Positions 1 to 64,000 of a stretch of 64,000 nt of DNA are shown here, piece after piece. The translations under genes were made by a program, and so were the position numbers. Numbering within the stretch: the first letter of the stretch is position 1; each line of letters begins with the position of its first letter. This DNA is from Nocardioides sp. S5 (GTDB lineage: Bacteria; Actinomycetota; Actinomycetes; Propionibacteriales; Nocardioidaceae), in assembly GCF_017310035.1 (NCBI RefSeq), contig NZ_CP022296.1:3472001-3536000 (forward strand), given 5' to 3'. The notes under the pieces are model-generated. The model saw nothing but the letters and a program-made list of their open reading frames with translations. It did no database searches and was not told the DNA's origin.

Positions 1-546
1 GTCTTGCTCCTCGCGGGGGATGGCGTACTCGCGCCGTAGGTTCTCCGCCGTCTCGAGCATTCCACCGGGCACGGGGTAGTGCCGACCGCCGGCCGTCTGC
101 CTACCACGTGTCAGGCCGTCGCGGATCCTCACGCCGGAACGGGCACCGCCCCAGCGCATGTCGAGGGAGTAGAACGCGACGTTGCTCATGGACTCGGCAC
201 CACCGGCGATGACGACATCGCTGGCCCCCGTGCCGACCTGCATCACCGCGTTGATCACGGCCTGCAGGCCCGACCCGCAGCGGCGATCGACCTGCTGGCC
301 ACCCACGGTGATCGGCAGGCCGGCGTCGAGCGCGATGACCCGGCCGATCGCCGGAGCCTCGGGGTTGGGATAGCAGTGGCCGACGATCACGTCGTCGACC
401 TGGTCGTAGCCGATGCCGGTGCGCTCGAATAGGCCCTGCACCGCGATCACGCCGAGGTCGACCGGTGTGACGTCGACGAACATGCCGCCGTAGCGGCCGA
501 TCGGGGTGCGGACGGGTTCGCAGATGACGACGTCACGTGCGCTCAT
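1..546 (-). CDS. Acetyl-CoA acetyltransferase (thiolase), 3' part outside the window
   Basis: Thiolase that cleaves 3-ketoacyl-CoA, or condenses acyl-CoA, through a cysteine nucleophile. The frame opens at ATG 546 with GAAAGG about 7 bases upstream and runs off the window edge, so only about 182 N-terminal residues are visible. The N-terminus VVICEPVRTPIGRYGG and the nucleophile motif DRRCGSGLQAV (Cys near residue 91) followed by GGAESMSN are those of the degradative FadA/AtoB family. It lies directly downstream of a decayed dehydratase and SDR on the same strand, so it was the last visible gene of a beta-oxidation-like operon. Unlike those neighbours it has no frameshift in the visible part. 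Substrate unknown. Confidence 0.88.
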   Translation of the reverse strand, partial: MSARDVVICEPVRTPIGRYGGMFVDVTPVDLGVIAVQGLFERTGIGYDQVDDVIVGHCYPNPEAPAIGRVIALDAGLPITVGGQQVDRRCGSGLQAVINAVMQVGTGASDVVIAGGAESMSNVAFYSLDMRWGGARSGVRIRDGLTRGRQTAGGRHYPVPGGMLETAENLRREYAIPREEQD

Positions 547-572
547 GTCATGGCCTTTCGTGGGTGGTCAGG

Positions 573-1408
573 TCAGCCGACAGCGCGGCCGGCGGGGTCT
601 CGTCGGAGCCGCGGAGGGAGACTCGCGCTGTCATCCGCGAGCGCGAAGATCAACCTGGCCGGGTGGCCACAGAACAGCGGGGCCGGGTTGCGGTGTCGAA
701 GAGCGCATACGTCGTCCGAGGGCGCCGCGAATCGCAGCGCCTCCGTGAGCAGGAGCGTCGAGAGCGGGCCGTGCACGACGAGCCAGGGGTAGCCCTCGAC
801 GCGGGTAGTGTGCGGCCAGACGTAGTGGATGCGATGGGGTTTGGCGGTCGCCGCGATGAAGCGCATCAGCGGCGTCGGATCGGTGGTGAAAAGTCCACGC
901 CCGCTCACCATCGGCGATCGGTGGCGGCCCGGCAGGCGTGCGCCGAGGCAGGTGACGAATCGGTGTATGCCGTTGGCGCGGGAGCGGCCTCGTGGTAGCA
1001 CAAGTCCTGCCGCCGGATCAGCAGCAGGGCGCCGTCCGGCTCGCTGAGGCGGGTGGTCGCCCTCGCCACGGTACGACCCCTCTTCTCCTCGACCGAGTCG
1101 ACGACGGCCTCGCGGACCACCTCGGAGCCCGACCCACAGGTCGCCGTGCAACATCACCTCGCCGCCCGCGAACATCCGGCGCGGCATGTCGATCGGCAGC
1201 AAGGAGCCGCCGCGGCGCGGATGCCCGTCGGGCCGATGACGGAGGAGGCCGGCCAGCGGGGCAGTGCCACCCAGTGAAGCAGCAGCGGCAGTACGTCGAC
1301 GGCCGCCACCGCAGGGGCACCGCTGTCGAGCCGCGCGGTCGGGGCTTCCACCGGCGCCGGGTCGATCAACTCGACCGAGCGGTCGGTGCGAGACGTCCAG
1401 CCGGTCAC
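573..1408 (-). pseudogene. Broken FAS1-like (HTD2/mesaconyl-C4-CoA hydratase family) dehydratase
   Basis: Family members hydrate or dehydrate acyl-CoA (3-hydroxyacyl-CoA dehydratase or mesaconyl-CoA hydratase type) with a hotdog fold. Recognisable blocks lie in different frames of the minus strand: [18 protein letters not shown] near 1260-1330, [20 protein letters not shown] near 1140-1200, VVDSVEEKRGRTVARATTRL near 1050-1110, and HRIHYVWPHTTRVEGYP then LVVHGPLSTLLL near 750-850. At least three frame changes are needed to join them, so no full protein can be made as written. A GTG at 1408 overlaps the stop of the upstream SDR (GTGA), showing former translational coupling. Decay is preferred because the adjacent SDR is also damaged; clustered sequencing indels cannot be excluded. 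Confidence 0.75.
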
Positions 1409-2032
1409 ATGTGCCGCCCGCCCGTAACCTCGCTGACCGTGCCGGTCACGTAGGACGACAGCTCCGAGCCCAGGAACAGCGCCACCGACGCGATCTCGGA
1501 CGCCTCGCCGGCGCGCCCGATCGGGATCTCGGCCATCTTGGCGTCCCACACCCTCCGCGGCATCGCCTCGGTCATCGCCGAGCGGATCAGTCCGAGCTGG
1601 ATCGCGTTGACGCGCACACCGTGGTGGGCCACCTCCTTGGCCGCGGCCTTGGTCAGGCCGACGATGCCGGCCTTGGCGGCGGAGTAGTTGGTCTGCCCCA
1701 TCAGCCCCACCTTGCCGGAGATGGACGAGATGTTGATGATCGCTCCCGACCTTCTGCTCGCGCATGATCGCGGCGGCCAGCCGGGTGCCGTTCCAGCAAT
1801 CCTTGAGGTGGACCGCGATGACCGGGTCGAACTGGACCTCGGTCATCGTGCGCATCGTCGCGTCGCGCGTGATGCCGGCGTTGTTGACGACGACGTCGAG
1901 CGAGCCGTAAGCCGTCACCACGGCGTCGAGGGCACGTTGGACGTCCTCGGCGCTCACCACGTCACACGCGATGCCGGTAGCGACGTCCTCGCCAAGTGCT
2001 GCGGCAGCCTTGCCCGCGAGCAGTCGTCCCAT
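1405..2032 (-). pseudogene. Broken short-chain dehydrogenase (FabG-like)
   Basis: NAD(P)-dependent SDR, probably a 3-hydroxyacyl-CoA dehydrogenase by context. The protein opens MGRLLAGK and continues [13 protein letters not shown], so the Rossmann TGxxxGxG segment expected at residues 10-25 is absent. This looks like an in-frame deletion of roughly 35-40 codons right after the start. [14 protein letters not shown] is present. A frameshift near 1740-1760 then moves the reading to [20 protein letters not shown], which holds the catalytic Tyr and Lys, and on to the C-terminus at 1405. Its ATG overlaps the stop of the upstream acyl-CoA dehydrogenase remnant (TGATG). Loss of the cofactor loop plus the frameshift make an active enzyme very unlikely. 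Confidence 0.8.
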
Positions 2033-2125
2033 CAGTTGCTTCCCTTCTCGTCTTGCGCCGCCAGTTGGGCGGCGATCAGGTTGCGCTGGATCTCATTGGT
2101 GCCGCTCGCCGACGATCATCAGCGG
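2032..2125 (-). pseudogene. C-terminal remnant of an acyl-CoA dehydrogenase
   Basis: Only the tail of the gene survives. NAPLMIVGE is followed, after a one-base shift, by [17 protein letters not shown] and a stop that overlaps the start of the next gene. The GTNEIQR block is the usual C-terminal signature of acyl-CoA dehydrogenases. Sequence upstream of about 2125 does not continue the family. Confidence 0.65.
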
Positions 2126-2188
2126 GGCGTTCGGAGCATTTACCCCAATGTCAACCTCCACGCTACAGTCGCCTGGAGCTGCGGAAAG

Positions 2189-2947
2189 TCACCGCGGAGC
2201 CAATCGAAGGGCGCCATCGAGCCGGACGGTCTCACCGTTCACATAGGGGTTTTCCAGAAGTTGAAGGGCCATTTGTGCATATTCGCCCGGATGTCCCAGG
2301 CGCCTCGGGAAGGGCACGTTTGCCTCCAAACTCTCACGGATCTCCACCCGCAACCGGGCGAGCATCGCCGTGTTGAACACGCCAGGAGCGATAGTGTTCA
2401 CGCGAATCGCCGAACTCGCCAGGTCCCGGGCTGCCACAAGCGTCATCCCGTGGACTGCTGCCTTGGAGGCAGCGTATGACGTCTGGCCGATCTGACCATC
2501 GAAGGCTGCGACGGATGCGGTGAGTACGATCGCTCCGCGCTCTCCCTCACGGAGATCATTGACCGCGATCCGTGCCGCTGCCAGGCGTAGGACGTTGTAC
2601 GTGCCGACCAGATTGACGTCGAGCACTTCTCGGAAGCTGGCGAGCGAGTTGGGATTTCCCTCATGGTCCAGGATCCTCAGCCTGTCGCCACCACGGCCGG
2701 CGCAGTGCACGACTCCACGAAGCGGGCCAGCAAGTTCGAAGGCCTGCTCACACTCGGCCTCGTTCGTAATATCCATCTCGACGAATTCAGCGGAACTGCC
2801 GAGTCGGCCAGCAAGGGCCAACCCATTGGAGTTCGCGAGGTCGCCGATGATGACCCTCGCCCCCGCGCCGACAAGGGCGTGACACGTCGCCGCGCCGAGC
2901 CCCGACGCACCTCCGGTCACGAGAAAGGTCTGACCATTCAGTCTCAT
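2189..2947 (-). CDS. HSD10-like short-chain dehydrogenase / 3-hydroxyacyl-CoA dehydrogenase
   Basis: Predicted NAD-dependent 3-hydroxyacyl-CoA dehydrogenase of the type II (HSD17B10-like) SDR group, oxidising a 3-hydroxyacyl-CoA before thiolysis. It has 252 residues: TGGASGLG at 11-18, VHCAGRGG in place of the common NNAG, catalytic Ser145, Tyr158 and Lys162 (TASVAAF...SYAASKA), and NTIAPGVF after the active site. ATG 2947 is chosen because GGGAG lies 6 bases upstream and the Rossmann fold starts right there; a longer open frame upstream lacks a ribosome site. It is a close paralogue of the gene at 19983-20750, and both share an upstream 23-bp motif. Intact, in contrast to its downstream neighbours. 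Confidence 0.88.
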   Translation of the reverse strand: MRLNGQTFLVTGGASGLGAATCHALVGAGARVIIGDLANSNGLALAGRLGSSAEFVEMDITNEAECEQAFELAGPLRGVVHCAGRGGDRLRILDHEGNPNSLASFREVLDVNLVGTYNVLRLAAARIAVNDLREGERGAIVLTASVAAFDGQIGQTSYAASKAAVHGMTLVAARDLASSAIRVNTIAPGVFNTAMLARLRVEIRESLEANVPFPRRLGHPGEYAQMALQLLENPYVNGETVRLDGALRLAPR

Positions 2948-3390
2948 CTGAGCTCCCGATCGGTAGAGCGAGGCATCCCGACTGCGATGCGCCACTCCTG
3001 ATCCACTGCGTGTCGTGGGCGAAGGAAGCCCATAAGACCCGTTGTCCCCGTTGATGACGTCCAAACCACCCGGGCGATGAACCGACTCCTGGCGCCTTCA
3101 CCAAGCAGCCCCGAGCTCGCGCGACCACGACTCGGCGGGCCATGGTGGGCCTGAGATCCTGCAGCGTTTCGCAAAGGATCAAACGACGGGGACGACCGTG
3201 CCACGCCTTACTCCCGCCTGAAGGTTGAGGATACTTTATCTACTACTCATCCCAATTGCCAGAGCCCGCGTTGACTCACGAAGACCTCCGCGTAGCTCGA
3301 TACGTTGCCTCACCTGAAAGCCTCCGCGGAGCAGGGTGTCGGTCACTGGTGTCCGCGTGGGTGTCGGGGATACGCCCAGAAGATGGGTTT
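2948..3390. other. Intergenic stretch without a convincing gene
   Basis: About 440 bases between the HSD10-like SDR and the integrase remnant. No frame gives a recognisable protein. Relatively AT-rich around 3225-3265, where the motif shared with 18642-18664 lies. The left end of the dead integrase element may begin near 3330. Confidence 0.5.
3230..3252 (-). promoter_or_regulatory. 23-bp motif shared with the region upstream of the 18791 gene
   Basis: Read on the minus strand this is GGATGAGTA-N5-TAAAGTATC. The same sequence with 20 of 23 positions identical occurs at 18642-18664 on the plus strand. At both places it points toward acyl-CoA catabolic genes, and the two sets encode paralogous SDRs. 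It is an imperfect dyad at best; a shared operator or promoter element is inferred. Confidence 0.4.
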
Positions 3391-3907
3391 ATGATGAGTC
3401 AGCGCCACAGGCAGTGACCAAGGCGAAGGCCGCGCTCTTATGCCGGTGCCGCGCGGGCCAAGAAGACGGCGATCCTCGACGAGTTGGTCGAGCTGACGGG
3501 TTAGCATCGCGACTATGCGCCGGCGGCGCTGCGCGACACGCTGAAGTTGAAGGTCGCCAAGCCGCGGGCGCGCCGGGGATCGACATACGGGCCGAGGATC
3601 GGCGTGGCTCTGATCAAGTGCTGGGCGGTGCTGCGCGCCCCGGCGGGCAAGCGTCTCGCGCCGATGCTGCCGTTCCTGGTGCCGCTGCTGCGCCGCGACG
3701 GGGAGCTCGACCTGACCGACGATGAGGCCGCGTTGCTGGTCGCGATGAGCGCGGCGACCACTGATCGCCGGTTGGCCGGCGAGCGGGACAAGATGATGCC
3801 GCGGGGCCGCTCCCACACCAGGCCCGGGAGCTTGTGAAGCCCCAGATCCCGATCCGGACGTGGGCCGACTGGGACGACGCTGTTCCGGGGGTTCGTGGAG
3901 ATCGACT
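3391..3907 (+). pseudogene. Dead DDE integrase/transposase, N-terminal half
   Basis: Remnant of an actinobacterial integrase-core transposase. It begins at an ATG at 3391 (MMSQRHRQAVTKAKAAL). After a one-base shift it reads AARAKKTAILDELVELTG, hits an in-frame TAG where a Trp is usual, and resumes HRDYAPAALRDTLKLKVAKP and KMMPRGRSHTRPGSL before another stop. IPIRTWADWDDAVPG then FVEID follows with a further shift. The catalytic core beyond FVEID is missing; a group II intron fragment is joined at about 3908. Non-functional. Confidence 0.7.
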
Positions 3908-3912
3908 GAATC

Positions 3913-4109
3913 CGGTAACGGCTCGCCGCGGAGGTGCACTCCCTGAACGGGGGCAACGCCATTGCGGTGATCCGCAGGCTCAACCCGATCATCCGGGGTG
4001 GGCCGCCTACTACCGGGGAGTGGTTTCGAAGGACGTGTTCTCCGCGATCGATCATTAACCTGTGGGGACGCCTCTACCGGTGGGCACTGCGTGCCCATCC
4101 GAACAAGTC
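3913..4109 (+). pseudogene. Group II intron maturase C-terminal (GIIM) fragment
   Basis: Three short blocks in successive frames, VHSLNGGNAIAVIRRLNPIIRG, WAAYYRGVVSKDVFSAIDH and LWGRLYRWALRAHPNKS, match the maturase-specific X/GIIM domain of group II intron reverse transcriptases, known for NPIIRGWxxYY and HPNK. Two single-base shifts break it. It is cut off at PNKS by the left tip of the IS21 element at 4110. No intron RNA domains V/VI are seen, so this is only a scrap of a retroelement. Confidence 0.72.
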
Positions 4110-4283
4110 TGTCGGCGGCCACGAGAAACTGCCCGGAGACGGCCACGAAGCTGCCCACTGACGGTCATGGGATCTGCCCGACACGACGTCGTCTGCCTCG
4201 CCGCGTTGCGCGGTTGAGGCCCCTTCCTCGGGTGCGATGAGCGGGGCTGATGCGCCCTATATCGCTCCCGAGGAAGGGATGAG

Positions 4284-5318
4284 TTGAAGTCTGCCGAGGA
4301 GATCATGAAAATCCTGGATTCCTACGACCTGACAGGGTCGTTGCGTGATGCCGGCGAGCTGGCCGGCTGCTCCCACCACACGGTCAAGCACTATGTCGAG
4401 CGGCGTGCTGCCGGAGGTGAGCTGGACAAGGCGGCGGCCCGGCCGCAGTTGATCGATGAGTACCTACCCAAGGTCGAGGAGTGGGTCGAGCGGTCCTTCG
4501 GGAAGGTCCGTGCCGATGTGGCCCACGAGAAGCTGCTCGCGTTGGGCTACAAGGGTTCGGAGCGGACCACCCGCCGTGCGGTCGCGAAGGTCAAGAAGGC
4601 CTACTGGGCAGGACATGTGCGAGTGCACCGGCCGTGGTCACCGAGCCGGGGATGTGGCTGCAGTACGACTACGGCGACGGCCCCGTCGTGGACGGCGTGA
4701 AGACCGTGCTGTTCGTGGCCTGGCTGGCCTGGCCTGGTCGCGGTTCCGGGTCGTGCTCCCGATCCGTGACATGACGATGCGCTCGGTGTTCGCGGCCCTG
4801 GACGTGACGTTCCGACGACTGGGCGGGGTGCCGACCTACGTGCTGACCGACAACGAGAAGACCGTCACGGTCGAGCACATCGCCGGGATCCCGGTCCGGA
4901 ATCCGCAGCTGGTGGCGTTCGCCGAGCACTACTCGGTGGTCGTCCACACCTGCGTGCCGGCGGACCCGGCGTCCAAGGGCGGCACCGAGTCGTCGGTGAA
5001 GATCAGCAAGGCCGACGTCGTCCCCAAGGACACCAACCTGCGCGAGGAGTACGCCTCGTTCGCCGAGCTCGAGGCGGCATGTGTGGAGTTCTGCGAGAAG
5101 GTCACCACCCGGCAGCACCGGGTCACCTGTCGGCCACCGAGATGCTCGCCGAGGAACGTGCCCGGCTTCATCCAGTACCGACGACGCCGCACACGGTCGC
5201 GTTCGGCACCACCCGGGTGGTGCCGGCGAACACGCCGATGGTGATGTTCGAGTCTGGCCAGTACTCGGTTCCCCACGCCCTGTTGGCTGCGACGGTGTGG
5301 GTCCGTGCCCATGGTGTT
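4284..5318 (+). pseudogene. istA: IS21 transposase IstA, frameshifted and 3'-truncated
   Basis: DDE transposase of IS21. The N-terminal helix-turn-helix (SAEEIMKILDSYDLTGSLRDA then AGCSHHTVKHYVERR) is intact from 4284. Frame changes near 4630, 4735 and 5130 separate EPGMWLQYDYGDGP (first catalytic Asp), VLTDNEKTVTVEHIAG (second Asp) and the glutamate region GGTESSVKISKAD, then EMLAEERARLHPVP. Near 5318 the C-terminal domain stops at ATVWVRAHGVG and is joined directly to the internal part of istB, so the istA end and istB start have been deleted. GGAAG before the start is a plausible ribosome site. Confidence 0.82.
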
Positions 5319-5920
5319 GGTGAGGATGAGTGGATGGCCGCCCGGTTCCCGGGCCGTAAGTCGTTGGAGGACTTCGACTACGACCATGCCCGCGGCCTGA
5401 AACGCGAGACCATCGCCCCCTGGGCACCTTGGACTTCGTCGCCGGCAAGGAGAACGTGATCTTCCTCGGTCCGCCCGGCACCGGGAAGACCCACCTGGCC
5501 ACCTGCCTGGCGATCCGGGCCTGCCAGGCCGGGCACCGGGCTCAGTTCGCCACCGCATCGCAGTGGGTCGATCGGCTTGCCGAAGCCCACCACGCCGGAC
5601 GGCTGCAAGACGAACTATTCCGGCTGGTCAGGTATCCGGTGCTGGTCATCGATGAGGTCGGCTACATCCCGTTCGAGCCCGAGGCCGCCAATCTGTTTCT
5701 CCAGCTCGTCTCATCCCGCTACGAACGTGCGAGCCTGATCGTGACGTCGAACAAGAACTTCGCCCGCTGGGGCGAGGTCTTCGGCGACGACACCGTCGCC
5801 GCCGCGATGATCGACCGGCTCGTCCACCACGCCGAGGTCATCGCCTTGAAGGGCGACTCCTACCGGCTGAAGAACCGAGACCTCGGCCGCGTCCCAGCGG
5901 CCGTCACCGAAGAGAACTAA
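5319..5920 (+). pseudogene. istB: IS21 helper ATPase IstB, N-terminally deleted
   Basis: AAA+ helper ATPase that loads IstA on target DNA. The frame FPGRKSLEDFDYDHARGLKRE joins istA at about 5319, and a homopolymer shift near 5415 leads to TLDFVAGKENVIFLGPPGTGKTHLA (Walker A GPPGTGKT). Walker B LVIDEVGYIP, the sensor region IVTSNKNFARWG and C-terminal AMIDRLVHHAEVIALKG follow to a stop at 5920. The DNA-binding N-terminal domain of about 60-70 residues is missing, so it cannot act as a normal IstB. Confidence 0.82.
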
Positions 5921-5946
5921 GACCGAGGGGGTCAACTTTCAACCGT

Positions 5947-7207
5947 GGCGGATTCGAGCTTGGGTCGCAACACCAAGGTCATGACGAGGCTAGCGAAGAG
6001 GCCAGGACCTGAGCCGGCGTGATCCAATCGAGCGTCTTGCGGGGCCGTGTGTTGAGGCGCTCCTCGACCCTGCGGAGGTCCTCGACTGTGTAGGTGCGCA
6101 GATCGCTGCCCTTGGGGAAGTACTGGCGCAGCAGGCCGTTGCTGTTCTCGTTGGTCGGTCGCTGCCAGGGCTTGCCGGCGTGGGCGAAGAACACGCCCTC
6201 GGCGAACAGGTCTGCGACTTGGTCATGGCCGGCCATCTCCGAGCCTTGGTCCCAGGTGAGGGTGAGTCGCACCGATGGGGGCAGCTCCGCGAGGGTTTCG
6301 TGTAGTCCGGTGATGAGGTCCTCGGCGGTGCGCCGACCCGGTAGGTGGATGAGTTTGATGTAGCGACTTCGCCGGCAGACCAGCGTGGCCGATCGCGGAT
6401 AGGCCGCCGCGACCGGTGATGAGGTCGCCTTCCCAGTCACCGACTCGGCTCCGCTCGGTCGCTTCGGCTGGGCGGTGATCGATCAACAGCGCTGGCGCGA
6501 TGAAGCGGGGCGAGCGCTCGTGCGCGCGTCGGCGCCGCTTTCGCAGCGGCCGTCCGGTGCGCAAGTTCTTGGTGAGTTGCCTGCTCAGGCCGCCCTTCGC
6601 GCCGTTGTAGAGGGCTTGGTAGATCGTCTCGTGGCACACGTGCCACCGCGGCCGACTCGGGTACTCAGTCCGTAGCCACGCTGCGATCTGCTCTGGGCTC
6701 CACTCCAGCTTCAGCTTGCGCTGGACCGCCTCGCGCAACTCGGGATCGGCGGCCAGGCGCCCGCCGCGTGGACGCTCGACGCGCTCCTGGGCGCGGCTGT
6801 GCGCCAGATCGCCGTCGTAGCCGCCAATGTCATGTCTCGACGTGTTCCGACGCAGTTCGCGGCTGATCGTCGAGGGCGCGCGGCCGAGCTGGCGGGCAAC
6901 GTCGCGTATCGAGAGACCCTGTCGCCGCAGGGTGGCGATCGGCTGTCGTTCCAGCAGCGACAGGTAGCGGCCAGAGCGCTCGTGCTCGACTCGTCGCAGA
7001 GGCGGCAGGCCGCCCCGCTCGGCCCGCCACCGATACCCGGTCTTTCGACCCACGCCGACCAGCTTGCAGGCCTCCACCGTGCCCACCCCGGCCAGGATCA
7101 GATGCCAGTACTCGTCCTCGAGTCCCAAACGCCGCTTACGTCCTCGTCTGCCCATCGTCATGCCCCTTCATCTAGCAGGGGTGTTGCGACGTGGTCTGGA
7201 ACCCGCC
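5947..7207 (-). mobile_element. IS30-family element, copy 1
   Basis: Ends GGCGGATTCGAG (5947) and inverted GGCGGGTTCCAG (ending 7207) share GTCGCAACACC internally and match the ends of copy 2 at 27765-29024. It sits inside the right-end repeats of the IS21 element, with a 3-bp duplication CGT at 5944-5946 and 7208-7210, as expected for IS30. The length of 1261 bp against 1260 bp in copy 2 agrees with a one-base insertion in its transposase. Confidence 0.82.
5979..7161 (-). pseudogene. IS30 transposase with a +1 frameshift
   Basis: IS30 DDE transposase, N-terminus MTMGRRGRKRRLGLEDEYWH at 7161 with AAGGGG upstream. The N-terminal helix-turn-helix (LSIRDVARQLGRAPSTISREL) and the first catalytic Asp (VGDWEGDLITG) are in frame. 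One extra base near 6400 (compare CGATCGGCCACGCTGG with CGATCGGCACTCTGG in copy 2) shifts reading before TLVCRRSRYIKL, TWDQGSEMAGHD and NENSNGLLRQYFPKGSDL, which carry the remaining Asp and Glu. Copy 2 (27811-28992) is the intact homologue. Confidence 0.88.
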
Positions 7208-7243
7208 CGTCGGAAAGGGGTCAGTTTTTGACCGTCGTTGACA

Positions 7244-7561
7244 CCTCGGGCACTATGCCCAAGATGAAGGGGTCCACCGAACCGGGGTCAACTCCAATCC
7301 ACACAGCGGCATGAAACGCCGAGGCTAGCCAATATGCCCCTGTCGGGGCGCCCTGGTGGGCGTGAAAATGGTCGTGTGGTCGCCCGTCGACGCCGTGCCG
7401 TCGCTCTATGGTCCCTCGAGGCCGCAGGCTAGCCGGGTGCGGGAGTCGCGTCATGGGCCCTTCATTGTTGCCGTTGAGCACGAGGACTAGATTTCGTTCC
7501 GCCCAGCGGCTCCCACGGGCGACCACCTTCATCAACAAGCGGAGGTGGGAGATGAACGACG
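7244..7561. other. Non-coding left flank of the IS110-type transposase gene
   Basis: 318 bases between the IS21 right tip and the IS110 start codon. No supported gene. GTGAAAATGG near 7360 resembles an inverted CGAAAATGGCC at about 30250, beyond the other half of the same transposase gene; these could mark the ends of the original IS110 element. Confidence 0.35.
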
Positions 7562-7856
7562 ATGTTTGCTGAGTCGACCGATGAGGAGCAGATCATCGCG
7601 AGGGTTGCAGCCCTGGACAGCGGCAAGGCCGAGCTGGTCTGCTGCGTCCGGGTCCCGGCGGCTGGTGGCGGGAACGACGCCAGCAAGAGGTCTCGACGCA
7701 TTCGACGATGACCCGGTCGCTGGCCGAGCTGGCCAACAGGTTGGTCGACCTGCGGGTCGAGCGGGTGGTGATGGAGGCCACCAGCGACTACTGGAGACCG
7801 GTGTTTCTACCTGCTCGAAGCCCATGGCCTCGAGCCATGGCTGGTCAACGCCAAGG
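7562..7856 (+). pseudogene. IS110-family transposase, N-terminal part
   Basis: Starts MFAESTDEEQIIARVAALD at ATG 7562 with the RuvC-like DEDD domain opening, then KAELVCCVRVP. A shift near 7680-7710 leads to TMTRSLAELANRLVDLRVERV and VVMEATSDYWRPVF, and another shift to LLEAHGLEPWLVNAK. It is interrupted at 7857 by an IS3-family element. It resumes for a few codons (KDVKHL) at 9218-9235 and is interrupted again by a second IS3 element. The remainder lies 19 kb away at 29229-30194. Confidence 0.82.
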
Positions 7857-7890
7857 GGCCTTACCCCCGGTTCTTGGACACGGGGTGTGA

Positions 7891-8787
7891 TTACGCAGCC
7901 CTGGGCAGCGTAGCGGTGTAGCCGGTCTCGTAGGCGACCGGCGAGGTGTAGCGGCACCAGGAATGGCGTCGCTTGGTGTTGTAGCGGACAAGCCACCTGA
8001 AGACCTGCCTGCGGCACGTCAGTTCGTCGTTCCAGCAGGCGGCGTCTTGGAGGACCTCGCGCTTCATCGTGGCGTTGAACGACTCCGCGAGCGCGTTGTC
8101 GGCCGACGACCCGACCGCACCCATTGACTGGGTCACGCCGAGTTTCCTGCAGAGCTTGGCGTACGCCTTCGAGCAGTAGACCGACCCGTGGTCGCTGTGA
8201 AAGATCGCGCCCTTGAGGCTGCCCCGGGTTGCGGCGGCGGACTTGAGGGCGTCCTCGACCAGCCCGGTGCGCATGTGGTCGGCGATCGCCCACCCGGCCA
8301 GCCGACGGGAGTAGCAGTCGATCACGGTCGCCAGATACAGGTTCGTCCCGTCCGCGAGCGGCAGGTAGGTGATGTCCCCGACGTAGCGCCGGTTCGGGGT
8401 CTTGGCGGTGAAGTCCCGCTTGAGCAGATCCGGGTACTTCTGCCCTGACGGCTCCGGGATCGTGGTTTGCACCCGCCGCTTCTTCACGTAGCCACGGATG
8501 CCCTCGGCCCGCATCACCCGCGCGACGCGCTTGTGGTTCACCCGCTCACCGGCCGGCGCGCTGTCGTTGAGCTCGGCGGTGATCCGCGGCGCGCCGCAGG
8601 TGTTGTCCTCGGCATGCAACGCCCTGATCCGCGTCGCGAGCTCGGCATCAGCGCGAGCCCGCTCCTCGCGTGCCGGGGTGGCCTTGAGCCAGGCGTAGTA
8701 GGAGGAGCGCTCGATCTCGACGAGCGCGCACAGTCGCTTCACCTCGAAGGTGGCGGAGTTGTCGGCGACGAACTGGAAGCGACTCAC
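7891..8787 (-). CDS. IS3-family transposase OrfB (type b)
   Basis: DDE integrase-core transposase subunit of 298 residues. The N-terminal HTH_21-like region has CGAPRITAEL and GERVNHKRVARVM. The catalytic triad is visible as DITYLPLADG, FHSDHGSVYCS and NALAESFNATMKREV. It ends with the usual tail RRHSWCRYTSPVAYE. It overlaps OrfA by 4 bases (8784-8787), the arrangement for -1 programmed frameshifting that yields the OrfAB fusion in this family. No internal damage is seen. Confidence 0.93.
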   Translation of the reverse strand: MSRFQFVADNSATFEVKRLCALVEIERSSYYAWLKATPAREERARADAELATRIRALHAEDNTCGAPRITAELNDSAPAGERVNHKRVARVMRAEGIRGYVKKRRVQTTIPEPSGQKYPDLLKRDFTAKTPNRRYVGDITYLPLADGTNLYLATVIDCYSRRLAGWAIADHMRTGLVEDALKSAAATRGSLKGAIFHSDHGSVYCSKAYAKLCRKLGVTQSMGAVGSSADNALAESFNATMKREVLQDAACWNDELTCRRQVFRWLVRYNTKRRHSWCRYTSPVAYETGYTATLPRAA

Positions 8788-9149
8788 CAGCGCGTCTCCC
8801 CGGCGAAATACTTAGCCGCCCGCTGCAAGATCTCCCGCTCTGTGGTCAGCTTCGTCGTCTCGGCCCGCAGCGCCGCGTTCTCGGCCTCGAGCCGGGCGAT
8901 CTTCTGCTCCAGTGTCTCACCGGCCGGCGGCGATGAGCTGGTCGTCGACTTGGACTGCAACGGGGTCGAGGTCAACGTCCCATCAGCAGCCGTCTTCTTG
9001 CCGGTCCCGTAGACCTCGAGCCAGTGCCGCAACGTGCCGCGCACGATGCCGAGATCCTCGGCGATACCGCGGACCGTGGCTCCCGGGGTGGACTCGTACA
9101 AGTCGACGGCCTGACGACGGAACTCCTCGGAGTAGTTCTTCCTGGCCAT
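8784..9149 (-). CDS. IS3-family transposase OrfA (type b)
   Basis: 121-residue DNA-binding subunit. [20 protein letters not shown] and [20 protein letters not shown] form the helix-turn-helix. EQKIARLEAENAALRAETTK is a leucine-zipper-like coiled coil for multimerisation. It ends FAGETRW overlapping OrfB. Close relatives are at 26391 (truncated) and 53335 (intact). Confidence 0.93.
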   Translation of the reverse strand: MARKNYSEEFRRQAVDLYESTPGATVRGIAEDLGIVRGTLRHWLEVYGTGKKTAADGTLTSTPLQSKSTTSSSPPAGETLEQKIARLEAENAALRAETTKLTTEREILQRAAKYFAGETRW

Positions 9150-9278
9150 GATTCCTGGATCATCTCGCTTCCCCAGCAGGTGCTGGATTCAGCGTGTCCA
9201 AGAACCGGGGTCAGGCCCCAAGGACGTCAAGCACCTGACAGGACCCCATGAATCGGTCCGGCTCGTGTGAGAGCCGGT

Positions 9279-10110
9279 TCAGTGGATGCAGGCGGCAGCG
9301 TATCGAGCCGGGGTGAGGTAGCCCAGGGATGAGTGCCGCCGGTGGTGGTTGTATTCCTCCTTCCAGTCGCCGATGACGACCTTGGCGTGGGCCAGGGACC
9401 AGAACAGGTTGATGTTGAGGCATTCGTCGCGGAGCGTTCCGTTGAACGACTCGATGAAGGGGTTCTTCCAGGGCTCGCCGGGCGGGATGAACAACATCCC
9501 GGTCCGGCCGTAGGCCCAGTCGGCCAGCGTGGTCGCGTTCATCTCGGGTCCGTTGTCGAGCCGTAGCACCGCGGGTGCGGTCCGCCGGCTGCGCACGATC
9601 CGGTCGAGCTCGTCGGAGAGCTTCTCGGCGGTGATGGACCGCTCGACCAGGCCGCCGAGGCATTCACGGGTGTGCTCATCGATGACCGAGAGGATCTTGA
9701 TCGGACGGCCGTCGGTGGTGGAGTCGAACTGGAAGTCGATGGCCCACACTTGTTGGGTGCGTCCGCGACCGGGACCGGGCCGCTGGTGGAGGACCCGGCC
9801 CGCTTGCGTCGACGCACGACCACGCGCAGGCCTTCCTCGCGCCACAGCCGCTGGATCTTCTTGTGGTTCACCGTCCAGCCCTCACCGCGGGCGTCGTGGT
9901 AGGCCCGCCGGTGACCCCACCGCGGGTGCTTGCCGGCGTACTCCCGTAGCCACTCCCGAAGTGCCGCGTCCGGGTCCTCGGTCGTTTGGGAGACCGGCTG
10001 GTGGCGTTGTGTCGATCAGTGCTGCCCGACCACCCGGCAAACGAACCGTTCACTGACCCCGAGTACCTCGACGAGGTGGTGAACGGCTGCCCGCCGGCGG
10101 GCCGGGCTCA
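9279..10110 (-). pseudogene. IS3 type a OrfB, with internal stop and frameshift
   Basis: Integrase-core transposase. From the 5' side, LSPARRRAAVHHLVEVLGVS and ERFVCRVVGQH are read, then TGA at 10016-10018 where relatives have Arg, then STQRHQPVSQTTEDPDAALR and HKKIQRLWREEGLRVV. Near 9750 a one-base loss moves reading from DAPNK to VWAIDFQFDSTTDGRP (first Asp). RLDNGPEMNATT (second Asp) and NPFIESFNGTLRDECLN (Glu) follow to the stop at 9279. The same stop and frameshift occur in copy 2. Confidence 0.85.
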
Positions 10111-10389
10111 GAATTCCCCCTTGGCGATCTCCTTCAATGCCGCCTTCTCCAGCTCGGCCTCGGCCAGCAGCCGCTTCAAGGTGGCGTTCTCCCGCTCGAG
10201 CTCCTTGAGCCGCTTGGCGTCTTGGGCCTTGAGCCCGCCGAACTGGTTACGCCACCGGAAGTAGGTCTGCTCAGAGACCCCCAGCTGCCGGGCGACCTCG
10301 GCCACCTCGGCACCCTGGGCCAGAAGCCGGTCAGCGTCCTGAAGCTTGCGGACCACCTGCTCGGTGGTGTGTCGCTTCCTTGTTGTCAT
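10108..10389 (-). CDS. IS3 type a OrfA
   Basis: 93-residue helix-turn-helix subunit: MTTRKRHTTEQVVRKLQDAD, then GAEVAEVARQLGVSEQTYFRW and a coiled coil rich in Leu and Glu ending ALKEIAKGEF. Start ATG 10389. Intact here; the copy 2 homologue is split by IS30. Confidence 0.9.
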   Translation of the reverse strand: MTTRKRHTTEQVVRKLQDADRLLAQGAEVAEVARQLGVSEQTYFRWRNQFGGLKAQDAKRLKELERENATLKRLLAEAELEKAALKEIAKGEF

Positions 10390-10466
10390 GGGTCGAGCCT
10401 CTCCGCCCGCACACGCGGGCATCAAGACTCTCACTCGACCCGGACCGACCAGAGGGGGTCACGCCA

Positions 10467-10876
10467 CCGGCACCGGGTACGTCCACTCGGTCACCGCGAC
10501 CGCGGCGAACATCCACGACCTGGACGAGGCGGTCAATCTGGTGCGTGCCGATGACGAGGTCGTCTACGCCGATGCCGGCTACCAAGGAGCCGAGAAGCGG
10601 CCCGAGATCGCCGGGGACGAGCATCTATCGGGGGACGAGTGGCGAGTCGCTGCTCGCAAGGGCGTGCTGGAGACGATGACCGATCACGACGGCGCGTTGG
10701 AGTCGCGCAAGGCGTCGGTGCGGGCGACGGTCGAGCATCCGGTCTTGATCGTCAAGCGTGACTTCGGGTTCACCAAGACCCGCTACTGCGGCATCGGGAA
10801 GAACCTGAACCACCTACACATGCTGTTCGCCTCGGCGAACTGGTTGATGCGGGCACGTGCCGTCGCTCCAATGTGA
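10467..10876 (+). pseudogene. IS5-family transposase, C-terminal half
   Basis: Reads GTGYVHSVTATAANIHDLDE, then EVVYADAGYQGAEKR (second catalytic Asp region), VEHPVLIVKRDFGFTKTRYC (YREK-like C-terminal region) and LFASANWLMRAR to the stop at 10876. It starts abruptly at the IS3 type a end. Its N-terminal part (ending KAHIGVDAG) is at 26465-26684 beside the other IS3 copy. The two pieces share CCGG at the break and rejoin in frame as VDAGTGYVHSV. Confidence 0.85.
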
Positions 10877-11159
10877 TGACGGCCAGGCGTCAGCCAGCCG
10901 AAACCTCCCACCAGCGCTCCGAACACCGGGCCCCGGGGTGCCGTACCAGGGCTCTGACAGCCCCCTCAGCGTCACCCAATGGCTGCGGTCGGCTCCCTCG
11001 CACGCGAACTGGCCTGTTGATCAGCGCATCCCTAGAGACACCTCCCGCTGGTCAGCCAACGGTCACCATTTGATGGCGGGGAGTAGTTCGTGATTTCCGG
11101 CAGGACTGCGCCCCGTATCATGCGCATGCCGGTGCGGGGGAGTCTCAGCCGAAAGCCCC

Positions 11160-11570
11160 TTACTGGCGGTCACGGAGCAGGAAACTTCCGGACGCGGTGG
11201 CGATCAAGACACCGTCGAGGTTAAGAACTTCGGCACGCGCATGAGCGATCGACCGTCCGGCACGCAGCACGACCGCATCGCACTCGAGGTCGTGCGCCGC
11301 TGCCGATCGCAGGTAACTGACGGATAGGTCGATTGTCGGCCCCAGTCTTGGGTGCACGACGGACAGCACGGACCAGCCCATGGTCATGTCGCATAGCGTT
11401 GCGATCACCCCGCCCTGGACGACCCCGAGCATCTGCAGGTAGTGAGACCGGAACGGCATCCGCAGCCGGGCCTTTCCGTTTGCGCAGGAGAGAACGCGGA
11501 CCCCCATGTGACCCGCCAGGAGATGCGGAGCGAAACCCAGGTCCATCAACTCGTCAAACGATTCGGTCAC
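11160..11570 (-). CDS. PaaI-family acyl-CoA thioesterase (hotdog fold)
   Basis: 136-residue hotdog thioesterase that probably hydrolyses surplus or dead-end acyl-CoA to recycle CoA. GVVQGGVIATLCDMTMGWSV is the central hotdog helix; the QGG...CD pattern corresponds to the HGG...D motif of PaaI-type enzymes, with Gln in place of His. TIDLSVSYLRSAA and VLRAGRSIAHARAEV are the following strands. It is the last gene of the minus-strand operon that starts at 18611, overlapping the acyl-CoA ligase by 17 bases. Cytoplasmic. Confidence 0.85.
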   Translation of the reverse strand: MTESFDELMDLGFAPHLLAGHMGVRVLSCANGKARLRMPFRSHYLQMLGVVQGGVIATLCDMTMGWSVLSVVHPRLGPTIDLSVSYLRSAAAHDLECDAVVLRAGRSIAHARAEVLNLDGVLIATASGSFLLRDRQ

Positions 11571-13149
11571 TAGTCGACCCGTCCTCCTGGAGGAACCGCT
11601 GCTTCAGCACGAACTTCTGAATCTTGCCACTTCCGGTCTTTGGGAATTCGTCTATAAGGACGATATGACGGGGCACCTTGAACCACGCGAGTCGCTCCTT
11701 CAGGTGCGCCCGAAGGGCCTCCGGGCTGGCGCTCGCGGCAGGCAATAGCTGCACGTACGCGACACCGACCTCATCCAGCCGCTCGTCTGGCACCCCGATC
11801 AGCGCGGCCATCGCCACGGCTGGGTGCCGCATGAGCAGAGTCTCCACCTCGATGGGGTCGACGTTTTCGCCGCCGACGCGCAGGATCTCCTTGATCCTGC
11901 CCGCAAAACGGACAAAGCCCTCGGGAGTGATCGACGCCGCGTCCCCGGTGCGGAACCAGCCCTCGCTGTCGAGAACCTCCTCCGTGGCCGCCGGCTTCTT
12001 GTAGTAGCCGAGCATCACCGGGTGCCCCCGGACAACTAGCTCGCCGACGGTGTCCGAACTGAGTGTCTCGCCATCCGGGCCGACGACCTTCACCTCAAAG
12101 CCAGGAAGTGGCTTGCCGACGGTATCGGCGCGGAACCCCATCGGATCGTCCAGAGTGCAAAGGGTGGTGATCGATGTTGTCTCGGTCATTCCGTAGACAT
12201 TGACGGCTGGCCCCATCCTCTCCGTCGTTAGCCGCACCAGGTCCCCGGTTCCCGGGGTGAGGCAGAGTCGGACCGAGGACAAGTCACGCTTGTCGAAATC
12301 CTCATGCTGCATCTGGTCGTAGTACATAGTGCTGATGCCGTAGACCACAGTGGCCCGCTCGCGCTCCATTAACTCCAGCGACCTGGCTACGTCGTACTCC
12401 TCGACCAGAACAATCTTCCCCCCAGCGTACAAATATGTGACCACCGCCGCAGCTCCGAAGACATGATAGAGCGGCAAGTAGAGAACCACGGCGTCCTGCG
12501 GCGACAGCTGCATCCGATCCGCGGCGTCTGCCATGTTACGAATGACCGCGTGCGAGTGCATCGCGCCCTTCGGGAACCCCGTGGTTCCTGACGTGTACAG
12601 CGTTAGCACCACGTCGTCCGGTCCGACCGACGCCTTGCGCTCGGCCAGCGCCTCCGGGCTTACCTCGTCCGCGCGCGCCAGCAACTCTTCGGCGCCAATC
12701 GCACCCGTCGGCACTGTCGCGCCCACAACTACCAACGTCCTCGCGCTCACCCGATCGTCCCGCAGCACCCTCAGGCCCTCGTCTGCCAGCGAGCGCCCGC
12801 GCACCTGCCCCCCCACAATGAACATCACTGAGTCCGACTGGCCGACGACATAGCCGATCTCGTCCACCTGGAAGGCGGTGTTGACGGGGACCAGCGCAGC
12901 CCCGATCTGAGCAAGAGCCAGGTGAATCAGGACCCACTCCAACCGGTTGGTCATCATCAACGAGACTCTGTCGCCGTGCGAGATACCCGCGGCCATTAGC
13001 GCCCTGGCCCAGACGTCGGCTTCCTCCGCAAGTCTCTGGAAGGTGCGCCGCTGGTCACCGAAGACGTACGCCTCGCGATCGCCGAACCGCTCAACCGCGC
13101 TCTCCAGCAGTTCCCCGATCGTAGCCTCACTCAGATCGATCGTCATCAT
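11554..13149 (-). CDS. FadD-type acyl-CoA synthetase (AMP-forming)
   Basis: 531-residue class I adenylate-forming enzyme that activates a carboxylic acid with ATP and CoA. P-loop TLYTSGTTGFPKG sits at 183-195. YGMTETTS (adenine site), GWFRTGDAASIT (ribose-binding Asp), the hinge GRIKEILRVGGENVDP and the C-terminal catalytic lysine motif PKTGSGKIQKF are all present. Start ATG ATG at 13149/13146 with AGAGGAG about 8 bases upstream. Preceded by about 157 bases without a gene and followed by a thioesterase. It probably supplies the CoA ester used by the dehydrogenase pair, SDR and thiolase upstream. Chain length or ring preference cannot be read. Confidence 0.92.
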   Translation of the reverse strand: MMTIDLSEATIGELLESAVERFGDREAYVFGDQRRTFQRLAEEADVWARALMAAGISHGDRVSLMMTNRLEWVLIHLALAQIGAALVPVNTAFQVDEIGYVVGQSDSVMFIVGGQVRGRSLADEGLRVLRDDRVSARTLVVVGATVPTGAIGAEELLARADEVSPEALAERKASVGPDDVVLTLYTSGTTGFPKGAMHSHAVIRNMADAADRMQLSPQDAVVLYLPLYHVFGAAAVVTYLYAGGKIVLVEEYDVARSLELMERERATVVYGISTMYYDQMQHEDFDKRDLSSVRLCLTPGTGDLVRLTTERMGPAVNVYGMTETTSITTLCTLDDPMGFRADTVGKPLPGFEVKVVGPDGETLSSDTVGELVVRGHPVMLGYYKKPAATEEVLDSEGWFRTGDAASITPEGFVRFAGRIKEILRVGGENVDPIEVETLLMRHPAVAMAALIGVPDERLDEVGVAYVQLLPAASASPEALRAHLKERLAWFKVPRHIVLIDEFPKTGSGKIQKFVLKQRFLQEDGSTSDRIV

Positions 13150-13306
13150 CGCTAGTGCTCCTCTTCCATTCTACGTGAATCAGTTCTGTGCCAGTTGCCG
13201 GTTGCCGCCATGCGAGGCGGGATAGGGGTGCATCCCGACCTGTTCCTCTGCAGTCAGCTCATCGCGTGCAAGGTTCCCGCCCTCAGCGTCAGTCCTGGCG
13301 CTCACG

Positions 13307-14062
13307 TCAGCTCGCCATGTAGCTACCACCGTCGACGCACAGCACCTGTCCGGTGACGTAGCTCGCGGCTTCGCTGGCAAGGAACTGGAAGGCCTGAGCC
13401 ACCTCGTCGGTCTCCGCCCAGCGGCGGAGCGGAATCCGGTCGAGGTACTGCTGCGCGAACCGTTCGTCGGTGCGGATAGTCTCCGTCATCTTCGTGGCTG
13501 CGGCCGGCGATACCGCGTTGACCCGGATTCCGCACCGGCCGAGCTCACGGGCAGCGGACTTGGTGATCGCCGTGATCGCGCCCTTGGCCGCCGCGTAGTT
13601 GATCTGGCCCACCGTGCCGGCCAGGCCGGCGGACGACGTGACATTGATGATCGACCCTCCAGCCCCGGTCGCCCTCATGGCGCGGGCCGCTTCCCTCGTG
13701 CCGAGGAAGGTGCCACGGACATGGACGCGGATGACGAGGTCGAAGTCGTCCACCTCCATCCTGTAGAGCATGGCCGGACGAGTGACACCTGCATTGTTGA
13801 CCCAGACTCCTAGTACGCCCAGGTGTGGGACAACGGCCTGTGCGATGCGCGCCACGTCGCCCTCGTCACCCACGTCTGCCACAACTGCCACGACGCGGTG
13901 GCCGAGCTCGTTGAGCTTTTCCACGGCGGCATGAACCGCGTCCTCGTCGCGGTCGACCAGCACCACCCCGGCACCAGCCTCAGCCAGCGCGGTTGCAACG
14001 GCTAGGCCGATGCCCTGCGCGGCGCCGGTCACCACGGCCGCTCGTCCGTTGAGATCACGCAC
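13307..14062 (-). CDS. Short-chain dehydrogenase (FabG-like, 3-hydroxyacyl-CoA dehydrogenase)
   Basis: 251-residue classical SDR: TGAAQGIG at 12-19, NNAG at 89-92, catalytic Ser143/144, Tyr156 and Lys160 (INYAAAKG), and a C-terminus ending VDGGSYMAS. It probably oxidises the 3-hydroxyacyl-CoA made in this pathway. GTG 14062 is used because GGAGG is a few bases upstream. The start overlaps the thiolase stop by 8 bases, so the two are translationally coupled and form the dehydrogenation-thiolysis end of the operon. Confidence 0.9.
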   Translation of the reverse strand: MRDLNGRAAVVTGAAQGIGLAVATALAEAGAGVVLVDRDEDAVHAAVEKLNELGHRVVAVVADVGDEGDVARIAQAVVPHLGVLGVWVNNAGVTRPAMLYRMEVDDFDLVIRVHVRGTFLGTREAARAMRATGAGGSIINVTSSAGLAGTVGQINYAAAKGAITAITKSAARELGRCGIRVNAVSPAAATKMTETIRTDERFAQQYLDRIPLRRWAETDEVAQAFQFLASEAASYVTGQVLCVDGGSYMAS

Positions 14063-15215
14063 TAGGGCCCTCCAGCACGGTTATCGCGGACACTGCTGTC
14101 GGTCCGCCTACATTGTGAGCAAGGGCCCATTTGGCCCCATCGACCTGATTGACCGCATGGCCACGTAGCTGCTCGAACAGCTCGGTGCACTGAGCGATTC
14201 CGGTGGCGCCCGGTGGGTGTCCTTTGGACAGAAGCCCGCCGCTCGGGTTGACCGGGAGCGAGCCGCCGATGGACGTCTCCTCCTTCTCGAGCAGACGCGG
14301 CGCCTCACCCCGACCGCAGAAACCGAGGTCCTCGTACGTCATCATCTCCACGCCCGTGAAGCAGTCGTGCACCTCGGCGACATTGATGTCCTGCGGGCCG
14401 ATGCCCGCCATCGCGAAGGCTTGCTTCGCAGCCCGCCTGGTCGCTGCGAACGAAGAGAGATCCTCCTTGTGGGCGTGCATGATCCTGTCCATCCCAGTGC
14501 CGACTCCGCGAACCCACACCGGGTGATCGGTGTACCGGTTGGCGATGTCCTTGCTGACCAGAAGGACGGCGGCCGCGCCGTCACTCTGCGGCACACAGTC
14601 GAGAAGACCGAACGGCTCGACGACCATGGGTGCATTGAGCACCTGTTCCATGCTCACCTCGAACCGGAGGTGTGCGTGGGGGTTCGTGGCACCGTTGTGA
14701 TGGTTCTTCATCGCTACACGAGCCAGGTGCTCGCGGGTTGCCCCGAACTCATGCATGTACCGAGCCACGTGAAGAGCGAAGCTTCCCGGTGAGATGAGCC
14801 CGAGCGGAAGGTCCCACGCCATGTCTCGGTTGGTGGACATCCATTCCCAGAAGGTCGAGCTGGACGAGGTGTCACGCACTTTGTCGGCGCCCAGGACGAG
14901 TGCGACGTTGACATACCCTCCGCCGACGGCGTACACCGCCTGCCGGATCGCGTCGTTCCCACTGGCACAAGCGTTCTCGACCCTGGTCACCGGGATGTCG
15001 AGGAGCCCGCACGTGTCCGCGAGCAGTCCAGCCGGGAAACCGTCCACGCTTTGGACCTCGCTAAACCACGCGGCGCCGATCTCGTCGGCCCGCATGCCCT
15101 TGTCGACGCTGTCCAACGTCGCCTGGAACGCCTTCGCGACCATGTCCTTGAGGCTCTGGTGGAAGAGCTCGCCGAACGGGATCATCCCGGCGCCGACGAT
15201 CGCGACCTCTCTCAT
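14055..15215 (-). CDS. SCP-x type thiolase with complete catalytic triad
   Basis: 386-residue thiolase of the lipid-transfer/SCP-x group. Nucleophile Cys83 lies in ENACASGNDAI, His283 in EVHDCFTG and His333 in GHPPGATG, so it can do true thiolysis, unlike the homologue at 44471. ATG 15215 with GAGGAG upstream; its start overlaps the stop of the HMG-synthase-like/DUF35 gene by 4 bases. Thiolases of this group usually work with a DUF35 protein, and here that partner domain is fused to the adjacent gene product. Likely releases acetyl- or propionyl-CoA from a 3-keto intermediate. Confidence 0.9.
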   Translation of the reverse strand: MREVAIVGAGMIPFGELFHQSLKDMVAKAFQATLDSVDKGMRADEIGAAWFSEVQSVDGFPAGLLADTCGLLDIPVTRVENACASGNDAIRQAVYAVGGGYVNVALVLGADKVRDTSSSSTFWEWMSTNRDMAWDLPLGLISPGSFALHVARYMHEFGATREHLARVAMKNHHNGATNPHAHLRFEVSMEQVLNAPMVVEPFGLLDCVPQSDGAAAVLLVSKDIANRYTDHPVWVRGVGTGMDRIMHAHKEDLSSFAATRRAAKQAFAMAGIGPQDINVAEVHDCFTGVEMMTYEDLGFCGRGEAPRLLEKEETSIGGSLPVNPSGGLLSKGHPPGATGIAQCTELFEQLRGHAVNQVDGAKWALAHNVGGPTAVSAITVLEGPSA

Positions 15216-16417
15216 GACTGCTCCTCAGGTTGAAAGGCGTACCCGTAGTCGGGGATGCCGGCTCTCGTGGCGATCCGCCGAAGCACCAGCTGTCCTGTGG
15301 CGCCGATGCCGGCTCGGCCCGGCTCGTGATCTGTCACGTGCGCCAGGACGCGGACATCGCTGCCGGCGAGGTCGACCACGGCGAGTGAGTAAGGGACGGT
15401 CTTGCCAGGCACGGCTGCCCTGACGGTGACGACGGAGTAGATGCTCGCGGCGCGAGGCAGCGGCTTTAGGCTCTGGGAGTACATCGAACCGCACGTCTGG
15501 CAGCGGACCCGTGGTGGATAGTGCACCGTTCCGCAGGGACAAACACCGGCCTTCAATCCGACCTTGGCCTCGAATGCTCGCTCGTACGCAGCCAGGGACG
15601 CCGGGAGCTCGATCGAACCCACAGGAGTCTGCGCCGCACCGGCAGGCCAGGGCTCTCGTTCCTCGACGAACACCGGCAGGGCACCGTCGACCGTCACCCG
15701 GACAGCCAGTCCGTGGCCGTTTTCGACGCCGACCAGGCGGGTGGACCCCGTGACGTCGGACAGGCAAGCCAGGACGAGCAGTGGGGATGCCGCTTCCACC
15801 TCCGCGACGCCGTGCTCTGCCTTCGGTGCGAGCCTTCGGACCTCCTGCTCCGGGACGCCGGCTACAGCGAGCGATTCCGGTTCGAGGTCGTCGGCGAGTC
15901 CCTGGATCACGCGCTTCCAGCCGCGCTCCCGCAACAGCCGGGGATCGTCATACAGCAGATCGGCGGCACCCGGCAGTGGCACCGTGCGCACCGGGACGCT
16001 GTGGCGCACCTGGCCGCATCGCTCGATCGAGACCGGGCCCGGACCTACCAGCGCTGCCGCAGAGGCGGTGGGGGTCTTCTGGTCGATAGCGATCACCAGA
16101 GTCCCGGGAGCAGACGAGAGCAGCGCGTCCAGGGTTTCGGGGGCGCCACCGAGCCTCTCGACGAGAGGCGTGCCCGGGTCGAGCCCAAGGCCTTCGAGTA
16201 CCACCTCTGGTGTGGTCCCGAGCAAGGCGTCCGGGCGACGGCCCACCAGGACCACCCGGTCGACGGACGCGAGGTGCGACCCGAGCAGGCGTCCCGACGA
16301 GATGGCCAGGGTTGCGGAGTCCTCATCGTTCCCCGCCATCCGACGACCACGCTTGTCAGCCCAGACCGGGCGATATGTTGCGAGGGCACTGATCTCCACT
16401 GCTTCTCCCCTGTTCAT
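15212..16417 (-). CDS. HMG-CoA-synthase-like domain fused to DUF35 zinc-ribbon/OB-fold
   Basis: 401 residues. The N-terminal about 270 residues resemble a thiolase-fold HMG-CoA synthase (ISALATYRPVWADKRG at the start, repeated half near 210-260), but the cysteine position carries no Cys (LVERLGGAPETLDALL), so it is probably structural. The C-terminal part is DUF35: a rubredoxin-like ribbon with Cys293, Cys295, Cys306 and Cys309 (CPCG...CQTCG), then an OB fold. ATG 16417 is preferred over an upstream frame because it overlaps the previous stop as ATGA and the fold starts there. DUF35 partners support thiolases and hydratases on sterol-like CoA esters, which fits its place between a dehydrogenase pair and a thiolase. 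Confidence 0.83.
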   Translation of the reverse strand: MNRGEAVEISALATYRPVWADKRGRRMAGNDEDSATLAISSGRLLGSHLASVDRVVLVGRRPDALLGTTPEVVLEGLGLDPGTPLVERLGGAPETLDALLSSAPGTLVIAIDQKTPTASAAALVGPGPVSIERCGQVRHSVPVRTVPLPGAADLLYDDPRLLRERGWKRVIQGLADDLEPESLAVAGVPEQEVRRLAPKAEHGVAEVEAASPLLVLACLSDVTGSTRLVGVENGHGLAVRVTVDGALPVFVEEREPWPAGAAQTPVGSIELPASLAAYERAFEAKVGLKAGVCPCGTVHYPPRVRCQTCGSMYSQSLKPLPRAASIYSVVTVRAAVPGKTVPYSLAVVDLAGSDVRVLAHVTDHEPGRAGIGATGQLVLRRIATRAGIPDYGYAFQPEEQS

Positions 16418-17469
16418 GTTTGGGTCACAGACGGCCAGAGGGCGTCCGCACCTTGGTCCCTCACGAGCTCCCCCAGGCGTTGCTCCCACTGGCCTTCGGT
16501 CCCGTTCTCGTCGCGCCAGGACCAGAGCCGCCGAGTGAAATGCTGCAGGCGGTGCTCACGCGTAAAGCCGATGGCTCCGTGGATCTGGTGGGCGATCGTG
16601 GCCACCGTCGTCGCGGACCGCGCGCTGCGGACCCTTGCGGAAAGGATCGCCAACTGAGCTTCCGGTCCTTCGGACATGGCTGCCTGCACGGCACCCTCGG
16701 CGGAAGCTCCGGCCACCAGCACCTCACCGGTGAGAAGCGAGATCTGTTGCCGTACCGACTGGAACGACGCCAGGGGCTTTCCGAACTGCTCACGTTCCTT
16801 CACGTACCGGACACACAGGTCGAGAACCCGGTCCAGCGCTCCCGCCAGCAACAACGAGGTGGCAAGTGCCCGGCGTACGTCGAGCTCGGAGCCCAGCCGC
16901 GACTCGACCTCACGAACGGATGCCTTGAAGACGTGGGCGTCCAACGTCACGCGACCGCAAGGTTCGCCAGCCGCGTTCGTGCCTGCCTCGACATTGGTGC
17001 TCGACGAGTCCACTTCGGTGATGACAAGGCCCTCTGAGGACTCGGCCAGCAGGATCATCGAGTCCGAGACTGCTGCCCATGGGACGTCGCTCACGGATCC
17101 CGTGATCAGCCAGCCTTGATCTGTGCTGTCAGCACGCAGGCCGGATCCGGAAACCACGACAACGGCCCCACTGCGGTGAGGCAGGCCGGTCCGCGCCCGT
17201 AGCCACGGCGCTACCAGGAGTGCGTCTCCAACAGGGACCGGCGCGGCGAACGCTGCACAGAGCCTGACGATGGCTGCCGCGTCGGTCAGGTCACCCCCGG
17301 CACCTCCCTCAGCCTCAGGGCGCCCCACCTCCAGCAGCTCGAGCTCGGTCAGAGTCTTCCACAGCTCGCTGTCCAGGGTCCCTTCTGCGGCCTCCACTCG
17401 CTCCGGGGAGCAGGCGTCGGACAGGACGCTGGTCAGCATCTGCCGCAGCTCGTCGCGTTCGTCGGTCAC
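16414..17469 (-). CDS. Acyl-CoA dehydrogenase, smaller member of a probable heteromeric pair
   Basis: 351-residue acyl-CoA dehydrogenase family protein: all-alpha N-domain, a shortened middle beta-domain (VVVVSGSGLRADS) and a C-terminal domain with YVKEREQFGKPLASFQSVRQ, the FAD-contacting block of the family. The C-terminus lacks the usual GGTNEIQR segment. GTG 17469 overlaps the stop of the larger dehydrogenase at 17466-18611 (GTGA). Adjacent, coupled dehydrogenases of unequal type form alpha2-beta2 tetramers in steroid side-chain degradation (ChsE1/ChsE2, FadE28/FadE29); the same is inferred here. Confidence 0.85.
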   Translation of the reverse strand: MTDERDELRQMLTSVLSDACSPERVEAAEGTLDSELWKTLTELELLEVGRPEAEGGAGGDLTDAAAIVRLCAAFAAPVPVGDALLVAPWLRARTGLPHRSGAVVVVSGSGLRADSTDQGWLITGSVSDVPWAAVSDSMILLAESSEGLVITEVDSSSTNVEAGTNAAGEPCGRVTLDAHVFKASVREVESRLGSELDVRRALATSLLLAGALDRVLDLCVRYVKEREQFGKPLASFQSVRQQISLLTGEVLVAGASAEGAVQAAMSEGPEAQLAILSARVRSARSATTVATIAHQIHGAIGFTREHRLQHFTRRLWSWRDENGTEGQWEQRLGELVRDQGADALWPSVTQT

Positions 17470-18611
17470 AGCCCGAGTCCCTTCGCCACAATCCCTCGCA
17501 GGATCTCGTTCGTGCCACCACGCAGGGTGAAGCCGGGTGCGTGCATCACAGCGTTCGTCAGCAACTGCCTGAAGGCACCGTGCTCATCCGCACCGTGCAG
17601 AGCGGCCTTGCGGACGGCCTCGATGACCTCGCCCTCAAAACGAGTGCCGATCTCCTTGACCAGGGCGGCCTGGACGTTGGGAGTCGATCCCCCGTCGAGG
17701 GCAGCCGCTACCCGCAAGGACAACTGACGAATCGACCACAGCTGGGCGACGAGCTGGCCCGCGGTCGCTAGAGAACGGGGGTCTGAGCAAGGCTCCAAGA
17801 TCCGGACGAACTCGACCAGCAACTGCATGGTGCTCAGGAACCGCTCGGGTCCACTTCGTTCGAAAGCCAGCTCCGAGGTGACCTGCTCCCAACCGCCCCC
17901 GACACGTCCGAGGACCATGTCATCGGGGACAAACACATCGTCGAGCACGACCTCGTTGAAGTGGTGCTCGCCCGTGAGGAGGTAGATCGGCCGGATCTGG
18001 ACACCTGGGGACGAAAGGTCGACCATGAGTTGCGACAGCCCGACGTGTCGGTCGCTCGTCGCGCCCGAGGTCCGACACAGTGTGATCATGAAGTGGCAGC
18101 TATGGGCGCCACTGGTCCACACTTTGGTGCCGTTCAGTCGCCAGCCGCCCTCGACCTGCACGGCTTTGGTGCGCACGGATGCGAGGTCTGAGCCGCTGTC
18201 CGGCTCGGACATCCCGATAGCCCAGTAGGACTCGCCGCGAGCGATCGGCGGTATGAGGCCACGGCGCTGTTTCTCGGTGCCGAAGCGCAGCACGGCTCCG
18301 CCTGACTGTCGATCGGCCACCCAGTGTGCTGCCACGGGTGCGCCTGCCGCCAGCAGTTCCTCGACTACGACGAATCTCTCCAGCGCAGAGCGTTCACCCC
18401 CGCCGTACTGCCGTGGCCACGTCATGCCCAGCCAGCCCCGGGCACCCAACCTCTTGCTGAACTCGGGGTTGAAACCGGCCAGCCACGTGTCGACTCCGGG
18501 CCGGAACGTGCCTTCCTGCTGCTCGCTCTGCAGGAAGGCACGCACCTCGGCCCGCAGGCCGGGGACGGTCTCCGGCAGCACGGCCAAGGGCAGGTCAAGC
18601 ACCGATTGCAC
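17466..18611 (-). CDS. Acyl-CoA dehydrogenase, larger member of a probable heteromeric pair
   Basis: 381-residue FAD-dependent enzyme that introduces a 2,3 double bond in an acyl-CoA. YWAIGMSEPDSGSDLASVRT is the FAD/substrate loop, LNGTKVWTSGAHSC the middle domain and FTLRGGTNEILRG the C-terminal signature, with Gly rather than Glu at the base position known from medium-chain enzymes. Glu may come from elsewhere or from the partner at 16414. GTG 18611 has AAGGAG upstream. First gene of the minus-strand operon running to 11160; the start region faces the divergent 18791 gene. Confidence 0.88.
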   Translation of the reverse strand: MQSVLDLPLAVLPETVPGLRAEVRAFLQSEQQEGTFRPGVDTWLAGFNPEFSKRLGARGWLGMTWPRQYGGGERSALERFVVVEELLAAGAPVAAHWVADRQSGGAVLRFGTEKQRRGLIPPIARGESYWAIGMSEPDSGSDLASVRTKAVQVEGGWRLNGTKVWTSGAHSCHFMITLCRTSGATSDRHVGLSQLMVDLSSPGVQIRPIYLLTGEHHFNEVVLDDVFVPDDMVLGRVGGGWEQVTSELAFERSGPERFLSTMQLLVEFVRILEPCSDPRSLATAGQLVAQLWSIRQLSLRVAAALDGGSTPNVQAALVKEIGTRFEGEVIEAVRKAALHGADEHGAFRQLLTNAVMHAPGFTLRGGTNEILRGIVAKGLGL

Positions 18612-18641
18612 GCGCGCTCCTTTGACTCTTTCTTATAATCA

Positions 18642-18664
18642 GGATGAGTATTGGTTAAAGTATC
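18642..18664 (+). promoter_or_regulatory. 23-bp motif in the divergent promoter region
   Basis: GGATGAGTA-N5-TAAAGTATC, 20 of 23 identical to the minus strand of 3230-3252. It lies between the divergent starts at 18611 and 18791, close to a TATAAT at 18634-18639. A binding site for the GntR or TetR regulator of this module is a reasonable guess. Confidence 0.45.
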
Positions 18665-18790
18665 AGGAATTGTGGGAGGCTGCCAGAACCCTCTCGTCCT
18701 TCGGGAGGGAGGGTCCGCTGGCACTGGTGCTGTGAACCCCCGCAATCGCACAGACCCAAAGTGCTCGCCGGCATGAGCGAAGGAGATTCG

Positions 18791-19951
18791 GTGTCGCAGT
18801 CGTTCTACCAACCCGACCATGAGGAGTTTCGCCTCGTCGTACGCGAGTTTGTCACCCGCGGAGTCGTCCCCCATCTCGACCGTTGGGAGGAGGAACGCCT
18901 CATAGACCGCGAAACCTGGAGGACGGCGGGCGCACAAGGCATTCTCGGCATCCGGATCCCTGAGGAGTACGGCGGCGGCGGGGTCAGCGACTACCGGTTC
19001 CGATGCGTGGTCCAGGACGAGCTCGCGCAGGTCGGCGCCGCCGCACTCGCCTCCGGATTCTCCATCAACGAAGACGTCGTCGCCTCTTATCTCGGGGCGT
19101 TCGGCACTGATGAGCAGAAGTCGGAGTGGTTGCCCAAGATGGCAGACGGGTCGCTGGTCGCCTCGATCGCCATGTCGGAGCCCGCCGCGGGGAGTGACCT
19201 GCGCGGAATCAAGACCACCGCGGTGCGGGATGGCGACCAGTGGGTCATCAACGGCGCGAAGACGTTCATCACCAGCGGCTACTCCTCCGACGTCGTACTC
19301 GTCGTTGCACGTACGGGCGAGCGAGACGGACGCCCCCAACTGTCATTGATCCTCGTGCCGACCAGCACGCCAGGGTTCAGTCGCGGCAAGAAGCTCCGCA
19401 AGCTCGGACTTCACGCTCAAGACACGGCCGAGCTGGCCTTCGACGACGTGCGTGTGCCTGCCCTCAACCTCGTCGGCGAGGAGGATCGGGGATTTCATCA
19501 CCTCACCGCGCAGCTGCCCTTGGAGCGTCTCTCCATAGCCTGGCGTGCACTGTGCGCCTCTGAGGCGGCGTTCGCCTGGACCGTGAGGCACACCAGCGAG
19601 CGCATGGCGTTCGGTCAGCGGATCATCGACTTCCAGAACACTCGTTTCCGCCTCGCTGAGATGTCGACGGAGATCGACATCACTCGAGCCTTCCTCGAGC
19701 AGTCCGTTCGCGCCTACAACGAGGGTTCGTTCGGCGCCAGTCTCGGTGCCAAGGCGAAGTGGTGGACGACGGAACTCCAGAACCGTGTCGTCAACGGCTG
19801 TCTGCAGCTGCACGGCGGTTACGGCTACATGGACGAGTACCGGATCTCACGCGCGTTCGCCGACGCTCGGGTTCAGACAATCGTCGGCGGCACCACCGAG
19901 ATCATGAAGGAGATCATCGGCCGCGAGATCGCCCAGCAGAACCGTTCATGA
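18791..19951 (+). CDS. Acyl-CoA dehydrogenase
   Basis: 386-residue acyl-CoA dehydrogenase. IAMSEPAAGSDLRGIKTTAV is the FAD/substrate loop, WVINGAKTFITSG the middle domain, HTSERMAFGQRIIDFQNTRF the C-terminal FAD contact and VGGTTEIMKEIIGREIAQ the end. GTG 18791 is chosen because AAGGAG lies 5-6 bases upstream; the in-frame ATG at 18773 has no ribosome site. It heads a plus-strand set followed by an HSD10-like SDR (31 bases later) and an enoyl-CoA hydratase, giving three consecutive beta-oxidation steps (dehydrogenation, hydration, dehydrogenation). Divergent from the 18611 operon. Confidence 0.9.
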   Translation: MSQSFYQPDHEEFRLVVREFVTRGVVPHLDRWEEERLIDRETWRTAGAQGILGIRIPEEYGGGGVSDYRFRCVVQDELAQVGAAALASGFSINEDVVASYLGAFGTDEQKSEWLPKMADGSLVASIAMSEPAAGSDLRGIKTTAVRDGDQWVINGAKTFITSGYSSDVVLVVARTGERDGRPQLSLILVPTSTPGFSRGKKLRKLGLHAQDTAELAFDDVRVPALNLVGEEDRGFHHLTAQLPLERLSIAWRALCASEAAFAWTVRHTSERMAFGQRIIDFQNTRFRLAEMSTEIDITRAFLEQSVRAYNEGSFGASLGAKAKWWTTELQNRVVNGCLQLHGGYGYMDEYRISRAFADARVQTIVGGTTEIMKEIIGREIAQQNRS

Positions 19952-19982
19952 AGACGTGCAGTTCGGACAGAAAGGACCCATC

Positions 19983-20750
19983 ATGCGGCTCCAAGACCAG
20001 ACCTTCTTCGTGACCGGAGGCGCCTCCGGACTGGGAGAAGCCACCACCGAGGCTCTCGTTGCCGCGGGAGCACACGTCGTCATCGGTGATCTACCGACGT
20101 CCGGTGGTGAAGAGACCGCGAATCGGCTTGGTGACGCCGTCGAGTTCGCGCCCATCGATATCACCGACGAGGAGACTGTCGCAGCCGCCTTCGACGAGGC
20201 AGAGCGCCACGGTCCCCTGCGAGGTGTGGTGCACTGTGCGGGACGCGGCGGTGATCGGCTACGTATTCTCGACGGGGAGGACAACCCCAGCCCGCTAGAC
20301 AGTTTCCGCAACGTTCTCGACATCAACCTGATCGGCACGTACAACGTGCTGCGCCTGGCCGCAGCACGGATGGCATGTAACGATCTGCTCGACGGCGAAC
20401 GCGGCGCGATCGTCCTCACCGCATCCGTCGCGGCATTCGACGGCCAGATTGGGCAGACGTCCTACACCGCGTCGAAGGCTGGGGTGCACGGCCTCACGCT
20501 CGTCGCGGCGCGCGACCTGGCCAGTTCCGCCATCCGCGTCAACACCATCGCGCCAGGAGTGTTCGACACCCCCATGCTCGCTCGGTTGCGCAGCGATATC
20601 CGTGAGGGGCTCGCTGCGGAAGTGCCCTTTCCCAAGCGACTGGGTAACCCGGAAGAATACGCCCAGATGGCGCTGCAACTGTTGCAAAACCCGTACGTAA
20701 ACGGCGAGACCATCCGTCTGGACGGCAGCATTCGCATGGCGGCCCGATGA
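19983..20750 (+). CDS. HSD10-like short-chain dehydrogenase / 3-hydroxyacyl-CoA dehydrogenase
   Basis: 255-residue paralogue of the 2189-2947 protein: TGGASGLG at 11-18, VHCAGRGG at 83-90, Ser148, Tyr161 and Lys165, NTIAPGVFDTPML and a conserved end GETIRLDGS. ATG 19983 with AGAAAGGA upstream. Predicted to oxidise 3-hydroxyacyl-CoA. Its stop overlaps the next start as ATGA, so it is coupled to the hydratase gene. The strong similarity to the left-margin copy, in a region otherwise decayed there, suggests the left block was a related operon. Confidence 0.9.
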   Translation: MRLQDQTFFVTGGASGLGEATTEALVAAGAHVVIGDLPTSGGEETANRLGDAVEFAPIDITDEETVAAAFDEAERHGPLRGVVHCAGRGGDRLRILDGEDNPSPLDSFRNVLDINLIGTYNVLRLAAARMACNDLLDGERGAIVLTASVAAFDGQIGQTSYTASKAGVHGLTLVAARDLASSAIRVNTIAPGVFDTPMLARLRSDIREGLAAEVPFPKRLGNPEEYAQMALQLLQNPYVNGETIRLDGSIRMAAR

Positions 20751-21523
20751 CTAAACCGCGGGAGGATGACGTCGTCGTCACCGCCGAAAGTGGTGTTCTC
20801 ATCATCACGCTGAATCGGCCTGCGCAGCGCAATGCGATGACCCTCGACATCGCGCGCGTTGTCGCGTCATCGATGAGGCGGCTCGACAACGACCCCAATC
20901 TCAGGGTGGGAGTGCTCACCGGAGCAGGCGGAGTCTTCTGCGCCGGGATGGACCTCAAACGCTTCCAGTCCGGCGAACGGCCGTTCATCGAGGGACGGGG
21001 CTTCGGAGGGCTCGTCGAGTGTCCGCCCGACAAGCCGCTCATCGCCGCAGTCGAAGGCTGGGCCCTTGGCGGGGGGTTCGAACTTGTACTGGCCTGCGAC
21101 CTCGTGGTCGCGAGCCAGACGGCGAAGTTCGGATTGCCCGAGGTTAAGCGCGGTCTCGTGGCGCGAGCTGGCGGTATCTTTCGCGTTGCCCAGGCCCTAC
21201 CTCGCGCCATCGCCCTCGAGATGCTGTTGACCGGCGAGCCGATTGACGCCCAAAAAGGGCATGCGCTGGGACTCGTAAATCACCTCGTGGACGAGGGGAA
21301 GGCCGTCGAGAAAGCCACAGTGATCGCGACAGCGATTGGCGCCAACGCTCCTCTCGCGGTACGGGCCAGCAAGGCTCTTTCTCGCGCCGCCCGAACATGG
21401 ACCGACGATGAGGCGTTCGAGCGGCAGCCCTCCTTAACCGACCCGGTATTCGCCTCCAATGACGCACGAGAAGGAGCCTCTGCCTTCGCCGAGCGCCGCG
21501 CACCTCGCTGGACAGGCAGCTGA
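20747..21523 (+). CDS. Enoyl-CoA hydratase (crotonase family)
   Basis: 258-residue crotonase that adds water across the 2,3 double bond of enoyl-CoA. Oxyanion-hole segments FCAGMDLKRF (about 64-73) and GWALGGGFELVLACD (about 104-118) are present, and a glutamate sits in LPEVKRGLVARAGG at the usual second catalytic position. Coupled by ATGA to the SDR. It ends without another gene on this strand; the GntR gene follows in the opposite direction, so the plus-strand set has three genes. Confidence 0.9.
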   Translation: MTKPREDDVVVTAESGVLIITLNRPAQRNAMTLDIARVVASSMRRLDNDPNLRVGVLTGAGGVFCAGMDLKRFQSGERPFIEGRGFGGLVECPPDKPLIAAVEGWALGGGFELVLACDLVVASQTAKFGLPEVKRGLVARAGGIFRVAQALPRAIALEMLLTGEPIDAQKGHALGLVNHLVDEGKAVEKATVIATAIGANAPLAVRASKALSRAARTWTDDEAFERQPSLTDPVFASNDAREGASAFAERRAPRWTGS

Positions 21524-21603
21524 TGCCTTCCGCCGGCCTCCTTCGTCGGCCGGTGCGCCAGGACCGCGGTGCGGGCGCGCTTGGAAGCGGTGTCAAGGAG
21601 GCC

Positions 21604-22341
21604 TCAGTCGCGCCAGCGGGACCGCGGGACGATGGGTTCCTGCAGTCGACCCTGGCCGCTGAGCAACTTCTCGAAGGCGTCGAGATGCTTTCGCATCACC
21701 TCTTCGGCTCTGTCAGGGTCCCCGTCGGCCACTGCTTGCGCGATCCGCAGATGAGCCTTGGCCACGGCTGAGACCTCCCGCTCGTCGATGGTCTCCAACC
21801 TGACGTGGCGGTCCAGCACCTCATGCAGGGCAACCAGCATGACGCGGAGAATCTCGTTGCCTGTGCACTCGGCGAGCTCACGATGGAAGTGAGTTGCACG
21901 TTCCGGATCTTCCTGCCCCTGCTTGACGTAGGCCAGCAGACGGTAGCGCACGTCGGCGTCGTCTGACGTTGCGGCGAGCCGGGCGGCCTGCGGCTCCACG
22001 ATCTTGCGGAACTGGAAGAAGTCTTCGAGCGGCGTCTGGTCGAGTGTGAACAGCAACGAGAGCGTGCGACTCACCTGGCTGAGGTCCGGACGTGCTACCC
22101 GGACACCCCCTCGCGGGCCGCGCTGGATCGTGATGAGACCTTCGGTCTCGAGCAGGCGAAGGGCCTCCCGCACGGTCCCACGACTGAAGCCGTGGCCTTC
22201 GATCAACTCCGACTCCGTGGTGAGCTGCGTTCCCGTCTCCAGCGACTGAGCGAGAATCTGCCCTCGCAACTCCGCCGCTAGGACCTCCGCGGCCTTGGGG
22301 AGACGACGCATGGGTCGGACGGCGCGCGGGGTGCTGGTCAT
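21604..22341 (-). CDS. GntR/FadR-family transcriptional regulator
   Basis: 245-residue regulator. The winged helix-turn-helix (TTESELIEGHGFSRGTVREA then LRLLETEGLITIQRGPRGG) occupies about residues 40-80. The FCD effector domain (from about 95) carries the His set typical of its metal or ligand pocket: THFHRELAE, KAHLRIAQAV and MRKHLDAF. FadR-type members bind acyl-CoA or small acids and usually repress nearby catabolic operons. ATG 22341 is the first sensible start, with a weak ribosome site. Position between the catabolic blocks suggests local control of module 1; the 18642 motif is one candidate site. Confidence 0.88.
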   Translation of the reverse strand: MTSTPRAVRPMRRLPKAAEVLAAELRGQILAQSLETGTQLTTESELIEGHGFSRGTVREALRLLETEGLITIQRGPRGGVRVARPDLSQVSRTLSLLFTLDQTPLEDFFQFRKIVEPQAARLAATSDDADVRYRLLAYVKQGQEDPERATHFHRELAECTGNEILRVMLVALHEVLDRHVRLETIDEREVSAVAKAHLRIAQAVADGDPDRAEEVMRKHLDAFEKLLSGQGRLQEPIVPRSRWRD

Positions 22342-22402
22342 CGGGGACCTACTTGTGACATGCAGCCAGTATCGCCCAGTGGCATGCCACGGAACGTACC
22401 GA

Positions 22403-23170
22403 TCATGCTTGTGTCGCCGTTGCCTGATCCCGAAGCGTCCCTCTGTGGAACGACCACATCTGCACCGACTGCTCGGCCTGCACCGCCGCGTCCAGCGCCA
22501 TGCCGATCGAGTTCGCCTCAAGGCGGAAGGAACGGGCCGTCCTGCGGGCGAGCGCTGGGTCCGCCGCGGCCGTGGCCGCGAGTTCGAACGCCAACCCTTC
22601 GACCTCATCGCTCGGCGCGCATCGCCAAGCCATCCCGATCGCGACAGCCTGTGCGCCGGTGAGGCTGTCGCCGAAGAGGCCGATTGCTGCCGCTGCCTCG
22701 CGACCAGCCGAGCGTGTGAGCAGTGTGAAGTGACCGCCGCCGGGATGTGCACCCAAGGGGATGAACCCCGAGACCAGCTTGGCATCATCCGCAACGATGC
22801 GCAGATCTGTTGAAAGCACGAGATTCAGGCCGGCGCCGACGGCGGCCCCACGCACGGCAGCCACCGTGGGGGGAAGTAACCGAGTGATCCGCAAGAACGA
22901 CTGGTAGATCCGGTCCAGCGTCCGGTACGCCTCGTCAGCTACGGGATTCTGGGCCACGGCAGCGAGCACGTCACGATGGGCACCCGCGCAGAAGGTCGGC
23001 CCGTCACTCAGGATCACCACTGCGCCCACCGACGGGTCTTCGTCGATGTCGTCACAGGCGGCCAGAATGGAGTCAGCCATCTCCGACGTCAGTGCATTCC
23101 GCCGCGAGGGCGCTGAAAGTGTCAGCGTGGCAACACCGTCCTCGCGCTTCTTGACCACAACCTCAGACAT
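22403..23170 (-). CDS. Crotonase-family protein, catalytic glutamate not evident
   Basis: 255-residue enoyl-CoA hydratase/isomerase family member. Oxyanion-hole blocks TFCAGAHRD and GAAVGAGLNLVLSTD are intact. Where hydratases have PExxxGxxPGxGG, this reads SGFIPLGAHPGGG with no Glu, so a simple hydratase role is doubtful; isomerase, hydrolase or dehalogenase-type chemistry of the superfamily is possible. ATG 23170 has AGAAGGAG upstream. It may be cotranscribed with the GntR gene 61 bases downstream. Confidence 0.84.
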   Translation of the reverse strand: MSEVVVKKREDGVATLTLSAPSRRNALTSEMADSILAACDDIDEDPSVGAVVILSDGPTFCAGAHRDVLAAVAQNPVADEAYRTLDRIYQSFLRITRLLPPTVAAVRGAAVGAGLNLVLSTDLRIVADDAKLVSGFIPLGAHPGGGHFTLLTRSAGREAAAAIGLFGDSLTGAQAVAIGMAWRCAPSDEVEGLAFELAATAAADPALARRTARSFRLEANSIGMALDAAVQAEQSVQMWSFHRGTLRDQATATQA

Positions 23171-23406
23171 GGGAACTCCTTCTGGCGACTAAACAAGCAG
23201 GTATTATTCCTTATAAACAATACACGACACTTGCTCCCAGGCCCGGGGCAGGGCCAGCGACCATCTTGGCCAACGCCGCCGGCGCTGCCTTGGCCCGCCG
23301 ACGGAGGTGCCACGCACGACGCACACTGCCGCGAAGGCACGGCCTTGAGCCAGCGACGCCCGCGTGGTGATCTCGCAGGAGCCACAGGGACGTAAGGAAG
23401 GCGGAT

Positions 23407-24370
23407 TCAGCTGGCAGGCCTCGAAGTGGAAAGGCCATAGAGAAGGAGGTGCGCATAGATCTCGGCGATCTCCGCGGGCTGACGCGAACCCTCCGGGTTG
23501 TACCATCGCGCCGACGAGTTGAGCATGCCGACGAGCGTGCGCGTCAGGAATTCCGAGTTCAGATCCCTGAGCTCACCGGCCTTCATGCCGAGCTCAATGA
23601 CGCTCCGGAACACCGAAAGCCATTCACGACGCAGTTTGTCGATGCGCTCGTAGCCCTCATGCTCGAGGTACCGGAGGTTCTCGTTGACAACGGCGATGGC
23701 ATCCCGATGGGTGGCGACGAAGTCCATATGAGCGGAGACCAACCGGTACAGCTTCTCGAGGGCGCTGTCGCCAGGGGCCCATAGCCTTCTCCAGCGCGTC
23801 TATCCCCTCCTCGATGGTCGCGCGATGGATCTCCTCCAGGAGATGTTGTTTGTACCTGGCGTGGTACATGACCACCCTTGGTCACGTCGGCCGCTGCGGC
23901 AAGATCACGCATGGATGTCGCGTGGTAGCCGGCCTGACGAAGCTGACGACTGCCGCGGCGCGAACACGTTCCCGCGCCGTGGCGGTGGCGCTGGTCGCGC
24001 CGGCGTTGCCACTGCGCTTCTTCTTGACCCGGGTGGCACCAAGACCCTTGGCGCGATCGACCACGGCTCCATGGAGGAAGAGATCGATGTACTCGTCCGC
24101 GATTTGCGAAGGAGTCAACGCCCCTGCAGGGCTGTACCAGTGGTACATCTCCGTCATCGCGCTCAGGACGGCCTGCGCCACCAGTCGCGGATCGAGGTCC
24201 ACGAATACTCCGCGCGAGATGCCTGCTTGGATCAACGAGACCGCATAGGACTCGTACGCATCTCGGCGCTGTTCGACGAGCAGCCGGCGGTCAGCACCGA
24301 GGTGTTTGCGCTCCTCGAAGAACACGCTGATCTCCGTCTGGTGATCGGTGACCAGCTGCACGTGGCGGCG
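23407..24370 (-). pseudogene. Tandem TetR-type regulator, N-terminally truncated and frameshifted
   Basis: Two KstR2-like TetR units follow each other on the minus strand. The first lacks its DNA-binding domain (cut at about 24370 by an IS1380 end) and shows a ligand domain VTDHQTEISVFFEERKHLG and TEMYHWYSPAGALTPSQIAD. Without a stop the frame continues through KKKRSGNAGATSATATARER into the start of a second unit. After frame changes that reads AGYHATSMRDLAAAADVTKGG (helix-turn-helix), QHLLEEIHRATIEEGIDALE and NSSARWYNPEGSRQPAEIAE, ending at 23407. At least three indels are needed. It was either two genes or one double TetR protein; not functional as written. Confidence 0.72.
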
Positions 24371-24460
24371 TACTAAGCCTCGATCTACCGATGAGCAGGG
24401 GCGGCGTGGGTCGGCATTGGTCACGGCGCTTGTAGCGAGTGCGGGCGTGGTTGTGCACCG
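24366..24460 (+). mobile_element. IS1380-type end fragment
   Basis: About 95 bases starting CTAAGCCTCGATC, nearly identical to 51282-51372 where they form the end of a larger IS1380 element. It truncates the first TetR unit. A second tip-like CCTCGATCCACCGATG follows at about 24463 in the same orientation. Confidence 0.65.
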
Positions 24461-24523
24461 GCCTCGATCCACCGATGGGGTTGGTGAGGATCGCGTGATC
24501 GTGGCCGCGGCGGTATGAGGGGA

Positions 24524-25418
24524 TCAGGGCGCGATGGTCGGCCGGACCTCGCCGTCCGGGCGTTTCACATGGGTTCTCCATTGCGCCTCGGCGAAACCGG
24601 TGAGCCCGTCACAGCACACGATCAGCACGTCGCGGACGCCGCGGTTGGCCAGGTCCGCACAGACGCCGGCCCAGAACTTCGCGCCCTCAGTGGCCTGGAT
24701 CCAGATGCGCAGGACGTGCTTGATGCCGTCCATGTCGACGCCGACCGCGATGTGCGCGGCTTTGTTGATCACGTGCGCGCCGTCACGGACCTTCACGACC
24801 AGCGCGTCGAGGTAGATGACCGGATACAGCGACTCGAGCGGGCGCCGCTGCCAGGCCAAGATCTCCTCGCCGATCTCGTCGGTGATCTTGCTGATCGTCT
24901 CGTGAGAGAGGTCGGTGCCGATCGTGGTCGCGAGGTGGTGCTGGATGTCGCGCAGCGTCATCCCGCCCGCGTAGAGGCTGATGATCATCTCGTCGAGCCC
25001 ACCGAGCCGGCGTGAGCCCTTCGGAACCAGCCGCGGAATGAACGTCCCGTCCCGGTCCCGCGGGACCTCCAGCGGCACCTCGCCCACCTGTGAGGCCATC
25101 GTCTTGGGAGTGGCGCCGTTGCGGGAGTTGGCGAACAGCGACGCCTCGGCCGAGCCCTTCTCGTAGCCCAGATGATCGGACAGCTCGGCTTGTAGGCCGC
25201 GCTCGAGCGCGGCCTTGATCAGACCGGGGATGAAGCCGCCATCGCCGGTCAGTTCCAGATCGCCGGCATCGATGCGGGCGAAGATGTCGTCCAGAGCTCC
25301 GGACGCCGCCATCTCAGCAGCGACGTCAGAGCCACGACGATCAGACTGTTCGTCGGTCACGAGGTCCATCATGTTCCTTTCAGATGGACCGATCCCTTAC
25401 ACAGAAGATCTGACACCC
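24524..25418 (-). pseudogene. IS256-family transposase, C-terminally truncated (copy A)
   Basis: Mutator/IS256 DDE transposase from ATG 25372 with AAAGGAAC upstream; the element tip (GGGGTGTCAGATCTTCTGTG inverted) ends at about 25418. TGDGGFIPGLIKAALERGLQ is the typical N-terminal block, and VIYLDALVVKVRDGAHVINK carries the first Asp. VCCDGLTGFAEA carries the second Asp, but the frame then runs into unrelated sequence (QWRTHVKRPDGE) and stops at 24524. Over 100 residues, including the last catalytic Glu region, are missing. Copy B is at 52498. Confidence 0.85.
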
Positions 25419-25423
25419 CCCGC

Positions 25424-25962
25424 AGCGGTGACCGTGCAGACCGGCCTTCGCGTCAGCGAGGTCTGCTCACTCACGATCGACGACGTCTATCTCGGCACTG
25501 GGCCTCACGTCACCTGCACCGGCAAAGGACGACGGCAACGCATCACGCCCTTGACCAGTGCAACCGTGAGCGTGATGACGGCCTACTTCACTGAGCGGAC
25601 CGCCCGGCCCGGAACCGCGCTGTTCTGCGGTCCCCGCGGACAGGCCCTGTCCCGCGATGCACTCGAGCATCGCCTTGCCACCTACGTCGCGGCCGCAGTG
25701 ATCGCCTGTCCCGGCCTCGCCGGCAAGCACGTCACGATGCACACCCTGAGACACACCGCAGCGATGAACTGCTCGCCGCCGGGGTTGCGTCGCCGTCATC
25801 GCGCTGTGGCTCGGGCACGCCGACACCCGCAGCACCGACGCATACCTCCACGCCGACATGGCCATCGAGCAAGCAGCCCTCGACCGAACACGACCACCAG
25901 ACGTAAAGCCCGGGGTCTACCGCCCCGAGCCCGGCATCCTCGCCTGGCTCGCAGCCCTCTGA
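25424..25962 (+). pseudogene. RIT-type tyrosine recombinase, C-terminal catalytic part (copy A)
   Basis: Integrase-fold recombinase truncated on its 5' side by the IS256 tip. QTGLRVSEVCSLTIDDV holds the first catalytic Arg and TMHTLRHTAAMN the HxxR box. After two small shifts VAVIALWLGHADTRSTDAYL gives the last His/Trp and Tyr region, ending PEPGILAWLAAL. This ending resembles the third recombinase of recombinase-in-trio (RIT) elements. A shorter inverted copy is at 54229-54520. Confidence 0.7.
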
Positions 25963-26050
25963 CTATGCCGACCATCCCGCGCCGAATGCCCCACCACCAC
26001 AGCCCGTCACAACGACCGTCGGCATAGTCCGGAGGTCGGCATAGGACATC

Positions 26051-26070
26051 CAATGCCGACGTCGGCATTG
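26051..26070. repeat. 20-bp perfect palindrome at the RIT-type element end
   Basis: CAATGCCGACGTCGGCATTG reads the same on both strands and recurs at 54121-54140. It marks the point where the recombinase element enters the IS3 type b OrfB gene (after the codons for RRYVGD). Several further GCCGAC/GTCGGC units lie within 100 bases on the element side. Confidence 0.75.
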
Positions 26071-26072
26071 CA

Positions 26073-26391
26073 TGTCACCGACGTAGCGACGGTTCGGCGC
26101 ACCAGCGGTGAAGTCCCGCTTGAGCAGGTCCGGCACCTTCTGCTCAGGCGTCTCGTCCGCTGGAGCCGACAAGGTCGATGAGCTGGGTGTCTTGGACTGC
26201 AGCGGACTGGTGGTCAGCGTCCCGTCGCCAGCGGTCTTCTTGCCGGTCCCGTACGCCTCAAGCCAATGGCGCAACGTGCCACGCACGATGCCCAGGTCCT
26301 CAGCGATGCCGCGGAGCGTGGCTCCTGGCGTGGACTCGTACAAGTCGACGGCCTGACGACGGAACTCCTCGGAGTAGTTCTTCCTGGCCAT
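26073..26391 (-). pseudogene. IS3 type b OrfA fused to an OrfB internal fragment (copy A)
   Basis: From ATG 26391 the OrfA helix-turn-helix reads intact to DETPEQKV and then jumps in frame to PDLLKRDFTAGAPNRRYVGD of OrfB before meeting the palindrome. Comparison with copy B (53335-54119) shows both breakpoints share CAGAAGGT, so about 470 bases were lost by recombination at a short direct repeat. The IS tip (GGCCTGG/CCCCGGTTCTTG inverted) ends at about 26464. Confidence 0.78.
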
Positions 26392-26464
26392 AATTCTCGG
26401 GTCATCTCGCTTCCCCAGCAACAGGTGCTGGATTCAGCGCGTCCAAGAACCGGGGCCAGGCCCC

Positions 26465-26684
26465 AACAGCACGAACTGGGGGAGAAACTGCTGACCGCGC
26501 AGAACGAGATCTTCGAAGTGCAGGGCTGGATCATGCGCGGCGGGTCGATCGTGGACGCCACGATCATCGCTGCGCCGTCCTCGACGAAGAACGTCTCTGG
26601 TGAGCGTGACCCAGAGATGCATCAGACTAAGAAGGGCAACCAGTGGTACTTCGGGATGAAGGCCCACATCGGGGTCGATGCCGG
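26465..26684 (+). pseudogene. IS5-family transposase, middle part
   Basis: Reads [40 protein letters not shown] (first Asp) and [19 protein letters not shown] up to the IS3 type a end at 26685. The 5' side is replaced by the IS3 type b tip. It is the missing neighbour of the C-terminal half at 10467-10876. Confidence 0.85.
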
Positions 26685-26727
26685 TGACAGGACCCCATGA
26701 ATCGGTCCGGCTCGTGTGAGAGCCGGT

Positions 26728-27559
26728 TCAGTGGATGCAGGCGGCAGCGTATCGAGCCGGGGTGAGGTAGCCCAGGGATGAGTGCCGCCGGTGGTGGTTG
26801 TATTCCTCCTTCCAGTCGCCGATGACGACCTTGGCGTGGGCCAGGGACCAGAACAGGTTGATGTTGAGGCATTCGTCGCGGAGCGTTCCGTTGAACGACT
26901 CGATGAAGGGGTTCTTCCAGGGCTCGCCGGGCGGGATGAACAACATCCCGGTCCGGCCGTAGGCCCAGTCGGCCAGCGTGGTCGCGTTCATCTCGGGTCC
27001 GTTGTCGAGCCGTAGCACCGCGGGTGCGGTCCGCCGGCTGCGCACGATCCGGTCGAGCTCGTCGGAGAGCTTCTCGGCGGTGATGGACCGCTCGACCAGG
27101 CCGCCGAGGCATTCACGGGTGTGCTCATCGATGACCGAGAGGATCTTGATCGGACGGCCGTCGGTGGTGGAGTCGAACTGGAAGTCGATGGCCCACACTT
27201 GTTGGGTGCGTCCGCGACCGGGACCGGGCCGCTGGTGGAGGACCCGGCCCGCTTGCGTCGACGCACGACCACGCGCAGGCCTTCCTCGCGCCACAGCCGC
27301 TGGATCTTCTTGTGGTTCACCGTCCAGCCCTCACCGCGGGCGTCGTGGTAGGCCCGCCGGTGACCCCACCGCGGGTGCTTGCCGGCGTACTCCCGTAGCC
27401 ACTCCCGAAGTGCCGCGTCCGGGTCCTCGGTCGTTTGGGAGACCGGCTGGTGGCGTTGTGTCGATCAGTGCTGCCCGACCACCCGGCAAACGAACCGTTC
27501 ACTGACCCCGAGTACCTCGACGAGGTGGTGAACGGCTGCCCGCCGGCGGGCCGGGCTCA
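26728..27559 (-). pseudogene. IS3 type a OrfB, copy 2
   Basis: Identical by eye to the OrfB at 9279-10110, including the in-frame TGA (at about 27465) and the one-base frameshift (at about 27199). Catalytic blocks VWAIDFQFD, RLDNGPEMN and NPFIESFNGTLRDE are readable. Confidence 0.85.
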
Positions 27560-27764
27560 GAATTCCCCCTTGGCGATCTCCTTCAATGCCGCCTTCTCCA
27601 GCTCGGCCTCGGCCAGCAGCCGCTTCAAGGTGGCGTTCTCCCGCTCGAGCTCCTTGAGCCGCTTGGCGTCTTGGGCCTTGAGCCCGCCGAACTGGTTACG
27701 CCACCGGAAGTAGGTCTGCTCAGAGACCCCCAGCTGCCGGGCGACCTCGGCCACCTCGGCACCC

Positions 27765-29024
27765 GGCGAGTTCCAGACCACGTCGCAACACCCCTGCTAG
27801 ATGAAGGGGCATGACGATGGGCAGACGGGGCCGCAAGCGGCGTCTAGGAGTCGAGGACGAGTACTGGCAGTTGATCCTGGCCGGGGTGGGCACGGTGGAG
27901 GCCTGCAAGCTGGTCGGCGTTGGCCGAAAGACCGGGTACCGGTGGCGAGCCGAGCGCGGTGGCCTCCCACCGCTGCGCCGCGTCGAGCACCAGCGCTCTG
28001 ATCGCTACCTGTCACTGCTGGAGCGGCAACGCATCGCCACGCTGCGGCGCCATGGCCTCTCGATACGCGAGATCGCTCGCCAGCTCTTCCGCGCGCCCTC
28101 CACGATCAGCCGTGAACTGCGCCGCAACACGTCCCTGCATGACGTCGGCGGGTACGACGGAGATCTGGCGCACAGCCGCGCCAGGGAGCGTGTGGAGCGT
28201 CCGCGCGGCGGTCGGCTAGCGACCGTTCCGGGGTTGCGCGAGGCGGTCCAGTCCAAGCTAGAACTGGAGTGGAGCCCGGAGCAGATCGCGGCCTGGCTTC
28301 GCGCCGAGTACCCGGGTCGGCCACGGTGGCATGTGTGTCACGAGACGATCTATCAGGCGCTCTACAGCGGCGCGAAAGGCGGCCTGAGCAGGCAACTGAC
28401 CAAGAAGCTCCGTACTGGACGGCCACTGCGCAAGCGTCGTCGACGCGCACAGGAGCGGACGCCCCGTTTCATCGCGCCGGCGCTGTTGATCGACCACCGC
28501 CCTGCCGAGGCGGCGGAGCGCAGCCGAGTCGGTGACTGGGAAGGGGACCTGATCACCGGTCGTGCCGGTCAATCCGCGATCGGCACTCTGGTCTGTCGGC
28601 GAGGCCGCTACATCAAGCTCGTCCACCTGCCCGGTCGGCGCACCGCCGAGGACCTCGTCATCGGGCTGCGCGAGACCTTGGCGGAGTTGCCCGAGTCGGT
28701 GCGACTCACGCTGACCTGGGACCAGGGCTCGGAGATGGCCGGCCATGATCAAGTCGCAGACCTGTTCGCCGAGGGTGTGTTCTTCGCCCACGCAGGCAAG
28801 CCCTGGCAGCGGCCGACCAACGAGAACAGCAATGGTCTCTTGCGCCAGTACTTCCCCAAGGGCAGCGACCTGCGCGCATACACGGTGGACGACCTCCGCA
28901 GGGTGGAAGAGCGCTTGAACACCCGCCCTCGAAAGACGCTTGGGTGGATCACTCCGACTCAAGTCCTCAGTGCTTCGCTAGCCTCGTCGTGACCTTGGTG
29001 TTGCGACCCCATCTCGAATCCGCC
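27765..29024 (+). mobile_element. IS30-family element, copy 2
   Basis: Ends GGCGAGTTCCAGACC and inverted GGCGGATTCGAGATGG share GTCGCAACACC. It is inserted in IS3 type a OrfA and encodes a full-length transposase. The length of 1260 bp matches copy 1. Confidence 0.85.
27811..28992 (+). CDS. IS30-family transposase, intact
   Basis: 393-residue DDE transposase. N-terminal MTMGRRGRKRRLGVEDEYWQ, helix-turn-helix LSIREIARQLFRAPSTISREL, then catalytic VGDWEGDLITG (Asp), TWDQGSEMAGHD (Asp) and NENSNGLLRQYFPKGSDL (Glu), ending PTQVLSASLASS. ATG 27811 with AAGGGGC upstream. Homologous along its length to the frameshifted copy at 5979-7161 but with scattered substitutions, so the two are not recent duplicates. 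Likely active. Confidence 0.95.
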   Translation: MTMGRRGRKRRLGVEDEYWQLILAGVGTVEACKLVGVGRKTGYRWRAERGGLPPLRRVEHQRSDRYLSLLERQRIATLRRHGLSIREIARQLFRAPSTISRELRRNTSLHDVGGYDGDLAHSRARERVERPRGGRLATVPGLREAVQSKLELEWSPEQIAAWLRAEYPGRPRWHVCHETIYQALYSGAKGGLSRQLTKKLRTGRPLRKRRRRAQERTPRFIAPALLIDHRPAEAAERSRVGDWEGDLITGRAGQSAIGTLVCRRGRYIKLVHLPGRRTAEDLVIGLRETLAELPESVRLTLTWDQGSEMAGHDQVADLFAEGVFFAHAGKPWQRPTNENSNGLLRQYFPKGSDLRAYTVDDLRRVEERLNTRPRKTLGWITPTQVLSASLASS

Positions 29025-29228
29025 CTGGAACTCGCCCGGCACCAGGGGGTCAGGATTCACCCGGCAGCGACACACCCTGGGCCAGAAGCCGGTCAGCGTC
29101 CTGAAGCTTGCGGACCACCTGCTCGGTGGTGTGTCGCTTCCTTGTTGTCATGGGTCGAGCCTCTCCGCCCGCACACGCGGGCATCAAGACTCTCACTCGA
29201 CCCGGACCGAACAGAGGGGGTCACGCCA

Positions 29229-30194
29229 CACCTGCCCGGACGGCCCAAGACCGACGTCCTGGACGCGGTGTGGTTGTGCAAGGTCGCCGAACGGCAGATG
29301 CTGCGGCCGAGCTTCGTGCCGCCACGGCCGATCCGGCAGTTGCGGGACCTGACTCGCTACCGGGTGGATCTGATCGAGGCAAGGACCGCGGAGAAGAGCC
29401 GGGTCGAGAAGCTGCCCGAAGACGCCTGCATCAAGCTCTCGGTGGTCGCCACCGACATCTTCGGGGTCTCAGGTCGGGAGATGATGGCCGCCCTGATCGC
29501 CGGGGAGCGGGACCCGGCCGTGCTGGCCGAGATGGCCCGCACCGCGATGCGTCGCAAGATTCCCGCGCTGCGAGAAGCGTTCACTGGTCACTTCGATGAG
29601 CACCATCGGTTCCTCCTGGAGCAGATGCTGAGCAGGATCGACGGGCTGGACGCCGACATCGCGCGGGTCGAGGAGAAGATCGAGACGCTGATCGCCCCTT
29701 TCGCCCAGGCGGCCGAGCGGCTCGATGAGATCCCCGGGGTAGGACCGATCTCAGCGGCGATCATCCTGGCCGAGGTCGGCACCGACATGTCCCGGTTCCC
29801 CACCGCCGGCCATCTGTGCTCGTGGGCCAAGGTCTCTCCGGGCATCAAGTCATCGGCCGGTAAGACCAAGGGAAACAGCTCGACCGGGCACGGCAACCGT
29901 TACCTCGCCCGCGTTCTCGGCGAGACCGCCGTCGTCATCGGGCGCAGCGACACCTTCCTCGGCGAGCGGTACCGACGCATCGCCCGACGACGCGGCAAGT
30001 GCAGGGCGATCGTCGCGGTCAGCCGCTCGATTCTCGTCATCGTCTGGCACCTTCTCAACGACCCCGATGCCCGCTACACCGACCTCGGCAGCGACTACTA
30101 CGGCCGCCACGTCAACACCGAGTCCAAGAAGCGCAACCACATCCGCCAGCTCGAGTCACTGGGCTACCGAGTCATTATCGAACCCGCCGCCTGA
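29229..30194 (+). pseudogene. IS110-family transposase, C-terminal part
   Basis: Continues the IS110 gene of 7562-7856 as HLPGRPKTDVLDAVWLCKVA, then the coiled-coil region DGLDADIARVEEKIETLIAP, the Tnp20/HhH block LDEIPGVGPISAAIILAEVG and the serine-containing CSWAKVSPGIKSSAGKTKG, ending YRVIIEPAA. The frame is open throughout but has no start of its own. The original target sequence CACC is shared with 9232-9235. Confidence 0.87.
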
Positions 30195-30260
30195 GTCACA
30201 CCACCTCGATATCCGGCTCCGCCGGATGCTGCCGCCTGCCTGGCTGGGGCCATTTTCGGA

Positions 30261-31454
30261 CTAGTAGGAGCGGGGAAGACCGAGCACGTGTTCAGATACG
30301 TAGTTTAGGACCATTTCCTGCGGGACGGGCGCGATTTTCATAAGCCTTGACTCTGCCCAGTAACGACCCACGTCGTACTCCTTCGCGAAGGAGTACCCAC
30401 CGAGGGTCTGCATTGCACGATCGGCGGCGAAGAATGCAGCATCGGATGCCAGGAACTTGGCCGCATTGGCCTGCTCGCCGCAGGGCAGACCGGCGTCATA
30501 GCGCCAGGCAGCCTCGCGGACGGACAACTCGGAGGCTCTCAGGCGCATGTGCGCCTCCGCGAGAGGGAACGACACACCCTGGTTCTTGCCAATCGGACGG
30601 CCGAAGACGGTGCGCGCATTCGCGTACTCGACAGCGCGGTGAAGCGCCGCTCTGCCGATACCAAGAGCCTCGGACGCGATGAGTATTCGCTCCGGATTCA
30701 GCCCGTCGAGAAGATATGAGAAGCCCTTCCCTTCCTCGCCGACCCGATCGCTGACGTCGACGACCAGTCCGTCGTAGCGGGTTTCGCATGAACCGACGGC
30801 GTTGCGGGCTATCTTGGGGATCGGTGTGATGGAGACCTCGGGCCGCTTGAGGTCGGCCAGCAGCAAGGTCAAGCCGTCTGTGCGTCGAACGCATTGCTCC
30901 AATGGCGTTGTACGACATAGCAGGAGCACCCTGTCACTCTGTTCAGCTTTGGTCGTCCAAACCTTCTGGCCGTCGACGACGTAGTGGTCATCCTCCCGGC
31001 GGGCGCGCGTCTTGATGGCGGACGTATCGGTGCCGGCGTCCGGTTCGGTGACACCGAAGGCGACATGGAGCTCTCCCGAAGCCACCAACGGTAGGTACTT
31101 GCGCCGCATCTCCTCGGAACCGTGCTTGACCACCGGGTTCATACCGAATATCGAGACGTGCAGTGCGCTCGCGCCGTTCATCGCCGCACCGGATGCCGCC
31201 ACCTCCTCCACCAGCACCGATGCTTCCGTGATACCTGCGCCCCCGCCCCCGAACTCCTCCGGGATGGCCATGCCCAGCCATCCGGCAGAGGCCATCGCAT
31301 GATAGAAATCCCAAGGAAACGAGTGACTCTCGTCGCACGAGCGCCAGTATTCGTCTCCGAACGCAGCGCATACACTTCTGACGGCCTGCCGGATGCTGGT
31401 TAGCTCATCACTCTCACTGAAATCCACCGCGATCGTCACCCTTTCCTTGTCCAT
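30261..31454 (-). CDS. Acyl-CoA dehydrogenase (VLGLPRSY-ending type)
   Basis: 397-residue acyl-CoA dehydrogenase: FGVTEPDAGTDTSAIKTRAR (FAD/substrate loop), VVDGQKVWTTKAEQSDR (middle domain), YANARTVFGRPIGKNQGVSF (C-terminal FAD contact) and SRLMKIAPVPQEMVLNYVSE before the end VLGLPRSY. It is a clear paralogue of the product of 45668-46840 at the other end of the operon. ATG 31454 is the first start before the fold; a GTG 15 bases downstream, after AAGGAAAGG, is an alternative. Last gene of the large minus-strand operon; the IS110 fragment follows 66 bases away. Confidence 0.88.
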   Translation of the reverse strand: MDKERVTIAVDFSESDELTSIRQAVRSVCAAFGDEYWRSCDESHSFPWDFYHAMASAGWLGMAIPEEFGGGGAGITEASVLVEEVAASGAAMNGASALHVSIFGMNPVVKHGSEEMRRKYLPLVASGELHVAFGVTEPDAGTDTSAIKTRARREDDHYVVDGQKVWTTKAEQSDRVLLLCRTTPLEQCVRRTDGLTLLLADLKRPEVSITPIPKIARNAVGSCETRYDGLVVDVSDRVGEEGKGFSYLLDGLNPERILIASEALGIGRAALHRAVEYANARTVFGRPIGKNQGVSFPLAEAHMRLRASELSVREAAWRYDAGLPCGEQANAAKFLASDAAFFAADRAMQTLGGYSFAKEYDVGRYWAESRLMKIAPVPQEMVLNYVSEHVLGLPRSY

Positions 31455-31586
31455 GAGCCGCCTGTCCGACTGCACTGGGCTGCTTGCACGGCCGGCTCCT
31501 GAACGGATCGAGGGCGCGGCTCCCGTCCATGTGGTCTGCCCAACTCCACGCATCGGACGGACATGGCGGCTCCGCCATCACGACTG

Positions 31587-32057
31587 TTACCCGCCGCCCG
31601 GGCGGCAGAGCATGAGCGCTGCTCGATGCGCCCGGCACACGAGCTCACCGTCCTGGTTGTAGCCATCGTGGCGAAATTCCACGATGCCGTTCCGATGCCG
31701 CGACGACGATCGGCGAGCGGCCGTGACCTCAGACACCACATGGATTGTGTCGCCAATAAACACCGGGCGCGGCAGATCGATCGAGGAGAACCCCAGATTG
31801 GCGACGGTCGTGCCGAGGGTGAGCTCAGGCACCGATAGTCCCACGACTAGGGCCAGCGTGAACAAGGAATTGACTAGGGGACGACCGAACTCGGTGCTTG
31901 CCGCAAACTGTGCGTCCAGGTGTAACGGTTGGGGGTTCATGGTCATGGTGCTGAACAGCACGTTGTCTGTCTCTGTCACGGTGCGCCGTATCGCATGGCG
32001 CGCGACGGTCCCAATCGGCAGATCCTCGAACCAACTTCCCATAGGTTCCGCACTCAC
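31587..32057 (-). CDS. MaoC-family hydratase (mesaconyl-CoA-hydratase-like)
   Basis: 156-residue single hotdog-domain hydratase. The hydratase-2 segment reads [20 protein letters not shown], keeping the PLHLD histidine but with Met where R-specific hydratases have the catalytic Asp of LTGDxNPxH. The FSxxTxNxxPLHLD form is that of the MeaC/itaconyl-CoA-type subgroup. GTG 32057 is chosen for AGGAGG 8 bases upstream. It probably hydrates an enoyl-CoA formed by one of the operon dehydrogenases. 132 bases upstream of the last dehydrogenase gene. Confidence 0.85.
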
Positions 32058-32205
32058 GGAGATCCTCCTGCTTGAAGCCAACGGAGATGCGGCAGCTGAT
32101 CGGGACGCCCCGCTGTCCAGGGCGCGGCCTCGACACGCCACAACTCGACCTGGCTGCCGGCGGGCAACGGTCGCCGACGCTCGGGCGACGAGCGAGGCTG
32201 CGCAG

Positions 32206-33543
32206 TCACGGTCTCGTCCCGCCTGCCCTGGGAAGGCCGACCGGAGACGCCGACAGTCGTTCTCGGTGCTCGGGGGCGGCCACCCCGATCAGGGCCTGGC
32301 GCCGCTCCCTTAAGGACCGGCCGGTGAGCGGCGCTACCCCGTGCTCAGTGACGACCATGTCGACGGAATGGTGCGGGATCGTCACCCCGCCGTCAACGGT
32401 CGCATCGTCGAGGATCGTCGAGTTCCCCCGGCGGTCGGTTGATGTCAACGCGATCACCCGGAGCCCACCTGCCGACATGTGGGCACCTTCGAAGAAGTCG
32501 ACGCTGCCGCCTACGCCCGCGATCAGGCGACCTCCCACGGTGTCGGCGTAGACGTGGCCGGTGAGACTGACCGCGAGGGCGGAGTTGATCGAGATCAACT
32601 TCGGCAGGCGTCCTATTGTTACCGGGTCGTGCCCGCGCTGTGACGACAACATCTCAATACCTGGGTGCCGGTGCACCGCGGCCATCAGCGCAGAAGAACC
32701 CATGATCTCGATGGCGAGAACGGGGCCGCGCCCGGAGCGACAGACGGCCTCGACCAGCGGCCAAGTCGCATCGGTGATCAGGCCCAGGAGCCCCAACTGC
32801 TTCTCCTCTGCAAGGGGAGCCAATTGTTGAGACACTGCCTCACTGACTGCCCCGATACCGAGTTGCACCGTAGCGCCAGTGGGTACGACCTCGCATACTC
32901 GTGCGGCGATCGTCTTGAGGCGCGGGTCGTCGCTCCTCTCCCGGGAGTACTCCAAGGTAGGCTGCGCGGAGGCTACGAACCGGTCAACACGGGATGCAGG
33001 AATGACGGTGTCCCCATGGGTCCATGGCAGGTCCGGGTCGACCTCGGCCACGACGAGACCGGCCGTGTGCACCAGGTGGGAGCCGTACGATGCGGATGGT
33101 CCAAGGCTACAACGCCCATGACGATCGGGGGGGGTGCAGCGGACGAGCGCGACGTCTCCGGGACGAATGCACGCAATCACATCGGAGGCTCGCAGCGGGA
33201 GATAATCGATCAGCCCGTCGCCGGCCAGCAGCCGTCCTGAGCCCGGGATGTGCCAGGTACGAAAGCGCAACGCGCCAGCGCGGACCGCGGACTCGAACGG
33301 CAGGTCCCCGAGCAGCAGCCCTGCGGAAAGCGTAACAACCGGATTGGACAGTGTGTGCTCACCAAGGGTGGCCAACAGTGTCTCCGGCGTCCCGCAACTC
33401 GGGGAGGCGACTACTCTCGCGCCCGACCGGACACCGCGCAAGGCAGAACGCAGTGAGACCTCATTGTACACCGGGACGCTCCGGGGACTTGAGTATCGCC
33501 CTGGTAGTTTGCGCGCCGCGCGACAGAGACGCCATGACCACAA
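32206..33543 (-). CDS. Acetyl-CoA hydrolase/transferase family (4-hydroxybutyrate CoA-transferase-like)
   Basis: Two-domain family I CoA-transferase of up to 445 residues that moves CoA between acyl-CoA and a free acid. [19 protein letters not shown] opens the C-terminal domain. [20 protein letters not shown] and [20 protein letters not shown] follow, then [20 protein letters not shown], the oxyanion and CoA-binding region. The start is uncertain: TTG 33543, or GTG 33471 giving 421 residues, with no clear ribosome site at either. It lies 15 bases after the NDP-forming synthetase gene. It may recycle CoA from shortened products. Confidence 0.82.
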
Positions 33544-33558
33544 GGACTCCGCAGTCCG

Positions 33559-35682
33559 TCACGATGCGACTACCAGGGCGTCGACCGCGGTTAGCCCTCG
33601 CGGGCCGACCATCACCGGGTTAACATCGATCTCGGAGATCACATCCGCCAGGTCCTCCGCAAGCGCACTCAATCGACAGAGCAGAGCCACCAGTTCGGCG
33701 CTGCTCACCGGGGGCAGGCCGCGCCAGCCGTGTTCGATCTGCCGGAAGTGACGTAGTTCGCCCAACATGAGTTGCGCCTTCGCCGACCCGACCGGCGCGA
33801 CACCGATAGACACGTCCCCCAGCATCTCGACCCACGTCCCACCCAATCCCACGGTCAGCGCCACACACCCTTCGACTCGGGTGCGCGCACCGAGCATCAA
33901 CTCGGCGGACGGTCCGACCATCTCCGAGAGCAGCAGGCGGACGTCCTGGAGACCGTGGCGCGCCGCGCGGCTCACCAGGGACTCGCATGCGGACCGCAGA
34001 TCGCTCTCATTGCTGATACCCAGTTGCACCAGCCCGAGGTCCGACTTGTGCGCGACCTCGGATGAGAGGATCTTCACGGCCACGGGATAACCGATCTTCG
34101 CAGCGGCCCCTACGGCCTCGGGGGGTGCCTCTACGACCAGGTCCCGGGTGACCGGCACACCATATGCAGCGAGCACCTGCTTGCTGACGGATTCGGACAA
34201 GGTCCCGGGCCCGTTCGCCTTGATGAGAGCAGCGGCCCTCGCTGCCGCCTCTTCTCGGTCCAAGTTCAGATCGAGGGGCTCGCTCCCGCCACGCAAGAGG
34301 TCGCGGACGTGATCAGCTTCGCAGGCGCGCTGGAGTTCCCGAAAACAGGCACGTGGGCTGGTGAACAATGCTACGCCTCCGCGGTCGATCATCTCCCACG
34401 CGGGCCTAATGCTGTCATCGGCAGGCCAGAGGGCGACGATGGGAGTCTTCGTCCGAGCGGCAACGCTCACGACCTCCGCAGCCATGTCCTCCGCAATCTT
34501 GCGCTGGCCGACGTGAGGTAGTACGACGCACACATCAACGTTCTCGTCGTCAGCTACGATCTTGAGGGTCGACGCAACCAGGCCTTCGCGCAGGAGGACA
34601 TCGGCGGTGGGGTCGACGGGGTTCGCAACCACGGCGACTGGGGGTAGGTCTTGCCTAAGGCGGGACGTGGTGGCCTCGTCGAAGTGGGCGAGCTCCATGC
34701 CCGACTCCGCCACAAGGTCCGAGGTGAGGGCAGCTGCACCACCCGGTAGCGTGAAGATTCCGACTCGGCGCCCGGACAGGGCGGGGGCACGGGTCGTGAG
34801 GACTGCCTGATCAACAAGGTCGGACAGGTCCTCGACTAGGATTGCGCCAGCATGCCTCAGCGCAGCGTCGACCACTGCCGAGTCTCGGGCGAGCGCCCCA
34901 GTATGACTGGCGGCGGCTGTCTGCCCTAGCGTTGTCCTCCCCGTCCTGAGGACCACGACCCGTTTCCCTAATCCCGTGGCGGTTTCAACCGTGCGCAAGA
35001 CTGAAGGGAGGTCGCGGAAGCCTTCGGCGAACACGAGGATGGTCGACGTTTTTTCGTCGTGGGCGAGGTATTGAATGTAATCACCGAGGCCGATATCCAT
35101 CTCGTTTCCGGAGGACACGACTCGAGATACCCCGAGCGACCTCTCGAAGAGAAGACTCATGACCGTGTTTCCCATCCCGCCGCTCTGCGAGATGAGCGAG
35201 ATTGGGCCGGCGGGGATCATGTCCGCTTCGAAGAGCGAGGTCGTGCCGTAGCCGATGAAAGAGTTCGGAACCGAGGCCAAGCCGGCGCAGTTCGGCCCAA
35301 CGACCCTGACGCCTCCCTCTTGAGCACGGGCACTTACCTCCATCTGCAAACGTTCGCCTTCTTCGCCAAGCTCCGCGAATCCTCCGGAGAGTATGACCGC
35401 AAAGGCGACACCTGCTTGGCCGCACAGCGTGATGCACTCCGGCACCAGTTGCGGCTTCAAATAGATGAAGCAGACGTCGATCTTCTCCGGGATCTTGTCT
35501 AAGGACGGATAAGCCTTTACGCCGACGATCGTGTCGCGATTCGGGTTCACCGGATAAACGCGGCCCTTGAACTCGTGCCTGCCCAGAAGGCGGACGATCT
35601 TCCCTGAGATCTTGCGGGTATCGCTAGATGCGCCAACCACTGCCACCACAGAGGGACAGAAAAGCGCCTCGAGATCATTCAT
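33559..35682 (-). CDS. NDP-forming acyl-CoA synthetase (acetate-CoA ligase family)
   Basis: 707 residues. The N-terminal CoA-binding Rossmann domain (VVAVVGASSDTRKISGK) and succinyl-CoA-ligase-like domains carry the phosphohistidine His260 in AAASHTGALARDS and the SSGNEMDIGLGDY block. The C-terminal ATP-grasp domain from about 490 has GYPVAVKILSSEVAHKSDLG and VTVGLGGTWVEMLGD. It makes or uses acyl-CoA with NDP plus phosphate through a phosphohistidine. ATG 35682 has AGGAAG 8 bases upstream. It gives the operon an acid-activating enzyme of a type different from the AMP-forming ligase of module 1. 86 bases after the CoA-transferase beta gene. Confidence 0.9.
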   Translation of the reverse strand: MNDLEALFCPSVVAVVGASSDTRKISGKIVRLLGRHEFKGRVYPVNPNRDTIVGVKAYPSLDKIPEKIDVCFIYLKPQLVPECITLCGQAGVAFAVILSGGFAELGEEGERLQMEVSARAQEGGVRVVGPNCAGLASVPNSFIGYGTTSLFEADMIPAGPISLISQSGGMGNTVMSLLFERSLGVSRVVSSGNEMDIGLGDYIQYLAHDEKTSTILVFAEGFRDLPSVLRTVETATGLGKRVVVLRTGRTTLGQTAAASHTGALARDSAVVDAALRHAGAILVEDLSDLVDQAVLTTRAPALSGRRVGIFTLPGGAAALTSDLVAESGMELAHFDEATTSRLRQDLPPVAVVANPVDPTADVLLREGLVASTLKIVADDENVDVCVVLPHVGQRKIAEDMAAEVVSVAARTKTPIVALWPADDSIRPAWEMIDRGGVALFTSPRACFRELQRACEADHVRDLLRGGSEPLDLNLDREEAAARAAALIKANGPGTLSESVSKQVLAAYGVPVTRDLVVEAPPEAVGAAAKIGYPVAVKILSSEVAHKSDLGLVQLGISNESDLRSACESLVSRAARHGLQDVRLLLSEMVGPSAELMLGARTRVEGCVALTVGLGGTWVEMLGDVSIGVAPVGSAKAQLMLGELRHFRQIEHGWRGLPPVSSAELVALLCRLSALAEDLADVISEIDVNPVMVGPRGLTAVDALVVAS

Positions 35683-35768
35683 TTTGTTTCTTCCTGTCAA
35701 TTCAGTTGAGGGCCGGGTCGGTACAGAACCGGTATCTCCGCAGTCCTGGCTACTACCCGCCGAGAGCT

Positions 35769-36644
35769 TTAAGACAGCCTTTCCTTTGCGTAGATCGTGC
35801 GGATCAAGTCCCGACGCGATCTCGAGTCCATGAACTCGAGATCTCGCGCGCCCAGCGGGTCGATCACTTCCCTGATGAAGTCCAAGTCTGTAGTGGTCGG
35901 CGGACTGGTGATCCGGCCACCCCCGGAGATGACTGGGAAGGAGGTCGCGTCCCGGACGTCGTCGATGGCCACGCCCGAATGCAACGACTCAACCTCCAGT
36001 CCTTTGCCGGGCACGAACCAGAACACGCCCAAGTTGCTCACCACCCGATATGGTTTCCGCCCCTGCCCGCGGGACGGCTCTGGAGGTACTGCCGTCGCGA
36101 AGTCCACCTTGGTGACGAACGTGCGTCGGTCGTGCCTGGGAACGTAGATGTAGATATCCCGGTAGAAGCCGAACACATCAGGAATCCCCGTACCGCCCGC
36201 AATCATCCGGTGCGGGGGGCGTGCTTCGTCCGGGGCCTCACGTCCGAGCAGCGTGACGTTGACCCGACCTTCCGCGTCCAACTGCGCAGGACGGAAGAAC
36301 TCGCCGTGACTTCTGTGAAGTCCTTGCAGCATCAGCCGGTCCGCGGACGTCCGCGCAGCTGCGCCCCCCAAATTGGTTACCCGTGTCAACCAATACCTCC
36401 GAGAGCCGCCTCTCGAGTAGGCACTGGCAGCCGACGAGTATAGGACGACGTCTGGTGCGTGGGTCAGCCGGGCCAATGTGATGCCGACAGCCGGCAGGGA
36501 CGTGCCGAGTCCAAGGCCCCAGACACGGTCTTGGGTGACTTCTCGTGCGAGGCAGCAAACCATGAGTTCGGCAGTGGAATATTCTGTTGCGTCCGCGGGG
36601 GCGTCAGGTCCTTCGTCGGGCAGTGGGTCTCCGAGCAGCGTCAC
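35769..36644 (-). CDS. CoA-transferase/hydrolase beta subunit (IpdB-like)
   Basis: 291-residue beta subunit of a family I CoA-transferase-like enzyme. TAELMVCCLAREVTQDRVWG and SLPAVGITLARLTHAPDVVL are the usual N-terminal blocks. The remainder (RHDRRTFVTKVDFATAVPPE, YRVVSNLGVFWF) resembles the glutaconate-CoA-transferase/IpdB group rather than 3-oxoacid transferases. GTG 36644 overlaps the alpha-subunit stop (GTGA). IpdAB is a ring-opening beta-diketone hydrolase in steroid C/D-ring degradation; whether this pair is a hydrolase or a transferase cannot be decided here. Confidence 0.8.
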   Translation of the reverse strand: MTLLGDPLPDEGPDAPADATEYSTAELMVCCLAREVTQDRVWGLGLGTSLPAVGITLARLTHAPDVVLYSSAASAYSRGGSRRYWLTRVTNLGGAAARTSADRLMLQGLHRSHGEFFRPAQLDAEGRVNVTLLGREAPDEARPPHRMIAGGTGIPDVFGFYRDIYIYVPRHDRRTFVTKVDFATAVPPEPSRGQGRKPYRVVSNLGVFWFVPGKGLEVESLHSGVAIDDVRDATSFPVISGGGRITSPPTTTDLDFIREVIDPLGARDLEFMDSRSRRDLIRTIYAKERLS

Positions 36645-37471
36645 GGGCCAACTCCCCCTTCGGGCGTGTTGAAGCGCTTTCCGTACTCGGATTCGGAGGG
36701 CCCGGCCCAGTCGGCTAGCCAGTGGGTGGAAGGCGGCTTCCGCGCAAGGTCCAGATATCCGAGGAGCTCCGGGACGTCAGCGTCGTAGAGGGGGGGAAAG
36801 GCAGTGGGATGGGCTCCGTGCCGCGCGTGGACCACGTGGGAGACGCTCGAGCCTTCCAGGCTACGCGGAGACGACGGTTTAGAACCGATGCTCTCGGCCG
36901 AGATGATGACCCGCTCGGCCGCGTCGGCCAGTACCTCGTCCATCGACACCGAGTCCCCGAGCGTTGCACAGCCGAACGGATCACTGTCCGCGACGTGCAG
37001 CAGGGCCACATCAACGGTTATCGCCGGCCAAGCCACCAGGGTCGCTCCAGTATAGGGGCAGGTTACGCGACGAACGTCCGTGCGGACTTCCAGCACGTCG
37101 GACGCAGTGCTCGGTCGCGCGGGCAGAAAGGGCAGACCGCCCGCGCCCGCCCGCAGCCCTGAAGCCAGCGAAGCGATGGTCTCGACGACGATAGTCAAAT
37201 TGCCGGTCGGTTGGTAGTGAGGTGCGAGTCCTAAGTACTCGAAGCCTACGTACGGCGCCCGAACAATCGATGCCGCGCCAGCCGCGAGCAGCGCGTCCAC
37301 GTCGATGCCGCCCGTATAGGTAACGAGAGTCAGACCCTTGCGGCCCTGCCGAATTACCTCCCGCACCAGCGACATGGGCCGTCGACTCATCGGGCCACCG
37401 CCAATGCCGATTGCGGCGCCATCCGGTATAGAAGCGACTGCCTCTTCCAGCGAGCACACCTTGGAAGTCAT
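36641..37471 (-). CDS. CoA-transferase/hydrolase alpha subunit (IpdA-like)
   Basis: 276-residue alpha subunit paired with the overlapping beta gene. DGAAIGIGGGPMSRRPMSLV is the N-terminal CoA/oxyanion block, LVTYTGGIDVDALLAAGAAS the second. AWPAITVDVALLHVADSDPF is typical of IpdA/GctA-like subunits. ATG 37471 overlaps the stop of the family III CoA-transferase gene (ATGA). Part of a run of coupled genes 35769-38577. Confidence 0.82.
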   Translation of the reverse strand: MTSKVCSLEEAVASIPDGAAIGIGGGPMSRRPMSLVREVIRQGRKGLTLVTYTGGIDVDALLAAGAASIVRAPYVGFEYLGLAPHYQPTGNLTIVVETIASLASGLRAGAGGLPFLPARPSTASDVLEVRTDVRRVTCPYTGATLVAWPAITVDVALLHVADSDPFGCATLGDSVSMDEVLADAAERVIISAESIGSKPSSPRSLEGSSVSHVVHARHGAHPTAFPPLYDADVPELLGYLDLARKPPSTHWLADWAGPSESEYGKRFNTPEGGVGP

Positions 37472-38577
37472 CGGCCGTTCCCCTGGCTCTGATCATCGAG
37501 TGCCGCGCTCGCCGCGCCCGAACGACGTGCGGCCAACCACTGGAGGACGCCGTCTGTGTCCTGCCCGAGCGCAGGCGCCGGTGAGAGCTCTGCACCGGGA
37601 GACCTGCTCCCGGTCGAGAACAATGTCGCTGGGATTTCGTCCAGTGACGGCAGGGAGCGAACTTGGGCTATCGGTAGTCGCTTCGAGCGTCCGATCTCGA
37701 GCCACCTGGACAGGTCCTGTGCGGCGACTATTCGGGCAAGCAACCGATTCACGTCTGCCACGGCCCCGTCCCTTTTCTCCGGATTCCGATAGGCGACCAG
37801 ATTCCGATCAGCGATGGCATCGACGAGCCGGAACCAATAGTGCGGCTCGATGCACGCGATGGCGACCTGTCGGTCATCGCGCGTGCGGAAGGTGCCGTAC
37901 GCGGCGCGCTCTTGGAGGGCACGCGCCCCCCGGGGTCCTCCGGCCAGCTCGCCTATTCCAAGAGCATTTGCTTCAGCGGCATATCTTCCCAGCCAGGAAG
38001 CCCCCACGTCCTGCATGCCCACTACGACGTGTGAGCCCTCTCCCGTGGTCACTGCCCTTAGAGCCGCCCCGACGCAGGCAACCACGGTAACGGTCGCCGC
38101 CGCGAGGTCCAGAGTCGCCAGCCGCGGTGCCGTACCGGCGTCGGAGTGGTGAAACGAGAGCAGGCCACTTTCCGCTTGGACCGTCAGGTCATGTCCCGGC
38201 TTGTGGGGGTGACGAGAGTCTGCCCGCAGCGACACGAGTGAGCAGCGGGGGTTGGCCCGCCGGATCGCCGCGTACGTGACCCCGAGGCGGTTGGCAGCTT
38301 CCTCACGAAAATTCTCCACCACCACGTCGCCGACTGATACGAGGTCGTGTAGCGCAGTCCGCCCCTTCTCGGCCTTAAGGTCCAGGACGACACTCTCCTT
38401 CCCCCGGTTCAGCCACTCGTGGCTTCCAGGGATGAGCTGTCGCACAGGATCTCCACCGGGCCGCTCTACCTTGATGACACGGGCTCCGAGCTCGGCCAGG
38501 AGCAGCGTGCTGTAGCACCCGGGCGTGAGCTGCCCGAGGTCCACAACAATGACTCCTTCCAGCGGATGCCAACTCAT
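37468..38577 (-). CDS. CaiB/BaiF family III CoA-transferase
   Basis: 369-residue family III CoA-transferase, which swaps CoA through an aspartyl-CoA anhydride. GVIVVDLGQLTPGCYSTLLL and LAELGARVIKVERPGGD form the N-terminal Rossmann part. LNRGKESVVLDLKAEKGRT is the conserved CoA contact, and Asp130 in KPGHDLTVQAESGL is the catalytic residue. A little shorter than the usual 390-410 residues. ATG 38577 overlaps the LivM stop. It could load CoA on the imported acid from a recycled donor such as succinyl- or acetyl-CoA. Confidence 0.9.
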   Translation of the reverse strand: MSWHPLEGVIVVDLGQLTPGCYSTLLLAELGARVIKVERPGGDPVRQLIPGSHEWLNRGKESVVLDLKAEKGRTALHDLVSVGDVVVENFREEAANRLGVTYAAIRRANPRCSLVSLRADSRHPHKPGHDLTVQAESGLLSFHHSDAGTAPRLATLDLAAATVTVVACVGAALRAVTTGEGSHVVVGMQDVGASWLGRYAAEANALGIGELAGGPRGARALQERAAYGTFRTRDDRQVAIACIEPHYWFRLVDAIADRNLVAYRNPEKRDGAVADVNRLLARIVAAQDLSRWLEIGRSKRLPIAQVRSLPSLDEIPATLFSTGSRSPGAELSPAPALGQDTDGVLQWLAARRSGAASAALDDQSQGNGR

Positions 38578-39569
38578 GCTCGCCGACCAGACCGTAGACG
38601 AGAGCCCAGGCCGGCCAGGCCACCCGGCAATAGAAGGATCACAGCCACGACCGCCAGACCGAAGATCACGAACGCCAGACCGGGCAGTTCGGCGAACTCC
38701 GCGCGGAGCACCTCCACCACCGGCACCGCGACAAGGGGACCAATGAGCGGACCGTAACGCGTCCCCGCGCCGCCGATCACAGTGTAGAGAACGATCTGGA
38801 TAACCAGAGTGACCCCGGCGAACGTCAACGGGTCGACGTACCCAATGAAGAGGCCGTAGAACGCGCCCGCAATGGCCGTGAAGCCAGCGCTCAGGGCGCC
38901 GGCTGCGAGCCGAACGCGCAGGGGTGCAACGCCGATTCCGCTCGCGGCGACCTCATTCGATGCGACTGCTCGAAACTCCAGACCCAATCGACGCGGCCAG
39001 ACGTACAGGACGACGAGAAGGGTGACCACGTTCAAGCCCAGCAGGACGAAGAAGAAGCCGCGGGTGTCCAGGTCGAGCGGAGAACTTAGCCACACAATCC
39101 CAGCATGCCCGCCCAAAGCTTCCGTTCCCTGGACCGCGAGAAGCCCGACTTCGCCGACGGCGAGCGTTAGGAGAGCGAAGGACAGGTGTTTCAGGCCGAA
39201 CCGCTCCCCCAGCGCATCGAGGAGTGAGGAAAATGCGACGGCCATTACGACAGCGACGGCGACAGCAGCGAAGAATGGCCACCCGTGTTCTCCGCTGAGG
39301 ATGACGGTGGAGTAAGCACCACAACCTATGTACAGGCCGTGCGCAAAGCTGAACTGCCCGGCTAGGCCACCCTGGATGTGCCATGCCTGACACAGTGCGC
39401 CGAACACGAGTGCCGTCACTGCAATACCAAGTTGGTATTCCGGCAGCAGAAGTCCGAGGGCCGTGGCGGCCGAGAGGATCCCCACCCAGGCGGCGACCCT
39501 GGTCCAGGGGCGCGACCGCGGCCGGGTTCTCTCGACCCTGACCTCGGCCACGGATTCGGTTTGTATCAT
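38574..39569 (-). CDS. livM: Branched-chain-type ABC transporter permease LivM
   Basis: 331-residue inner-membrane permease. About eight to nine hydrophobic segments follow a basic N-terminus (RVERTRPRSRPW). GLAGQFSFAHGLYIGCGAYS is the LivM signature and ASNEVAASGIGVAPLRVRLA the EAA-like cytoplasmic loop that docks the ATPase. ATG 39569 overlaps the LivH stop (ATGA). With LivH it forms the pore of the importer encoded here; given the gene company the cargo is more likely a carboxylic acid than an amino acid. Confidence 0.92.
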   Translation of the reverse strand: MIQTESVAEVRVERTRPRSRPWTRVAAWVGILSAATALGLLLPEYQLGIAVTALVFGALCQAWHIQGGLAGQFSFAHGLYIGCGAYSTVILSGEHGWPFFAAVAVAVVMAVAFSSLLDALGERFGLKHLSFALLTLAVGEVGLLAVQGTEALGGHAGIVWLSSPLDLDTRGFFFVLLGLNVVTLLVVLYVWPRRLGLEFRAVASNEVAASGIGVAPLRVRLAAGALSAGFTAIAGAFYGLFIGYVDPLTFAGVTLVIQIVLYTVIGGAGTRYGPLIGPLVAVPVVEVLRAEFAELPGLAFVIFGLAVVAVILLLPGGLAGLGSRLRSGRRA

Positions 39570-40429
39570 CGATTGCTCACCAGCCCGCCGGGTTTGATCA
39601 TGAGAACGACACCAAAGACGATGAACGGCAGCATGGCTGCGACAGTCGAGCCGAAGAAGGCCGCCCCCAGGGATTCCGCGACGCCCACGACCAACGCGGC
39701 CACGAACGTCCCCTCGAAGCTGCCCAAGCCACCCAGCACCACGATAATCAGCGCGATCAGCGTGTAGTGCAGGCCGGCGCTCGTCGAGAGAACGGCCGTG
39801 GGCGACAGGAGCACCCCCGCCACCGCCACCGCCGCCAGAGACAGACCCATTGCGGGCGCCCTCACCCGCTCGATCGATATACCGCACAGAGCGGCTGCTT
39901 TGCCGTTCTCGTGCACGGCGCGGATTGAGCGTCCGAAGTTGGTTCTGTGCAGCATCCAGAAGAAGAGGATGGTCAGGATCATGGAGCTGACGGCGGCGAT
40001 GAGCACTGCTACGCGGAGGGACACCGGACCAAGGGAGATGACGTCCGCCCGGACGGAGCTGGAGACTCGCTGCCGGTCAGCCCCGAACGTCATCAACAGC
40101 GCACTGTCAATGACGAACAGCAACCCCAATGTGAGTTGAGCCGCGAGAAGAACGTTCCGCCCGATGAGCGGTCGGAGGAGTGTGATGTAGAGGATGTATC
40201 CGAGGGCGAAGAACGCTGGCAGAACGATAAGGGCTGCCCAGTACGGTTCCCCAATGTCGAAGGACCTCTGCAACTGCAGGATCGCGTAAAGGGAAAGCAC
40301 AAGGAAGCTGCCGTGCCCAAAGTTGATCAAGCCGGTCACGCTGTAGAGGAGGTTGAATCCTAGGCCGATGATGCTGTACGTAGCGCCGAGGAGAAGGCCG
40401 TGGAAGAGTGCCTGAAGAAAGAGTTCCAT
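39566..40429 (-). CDS. livH: Branched-chain-type ABC transporter permease LivH
   Basis: 287-residue permease with about eight membrane segments. The start MELFLQALFHGLLLGATYSI and the block SVTGLINFGHGSFLVLSLYA are LivH hallmarks. GKAAALCGISIERVRAPAMG is the ATPase-docking loop and LGGLGSFEGTFVAALVVGVA the late conserved segment. Preceded by LivF 9 bases upstream, followed by LivM with overlap. Confidence 0.92.
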   Translation of the reverse strand: MELFLQALFHGLLLGATYSIIGLGFNLLYSVTGLINFGHGSFLVLSLYAILQLQRSFDIGEPYWAALIVLPAFFALGYILYITLLRPLIGRNVLLAAQLTLGLLFVIDSALLMTFGADRQRVSSSVRADVISLGPVSLRVAVLIAAVSSMILTILFFWMLHRTNFGRSIRAVHENGKAAALCGISIERVRAPAMGLSLAAVAVAGVLLSPTAVLSTSAGLHYTLIALIIVVLGGLGSFEGTFVAALVVGVAESLGAAFFGSTVAAMLPFIVFGVVLMIKPGGLVSNR

Positions 40430-40438
40430 ACCGAGCCA

Positions 40439-41143
40439 CTAACTCCCGAAGTAAGCTTGACTGAGGTTTCCCTCATCGCGCAGTTCCTGCGCGGTTCCGG
40501 ACATGACTACGCGACCCTGATCGAGGACGTAGCCGCGGTCTGCTAGGCCGAGCCCGGCGGTGACGTTCTGCTCGATCATCAGCACGGTCAAGCCTTGCCG
40601 TCGCAACACGGCCAAGGTCTCGATGATTCGTTCCACGATGAGCGGTGCAAGCCCGAGCGAGGGCTCATCGAGGATCAGCAACTGCGGGGACGCCATCAGG
40701 GACCGACCGATGCTCAGCATCTGCTGTTCGCCACCGGACAATGATCCGGCCTGCTGCCGGCGTCTGTCTTCGAGTTGTGGGAAAAGAGAGAATACGCGCT
40801 CGAGGTTTTCGTTCCGGTTCTGGCGGGAACGCCTGTGGGAGCTGCCTACGAGGAGGTTCTCGAGCACAGACATGTTCGGGAACAATAGCCGCCCCTCGGG
40901 CACCTGGACGACCCCTTGGCCCACGATCGCCGGAGCGGACAGACCCGACAGCGACACGCCATTCCAACTGACGGTCCCCTCAGTTCGCGGGCCGACACCG
41001 CTGATGGCGTCGACGAGGGTGGACTTTCCTGCGTTGTTGGCGCCGAGAACGACCACAATTTCTTGAGGCGCGACGGTGAGGCAGACGTCGTGAAGGACGG
41101 GAATGTCGCCATACCACGCATTCATGCCCCTTACTTCCAGCAT
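40439..41143 (-). CDS. livF: Branched-chain-type ABC transporter ATPase LivF
   Basis: 234-residue ATPase: Walker A GANNAGKST at 34-42 (Asn-Asn rather than the usual Asn-Gly), signature SLSGGEQQMLSIGR, Walker B LLILDEPSLGLAP and the H-loop region VLMIEQNV, where LivF has Gln instead of His. ATG 41143 is preferred to the ATG two codons earlier because GGGAG lies 6 bases before it. It energises import together with LivG. Confidence 0.92.
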   Translation of the reverse strand: MLEVRGMNAWYGDIPVLHDVCLTVAPQEIVVVLGANNAGKSTLVDAISGVGPRTEGTVSWNGVSLSGLSAPAIVGQGVVQVPEGRLLFPNMSVLENLLVGSSHRRSRQNRNENLERVFSLFPQLEDRRRQQAGSLSGGEQQMLSIGRSLMASPQLLILDEPSLGLAPLIVERIIETLAVLRRQGLTVLMIEQNVTAGLGLADRGYVLDQGRVVMSGTAQELRDEGNLSQAYFGS

Positions 41144-41170
41144 GGACATCTCCCGACGGACTCAAAGGAG

Positions 41171-41914
41171 TTATGCATCGTGTTTGTACTCCAGTCCTAG
41201 ATACGATTCACGGACGGCCGGATCCCGGACGATCTCTTCAGGGGTTCCGTCGGCGAGGACCTTCCCGAAGTTGAGCACGATGACTCGATCGACGATCTGC
41301 CACAACAGGGGAAGCACGTGCTCGACGATTAACACTGTGGTGCCGCTACGGTGCAGCTCGTTGATAAGGCCGATGGGTCCTACTGCCTGCTCACGGTTCA
41401 GTCCGGCGAGGGGTTCGTCCATGACCAGCATGCTCGGACGAGCAGCGATGCACTTGGCGAGTTCCAGGTGCCGCCTGTCAGGCAGGGACAACTCGGCCGG
41501 GTAGACGTCAAGACTTGGCCCGAGCCCCATCCGGTTGACGATCTCCGACAATGTCCCAGTATCCCCCTCGTCGCGGACACGGCGGGCCGCAAGCGCCAGC
41601 GTCAGGGTCTCACGCACGGTGAGCGAGTCGAACAGGGCGGAGTCCTGGCCCGCCCGGACGAGGCCAGCCCGAGCCCGGCGCCAGGCGGGCCGTCGAGTCA
41701 CCTCCTGTCCCTCGAGTATCACGCTGCCGGCATCCGGCCGCTGGTATCCACTGATCAGGCTGAGTAGGGTCGACTTTCCCGCCCCATTCGGTCCGATAAC
41801 GCCGACGCTTTCGCCCGGTTCGATTGAGAAAGTCGTTTCGGACAACGCCTGGAGTCCGCCGAAGGCCTTTGAGATCCCACGGACCTCGAGTGCTGGAGCT
41901 GACACAGATATCAC
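41171..41914 (-). CDS. livG: Branched-chain-type ABC transporter ATPase LivG
   Basis: 247-residue ATPase. Walker A GPNGAGKST is at 41-49, the Q-loop Gln at about 90, Walker B MLVMDEPLAGLNRE at 162-175 and VLIVEHVLPLL the H-loop. The ABC signature reads LSLPDRRHLELAK at 142-154 instead of LSxGQQR, so the two Gly of the consensus are missing; LivF keeps a canonical signature, so one of the two composite ATP sites is probably degenerate. GTG 41914 overlaps the stop of the upstream dehydrogenase (GTGA). Confidence 0.9.
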   Translation of the reverse strand: MISVSAPALEVRGISKAFGGLQALSETTFSIEPGESVGVIGPNGAGKSTLLSLISGYQRPDAGSVILEGQEVTRRPAWRRARAGLVRAGQDSALFDSLTVRETLTLALAARRVRDEGDTGTLSEIVNRMGLGPSLDVYPAELSLPDRRHLELAKCIAARPSMLVMDEPLAGLNREQAVGPIGLINELHRSGTTVLIVEHVLPLLWQIVDRVIVLNFGKVLADGTPEEIVRDPAVRESYLGLEYKHDA

Positions 41915-43065
41915 TCCGTCCGCAGCCCGAGTTTGCGCGCGATGATTCGCTTCTGAACCTCATAGCTCCCCACCGTGACCGGTGCAATAAAGGCGTCGAT
42001 GGCCATGCGGGCAACAGGCAGCTCGTCCTTCACCAGCCCCCACCCGCCGCCGATGTGCAGCGCCATCTGGCTCACTTTCTCGGCGGTCTGCGTGGAAAGC
42101 AACTTGGCTGCGGACACATCGAGCATGAGATCCTTGATGGGAAGACCTTCGTCCCACATCCACGCCGCGCGGTACGTCAGCCAGCGGACCGCCTCAATCG
42201 CCACATGCGCATCGGCAAACTGGAAAGCAATGCTCTGGAAATCCCCGATACGCTTTCCAAACTGCTCTCTCGTGGTCGCATACTCCATGGCCCACGAGAA
42301 AGCGTGCTGCGAGTGTCCCAGCCAACGGGCAGCAACGAGGATGCGCTCCTTATTGAAGGTGGCCATGATCTCGCGGAAGCCAGCATCTAGGCGCCGACTC
42401 TCCGGCACCTCGACGTCCTGCAAGAACAGCTGGCTCGTCGGTGCCGGCCGGTTTGCCCACATGTCCATCTTCTTAACCCGGAATCCTGGTGCGTCCGTGT
42501 CCACGATAAAGAAGCGCATGCCATCTATACCTTCGGCCTCGTCCGTGCGCGCGAGGACCAACGACTGCTGCGCGTACTCGCCGAGAGTGATGAAGCACTT
42601 CTCTCCGGACAGAAGCCACGTGTCGGGGCCATTGCGACGGGCCGTTGTGCGCACGTTGCTGACGTCGCTGCCTGCCGTCGGCTCGGTAATGGCCATGGCC
42701 AGGATCTTTTCGCCTCTGAGTACGGGCGGGACGAACTCCTGCTGCTGCTCTTGGGAGGCGAAGTTCCACAGGATGCTCGGCGCCAGCGACCCCTGGAGGA
42801 TGAGCCCGACCGCAAGATTGGGATTCACCTTCGCCATCTCTTCCGTGAAGATGACTTCCTCTGTAGCGCCCAGGCCCAAACCGCCAAGACTCGTAGGGGC
42901 AGCGATCCCCATGAGTCCCTGCTCGTAAGCGAGAGACAACAATTCCAGGGGGAACTCCGCCTTCTCGTCGGCCTCACGCCACCTGGGTTCGATCTCGCGA
43001 CGTGCGAACTCCGCCGCGACCTTTCTCATTTCTTCTTGGTCGGGGTTGAGACTGAATGACAACAT
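41911..43065 (-). CDS. Acyl-CoA dehydrogenase
   Basis: 384-residue acyl-CoA dehydrogenase: PDQEEMRKVAAEFARREIEP (N-helix), ILAMAITEPTAGSDVSNVRT (FAD/substrate loop), WLLSGEKCFITLGEYAQQS (middle domain), YATTREQFGKRIGDFQSIAF (C-terminal FAD contact) and APVTVGSYEVQKRIIARKLG near the end. Its closest resemblance is to the short/medium-chain group rather than to the two flanking paralogues that end VLGLPR. Last gene before the ABC ATPases, overlapping LivG; 53 bases after the cyclase gene. Confidence 0.9.
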   Translation of the reverse strand: MLSFSLNPDQEEMRKVAAEFARREIEPRWREADEKAEFPLELLSLAYEQGLMGIAAPTSLGGLGLGATEEVIFTEEMAKVNPNLAVGLILQGSLAPSILWNFASQEQQQEFVPPVLRGEKILAMAITEPTAGSDVSNVRTTARRNGPDTWLLSGEKCFITLGEYAQQSLVLARTDEAEGIDGMRFFIVDTDAPGFRVKKMDMWANRPAPTSQLFLQDVEVPESRRLDAGFREIMATFNKERILVAARWLGHSQHAFSWAMEYATTREQFGKRIGDFQSIAFQFADAHVAIEAVRWLTYRAAWMWDEGLPIKDLMLDVSAAKLLSTQTAEKVSQMALHIGGGWGLVKDELPVARMAIDAFIAPVTVGSYEVQKRIIARKLGLRTE

Positions 43066-43118
43066 CGAATTGCCTCTCGACTTCCGCTAGCTAGTTCGGC
43101 TCTAGGCAGACCGTGGCC

Positions 43119-44051
43119 TTAGATGACCACGAGGGGATTGGTAGGGCTGCCCGTTCCACCTTTGATGGGCAAGGGTGCGGCCATGAAGAGGACCTCTCGT
43201 TCACCGCATGCCGCGACCTCCTCCAAGTCCGCCGCCTCGACGAAGTAGATGCCATGATCCCTGATGAGTTCCAGGTGGACCGGAGCAACTTTTCGCTCGA
43301 TCGACGTGTCCCAAGGGACGGCTTCGATCGCCAGGTTGTCGGAGAGGATGACGGCGACGTCGTACCGGGCCAGGAAGCGGCCCCCACTGACGCTCAGTCC
43401 AGGCCACCCGTGCACGTCCGCGACGCCTTCCCGGAAATCCTTGAGAAAGCCGGTGCGGATCAGAACGGCGTCACCGGGCTGCAGCGTGAGTCCGTCGCGC
43501 TCCAGGGACTGAGCTAACATGTCATCTGTGATTTGGAAGCCGGGTTCCAGATGGTCGCGGCCGAGATCGCGAGGAATGTCGATGAAGATTCCCCGGGTGA
43601 CGATACCCTTGACATTCTCGATCCCCAGGCGGCGAGCCCCCGAAGTGCTCCTGACCTCCGAACGAGAGAATCCGTTGTACATCTGGCCCTGATCCCAGAT
43701 GTGCCCCAACGCGTCCATGTGCGTCCCGACCTGGGTCCCCGTAATGAGGAAGGAGTCGGCCATCTCAGCGCCCCCCTCGGCCTTCGCGCCAGCAAGGTAT
43801 GCACCCCCGTCAACGCTCATGAGATGTATAGGTGGCTGACGGGGTGGGGCAAGGGGAAGACCTCGACGACCCAGCTCGAGCCCGAGGGCCAGCACGCGTC
43901 CCTGCTTCACCGCTGCCACGCCGCGACGAACCGCCGCAGCATCGATCAGATTGAGCGCTCCGCGCTGGTCGTCCGGCCCCCACCTGCCCCAGTTTCCAGG
44001 CCGCGTCTGTCCCTGCTGTCCGTCCCCACTCACGTGTCGGTCCTCTCTCAT
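43119..44051 (-). CDS. Cyclase-family hydrolase (kynurenine-formamidase-like)
   Basis: 310-residue metal-dependent hydrolase of the cyclase family. TGTQVGTHMDALGHIWD supplies the metal ligands His111, Asp113 and His117. LQPGDAVLIRTGFLKDF and DNLAIEAVPWDTS are other conserved parts, and FVEAADLEEVA carries the late acidic residue. Members open amide, lactone or cyclic diketone bonds. ATG 44051 has GGAGG 5-6 bases upstream and overlaps the DUF35 stop (ATGA); a GTG six codons on is possible. Hydrolysis of a lactone made by the divergent monooxygenase would be a sensible role but is inference. Confidence 0.87.
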   Translation of the reverse strand: MREDRHVSGDGQQGQTRPGNWGRWGPDDQRGALNLIDAAAVRRGVAAVKQGRVLALGLELGRRGLPLAPPRQPPIHLMSVDGGAYLAGAKAEGGAEMADSFLITGTQVGTHMDALGHIWDQGQMYNGFSRSEVRSTSGARRLGIENVKGIVTRGIFIDIPRDLGRDHLEPGFQITDDMLAQSLERDGLTLQPGDAVLIRTGFLKDFREGVADVHGWPGLSVSGGRFLARYDVAVILSDNLAIEAVPWDTSIERKVAPVHLELIRDHGIYFVEAADLEEVAACGEREVLFMAAPLPIKGGTGSPTNPLVVI

Positions 44052-44464
44052 GCGTGCCTCCGAAATGCCAACAACGGCATGCCGCTGCCTTCCATCGGGT
44101 CTTGCACTTCGGCGTCCACGCGCGTATCCGGCAGCGGCCGGTCGGCCGCATCCGCCGGCAAGTAGTGGGCCATGACGGTGGGCCCCTCGTCCAGCCGGAC
44201 GAGGACGACCCAGTACGGGGTCCTGGCCTTGAACTCGGCGGAAGGCGCTCGGTGGACCTCGGTCGATGACCAAACCGAGCCCCTTCCCGAGACCGGAACC
44301 CACGAGAGCTCCGTGCCGTGGCAACGCGGGCAGCAGATGCGAGGCATAAAGATGTGCGTTCCGCAGCGGCTGCAGCGCTGCACGCTCAGCTGACCCTCGC
44401 GCAACGACTGCCAGTAGGGTCCGGTGACCCCCTTGACCTCTTCCTGAACCGACGACCTACCCAC
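44048..44464 (-). CDS. DUF35 zinc-ribbon/OB-fold protein (aldolase/thiolase partner)
   Basis: 138 residues: an N-terminal helix (VTGPYWQSLREGQL), a zinc ribbon CSRCG...CPRC with Cys31, Cys34, Cys45 and Cys48, then an OB fold (SVWSSTEVHRAPSAEFKART). Such proteins bind the neighbouring thiolase-fold enzyme, as ChsH2 does with the retro-aldolase Ltp2. GTG 44464 has GAGGAATC just upstream. Seven bases after the thiolase-fold gene at 44471, so a complex is very likely. Confidence 0.9.
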   Translation of the reverse strand: MGRSSVQEEVKGVTGPYWQSLREGQLSVQRCSRCGTHIFMPRICCPRCHGTELSWVPVSGRGSVWSSTEVHRAPSAEFKARTPYWVVLVRLDEGPTVMAHYLPADAADRPLPDTRVDAEVQDPMEGSGMPLLAFRRHA

Positions 44465-44470
44465 GATTCC

Positions 44471-45619
44471 TCAACCTCCCAGCAACACAGTCGAGTGGCA
44501 TGAGAACATCCCACCTAGGCCGTGGACCAAGGCCGTACTGGCGCCGGCCACCTGCCGCTCGTCACATTCGTGACGCAATTGCCTACACGCCTCCACGACG
44601 CCGAACATCGTTGACGGATAGCCGGAGTGCGCATAGGAGAGAAGACCTCCGTGGGTGTTCACCGGAAGGCTGCTACCGAGCGACATGCCACCGTCCCGCA
44701 CGAAGTCCTTCGACTGTCCTTCCGGGCACAACCCGAGATGCTCGAGCAAGAGCATGGGGGTGATGGTGAAGCAGTCGTAGAGCATCGCGACGTCAACGTC
44801 CTGAGGGGACAGGCCGGCTGCGGCGAACGCCCTTGCCCCGGAGGCAGCGGCGCCCATGTCCTCTGGCCCAAGGCTGTGCACTTCGCTAATGTGATCGTGC
44901 CTGGCGTAACCGTCGCCATGGCCGAGGATCGTGACTCCCTTGGCCCCCGCGTCCCCCGACACGATGACGGCGGCCCCTCCGTCCGAGATCAGGGAGCAGT
45001 CGAAGAGATGGAACGGACTCGAGATCATCTTGGACGAGAGCACCTCGTCCACGGTCAGCGGTGCGCGTTGGTGAGCCTTCGCAGTCAGCCCGGCATGACG
45101 ACGCTGAACGACCGCTACGGTGGCCAGGTCCTCCGACGTGGTCCCGTGCTCGTGCATGTGGCGCGTGGCCAGCAGCGCGAAACAGGACGGGTTCGACGGG
45201 CCGAAAGGCGCCTCGAAGAAGTCGTGTCTGAAACCTGCCATCTCCTGGACCGCCCGGTTGCGGGTCAGGCCCGACAACTGCGCCTCACCAGTCACAATAG
45301 CGACGTTCTTGCATCGGCCCTGCTTCACCAGATCGGAAGCGAGCCCGATCGCCGCCGTACTCGAGGAACCACCCAGATGGATGGATTGACAGAACGACAG
45401 CTGGGAGAGAATTCCCAAATGTTCGGCAAGAGCCACCGCGTGTCGCGGGAACGTATCGATCATAGACCCACAGGTGATCAAACCGTCTACCTCAGCGAAG
45501 TCCATGGCCGCGTCCGCCAAGGCCGCGAGGAACGCGTCGAAGTGAAGCTCGAATGACGTCTTGTCGTGCGCCACCCCTACCGCGGATTCACCAATCGCAC
45601 GGATATACGTCCTCACCAT
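44471..45619 (-). CDS. Thiolase-fold retro-aldolase-like protein (Ltp2 type, no active-site cysteine)
   Basis: 382-residue thiolase superfamily member. Where thiolases have the nucleophile (NACASG) it reads HLGGSSST with no Cys. Tyr281 in LYDCFTI replaces the His of HDCF, and Tyr334 in HSGYPSTM replaces the His of GHPxGATG. Ltp2, the steroid side-chain retro-aldolase, also lacks the cysteine and uses two tyrosines at these places, and also needs a DUF35 partner, here the next gene. Predicted to cleave a beta-hydroxyacyl-CoA to a ketone or aldehyde plus acetyl- or propionyl-CoA. ATG 45619; 48 bases after the dehydrogenase gene. Confidence 0.85.
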   Translation of the reverse strand: MVRTYIRAIGESAVGVAHDKTSFELHFDAFLAALADAAMDFAEVDGLITCGSMIDTFPRHAVALAEHLGILSQLSFCQSIHLGGSSSTAAIGLASDLVKQGRCKNVAIVTGEAQLSGLTRNRAVQEMAGFRHDFFEAPFGPSNPSCFALLATRHMHEHGTTSEDLATVAVVQRRHAGLTAKAHQRAPLTVDEVLSSKMISSPFHLFDCSLISDGGAAVIVSGDAGAKGVTILGHGDGYARHDHISEVHSLGPEDMGAAASGARAFAAAGLSPQDVDVAMLYDCFTITPMLLLEHLGLCPEGQSKDFVRDGGMSLGSSLPVNTHGGLLSYAHSGYPSTMFGVVEACRQLRHECDERQVAGASTALVHGLGGMFSCHSTVLLGG

Positions 45620-45667
45620 GAGAGCACCCTTCTGCGGCGGTTACCGGCGCGCCGGCCATTGGATTTG

Positions 45668-46840
45668 TCAGTAAGCACGGGGAAGTCCCAGGACTCGCTG
45701 GGCCAGGAAGTTCTTGATCATCTCCTGGCTGACGGGGGCGAGTTGCACGAGTCGAACCTCGCGCCACAGTCGCTCGATATGGAAATCCTTCATGTACCCC
45801 GCGCCGCCGTGCACCTGGAGCGCAGAATCGCAAGCCTGGAACGCTGCACGAGCAGCCGTCAATAGCGCGAGGTTGGCGGTCACTGCCGTGTTGGGGGCAC
45901 CAGCCTCGTACGCCTCGGCTGCTTCGCGCGTGAGCCCCCGGGCCGCCTCGATCGCCCCGTACGCTTCCGCGAGGGGAAACTGAATACCCTGGTTCTGCCC
46001 GATTGGACGCCCGAAGACGACGCGTTCACCGGCGTACTTGACGGCAGCATCGATCGCGGCCATGCCAGTTCCCAGGGCCTCGGCGGAGAGGACGATCCGC
46101 TCAGCGTTAAGTCCCGCTGTCAGCGCCGTGAAGCCATCGCTCTCGTCGCCGATCCGGTCTGACGCGTCGACCTCGAGGCCGTCGATAAACATAGTGTTTG
46201 TGTCGATGGCGCCAGTTCCCAGCTTGTCCATCGGGTGGATAGAGATGGCGCTCCGATTGTTCTCCGCGAACAGAAGGGTCATACCATCAGTCGGCTTCGA
46301 CACCGCCTCACGCGCCATCGTGCGCGTCAGCAGAACGATGCGGTCTGCCCGCTGTGCCTTGCTGATGTAAACCTTCTGCCCATTAACGGTGTAGCGCTCC
46401 CCCGTTAGGACCGCCCGAGTGGTGATGCGGCTGGTGTCGATGCCCGCGTCAGGCTCAGTCACAGCGAATGCGACATGGAGGTCTCCGGTCGCAACCAGCG
46501 GTAGGTACTTTTCCCTCTGTGCCTCAGTGCCAAATCTCAGGAGCGGCTGGATGGGAAAGAGCGCCTGATTCACCGTGATGCCACCGGTCATACCGGCACC
46601 GGAACGTGTGATCGTTTCGAGCACGTCCACCATTCGCGGGAGACCTAGTTCGGTACCTCCGTACTTCGTTGGCAGGAGCGCACCGAGCCAACCTGCTTCA
46701 CCGGCCGCCCGGAAGAACTCCTCGGGATAGCGAGAGTTCTGGTCGCACTCGCGCCAATAGTCCAGCGAGAAGTCTTTGCACACTTCCCGAGTGGCCTCGA
46801 CCAACTCCTTGTCGACGGCTCGATGCGACCATTCGACCAT
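45668..46840 (-). CDS. Acyl-CoA dehydrogenase (VLGLPRAY-ending type)
   Basis: 390-residue acyl-CoA dehydrogenase: FAVTEPDAGIDTSRITTRAV, TVNGQKVYISKAQRADRI, YAGERVVFGRPIGQNQGIQF, ALQVHGGAGYMKDFHIERLW, then APVSQEMIKNFLAQ and the end VLGLPRAY. Paralogue of the product of 30261-31454. ATG 46840 with GAGGAGATG a few bases before. Second gene of the operon, 55 bases after the binding-protein gene. The pair of like dehydrogenases at both ends suggests two successive desaturations or a heteromer. Confidence 0.9.
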   Translation of the reverse strand: MVEWSHRAVDKELVEATREVCKDFSLDYWRECDQNSRYPEEFFRAAGEAGWLGALLPTKYGGTELGLPRMVDVLETITRSGAGMTGGITVNQALFPIQPLLRFGTEAQREKYLPLVATGDLHVAFAVTEPDAGIDTSRITTRAVLTGERYTVNGQKVYISKAQRADRIVLLTRTMAREAVSKPTDGMTLLFAENNRSAISIHPMDKLGTGAIDTNTMFIDGLEVDASDRIGDESDGFTALTAGLNAERIVLSAEALGTGMAAIDAAVKYAGERVVFGRPIGQNQGIQFPLAEAYGAIEAARGLTREAAEAYEAGAPNTAVTANLALLTAARAAFQACDSALQVHGGAGYMKDFHIERLWREVRLVQLAPVSQEMIKNFLAQRVLGLPRAY

Positions 46841-46895
46841 TTGTAGTCATCTCCTCATGTCCGCACGTTCTGGGTCCCCACCCGCATCCTGTTGA

Positions 46896-48200
46896 CTAGT
46901 TCAGCTCGATGCCGCCCTCAAGCGTGGCCTGCGAGGTCGGATACACGACGGCGGTCGTTCCGTCGCTCTGCCAAACCTCGATGGGCGACACGATGTTATT
47001 CAGGGTTCCCGCGTCGCTGAACGACAGCCCTGACTCGGCGACCGTCGGCATGTACAGGTGCGGGTCACCCGCTGGGATCTCGAGGGAGCGCAGGGCTTCA
47101 GTGATGTCCTGCGGATCAGTTGAGCAGGCCTCGCTCAGTGCGGCCCACAGCGACCGGGCGATTTGGGCTCCCGCGACGAAGTTGGAATCCAGCGGCTTAG
47201 CGCCGGCCGCTTCGGCGTCCGACAGGAGCTGCTGCATGGGCTCGTATTCCGCGTTCACCGCGATGATGGCCAGGCCGAACACATCGGTATCAACGAGAGC
47301 CGGGGCGGCGATTTCTTCACCCATCTGGTCCCAGAGCTTGGGGTCGGTGTAACCGCCCGTTCCTCCGATGAATATCGGGGCGTTCGTACCCGTGTAACCA
47401 AGTGCGTGCCTCGCCTCTCCCATGCGCAGCCCGTCCTCCGTGTAAAGGAATGAGATGACGGCGTCCGGCGCCAATGCGCGGATCCGGAGGACGGTACTGG
47501 TGTAGTCCTCCTGCTCCGGTGGGATCCCGATGGATTCGATGACGTTGAAGCCGAGTTCTTCGGCCTTCGCCTCGAGGGCGTCCAGGATCCCCGAGCCAGC
47601 TTCCGTCGTGGTGGTGGTGAGGACCACGTCCTTGATGCCGGCCCCGACCTCGTCACGGAGGTAAGCGGCGAAGTCCATCATTCCCGAGGCATAGTTCGGG
47701 TAGGGGAGTCCATGCGTGAAACCGTTCTCGTACCCGAGGTTGCTGGCGAGGATGCCGAACAGTACCGGCAGTCCCTCACGCTGTGCCACAGGCAACACTG
47801 CCTGCCCCTCGGGGGTGATGGTTCCCGCGACCAGCGCACTGACGTCCTCCTGCGTGACCAGCCGGCGAGCCTCGTTGGCCGCCGTCGCTTGGTCGCTGGC
47901 AGTGTCGGCGAACACCAGCTCGATGGGCGCATCGTCGAGACACTCGACGCCGCCCTGTTCGTTGATTCGGTCGGTCTCGAACTCAAGACCGGCCACCAGG
48001 CCTTCCCCGTATGTGGCGGACGGCCCGCTCCGGGCAAGGGCCACCCCGACCTTCGCTGGCTCGCCAGCGCCGCCCGCATCACCGCTGTCGGCGCCGCAGG
48101 CCGTTATCGCCAACAGCGAGGCCGCAGCGCCGATCGCATACAGCCGTCTACCAGACAGGCGACGAACGTTGCCTCTAGGGGCGAGTGGGCTATTGGACAT
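46896..48200 (-). CDS. Branched-chain-type ABC transporter substrate-binding lipoprotein
   Basis: 434-residue periplasmic-binding fold protein of the LivK/Peripla_BP_6 family, anchored as a lipoprotein. The basic start (RRLSGRRLYAIG), hydrophobic AAASLLAITA and Cys35 in ITACGADSG form a lipobox. VGVALARSGPSATYGEGLVA is the N-terminal lobe, VALVAGTITPEG-like SALVAGTITPEGQAVLP the hinge region. It delivers the substrate to LivHM. ATG 48200 has CGGAGG about 6 bases upstream. First gene of the minus-strand operon and divergent from the monooxygenase gene. Confidence 0.92.
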   Translation of the reverse strand: MSNSPLAPRGNVRRLSGRRLYAIGAAASLLAITACGADSGDAGGAGEPAKVGVALARSGPSATYGEGLVAGLEFETDRINEQGGVECLDDAPIELVFADTASDQATAANEARRLVTQEDVSALVAGTITPEGQAVLPVAQREGLPVLFGILASNLGYENGFTHGLPYPNYASGMMDFAAYLRDEVGAGIKDVVLTTTTTEAGSGILDALEAKAEELGFNVIESIGIPPEQEDYTSTVLRIRALAPDAVISFLYTEDGLRMGEARHALGYTGTNAPIFIGGTGGYTDPKLWDQMGEEIAAPALVDTDVFGLAIIAVNAEYEPMQQLLSDAEAAGAKPLDSNFVAGAQIARSLWAALSEACSTDPQDITEALRSLEIPAGDPHLYMPTVAESGLSFSDAGTLNNIVSPIEVWQSDGTTAVVYPTSQATLEGGIELN

Positions 48201-48543
48201 GCTTGCCTCCGGATGAGCTCTCGGGTCACGAATCACCGACCTCTCGGTGGACCCGACGGTAGGCGTAACGAAGATCACTTGTCAACTGACCGGTCAGGTG
48301 ACTATTCTCGGATCGAGTCCAGGTCGGTATCTATAGCGGAATCGCAGCCTCCAGAGCCTGGGACGCGCCACTTCTGAATCTTCGGGAGGCCAAGGCACGG
48401 CCGACGGCAACGCGCGCCGCATGAAGCCGGGCGAGGTCGAACGCAGGTCCCGCTATGGCCGCGGCCCTGTGGAGCCGTGACCGTGACGCTGACGGTGCCG
48501 ACCCCTGTTCTGAGCCATCTCAAGTGTTCTGGAGGAATAGCCC
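48201..48543. promoter_or_regulatory. Divergent control region between the operon and the monooxygenase gene
   Basis: 343 bases with no gene. It must hold promoters for the 17-gene operon (leftward) and the monooxygenase (rightward). The perfect palindrome at 48286-48297 is the one clear candidate operator. Confidence 0.6.
48286..48297. promoter_or_regulatory. 12-bp perfect palindrome, candidate operator
   Basis: CTGACCGGTCAG, extended imperfectly to GTCAACTGACCGGTCAGGTGAC. The TGACCGGTCA core is of the type bound by TetR-family and some GntR-family repressors. It lies 86 bases before the binding-protein start and 247 before the monooxygenase start, suiting joint control. The regulator is not evident in this block. 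Confidence 0.5.
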
Positions 48544-50523
48544 GTGCCCATGATCCCCGATCGCGGACGTCTCGCGCGCGACCGCGTCCAGCAGGCAGTT
48601 TCACAGGCGAATCTGCCTACCCTGCTCATGGTTCTTTACCAGCTGACCGCCGATGACCGATGGCTCCGTGACCCCTTTCGACCGACGCGCGGCAAGGGCA
48701 TGAGCGACAACGACTCAGGAGGGTTCTCACAGTCGGACCAGGAGATGATCCGCGAACAAGCCGTCACGGCGATTGTGGCATGGTCTGAGGGACAGGAAGT
48801 TGCCCTACCGTCTCCGGACCAACAGACCCTCGTACAGATGCTGGGCTGCTGCATGGGAGAGAACGTGCCGCAGGAGTACGGGGAGATGATCGCGGAGGAG
48901 CCGGGGCTGAAAGGGCCACAGGCGCAGCCCAGGGATTCTACGGGGAGGATGCGGCCGGAGTTCTCTGCGATTATTGTTGGAGCTGGTGTCTCGGGTCTCA
49001 TGGCGGGGCTCGAACTGAAGCGCGCTGGGATCACTTACACGATCCTCGAGAAGAATCCCGACGTCGGCGGCACCTGGTTCGAGAACCGATACCCCGGTTG
49101 CGGTGTCGACACCCCGAGCCACCTATACAGCTTCTCGTTCTTTCCACGGCGGTGGTCGAGCCACTACGGCAAACGGGACGAGCTCGCCGAGTACATGCGC
49201 GACATGGCGAGCACATTCCATCTCACATCGGACATCCGGTTCCAGACAGAAGTTCTATCAGCATGCTACGACGAGGCGGGGCAGTGTTGGACTGTTACCG
49301 CACGCGGGTACGACGGCGCTGTGGAGGAGCTCTCTACAAACATGTTGATCACGGCAGTCGGACAGCTGAACCGGCCAAAGGTGCCTTTAGTTCCAGGAAT
49401 GGAGCGATTCTCCAAACCGCTGTTCCACTCGTCGCGCTGGCCGTCCGACCTGGATATCTCTGGCAAACGGGTGGGAGTCATAGGCACAGGTGCCAGCGCG
49501 ATGCAGATCGTTCCGGCCATTGTGGATCAGGTGAGCCGGTTGACAGTCGTTCAGCGATCACCTCAGTGGGTGGCACCGAGCGAGAACTACTTCAAACCAG
49601 TGACAAGTGAGGTCAACTGGCTACTCGAGAATGTCCCGTTCTACCACGCGTGGTACCGGCTCCGCCTAGCTTGGATCAACAACGACCGCATCCACGCATC
49701 CCTCCAAATCGACCCGGACTGGCCGCACCCCGAGCGCGCAGTCAACGCCATAAACGATGGGCATCGCCGCTTTTTCACAGAGTATATTGTCTCCCAGCTT
49801 GGAGATCGCGAGGACCTGCTGGCCAAGGCTCTCCCCACCTATCCGCCGTTCGGGAAGCGCATGCTTCTCGACAACGGCTGGTTCGCCTCCCTGAAGAGGC
49901 CGCATGTGGACCTACTGACCGGCAGCGTCGAGGAGGTTACGGAGAACGGGTTCCGAACGACCGCGGGCACCGAGGTCGAGGTGGACATCGTCGTGTTCGC
50001 CACCGGCTTCCAGGCGCAGCGACTCCTTCACCCGCTGGATATCCGCGGCCGCAACGGGATAACCCTTCGGGATGTCTGGGGCGAGGACGACGCCAGTGCC
50101 TACCTCGGTTTGACCGTACCGGGTTTCCCGAACATGTTCGTGATGTACGGGCCCAACACCAACCTAGGTCACGGCGGGAGCTACATGTTCTTCGCTGAAC
50201 GACAGGCCCGATACATCCGGGACCTAGCAGTCAAGATGGGTGAGCAGTCAATCGGCTCCGTCGAGTGCCGTAAGGACGTTCATGATGACTACAACAGACG
50301 TGTCGATGAGGCACATTCGAAGATGATCTGGAGCCATCGTGGCATGGACACGTGGTACCGCAATGAGAGAGGTCGCGTCGTTACCAACTCGCCATGGAGG
50401 ATCGTCGACTACTGGAGAATGACACGGGATGCCGAACTCGACGACTTCGTGTGCGAGCCAGTCGTTGGAAAAGTCACGTCACGGTGCGGCCGCGAGCCTG
50501 GGCACGGGCCTGGCGTTGGTTGA
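48544..50523 (+). CDS. Baeyer-Villiger-type flavin monooxygenase (HAPMO-like, with N-terminal extension)
   Basis: 659 residues. A roughly 135-residue N-terminal extension (LPTLLMVLYQLTADDRWLRD) is of the kind known from 4-hydroxyacetophenone monooxygenase. FAD site GAGVSG at 146-151 with VGGTWFENRYPGCGVD, NADPH site GTGASA at 314-319. The fingerprint FxGxxxHxxxWP appears as FSKPLFHSSRWP at 289-300, with Lys in place of Gly. C-terminal VMYGPNTNLGHGGS is typical. GTG 48544 follows GGAGGAAT by 6 bases. It inserts oxygen next to a ketone to give an ester or lactone. Alone on its strand, divergent from the catabolic operon. Confidence 0.88.
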   Translation: MPMIPDRGRLARDRVQQAVSQANLPTLLMVLYQLTADDRWLRDPFRPTRGKGMSDNDSGGFSQSDQEMIREQAVTAIVAWSEGQEVALPSPDQQTLVQMLGCCMGENVPQEYGEMIAEEPGLKGPQAQPRDSTGRMRPEFSAIIVGAGVSGLMAGLELKRAGITYTILEKNPDVGGTWFENRYPGCGVDTPSHLYSFSFFPRRWSSHYGKRDELAEYMRDMASTFHLTSDIRFQTEVLSACYDEAGQCWTVTARGYDGAVEELSTNMLITAVGQLNRPKVPLVPGMERFSKPLFHSSRWPSDLDISGKRVGVIGTGASAMQIVPAIVDQVSRLTVVQRSPQWVAPSENYFKPVTSEVNWLLENVPFYHAWYRLRLAWINNDRIHASLQIDPDWPHPERAVNAINDGHRRFFTEYIVSQLGDREDLLAKALPTYPPFGKRMLLDNGWFASLKRPHVDLLTGSVEEVTENGFRTTAGTEVEVDIVVFATGFQAQRLLHPLDIRGRNGITLRDVWGEDDASAYLGLTVPGFPNMFVMYGPNTNLGHGGSYMFFAERQARYIRDLAVKMGEQSIGSVECRKDVHDDYNRRVDEAHSKMIWSHRGMDTWYRNERGRVVTNSPWRIVDYWRMTRDAELDDFVCEPVVGKVTSRCGREPGHGPGVG

Positions 50524-50772
50524 TCGCGCTTCGCGCACCACACCGAGACTGTCTCACCAACCGTGTTTCCGGGTTCTCTCGGGCGGGTGTCGGTTCCCGG
50601 CCAGCGGTCGGCGAAGGTGATCGCGAACGCGCGGTTGGGCGCCGGCTTCCACGCATGGTCCGTCGTGCCCTGCTCGTCCGGTGGGTTCCAGGGACCGGGT
50701 GACAGTTGAATTCAGGTGTGAAGTCATCCGTCCGGGCGCGCGACCCCAACTGGGCTCCCGGACTGCAGGTCA

Positions 50773-51015
50773 CACCCCCACACGCTGCGGCGCTCCAGGG
50801 CCATGCACCTGATCCAGGCAGGCGTCCACTTGATCTACATCCGCGACCTGCTCGGCCACGCCGACGTGTCCACCACCGAGATCTACGCCCGTGCAGACGC
50901 CGAGACCAAACGCAAAGCGATCGAGAACCCCTACGAGCCACTCACCCCCGACGTCTTGCCCGACTGGACCCTGGACGCCTCCCTCATCAGCTGGCTCGAC
51001 TCGTTGGGGCGTTGA
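50773..51015 (+). pseudogene. Tyrosine recombinase C-terminal fragment
   Basis: HPHTLRRSRAMHLIQAG (HxxR box), VHLIYIRDLLGHADVSTTEI (His/Trp region) and the nucleophile Tyr in TTEIYARAD are clear. The N-terminal domain and first Arg are missing. Different from the other recombinase fragments here; probably another subunit of a RIT-type trio. Confidence 0.72.
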
Positions 51016-51106
51016 ACCCAGCCGGCGATGATGCGGACAAGACCACCGCCGGCACCGCCCCCGCCGAAACACCCTGGCAGGGCACATAACCCCGCCGTCC
51101 GCCTAA

Positions 51107-51280
51107 TGTCGAAGGTCGTGGATGCGTGGCCGGCTGGCGGCGTCATGGCCGATCCCGGCGTTGTCACACAGGCGGCGGAAGGTCTCCTGTACGACCCGGT
51201 AGATGATCCGGGGGCCGCGGATCGACACGAAGAAGCTCGAGGTGGCCGGCTGCGGGCAGAGCTGATTGAAGCGCCCCAGC
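51107..51280 (-). pseudogene. Tyrosine recombinase fragment ending at the HxxR box
   Basis: Minus-strand frame RFNQLCPQPATSSFFVSIRG, then IYRVVQETFRRLCDNAGIGH and SRPRIHDLRH followed by TAG. It is cut exactly after the HxxR box and lies head to head with the fragment at 50773-51015. The other side abuts the IS1380 end. Confidence 0.68.
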
Positions 51281-51281
51281 T

Positions 51282-52449
51282 AAGCCTCGATCCACCGATG
51301 AGCAGGGGCGGTGTGGGTCGGCATTGGTCACGGCGCTGGTAGCGAGTGCGGGCGTGGTTGTGCCCCGGCCTCGCTGCCGGGCCGTTCCATTTGTGTCCTG
51401 GGTTGTGCCGAGGTCGGCGGGTGGTCAGGTGGTCGCGATCGGCGGCGGACCATGGCCGTGAGCGAAGAATTGTAGCCAGGCGTCTTGCCAGGGCCACGCG
51501 GTCGGAGGTGCAGAGTGACTCGTCGTGCTGAGGACGCGATGCGGGCAGGGACCGCGATCAGCTTGCGGCGGGTCGTTGCGGTGGTCGCGCGTGCGAGGGC
51601 GGGTCCGGTGAGGGTGGCGGCGGCGCGGGTGAGGTTGAACGCGATCACGGCCAGCACGAGCCAGGCTGCGTTCGCGTTGACTTGCCGGACGGCAGGTGCG
51701 CCAGCGCAGAGCCCTTGAGGTCGGCGTGGACCAGCTCGATGATCGCGTGCCCGCGTGGGTCTTGTCCGCGACCACCGTGTCCCGCACCTCGCGCGCTGTG
51801 GTGGTGAAGAACGCGTGGAATCGCCAGGTGTCGAACAACGTCTCCTGCCCACCGTTGGCTTTGGGGTTGAGGTCCGGGATGCGGCAGACCACGAGCCGTC
51901 CGGTGACCTGCTCGGCCTTCTTCTTCGAGGTGAACGCGGTGAACGGAATCTCGGCGACCTCGGCGCGAGAGACCCAGGTCTTGGTGGACTCGTCGTAGAC
52001 GGCGTCGGTGTACTCGATCGTGGTCCACGCATCGTCACCGATGGTGGCCATGGCCGTCTTGACCTTCGGATCCATGCGCACGGTGACAGAGACGTCGGCG
52101 CCACCACGCAGGACAGCGTTGACGACCTCGGCGCCGTAGAACTCTGAATCGGCACGCACCAGCGGCCGCTGGGTCGCAGACGTCGACAAGAGTTGCGGGC
52201 TGTCTTCAACGCGTCAGCGACCAGGCGTTTCGCGCCCCGCGGCGACCCGCACGATCCCTTCCGGAGTCGCTGGGCGACGATCACCGGCGCGGACTTGGTC
52301 GTGCTGACGACTGCGAGCAGGGCGTTGAGTCCGCGGACGCCGGAGTAGCCGTAGCCCGAGCCCTGCTTCGCGTAGCCGTGGACCTCGATGATGGTGTCGT
52401 CGATATCGATCATCACCCGCTCACCGACCTCGGCCGTGACAACCAGGGG
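51282..52449 (-). pseudogene. IS1380-family transposase and element end, truncated by IS256
   Basis: The element end CTAAGCCTCGATCC lies at 51282. The transposase on the minus strand reads VMIDIDDTIIEVHGYAKQ and GYGYSGVRGLNALLAVVSTT (first Asp), then after a shift RPLVRADSEFYGAEVVNAVL (second Asp) and FTSKKKAEQVTGRLVV. After another shift HAIIELVHADLKGSALAHLP (Glu region) and FNLTRAAATLTG follow. The 5' end is cut at about 52450 by an IS256 tip. The same element end recurs alone at 24366-24460. Confidence 0.82.
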
Positions 52450-53153
52450 GGTGTCAGATGGTCTGTGTAAGGGGTCGGTCTCAGCAAAGGAACGATGATG
52501 AGTGCTGTGACCGAAGGGACCGGGCGACCGGACTACAAGAAGGCGGCCGCCGAGCGGCGTGCTGATCGTGCGGAGATGCCAGGGTCGAAGGCTGCTGCCG
52601 AGCTCGCGGCGTCGGGGGCTCTGGATGGGCTGTTCGCGAAGATCGACTCCGGCGAGATCGAGCTGACTGGCGACGGCGGGTTCATCCCGGGGCTGATCAA
52701 GGCCACCCTCGAACGCGGGCTCCAGGCCGAGCTCACCTCGCACCTGGGTACGAGAAGGGCGCGCCGGAAGCGTCGGCTGTGTCGAACTCGAGGAACGGCA
52801 CGACGCCGAAGGCCGGCACTCAGACCGGGGACGTCGATCTGGCGATCCCGCGCGACCGCAACGGGACGTTCACCCCCACGCTGGTCCCGAAGGGCAGCCG
52901 ACGTCTTTCGGGGCTGGACGAGATGATCATCTCGCTCTACGTCGGCGGGATGACCGTGCGGGACATCGGCCATCACCTCGCCTCGACGATCGGGACCGAG
53001 CTGTCGCACGAGACGATCTCGAACATCACCGACGCGATCGCCGAGGAGATCCTGGAGTGGCAGGCCCGCCCCCCTCGAGGCGTTCTACCCGGTGGTCTAC
53101 CTCGATGCGATCGTGGTCAAGGTCCGCGACGGCGCGCACGTGATCAACAAGGG
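52450..53153 (+). pseudogene. IS256-family transposase, frameshifted and truncated (copy B)
   Basis: Element tip GGGGTGTCAGATGGTCTGTG at about 52450; transposase start ATG 52498 (or 52495) after AAAGGAAC. TGDGGFIPGLIKATLERGLQ is in frame. A one-base loss near 52745 moves to SNSRNGTTPKAGTQTGDVDL and LDEMIISLYVGGMTVRDIGH, and a gain near 53075 moves to YLDAIVVKVRDGAHVINK, where an IS3 scrap is joined. The catalytic core after the first Asp is missing. Confidence 0.85.
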
Positions 53154-53262
53154 AAGCGCCCCAGGTTCTCGGCCGTTCCTATACGGGGTGCGGCTCTCGG
53201 TTGAGAGCAGCGTAGTGGGCTTGCTCGTACTCGACGGGTGGGACGTTTCCCAGGGTCGAGTG
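53154..53262 (-). mobile_element. Third IS3-type element, 3' scrap
   Basis: Minus-strand HSTLGNVPPVEYEQAHYAAL and NREPHPV-stop is the common C-terminal end of another IS3-family OrfB. It is followed by the terminal GAGAACCTGGGGCGCTTCCC. Cut on its 5' side by the tip of the IS3 type b copy at 53263. Confidence 0.75.
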
Positions 53263-53334
53263 GGGCCTAGCCCCGGTTCTTGGACGCGCTGAATCCAGCA
53301 CCTGTTGCTGGGGAAGCGAGATGATCCGAGAATT

Positions 53335-53706
53335 ATGGCCAGGAAGAACTACTCCGAGGAGTTCCGTCGTCAGGCCGTCGACTTGTACGAGTCCACGCCA
53401 GGAGCCACGCTCCGCGGCATCGCTGAGGACCTGGGCATCGTGCGTGGCACGTTGCGCCATTGGCTTGAGGCGCACGGGACCGGCAAGAAGACCGCTGGCG
53501 ACGGGACGCTGACCACCAGTCCGCTGCAGTCCAAGACACCCAGCTCATCGACCTTGTCGGCTCCAGCGGACGAGACGCCTGAGCAGAAGGTCGCCCGGCT
53601 CGAGGCGCGGGTCCGTGAGCTTGAGGTCGAGACGACGAAGTTGACCACCGAGCGGGAGATCCTCCAGCGGGCGGCCAAGTATTTCGCCGGGGAGACGCGC
53701 TGGTGA
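53335..53706 (+). CDS. IS3-family OrfA (type b, copy B)
   Basis: 123-residue helix-turn-helix/coiled-coil subunit, [20 protein letters not shown] then [20 protein letters not shown], ending FAGETRW. ATG 53335. The element tip GGGGCCTAGCCCCGGTTCTT begins at about 53262. It overlaps OrfB by 4 bases. Intact, but its OrfB partner is broken. Confidence 0.9.
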   Translation: MARKNYSEEFRRQAVDLYESTPGATLRGIAEDLGIVRGTLRHWLEAHGTGKKTAGDGTLTTSPLQSKTPSSSTLSAPADETPEQKVARLEARVRELEVETTKLTTEREILQRAAKYFAGETRW

Positions 53707-54119
53707 GTCGCTTCCAGTTCGTCGCCGACAACTCCGCCACCTACTCGGTGAAGCGACTGTGCGAGCTCGTCGAGGTGACGCGCTCATCGTTCTACGCGTG
53801 GAAGGCAGGGGCACCAGCACGGGCCGAGCGGGCTGCTGCGGACGCCGAGCTCGTCGAGAGGATCAAGAAGGTGCACGACGAGGACAAGACCTGCGGGGCG
53901 CCGCGGATCACCGCCGAGCTCAACGACGGCGCACCCGAGAGCGAGCGCGTGAACCACAAGCGGGTCGCGCGGGGTGATGCGCACCGCCGGGATCGCCGGC
54001 TACGTCAAGAAGCGCAAGGTCCGCACAACCGTGCCCGAGCCCTCGGATCAGAAGGTGCCGGACCTGCTCAAGCGGGACTTCACCGCTGGTGCGCCGAACC
54101 GTCGCTACGTCGGTGACAT
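53703..54119 (+). pseudogene. IS3-family OrfB (type b, copy B), interrupted
   Basis: Reads SRFQFVADNSATYSVKRLCE through CGAPRITAELNDGAPESERV, shifts by one base near 53970 (HKRVARGDAH), then resumes MRTAGIAGYVKKRKVRTTVP and PDLLKRDFTAGAPNRRYVGD. There the RIT-type end palindrome begins. The catalytic domain is not continued here; a piece of it lies inverted at 54561-54637. Confidence 0.85.
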
Positions 54120-54120
54120 G

Positions 54121-54140
54121 CAATGCCGACGTCGGCATTG
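54121..54140. repeat. 20-bp perfect palindrome at the RIT-type element end (second copy)
   Basis: CAATGCCGACGTCGGCATTG, identical to 26051-26070, followed by the same run of GCCGAC units to about 54228. Both lie at the same codon of the same IS3 gene. Confidence 0.75.
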
Positions 54141-54228
54141 GATGTCCTATGCCGACCTCCGGACTATGCCGACGGTCGTTGTGACGGGCTGTGGTGGTGG
54201 GGCATTCGGCGCGGGATGGTCGGCATAG

Positions 54229-54520
54229 TCAGAGGGCTGCGAGCCAGGCGAGGATGCCGGGCTCGGGGCGGTAGACCCCGGGCTTTACGTCTGGTGGTCG
54301 TGTTCGGTCGAGGGCTGCTTGCTCGATGGCCATGTCGGCGTGGAGGTATGCGTCGGTGCTGCGGGTGTCGGCGTGCCCGAGCCACAGCGCGATGACGGCG
54401 ACGCAACCCCGGCGGCGAGCAGTTCATCGCTGCGGTGTGTCTCAGGGTGTGCATCGTGACGTGCTTGCCGGCGAGGCCGGGACAGGCGATCACTGCGGCC
54501 GCGACGTAGGTGGCAAGGTG
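54229..54520 (-). pseudogene. RIT-type tyrosine recombinase, C-terminal end (copy B, inverted)
   Basis: Minus-strand copy of the recombinase end at about 25680-25962: LATYVAAAVIACPGLAGKHV, TMHTLRHTAAMN with the same two shifts, and the end PEPGILAWLAAL. It is shorter on the 5' side, where about 40 bases of unknown origin link it to an IS3 OrfB scrap. Together with its flanks it forms one arm of a long inverted repeat with 25680-26390. Confidence 0.72.
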
Positions 54521-54560
54521 ACCGAGTGGTGCACGTGGATGCGGGTCCAGCGCGGGCTGA

Positions 54561-54637
54561 CTGTAGCAGTCGATCACGGTGGCCAGATAGTGGTTGCCGC
54601 CACCCGCCGACTCGGCCAGCGGCAGGTAGGTGATGTC
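54561..54637 (-). pseudogene. IS3 type b OrfB scrap, inverted
   Basis: Minus strand reads DITYLPLAESAGGGNHYLAT then VIDCYS, the segment that should follow RRYVGD at 54119 in the opposite orientation. GACAT is present at both broken ends, consistent with a short target duplication of the RIT-type element before the inversion. Confidence 0.68.
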
Positions 54638-54899
54638 CTATGGTCCGCCAGATCAAGGACTCGGCGGTGGCCGCGCTGACGAGGTGGCGGGGAGTCGGGC
54701 GCGATGGTGGCGGCACATTCCGCGAGGCCGTCGTGGGGCCGTGCGGACGACGGGTAGACCGATGGCGTGCCATCTGGGGTCAGTGCGTTGGCCACTCGTT
54801 CGCCCCTGCCAGCCGAGTCTCACCGTCACAAGGCGCCTGTGGTTCCTCGCTCACGAGAAACCAGCCGAGTGACAAGGCTCTCAATGTGGGTTGCATGAC
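54638..54899. other. Unassigned stretch, possibly the other RIT-type element end
   Basis: About 260 bases beginning CTATGGTCCGCC next to the IS3 scrap. Frames exist on both strands but none resembles a known protein. It ends where the MarR operator starts. Confidence 0.4.
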
Positions 54900-54922
54900 A
54901 CTACATCGGTATCCTATGTAGT
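54900..54922. promoter_or_regulatory. Inverted repeat before the MarR gene, candidate autoregulatory operator
   Basis: ACTACAT-N9-ATGTAGT, a perfect 7-bp dyad ending 8 bases before the MarR start. MarR proteins commonly bind such 16-25 bp dyads over their own promoter and are released by the substrate of the linked transporter. Confidence 0.65.
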
Positions 54923-54930
54923 TTGTATGG

Positions 54931-55392
54931 GTGAGAGTAACCCCACCGAGCCGCCCCCCCGGTCTGGAAGAGGCTGGCGCTTCTCTGCTGATGTATGCCG
55001 CACGCCTGAACCGTTCCGTGATCCGATACGCCGCTACCGGCGTACCGGCGGCAATGCTGCGCCTGCTCTCCCGGCTCGATGAGCTCGCCCCGGTCGGTGT
55101 CAGTGAGCTTGCCAAGGCTGATGGTTGCTCCCAACCAACGATTTCCTCCGCGGTGCAACACCTCGTGGAGAAGGGTTGGGCGGTCAAGACGCCGAACCCG
55201 CGCGATGCGCGAGGGGCGCTAGTCGAGCTCACCGCCGAAGGCGCCCGCGTGCTGGATCGGGCCCGACGTGACAACGGTGCGGTGATCGCCAACCGGCTCG
55301 ACGCGGACCCGTGCCACGGCCTGACCGAGATCGAGGCCGCGGTCGTACTCCTGCGGCACCTGCTGGTGCCAACGGACCGGGAAAGCTCGTGA
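54931..55392 (+). CDS. MarR-family transcriptional regulator
   Basis: 153-residue winged-helix regulator. SRLDELAPVGVSELAKADGC then SQPTISSAVQHLVEKGWAVK is the DNA-reading helix-turn-helix, and TPNPRDARGALVELTAEGARV the wing. GTG 54931 opens the frame. An ATG at 54927 is in another frame but would join after one base change in the run of eight C at about 54953, so the exact N-terminus is uncertain. It overlaps the transporter gene (GTGA), forming a regulator-efflux pair. Confidence 0.88.
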   Translation: MRVTPPSRPPGLEEAGASLLMYAARLNRSVIRYAATGVPAAMLRLLSRLDELAPVGVSELAKADGCSQPTISSAVQHLVEKGWAVKTPNPRDARGALVELTAEGARVLDRARRDNGAVIANRLDADPCHGLTEIEAAVVLLRHLLVPTDRESS

Positions 55393-56627
55393 GCATCGAG
55401 AACCTCAACGAAGCGTCCATCCTGAGACAACCGCGCGCGGTGTGGGCCGTGGCCTTCGCCTGCGTGGTCGCCTTCATGGGTCTGGGTCTGGTCAACCCGA
55501 TCCTGAAACCGATCGCCGAGGAGATGGGCGCCTCCCCCAGCCAGGTGTCGCTGCTGTTCACCAGCTACATGGTGGTGATGGGCCTCGCGATGTTGATCAC
55601 CGGGGTGGTCTCCAGCCGGATCGGCGCCAAGCGCACCCTGCTCGGCGGCCTTGCGCTGATCATCGTCTTCGCCGCGCTCGCCGGCGCGTCGGACAGCGTC
55701 TGGGCGATCGTCGGCTTCCGGGCCGGCTGGGGTCTGGGCAACGCCCTGTTCATCGCCACCGCCCTGGCCACCATCGTCTCCGCGTCCAACGGCTCGACCG
55801 CCCAGGCGATCATCTTGTTCGAGGCCGCCCTCGGGGTCGGCATCGCCACCGGCCCGGTCCTCGGCGGCCAGCTCGGGTCGATCTCGTGGCGGGCGCCGTT
55901 CTTCGGCGTTGCGGTGTTGATGACGATCGCGTTGGTGGCCACCGCGTTCTTGTTGCCCACAACCCCGCCGTCGCCGCGCAAGACCTCGGTGAGCGATCCG
56001 TTCAAGGCGCTGCGCCATCGGGGCTTGCGGACCGTCGCGGTGACCGCCCTGTTCTACAACATGGGGTTCTTCACCCTGCTGGCGTTCACCCCGTTCCCGC
56101 TGGACATGAGCGCCTCCCAGGTCGGCTGGGTGTTCTTCGGGTGGGGCCTGCTGCTCGCATTCACCTCGGTGTTCGCTGCCCCGTGGCTGCAGCGCCGCTT
56201 CGGAACTATCCCCACCATCGTCGGCTCGCTCATCTTGTTCGCACTCAACCTCGCGGCGATGGCGGTCTTGGCCGAGCACAAGACCGCACTGGTCGTCGGC
56301 GTCATCGTCGCCGGAGCCTTCCTCGGGGTCAACAACACCCTGATCACCGAGGCCGTGATGGGAGCGGCCCCGGTCGAGCGTCCGGTCGCCTCCGCGGCGT
56401 ACTCTTTCGTCCGCTTCACTGGTGGCGCCATCGCCCCGTGGGTCGCCGGGCTGCTCGGCCAGCATGTCAACGTCCACGCCCCCTTCTGGATGGGCGCTGG
56501 GGTCGTCCTGGTCGCGGTGGCTGTGCTCCTCGCCGGCCGCAACACCCTCAAGCCGGACGCCGAACGCCCTTCACCTGGCGACAGCACCCATCAGGCGGAG
56601 GTGCTCGCAGTTGGAGACTTCGACTAA
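55389..56627 (+). CDS. MFS transporter
   Basis: 412-residue major facilitator with about 12 membrane segments and a short cytoplasmic N-terminus. VSSRIGAKRTLLGGLALIIV is the loop 2-3 motif A (GxxxDRxGRR-like, degenerate), RAGWGLGNALFIATALATIV helix 4 and ALGVGIATGPVLGGQLGSIS the motif C of drug/H+ antiporters. Two halves are separated by the loop PSPRKTSVSDPFKALRHRG. GTG 55389 overlaps the MarR stop. Probably drug or metabolite efflux, induced through MarR. Confidence 0.9.
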   Translation: MSIENLNEASILRQPRAVWAVAFACVVAFMGLGLVNPILKPIAEEMGASPSQVSLLFTSYMVVMGLAMLITGVVSSRIGAKRTLLGGLALIIVFAALAGASDSVWAIVGFRAGWGLGNALFIATALATIVSASNGSTAQAIILFEAALGVGIATGPVLGGQLGSISWRAPFFGVAVLMTIALVATAFLLPTTPPSPRKTSVSDPFKALRHRGLRTVAVTALFYNMGFFTLLAFTPFPLDMSASQVGWVFFGWGLLLAFTSVFAAPWLQRRFGTIPTIVGSLILFALNLAAMAVLAEHKTALVVGVIVAGAFLGVNNTLITEAVMGAAPVERPVASAAYSFVRFTGGAIAPWVAGLLGQHVNVHAPFWMGAGVVLVAVAVLLAGRNTLKPDAERPSPGDSTHQAEVLAVGDFD

Positions 56628-56786
56628 TGAGCGCTCGGCACCAACCCACCGGATATCACCGGATCCCAAGGAGGGATTGCCAGCAACTTGGCCCGGTGCA
56701 CTACGCAACCGGCGTGCCCCGAACACCAATGCGTCCGCCGCAGTGTGCGAACCGCGCTGTCAGCTTTCCCAGCCGGAGACCTACGC

Positions 56787-57973
56787 TCAAACATCACCGA
56801 TCGACATCGGGGTCTGCTGCAGCCGCAGGTCTGAGAGCACGCGCTCGTCGGGGTCGAGCACGACCCGTAGCTCGTCTTTCCGGCGCTGTGCATCCGGGTC
56901 TCGTCCGCGGTGTAGGGGTAGTCCGGGGTGATGAAGTGGACCGAGAGTTCCTTTTGCTGCCCGTGGACTTGGTCGTCGAGCTTGAACCCGAACGGGAAGT
57001 CCTGGCCGTTCTTGGCGTAGCGGACCTTGTTGGTCTTGATGACGTCGGCAGAGAGGACCTTGAACAGCTGGGAGCTGACCTCGGAGGAGTCGATGTCGAC
57101 GTTCTTGATCTCCTCCTCGATGACCTGCTCTTCGTTGGTGAGGTACTCGTAAACCTGACCGTTGCGCTGGATGTAGGTCTGCCGCTCCAGCTCGGCGAGC
57201 GCTCCCTTGACGTCCTCGGCCAGCGCCGGCAGGTCGAGCCCGAAGCGGTCGTAGACGAGCACGGTGAGGTTGCGGGCGGTGGCCTGGAAGCTCTCGACGT
57301 ACTTGACGAGGAAGAGCGCCTTAAGGAGCCGGATGGCCAACTCGTTGTCGAGGTTGCGCTCGGCGACGAGGATCTGCTGCTGGGCCAGTGCCTTGAGCGA
57401 GGCACGGATGCCTTCGAACATGCGGTCAAAGGTGGCGAGCGTTCCGAGCTCGCCGGTGCCGACAACCTTCGCGACGTCCTGGACGACGCCGAGCATGGAC
57501 CGCTCTCCGACGGAGCTGTTGCGGCCTTCGAACGCGTTGTGCTCCGAGATCCCGATAATCGCGGCCTGGAAGAGAGGGAACTGGTAGCTGACGAAGGGGT
57601 AGGTGCCGACGAAATGCTCCTCGTCGGTGTAGTTGCGGTATTTCTTCGCGCCGTCGACGAAATCGAACAGTGTCTTGAAGTTGGCCGACTCGGTGGCGTA
57701 GATCTCTCGGAGCGCGACGGCTCCGGCGTCGTTCTTCTCGAGCAGGCGCTTGCGGATGACCTCCTCGACGTCGGCGCTGGTGAGGTGGACGCGGGTCTTG
57801 AACCGGGCCTGGATCTTGGAGAAGTCGTTGCCTTGCTGCTTGGTGCGGTCACCGACGACCTTGTCCATGTCCTCCTGAGAGGCCACGAAGACCCAGGCCC
57901 GGCCGCCGCACTTGGTGTTGAGGCTCTCGGCGATGGTCTGGAGGTTGAGCATCAGGTGGGTGTTGGACCCGGC
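56787..57973 (-). pseudogene. brxC: BREX P-loop ATPase BrxC/PglY, internal fragment
   Basis: About 395 residues from the middle of the large BREX phage-defence ATPase: SNTHLMLNLQTIAESLNTKC, GGRAWVFVASQEDMDKVVGD, DFSKIQARFKTRVHLTSADV, YQFPLFQAAIIGISEHNAFE, VAERNLDNELAIRLLKALFL, EVSSQLFKVLSADVIKTNKV and SVHFITPDYPYTADETRM. A frameshift at about 56868 then leads to ELRVVLDPDERVLSDLRLQQ and a stop. Full BrxC/PglY proteins exceed 1000 residues with an N-terminal Walker A; that part and the C-terminal third are absent. The 5' side is joined to an unrelated secreted-protein gene start at about 57974. No other BREX gene is nearby. Confidence 0.83.
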
Positions 57974-58095
57974 TCGGCCGCGGCCGCCGGCGAGGTGGCG
58001 GTCAGGCACAGTGCGGAGACCAGGACAGCGGCAAGGACGGCGAGGGCTGCTCGGTGGGTTGAGCCGCGTCGAGCGCGGTGGGGTGATCTGGACAT
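57974..58095 (-). pseudogene. Signal-peptide start of a secreted protein, truncated
   Basis: ATG 58095 with AGGAGG 7 bases upstream. MSRSPHRARRGSTHRAALAV, then a hydrophobic core LAAVLVSALCLTATSPAAAA and EPGPTPT is a classic Sec signal peptide with an AAA-type cleavage site. The mature part is lost at the junction with the BrxC fragment. Its position beside plasmid backbone genes suggests an envelope or conjugation protein. Confidence 0.65.
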
Positions 58096-58282
58096 ACGTT
58101 CCTCCTCGGTTCGGGCGGGACGCAGGCCGGCCCCGCGGTCACCTAGGTCCGCGCAGAGGCCCGGGGCGATCAACGAGGGCGCAAAAGAAGCGCCCCGACC
58201 GGCTCTCGGGTACCGGATCGGGGTGCTGGGAAGCACGCTAGGTCCAGGTGCCGACCCAAACTGCCGGCGTCGTCCTTGCCGG

Positions 58283-58738
58283 CTACCGGGCAGGCCGGCG
58301 CCGCGGCGGTCGGTTGCTGAGTTTCTGCGGTGGCGGCGGCAGCTCGCGGCCCAGGCGGCGGCGGGCGTCCTCGGCCGCGGCGATCACTGCCTGCTGGGCG
58401 AACGCCGAGCGGGCGAGCATCCGGCCGAGCTCCTGACGGTCGGCCACGAGCGCGTCTTCGACCGCCTCGATGGTCGAGGCTGGCAGGTCGTGCTTCTTGT
58501 TGAAGCTCTTGCGGGTCACGCTGACCAAGGCGGGATGCTTCTCACCCTCGGCCGCGAGCTCGGCCCGTCGCTGCGGTGAGCGCCGGGCGTGGAGCTCGAG
58601 CGCCTGGGCGAGCCAGCCGACGAACGAGCCGGGTGAGTCGGCGTCGGTGTCTAGGTCTGCGATGTAGGCCGATCGTGCGAGGTCCCACACGCCGGGTTTC
58701 CAGTAGACCCCGACCGGGATCGTGGTCTGGCTCGTCAC
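58283..58738 (-). CDS. Conserved hypothetical plasmid protein
   Basis: 151 residues, not recognised as a named family. It starts VTSQTTIPVGVYWKPGVWDL, is rich in Ala and Arg, and has mostly helical predicted character (SPQRRAELAAEGEKHPALVS, AFAQQAVIAAAEDARRRLG) and a basic Pro/Arg tail. GTG 58738 is preceded by AGGGGAG about 9 bases away. Located between the truncated secreted-protein gene and the divergent ParB gene. A nucleic-acid-associated role is possible but unsupported. Confidence 0.6.
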   Translation of the reverse strand: MTSQTTIPVGVYWKPGVWDLARSAYIADLDTDADSPGSFVGWLAQALELHARRSPQRRAELAAEGEKHPALVSVTRKSFNKKHDLPASTIEAVEDALVADRQELGRMLARSAFAQQAVIAAAEDARRRLGRELPPPPQKLSNRPPRRRPAR

Positions 58739-59048
58739 CTGACCACTCCCCTGGTCTCCTCCGCCGGCGTCGAGCTGCAGCGGCTAACACCAACGCCGCT
58801 GCATTCCCGGTCGGGGCCCTGCGCAGCCGTTCCCACCCTCACTCGATTCCTTTCGTTCCAACCAGCTACGAGGTGCAGCTGCGCCGCGCCGCCGCAGCGG
58901 AGTCCGCGCCCGGTGAGGCCGGGTTTTCCCCACCCTCGCCGAGTGCCCACCTTCCCACAGGTCCGCCCTGTGGTCCGGTTGGCGTCGGCCCCCGTTGGGA
59001 GACTTTGTCCTGTCAGTTCTTTCTATTCTACTCATGGAGGACAGCCGC

Positions 59049-60638
59049 ATGACCGACACCATCCAGACCCCCGCCGCGACCGCCACCGACGAGGCCTCTG
59101 AGGCCGTCCAGGCTGAGGAGTTCGCGTACCTCGACCCCGCCGAGATCATCATCGGCACGAACGTCCGAACCGACCTGCGCGCCGACCACAAGGAGTTCCG
59201 AAAGTCGATCAAGGAGCGCGGTGTGCTGGAGGCCGTCACGGTCTACCGCAACGAGGACGGCCAGTACGTCCTGCTGCGTGGCCAGCGCCGGACCGTGACC
59301 GCCGCCGAGGTCGGCACCCCCACCGGCATGATCCCTGCCCGCGTCGTGCCCCAGCCCGCCGATGCCGACCGGATCGGTGACCAGATGGTCGAGAACATCC
59401 ACCGCGCCGGGATGCGCGAGGCCGAGATCGTCGCGGGCGTGGAGCAGCTGGCCCTGCTCGGCGTGAGCGCCGCGCAGATCGCCAAGCGCACCAGCATCGA
59501 CCGCCCGACCGTGAACGCCGCCCTGGTGGTCACCAAGGCCGACCAGAGCCGCAACCGGCTCGACTCCGGTGACCTGACGTTGGAGGAGGCCGCGATCTTC
59601 ACCGAGTTCGAGCACGACCCCGAGGCCGTCGAGCGCCTGGAGAACGCCAAGCGGTGGCGTCGCTCGCTCGCGCACGAGGCCCAGCGGCTGCGCGACGAGG
59701 CCGCCGAGCGCGAGGCCGACGCCGCCGAGGTCGAGCGGCTGCGCGCCGAGGGTCTGCCGGTGCTGAGCGCCGAGGAGGCCGCGGAGGCCGACGAGGTGCT
59801 GCGCATCGAGCGGCTGGTCACCGAGGACGGCGAGTCGCTGCCCGAGGAGGAGTGGCCCAACGTTCCCGGCGCTCGCGTCAAGGTCGTCAAGGAATGGGTC
59901 TACCCCGAGGACGAGTACGACGAGGAGAGCGAGGACGACAGCGACGAGGAGCACGAGGACGCCGAGCCCGCCGAGCCCGCCGAGCCCTACCAGCAGTACG
60001 TGCCGGTGTGGGTCGTCACCGACCTCGCCGCCTCCGGCCTGCATCGTCGCGGCGGCGGGTCCGGCAGCACCACCACCGACAGCGGGGACGAGACCGAGAG
60101 CGAGGAGGAGGCCGAGGCCCGCCGTGAGGAGCGCCGCCGCGTGATCGCCAACAACAAGGCCTGGGCGAGCGCGGAGACGGTGCGCCGGGAGTGGCTGGCC
60201 ACGTTCGTGGCCCGCAAGACGGCCCCGAAGGCTGCCGAGGCCCTGATCTGCGAGGCCGTCGTGACCGGCCACCACTCGCTGAGCAAGGCCATGGACCACC
60301 GGCACCCGATGCTCTTCACGCTGCTCGGGATCGACGTCCCGACCGGCTACTACGGCGCGGGGTACGAGGAGTGCCACAAGATCGCGACCAAGGCGAGCAC
60401 GCCGAAGGCCGCGACCATGACCACCCTCGCCGCGATCGTCGCCGCATGGGAGGCCACGACCGGCAAGCACTCATGGCGCAACCCGACCGCGTGGGACGCC
60501 CGCGTGCTCGGCGCGCTCGTGGAGTGGGGCTACCAGCCCAGCGAGGTCGAGCGGATCCTGCTCGGCGAGGAGCCGCAGCCGAGCACCGAGGACGACAGCG
60601 AGGACGACGCCGACGAGGCCAGCGACAGCGCCGCCTGA
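59049..60638 (+). CDS. parB: ParB/Spo0J-like plasmid partition or regulatory protein
   Basis: 529 residues. The N-terminal ParB domain has IIGTNVRTDLRADHKEFRKS, ERGVLEAVTVYRNEDGQYVL, LLRGQRRTVTAAEVG (the GxRR CTP/DNA-binding box) and DQMVENIHRAGMREAE (ENxxR-type box). A helix-turn-helix follows (LALLGVSAAQIAKRTSIDRP). A very acidic linker of Glu/Asp repeats lies at about 285-330 and again at the end. The C-terminal 150 residues are a further, unnamed domain. ATG 59049 has GGAGGA 8 bases upstream. No ParA gene is visible, so it may act alone or with a distant partner. Confidence 0.83.
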   Translation: MTDTIQTPAATATDEASEAVQAEEFAYLDPAEIIIGTNVRTDLRADHKEFRKSIKERGVLEAVTVYRNEDGQYVLLRGQRRTVTAAEVGTPTGMIPARVVPQPADADRIGDQMVENIHRAGMREAEIVAGVEQLALLGVSAAQIAKRTSIDRPTVNAALVVTKADQSRNRLDSGDLTLEEAAIFTEFEHDPEAVERLENAKRWRRSLAHEAQRLRDEAAEREADAAEVERLRAEGLPVLSAEEAAEADEVLRIERLVTEDGESLPEEEWPNVPGARVKVVKEWVYPEDEYDEESEDDSDEEHEDAEPAEPAEPYQQYVPVWVVTDLAASGLHRRGGGSGSTTTDSGDETESEEEAEARREERRRVIANNKAWASAETVRREWLATFVARKTAPKAAEALICEAVVTGHHSLSKAMDHRHPMLFTLLGIDVPTGYYGAGYEECHKIATKASTPKAATMTTLAAIVAAWEATTGKHSWRNPTAWDARVLGALVEWGYQPSEVERILLGEEPQPSTEDDSEDDADEASDSAA

Positions 60639-60657
60639 TCGGCTCCACTCCCCCCAC

Positions 60658-60693
60658 CTGAGGGCGGTCCTTCCTGTGGAGAACCGCCCTCAG
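60658..60693 (+). terminator. Stem-loop terminator after parB
   Basis: CTGAGGGCGGT and ACCGCCCTCAG form a perfect 11-bp stem with a 14-base loop. No T-run follows, as is common in high-GC actinobacteria. Confidence 0.75.
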
Positions 60694-60754
60694 TGGAATA
60701 GAAACCATAGAATGAACTCAGTTCGTTTGATCCGCTACCCGGGAGGACCCCGAC

Positions 60755-61759
60755 ATGTCACACGAGATCGAGACCCACGGCATGCAGGCCGCAGCCGTCT
60801 TCGCCCGCAAGGACGCCTGGCACCGCCTGGGTACCACCGTCCGTGACCGCGCGTTCACCGCCGAGGAGGCCATGAGGCTCGGCCACCTGGGCGGCTGGGA
60901 CGTCCGCAAGTTGCCGCTCACCACCGCCGAGGTCAGCGAGGGCGGCGTCACCGCGATCGAGGTCCCCGGCTTCGCCACGGTGCGCACCAACCCGTGCACC
61001 GGAGCGCCCGAGGCGCTCGGCGTCGTCGGCGGCGGCTACACCCCGCTGCAGAACGAGGACCACGCCGAGTTCCTGAACCTGCTGGCCGATGAGTCGGGCG
61101 CGATCTTCGACACCGCCGGGTCACTGCGCGGCGGACGGCAGGTGTTCATCACCATGCAGCTGCCGGACTCGCTCACGGTCGGCGGCACCGACCGCGTCGA
61201 CGTCAACATCGCCGCGCTCAACAGCCACGACGGCTCCAGCGCGTTCCGCATCCTCGTCACCCCGGTCCGCGTCGTGTGCGCGAACACCCAGAGCGCGGCC
61301 CTGCGCAACCACGAGTCGTCGTTCTCGATCCGGCACACCCGCAACGCCAAGGCTGCCGTGCAGGCCGCCCGCGACGCGCTCGGGCTGACGTTCACCTACG
61401 TCGACGCGTTCCAGGTTGAGGCCGAGCGGCTGATCCAGCAGACCATGACCGACGCCGCGTTCGACGCCCTGATCGACGCCACGTTCGGCAAGGCCGAGGC
61501 GAACGCAACCAAGCGAGTCCGCGAGACCGAACGCCGCCGCCGCTCCCGGCTGCACTGGCTGTTCGCCGACGCCGAGACGCAGGCCGGCATCCGCGACACC
61601 GCGTGGGCCGGCTACCAGGCCGTGGCGGAGTACGTCGACCACTACGCCCCGGTCCGCACCAAGGGCGACGAGCACACCGCCCGCGCCACGCGGGTGCTCA
61701 CGAGCGATGACCCCGACCGGATCAAGCGCCGAGCCTGGACCGCGCTCGCCCCGGCCTGA
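60755..61759 (+). CDS. DUF932 phage/plasmid-like protein
   Basis: 334-residue DUF932 (TIGR03299-type) protein of actinobacterial plasmids and phages. Typical features are AVFARKDAWHRLGTTVRDRA near the start, GVVGGGYTPLQNEDHAEFLN, VNIAALNSHDGSSAFRILVT, PVRVVCANTQSAALRNHES and a C-terminal EYVDHYAPVRTK. Function of the family is unknown; it is often near replication, repair or partition genes. ATG 60755 with GGGAGG about 8 bases upstream. First of a chain of backbone genes; 77 bases separate it from the next. Confidence 0.88.
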   Translation: MSHEIETHGMQAAAVFARKDAWHRLGTTVRDRAFTAEEAMRLGHLGGWDVRKLPLTTAEVSEGGVTAIEVPGFATVRTNPCTGAPEALGVVGGGYTPLQNEDHAEFLNLLADESGAIFDTAGSLRGGRQVFITMQLPDSLTVGGTDRVDVNIAALNSHDGSSAFRILVTPVRVVCANTQSAALRNHESSFSIRHTRNAKAAVQAARDALGLTFTYVDAFQVEAERLIQQTMTDAAFDALIDATFGKAEANATKRVRETERRRRSRLHWLFADAETQAGIRDTAWAGYQAVAEYVDHYAPVRTKGDEHTARATRVLTSDDPDRIKRRAWTALAPA

Positions 61760-61835
61760 CCGTCTCGCCAGTTCCTCCGGTGGCGGGCTGAGACCCCGAG
61801 TCCGGCCCGCCACCGGCCCAACCGAAGGAGGAGCC

Positions 61836-62132
61836 ATGACCGACACGACCACCCACGCAAGCGCAGCACCGACGACGCCCGACAGCACGCCGGTGGAGTG
61901 GCACGCCGTGGACGCCGACGACCGGTGGCCGGGTCGCTGGACCGCGCACTCCGCCAGCGTCCACGCGCACGGGCGCATCTACCTGATCCGGATCACCCCG
62001 GGAGACTGCGCGACCTACCTCGCGCCGGGCCTCTATGCCGACGTGGACGGCGGCTACGGGCAGCGCTGGGGGATGCGCGCCGCCACGCTCGACGAGGCCA
62101 AGCGCCGCGCCGTCGAGGACGTCCTGCGATGA
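61836..62132 (+). CDS. Small hypothetical plasmid protein
   Basis: 98 residues, unrecognised. MTDTTTHASAAPTTPDSTPV is a low-complexity start; the rest (WHAVDADDRWPGRWTAHSAS, IYLIRITPGDCATYLAPGL) looks like a small compact beta-rich domain. AAGGAGG a few bases before ATG 61836 is one of the best ribosome sites here. Its stop overlaps the next start (ATGA), heading a chain of five coupled small genes. Confidence 0.7.
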   Translation: MTDTTTHASAAPTTPDSTPVEWHAVDADDRWPGRWTAHSASVHAHGRIYLIRITPGDCATYLAPGLYADVDGGYGQRWGMRAATLDEAKRRAVEDVLR

Positions 62133-62380
62133 GCCAGCCGACCACCACCGCCGCTGACGCCGAGGCCAGCGCCGACCCCACCAGCACTCGGGACCGGCAC
62201 ACCCTCAGCGAGACGGCCTGCGACCTGATCGTCATCGAGCACCGGCTGCGCGATGTGCGCCGGTGGACCCCCGAGCCCGCCCGCGCCCAACTGGACGCGG
62301 CCCTGTCCAGCGTCGCCACGGCGCTGGACGCCCTGCACGCCGAGTACGCCCACCGCACCACCGAACAGGAGCAGTCATGA
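62129..62380 (+). CDS. Small hypothetical plasmid protein
   Basis: 83 residues, unrecognised, mostly helical by composition: SETACDLIVIEHRLRDVRRW and LDAALSSVATALDALHAEYA. Coupled to both neighbours by ATGA overlaps, which is the main support for it being real. Confidence 0.65.
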   Translation: MSQPTTTAADAEASADPTSTRDRHTLSETACDLIVIEHRLRDVRRWTPEPARAQLDAALSSVATALDALHAEYAHRTTEQEQS

Positions 62381-62679
62381 CGAACCACGACGCAGCTTCA
62401 ACCATGACGGTGATCAGCGAGCGCGACCAGCGCCGCATCCGAGCCGCCATGTCCGCGATGCCCTACGCCGCCACCGAGCGGGTGCCCAAGCCGTGGGTTG
62501 CCATGGGCGATGTCGTCGACGCCGACGCCGTCGTGGCCTTCATGGAGGGCCTCGCGGAAGTCCTGGGCGAGGTCGCGGCCGAGAGCGACAAGCACCGGCG
62601 CCGCCTGTTCTCCCTCGAGGCCGACGTGGAGGCGTTCCGCCGCCTCCTCGGCACCGCGCCCGCCGAGGTGACCCCGTGA
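62377..62679 (+). CDS. Small hypothetical plasmid protein
   Basis: 100 residues, unrecognised. TMTVISERDQRRIRAAMSAM is followed by a helical region with coiled-coil character (MEGLAEVLGEVAAESDKHRR then FSLEADVEAFRRLL). ATG 62377 has AGGAGC upstream and overlaps the previous stop; the next gene starts GTGA over its own stop. Confidence 0.65.
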   Translation: MTNHDAASTMTVISERDQRRIRAAMSAMPYAATERVPKPWVAMGDVVDADAVVAFMEGLAEVLGEVAAESDKHRRRLFSLEADVEAFRRLLGTAPAEVTP

Positions 62680-62918
62680 GCGCGCACATCGAGTGGCTAG
62701 CCGCTCGGGAGACCAGCGTCCAGGTGTTCACCCCCGGCGAGGACTGGGTGGGTGCCGGTGAGCATCGTCAGCCGGTGCTGACGCTGGCCGGTGACGACGT
62801 GGTGGCGATCCAGGGCACGCCCGCCGAGTTGCGGGCGCTGGCCGCCCGGATCACCGCCGTGGCGACCGCCGCATCCGGGCGGCTCGACCTCGCCGCCCGG
62901 GAGGACCAACCCGCATGA
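62676..62918 (+). CDS. Small hypothetical plasmid protein
   Basis: 80 residues, unrecognised. GTG 62676 (MSAHIEWLAARETSVQVF), GDDVVAIQGTPAELRALAAR and a helical end. GTGA overlap upstream and ATGA downstream. Confidence 0.62.
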   Translation: MSAHIEWLAARETSVQVFTPGEDWVGAGEHRQPVLTLAGDDVVAIQGTPAELRALAARITAVATAASGRLDLAAREDQPA

Positions 62919-63265
62919 GCGACGACCCCGCCCTGCGTGCTCTGGCGGCACGCGCCACCCCCGGCCCCTGGACACCGGACGGTGACAAGATCCGCGCCGC
63001 CGCCGCCGATGCCCTGCTGCCCGACACCATCGTGGTGGCCTACTACACCGGGCACGACCACCGGCTCGGCCTCAAGACCACCGGCCATGCCGCCGATGTC
63101 GAGTTCATCGCCGCCGCCCGTGACGCGCTCCCCGACCGCCTCGACCGACTCGACCGCATCCGCGATCTTCACGCCAAGTGGGGCGAGCAGTCGCCGGTTG
63201 ATGCTGACGGCTACGTCGACCTTTGGGAGACGCTCGGTGGACTCCTCGACGGCGAGCTCGCCTGA
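62915..63265 (+). CDS. Hypothetical plasmid protein
   Basis: 116 residues, unrecognised but of a kind seen in actinobacterial phages and plasmids: short N-terminal RALAARATPGPWTPDGDKIR, then DVEFIAAARDALPDRLDRLD and VDLWETLGGLLDGELA. The ATPGPW...FIAAAR...P pattern recurs in small phage/plasmid proteins (described there as ead/Ea22-like), of unknown role. Last gene of the coupled chain; a strong terminator follows. Confidence 0.68.
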   Translation: MSDDPALRALAARATPGPWTPDGDKIRAAAADALLPDTIVVAYYTGHDHRLGLKTTGHAADVEFIAAARDALPDRLDRLDRIRDLHAKWGEQSPVDADGYVDLWETLGGLLDGELA

Positions 63266-63274
63266 CCCGGCAGC

Positions 63275-63317
63275 CAGAAGGCCGCCCGTAGCGCTGTCCG
63301 CTGCGGGCGGCCTTCTG
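63275..63317. terminator. Bidirectional stem-loop terminator
   Basis: CAGAAGGCCGCCCG and CGGGCGGCCTTCTG form a perfect 14-bp stem around a 15-base loop. It lies between converging genes (63265 and 63331) and can serve both. Confidence 0.85.
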
Positions 63318-63330
63318 CGTCGGCACGCTC

Positions 63331-63885
63331 TCACCAGAGCGTCAGTTGCTCGCCCAGCAGTTCCTGGAGCCGCGCGAGGTCGTCGGCCACCAGCTGCGGG
63401 TCCTCACGCGCCAGGTCGCGCAGTTCCCGCGCACGCCGACGCGGTCCGCGCGGGTCGGCCAGCGGGCTGTAGGGCAGCCGTCGCTGCACCGACCACTCCC
63501 GGCGATTCTGCGCCGCGCTCGACACCACGACGTGGTCCGGCGAGATCCGCTGACACAGCGGGTTGTGACAGCGGTGCCCGAGCAGCCGCGCCTCCGCGAG
63601 CGCCTCCACGCCGTGCATCACCGCGAACGCGAATCGGTGCGCGATGATGACCCGCCCCGGCGCGTACCAGAACCGGCCATGGCCACCACCGTCCGTGCGC
63701 TCGCGCTCAGACCGACCGGACACCGCGCCGGTCCACCACAGGCACTCACTGCCCGGAACCGTGGCGACCTTCGCCCGGTACCGTACGAGCACCCCCGGAT
63801 CGCTGATCGCGGCCGCGACCGCCGTGAGGCCGGCGTTATCCAGCCGACGAACCGGCACCCGCTCCCCCACTCCCAGCGGTCGCAA
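63331..63885 (-). CDS. HNH-type endonuclease-like protein
   Basis: 184 residues with an HNH_3-like core: ECLWWTGAV, GHGRFWYAPGRVIIAHRFAF, LLGHRCHNPLCQRISPDHVV (His/Cys pair and Asn) and SSAAQNRREW. A zinc-binding homing-endonuclease-like or phage-type nuclease fold is likely. The start is ambiguous: TTG 63885 or GTG 63858, both inside the overlapping upstream gene. Convergent with the small-gene chain. Confidence 0.75.
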   Translation of the reverse strand: MRPLGVGERVPVRRLDNAGLTAVAAAISDPGVLVRYRAKVATVPGSECLWWTGAVSGRSERERTDGGGHGRFWYAPGRVIIAHRFAFAVMHGVEALAEARLLGHRCHNPLCQRISPDHVVVSSAAQNRREWSVQRRLPYSPLADPRGPRRRARELRDLAREDPQLVADDLARLQELLGEQLTLW

Positions 63886-64000
63886 GCACCGCGCCGTCGC
63901 CGCCCTGGTCGCCGTCGTCGGCCTGGGGCTCGCTAGCGAGCCGCCGCAGCCGCGTCGCCTCGCGCACGGTGACGGTCTCGCCGCACCACTCGACGGCCTC
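63836..64000 (-). CDS. C-terminal end of an unidentified protein, running off the window
   Basis: The minus-strand frame from the window edge, EAVEWCGETVTVREATRLRR then LASEPQADDGDQGGDGAVLA and a Gly/Ala/Ser-rich tail, stops at 63836. It overlaps the HNH gene start, suggesting coupling. Only about 54 residues are visible and no family can be named. Confidence 0.5.
   Translation of the reverse strand, partial: EAVEWCGETVTVREATRLRRLASEPQADDGDQGGDGAVLATAGSGGAGAGSSAG

Follow-up and report, generated by a model that had tools for sequence, protein, structure and literature searches.

The window analysed here, a 64,000-nucleotide stretch of the Nocardioides sp. S5 genome, includes a 16.2-kb block bounded on both sides by directly oriented copies of one insertion sequence, named IS3a (Table 1). 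The arrangement most probably arose when a circular donor carrying a catabolic module was fused through IS3a into an IS110 gene of the host, a reading to which we assign a probability of about 0.86. That the donor was a free circle rather than a tandem array is our inference, and the size proposed for it and the identity of the joining enzyme are likewise deduced. The event is of a known type, with precedents in F integration at IS3, IS-borne circles and cointegrates, and it is preserved unusually clearly: with both duplications and both interrupted genes surviving, a single genome suffices to reconstruct the topology of the acquisition. The genome consists of a single contig of 4,749,522 bases (99.15% complete), and the window is therefore chromosomal, which does not agree with the setting among related plasmids supposed in an earlier, sequence-only reading of this DNA.

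Table 1. Coordinates of the features in and around the inserted block.
Feature	Position	Strand	Remarks
Target IS110 transposase gene, 5' part	about 7562..7856	+	Frame looks broken by eye
IS3b, a second kind of IS3-type element, inside the IS110 gene	7857..9219	-	
CACC	9232..9235	.	Outer left 4-bp flank
IS3a copy 1, 1231 bp	9236..10466	-	
CCGG	10467..10470	.	Inner left 4-bp flank
IS5 element, 3' half	10467..11030	+	Coding to 10876; element end near 11030 by eye; G057 match to 10933
Catabolic module, acyl-CoA breakdown genes	11160..23170	.	Pfam
TetR-type regulator fragments, Mutator transposase fragment, tyrosine recombinase fragment	23407..26027	.	
IS3b remnant joined to tyrosine-recombinase fragment	26072..26465	-	Borders truncated 5' side of IS5 gene
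IS5 transposase gene, middle part, ending in CCGG	26466..26684	+	Same gene as the half at 10467
IS3a copy 2, interrupted	26685..29228	-	
CACC	29229..29232	.	Outer right 4-bp flank
Target IS110 transposase gene, 3' part	29229..30194	+	Pfam Transposase_20, DEDD_Tnp_IS110; homologues

IS3a can be placed in the IS3 family by its TG...CA ends (copy 1, TGACAGGACCCC...GGGGGTCACGCCA) and by its homologues, which are annotated as members of this family. The inner flank to the left of copy 2 is the CCGG at nucleotides 26681-26684, and the swapped flanks read earlier from the letters, CACC/CCGG at copy 1 and CCGG/CACC at copy 2, were exact to the base at both copies; the same orientation of the two was confirmed, and neither has CACC or CCGG on both of its sides. 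A target duplication (CACC) on the outside and a donor duplication (CCGG) on the inside is the order expected of a circle integrated via an IS, and the chance of two reciprocal exact 4-mers is about 1 in 65,000 by arithmetic that assumes equal base frequencies. Exact 4-bp duplications (ATCC, GACC, TCAA and CCAG) were found at four of the six distinct homologous IS copies of which both ends were inspected; the remaining two showed no duplication at the plausible ends.

The two IS3a copies show no difference over the first 1080 bases and a single mismatch in the remaining 151, excluding a 1,313-bp insertion that interrupts copy 2 and includes an IS30-type transposase gene at 27811-28992. The transposase orfB has a frame shift near position 715 with respect to its homologues, as judged from translated frames and a 1-base gap in two 73%-identity alignments that hold many other gaps; the region is identical in copy 2, and in one homologue (L042) the frame is likewise broken at this site. 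Because the frameshift is common to both copies, the last IS3a transposition needed transposase supplied from outside, or the copies were later made alike, and gene conversion between them is possible. The IS3a matches listed in the genome itself, where 40 of 215 candidates were scored, were copy 1, copy 2 in two pieces, and a stretch of about 210 bases with 72% identity.

The two genes that abut the IS3a copies are each split, and the parts of each lie across the swapped joins. The 5' part of the IS110 gene includes the peptide motifs EATSDYW and HGL.PWLVNA in the same order as translated IS110 homologues. IS3b, which lies within this gene, is flanked by AAGG at 7853-7856 and 9220-9223 as read by eye, and two 87% isoforms, aligned over positions 1-1363 of the element, are found elsewhere in the genome. 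Eight IS110 homologues from 19 new loci were examined, and the gene was continuous through the site in all eight; in one of them (L025) the peptide KDVKHLPGRPKTD is identical across the site. Beyond these eight, L035 and L036 likewise show matches starting at the 5' end. The nearest IS110 relative is 79% identical and no sister strain was found, and the IS110 matches listed in the genome itself were one full match and one of 28 bases. The IS5 gene is uninterrupted in another genome of the genus (G057), which has a single CCGG as compared to two here: its coordinates 30233-30014 correspond to the left half and 30017-29551 to the right half, an overlap of exactly 4 bases. The continuation of both genes across the swapped joins, proposed earlier, was thus borne out by these homologues, on the evidence of which both joins are real, independently of the 4-mer statistic. 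The IS5 gene in the block is without its 5' part; a search of the genome for this part using the G057 sequence gave no match, although it was run without a positive control and is therefore uninformative, and one match was listed to the right half.

In the mechanism that we propose, IS3a would have inserted into the IS5 gene of a module-carrying circle, generating the 4-bp duplication CCGG, and the circle would have been fused through IS3a into the IS110 gene of the host chromosome. The outcome would be two direct IS3a copies with the donor CCGG facing inwards and the target CACC facing outwards, and the IS30-type element would have landed in copy 2 after both copies existed. The circle would have pre-dated the entry of IS3a, because IS3a is flanked by two pieces of a single gene and by a target duplication. 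The fusion could have followed either of two routes, a RecA crossover between the IS3a of the circle and an IS3a already present in the IS110 gene, or a transposase-driven fusion of the whole circle, through a cointegrate or an IS-dimer junction; these would leave identical letters and we give them roughly even odds. The near identity and common frameshift of the IS3a copies are uninformative on the route because both routes need one or more transpositions of the frameshifted element, or later homogenisation. The sequence-only reading had proposed a circle that entered by one crossover with a resident IS3. Its circular entry is well supported by the topology, and the crossover is possible but not the only mechanism, because CACC on both outer sides also fits transposition of the circle.

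With one IS3a the donor would have measured at least 17,449 bp. The size of about 17.4 kb suggested earlier holds as a minimum and not as the full size, because at 26465 a rearranged IS3-type remnant truncates the IS5 gene, and DNA may since have been lost from the circle. A Pfam scan of 22 ORFs in the block recognised no gene for replication, so that in its present form the circle probably could not maintain itself; it may have been larger originally, or may never have been a plasmid. Among plasmid records, 22 match the module in part and none covers 80% of it; the best thiolase relative among them has 64% identity, and there is no IS3a match above 90%. The IS3a matches of at least 150 bases listed in 194 other genomes have 67-78% identity, with no close relative among them. 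The plasmid records and the matches listed in the 194 other genomes showed no free circle and no solitary IS3a in an IS110 gene, an absence that is weak evidence.

The strongest competing explanation, to which we give somewhat less than an even chance, is a cointegrate-type transposition in which the IS3a of the circle acted directly on the IS110 gene, so that IS3a was duplicated and CACC created in a single step. Both this and the best explanation start from a circular donor, and they differ in the enzyme responsible for the joining. A single event would suffice, with no IS3a needed in the IS110 gene beforehand, and the matches listed in the genome for the 40 of 215 candidates scored include no further close IS3a copy. 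Against it, the transposase frame is shifted in both IS3a copies; moreover, IS3-family transposition proceeds mainly via an IS minicircle, which yields simple insertions, and cointegration is not known as the usual product of the family. One account states that transposition is mainly donor-primed and replicative (PMC11708052). The replicative cointegrates of IS6/IS26-type elements, as published, likewise have two direct IS copies separating donor and target and a new target duplication (PMC7986276), whereas here the transposase is of the IS3 family and the duplication is of 4 bp; IS30 dimers, according to another article, yield cointegrate-like fusions (PMC9333248).

It is unlikely that the donor was a plasmid dimer or a 17.4-kb unit in tandem array, and that IS3a-module-IS3a left it for the IS110 gene as an ordinary composite transposon. 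The two IS copies with one target duplication, CACC, on their outer sides are the normal mark of a composite transposon, and in Burkholderia thailandensis supposed circles of a region with IS2-like elements at its borders proved to be tandem copies (PMC9946442). However, the repeat unit would itself need the IS5 halves joined around IS3a, which calls for an earlier circle or an unequal exchange, and the array adds an extra step to reach the same letters. An assembly misjoin at the IS3a repeat, between a chromosome with IS3a in its IS110 gene and an independent 17.4-kb circle with IS3a in IS5, would also give these letters, and we consider it very improbable: the assembly is one contig, the repeats are distinguishable because copy 2 has the 1,313-bp insertion, no replication gene able to maintain a separate circle was recognised among the 22 ORFs, and the circle would exist even if the misjoin were true. 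Unrelated insertions with coincidental 4-mers can practically be dismissed, since each split gene is restored in frame and runs without interruption in other genomes. An inversion between the IS3a copies was ruled out by their direct orientation, and intramolecular replicative transposition from the IS5 site would, by reasoning, leave one IS copy per product.

The proposed integration of a circle through IS3a resembles that of the F plasmid in Hfr Escherichia coli, where an IS3-bearing circle likewise becomes part of the chromosome at IS3; in the case of the XL1-Blue F' plasmid, integration at a chromosomal IS3 was inferred by the authors of a report (PMC11148124). F is a whole conjugative circle, in contrast to the 16.2-kb catabolic block described here, with no replication gene recognised among its 22 scanned ORFs. 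The IS26 translocatable unit is a non-replicating circle of one IS and passenger genes that joins a replicon at an IS, and the source notes its flanks as not reported (PMC7986276). Because these units arise by excision between two IS copies, we would expect their single IS to have unrelated flanks; here the flanks are two IS5 gene parts with CCGG twice, and excision of the circle as an IS26-like unit was ruled out by these matching flanks. We regard as improbable a catabolic circle that did not replicate, had a single IS3-family element with a frameshifted transposase, was taken up by the host, and was joined at an IS by an IS-dimer or targeted conservative route; if true, IS3-family elements in actinobacteria would act as IS26 does for resistance genes. 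In B. thailandensis, according to the authors, circles released by recombination can integrate via their IS by recombination with IS2-like copies elsewhere (PMC9946442). That region is 208.6 kb long and its RecA-driven movement was seen in the laboratory inside a single genome, whereas the block described here is a fossil of an acquisition.

When an IS-bounded block has two IS copies and no readable flanks its entry route stays open, whereas the topology described here can be checked against uninterrupted homologues. The block offers a clean example of degradation genes reaching a chromosome, and sister strains could be used to decide between recombination and cointegration. It does not amount to a new class of mobile element.

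The genes of the module, as identified with Pfam, code for a thioesterase, an acyl-CoA ligase, two SDRs, a thiolase, which we take to be Ltp2-like, a ChsH2-type OB-fold protein, three acyl-CoA dehydrogenases, two enoyl-CoA hydratases, and a GntR regulator. The module DNA is foreign in composition with modest contrast: its GC content is 65.1%, whereas 20 chromosomal samples average 70.4%, and its tetranucleotide correlation is 0.652, as compared with a leave-one-out mean of 0.883 and a minimum of 0.721 for the samples. A 9-kb stretch to the left of and partly in the window, shorter than the samples, is also low (0.694). The DNA matches to the module genes listed in 194 other genomes do not exceed 74% identity, and none of those listed is long. 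A search of genome contigs with the OB-fold protein gene identified ten loci, and in two Blastococcus metagenome bins (L061 and L062) the genes for the GntR regulator, OB-fold protein, thiolase and SDR are found together; therefore part of the cluster exists elsewhere.

Two copies of an IS3-family element, which we call IS3a, bound a 16,218-bp block of acyl-CoA catabolic genes (10467-26684). Both begin with TGACAGGACCCC, end with GGGGGTCACGCCA and lie in the same orientation; their first 1080 bases are identical, and they differ at one base over the other 151. As described in the sequence-only reading, their 4-bp flanks are exchanged (see table). Copy 2 is interrupted by a 1,313-bp insertion carrying a transposase gene, labelled IS30-type on the strength of HTH_38 and rve hits in Pfam, which is our own reading. 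One contig of 4,749,522 bases makes up the genome (99.15% complete), with the window at C1:3472001-3536000. A search of this genome with IS3a, in which 40 of 215 candidates were scored, listed nothing beyond copy 1, copy 2 as two pieces, and one 72% match of about 210 bases.

Coordinates and flanking duplications of the mobile elements and of homologous IS copies
Feature	Position	Flanking bases	Remark
IS110 gene, 5' part	~7562-7856		to the left of the next element
IS3-type element in IS110 gene	7857-9219	AAGG both sides	by eye
IS3a copy 1	9236-10466	CACC left, CCGG right
IS3a copy 2	26685-29228	CCGG left, CACC right
IS3b-recombinase join, first	25670-26465		796 bases
IS3b-recombinase join, second	53261-54521		1,261 bases
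94-bp direct repeat	24373-24466; 51280-51373		96% alike
IS30-type elements	5947-7207; 27765-29024		86-87% alike, inverted to each other
Homologous copy L043		ATCC duplication
Homologous copy L044		GACC duplication
Homologous copy L101 (M. avium plasmid)		TCAA duplication	by eye
Homologous copy L103		CCAG duplication

Both ends were inspected in six distinct homologous IS copies, and in four of these an exact 4-bp target duplication is present. The remaining two (L042 and L102) had none at plausible ends, the script yielding for L042 just a 3-base candidate whose ends matched poorly. L104, which occupies the same site as L101, and L046, a partial match with weak candidates only, were left out of this count.

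On the donor side, the block was searched against 195 genomes (its own and 194 others). Among the matches listed, G057, from the same genus, has counterparts of both halves of the split IS5 gene, the right one at C35:30017-29551 and the left one at C35:30233-30014, with an overlap of exactly four bases. Across the site it reads GATGCCGGCACCGGATACGTCCACTCGG, with a single CCGG, and the two parts in the window are therefore one IS5 gene interrupted with a 4-bp duplication, CCGG. In the block this gene is truncated at 26465 by a remnant of a second IS3-type element, IS3b; a search of the own genome, run without a positive control, did not recover its missing 5' part.

On the target side, all eight IS110 homologues examined, from 19 new loci, are continuous through the site, which L035 and L036, outside these eight, would also span; one of the eight (L025) has a peptide identical to the joined reading of the window, KDVKHLPGRPKTD. 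Only 15 bases of IS110 directly adjoin copy 1 on its left, because another IS3-type element interrupts the gene there. The earlier assignment to IS110 from this short flank is now secured by the continuous homologues and the location of the 5' part.

A direct IS pair with the target duplication outside and the donor duplication inside is the signature of a circle joined at the IS to a larger molecule. The IS5 right half, the module and the IS5 left part follow one another in an order that can close up only into a circle (or tandem copies of one). Entry of the module as a circle, as the sequence-only reading had it, is thus well supported by the flanks and by both genes being uninterrupted in other genomes; events of this kind are already known. 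By arithmetic, 10467-26684 plus one IS3a of 1,231 bp would make a circle of 17,449 bp; prior to the IS3a insertion it would have measured 16,214 bp. Both sizes are lower bounds, as the IS5 gene stops short at 26465.

The single crossover between two resident IS3 copies that was proposed earlier is one possible route; a cointegrate formed by the IS itself leaves the identical sequence, with CACC as a new target duplication. The two routes stand nearly even. Cointegration requires fewer prior steps; against it are the usual transposition of IS3-family elements via a minicircle and a frameshift in the IS3a transposase, in a stretch common to both copies. Because of this frameshift, any IS3a insertion, even a resident one, depended on assistance in trans or on subsequent homogenisation. 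Replicative cointegrates carry two direct IS copies and a new target duplication (PMC7986276), and IS dimers also yield cointegrate-like fusions (PMC9333248). Homologous recombination between the IS3a of the circle and a resident one would have parallels in the F plasmid of the XL1-Blue lineage, where recombination at IS3 was the inferred route (PMC11148124), and Burkholderia, where IS2-bounded circles can integrate through recombination at other IS copies (PMC9946442); PMC11708052 discusses how readable duplications are lost through recombination between IS copies.

Pfam matches in the block include a thioesterase, an acyl-CoA ligase, two SDRs, a thiolase (presumably Ltp2-like), a ChsH2-type OB-fold protein, three acyl-CoA dehydrogenases, two enoyl-CoA hydratases, a GntR regulator, TetR-type fragments and fragments of two further mobile elements. 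This gene set appears to resemble a pathway that removes side chains through acyl-CoA dehydrogenation, hydration and retro-aldol cleavage. Pfam found no replication protein among the 22 block ORFs scanned, and of the NCBIfam matches listed for ten proteins (eight encoded in the block), none rose above the curated cut-off of its family.

The module (11040-25000) has a GC content of 65.1%, whereas 20 chromosomal samples, each represented by its first 14 kb, average 70.4% (one with 50.8% GC was retained). Its tetranucleotide correlation is 0.652; the leave-one-out values of the samples average 0.883 and go no lower than 0.721. The neighbouring second catabolic block (30261-50000) is at least as foreign, scoring 0.626 and 0.543. 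These values are tempered by window 1-5900 (0.752), window 50000-64000 (0.837) and two shorter flanking stretches, L021 (0.694) and L022 (0.731).

The join between an IS3b remnant and a tyrosine-recombinase fragment exists in two copies that are inverted relative to each other and 99% alike; an internal deletion at a short repeat has shortened the first by about 465 bp. Both catabolic blocks thus terminate in the same mobile-element debris, and the second copy of the join indicates that the block edge has been rearranged. Close to the end of each block there is a copy of a 94-bp direct repeat, which may reflect a shared source for both. Elsewhere on the chromosome (G000:C1) there are two full-length IS3b isoforms (87%) and five others split after about position 326 (positions include 2003231 and 1725894). 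Within IS3a copy 2 (window 27765-29077), some 30-40 extra bases, seen by eye from where the IS30-type element appears to end to where IS3a picks up again, are possibly the scar of another insertion.
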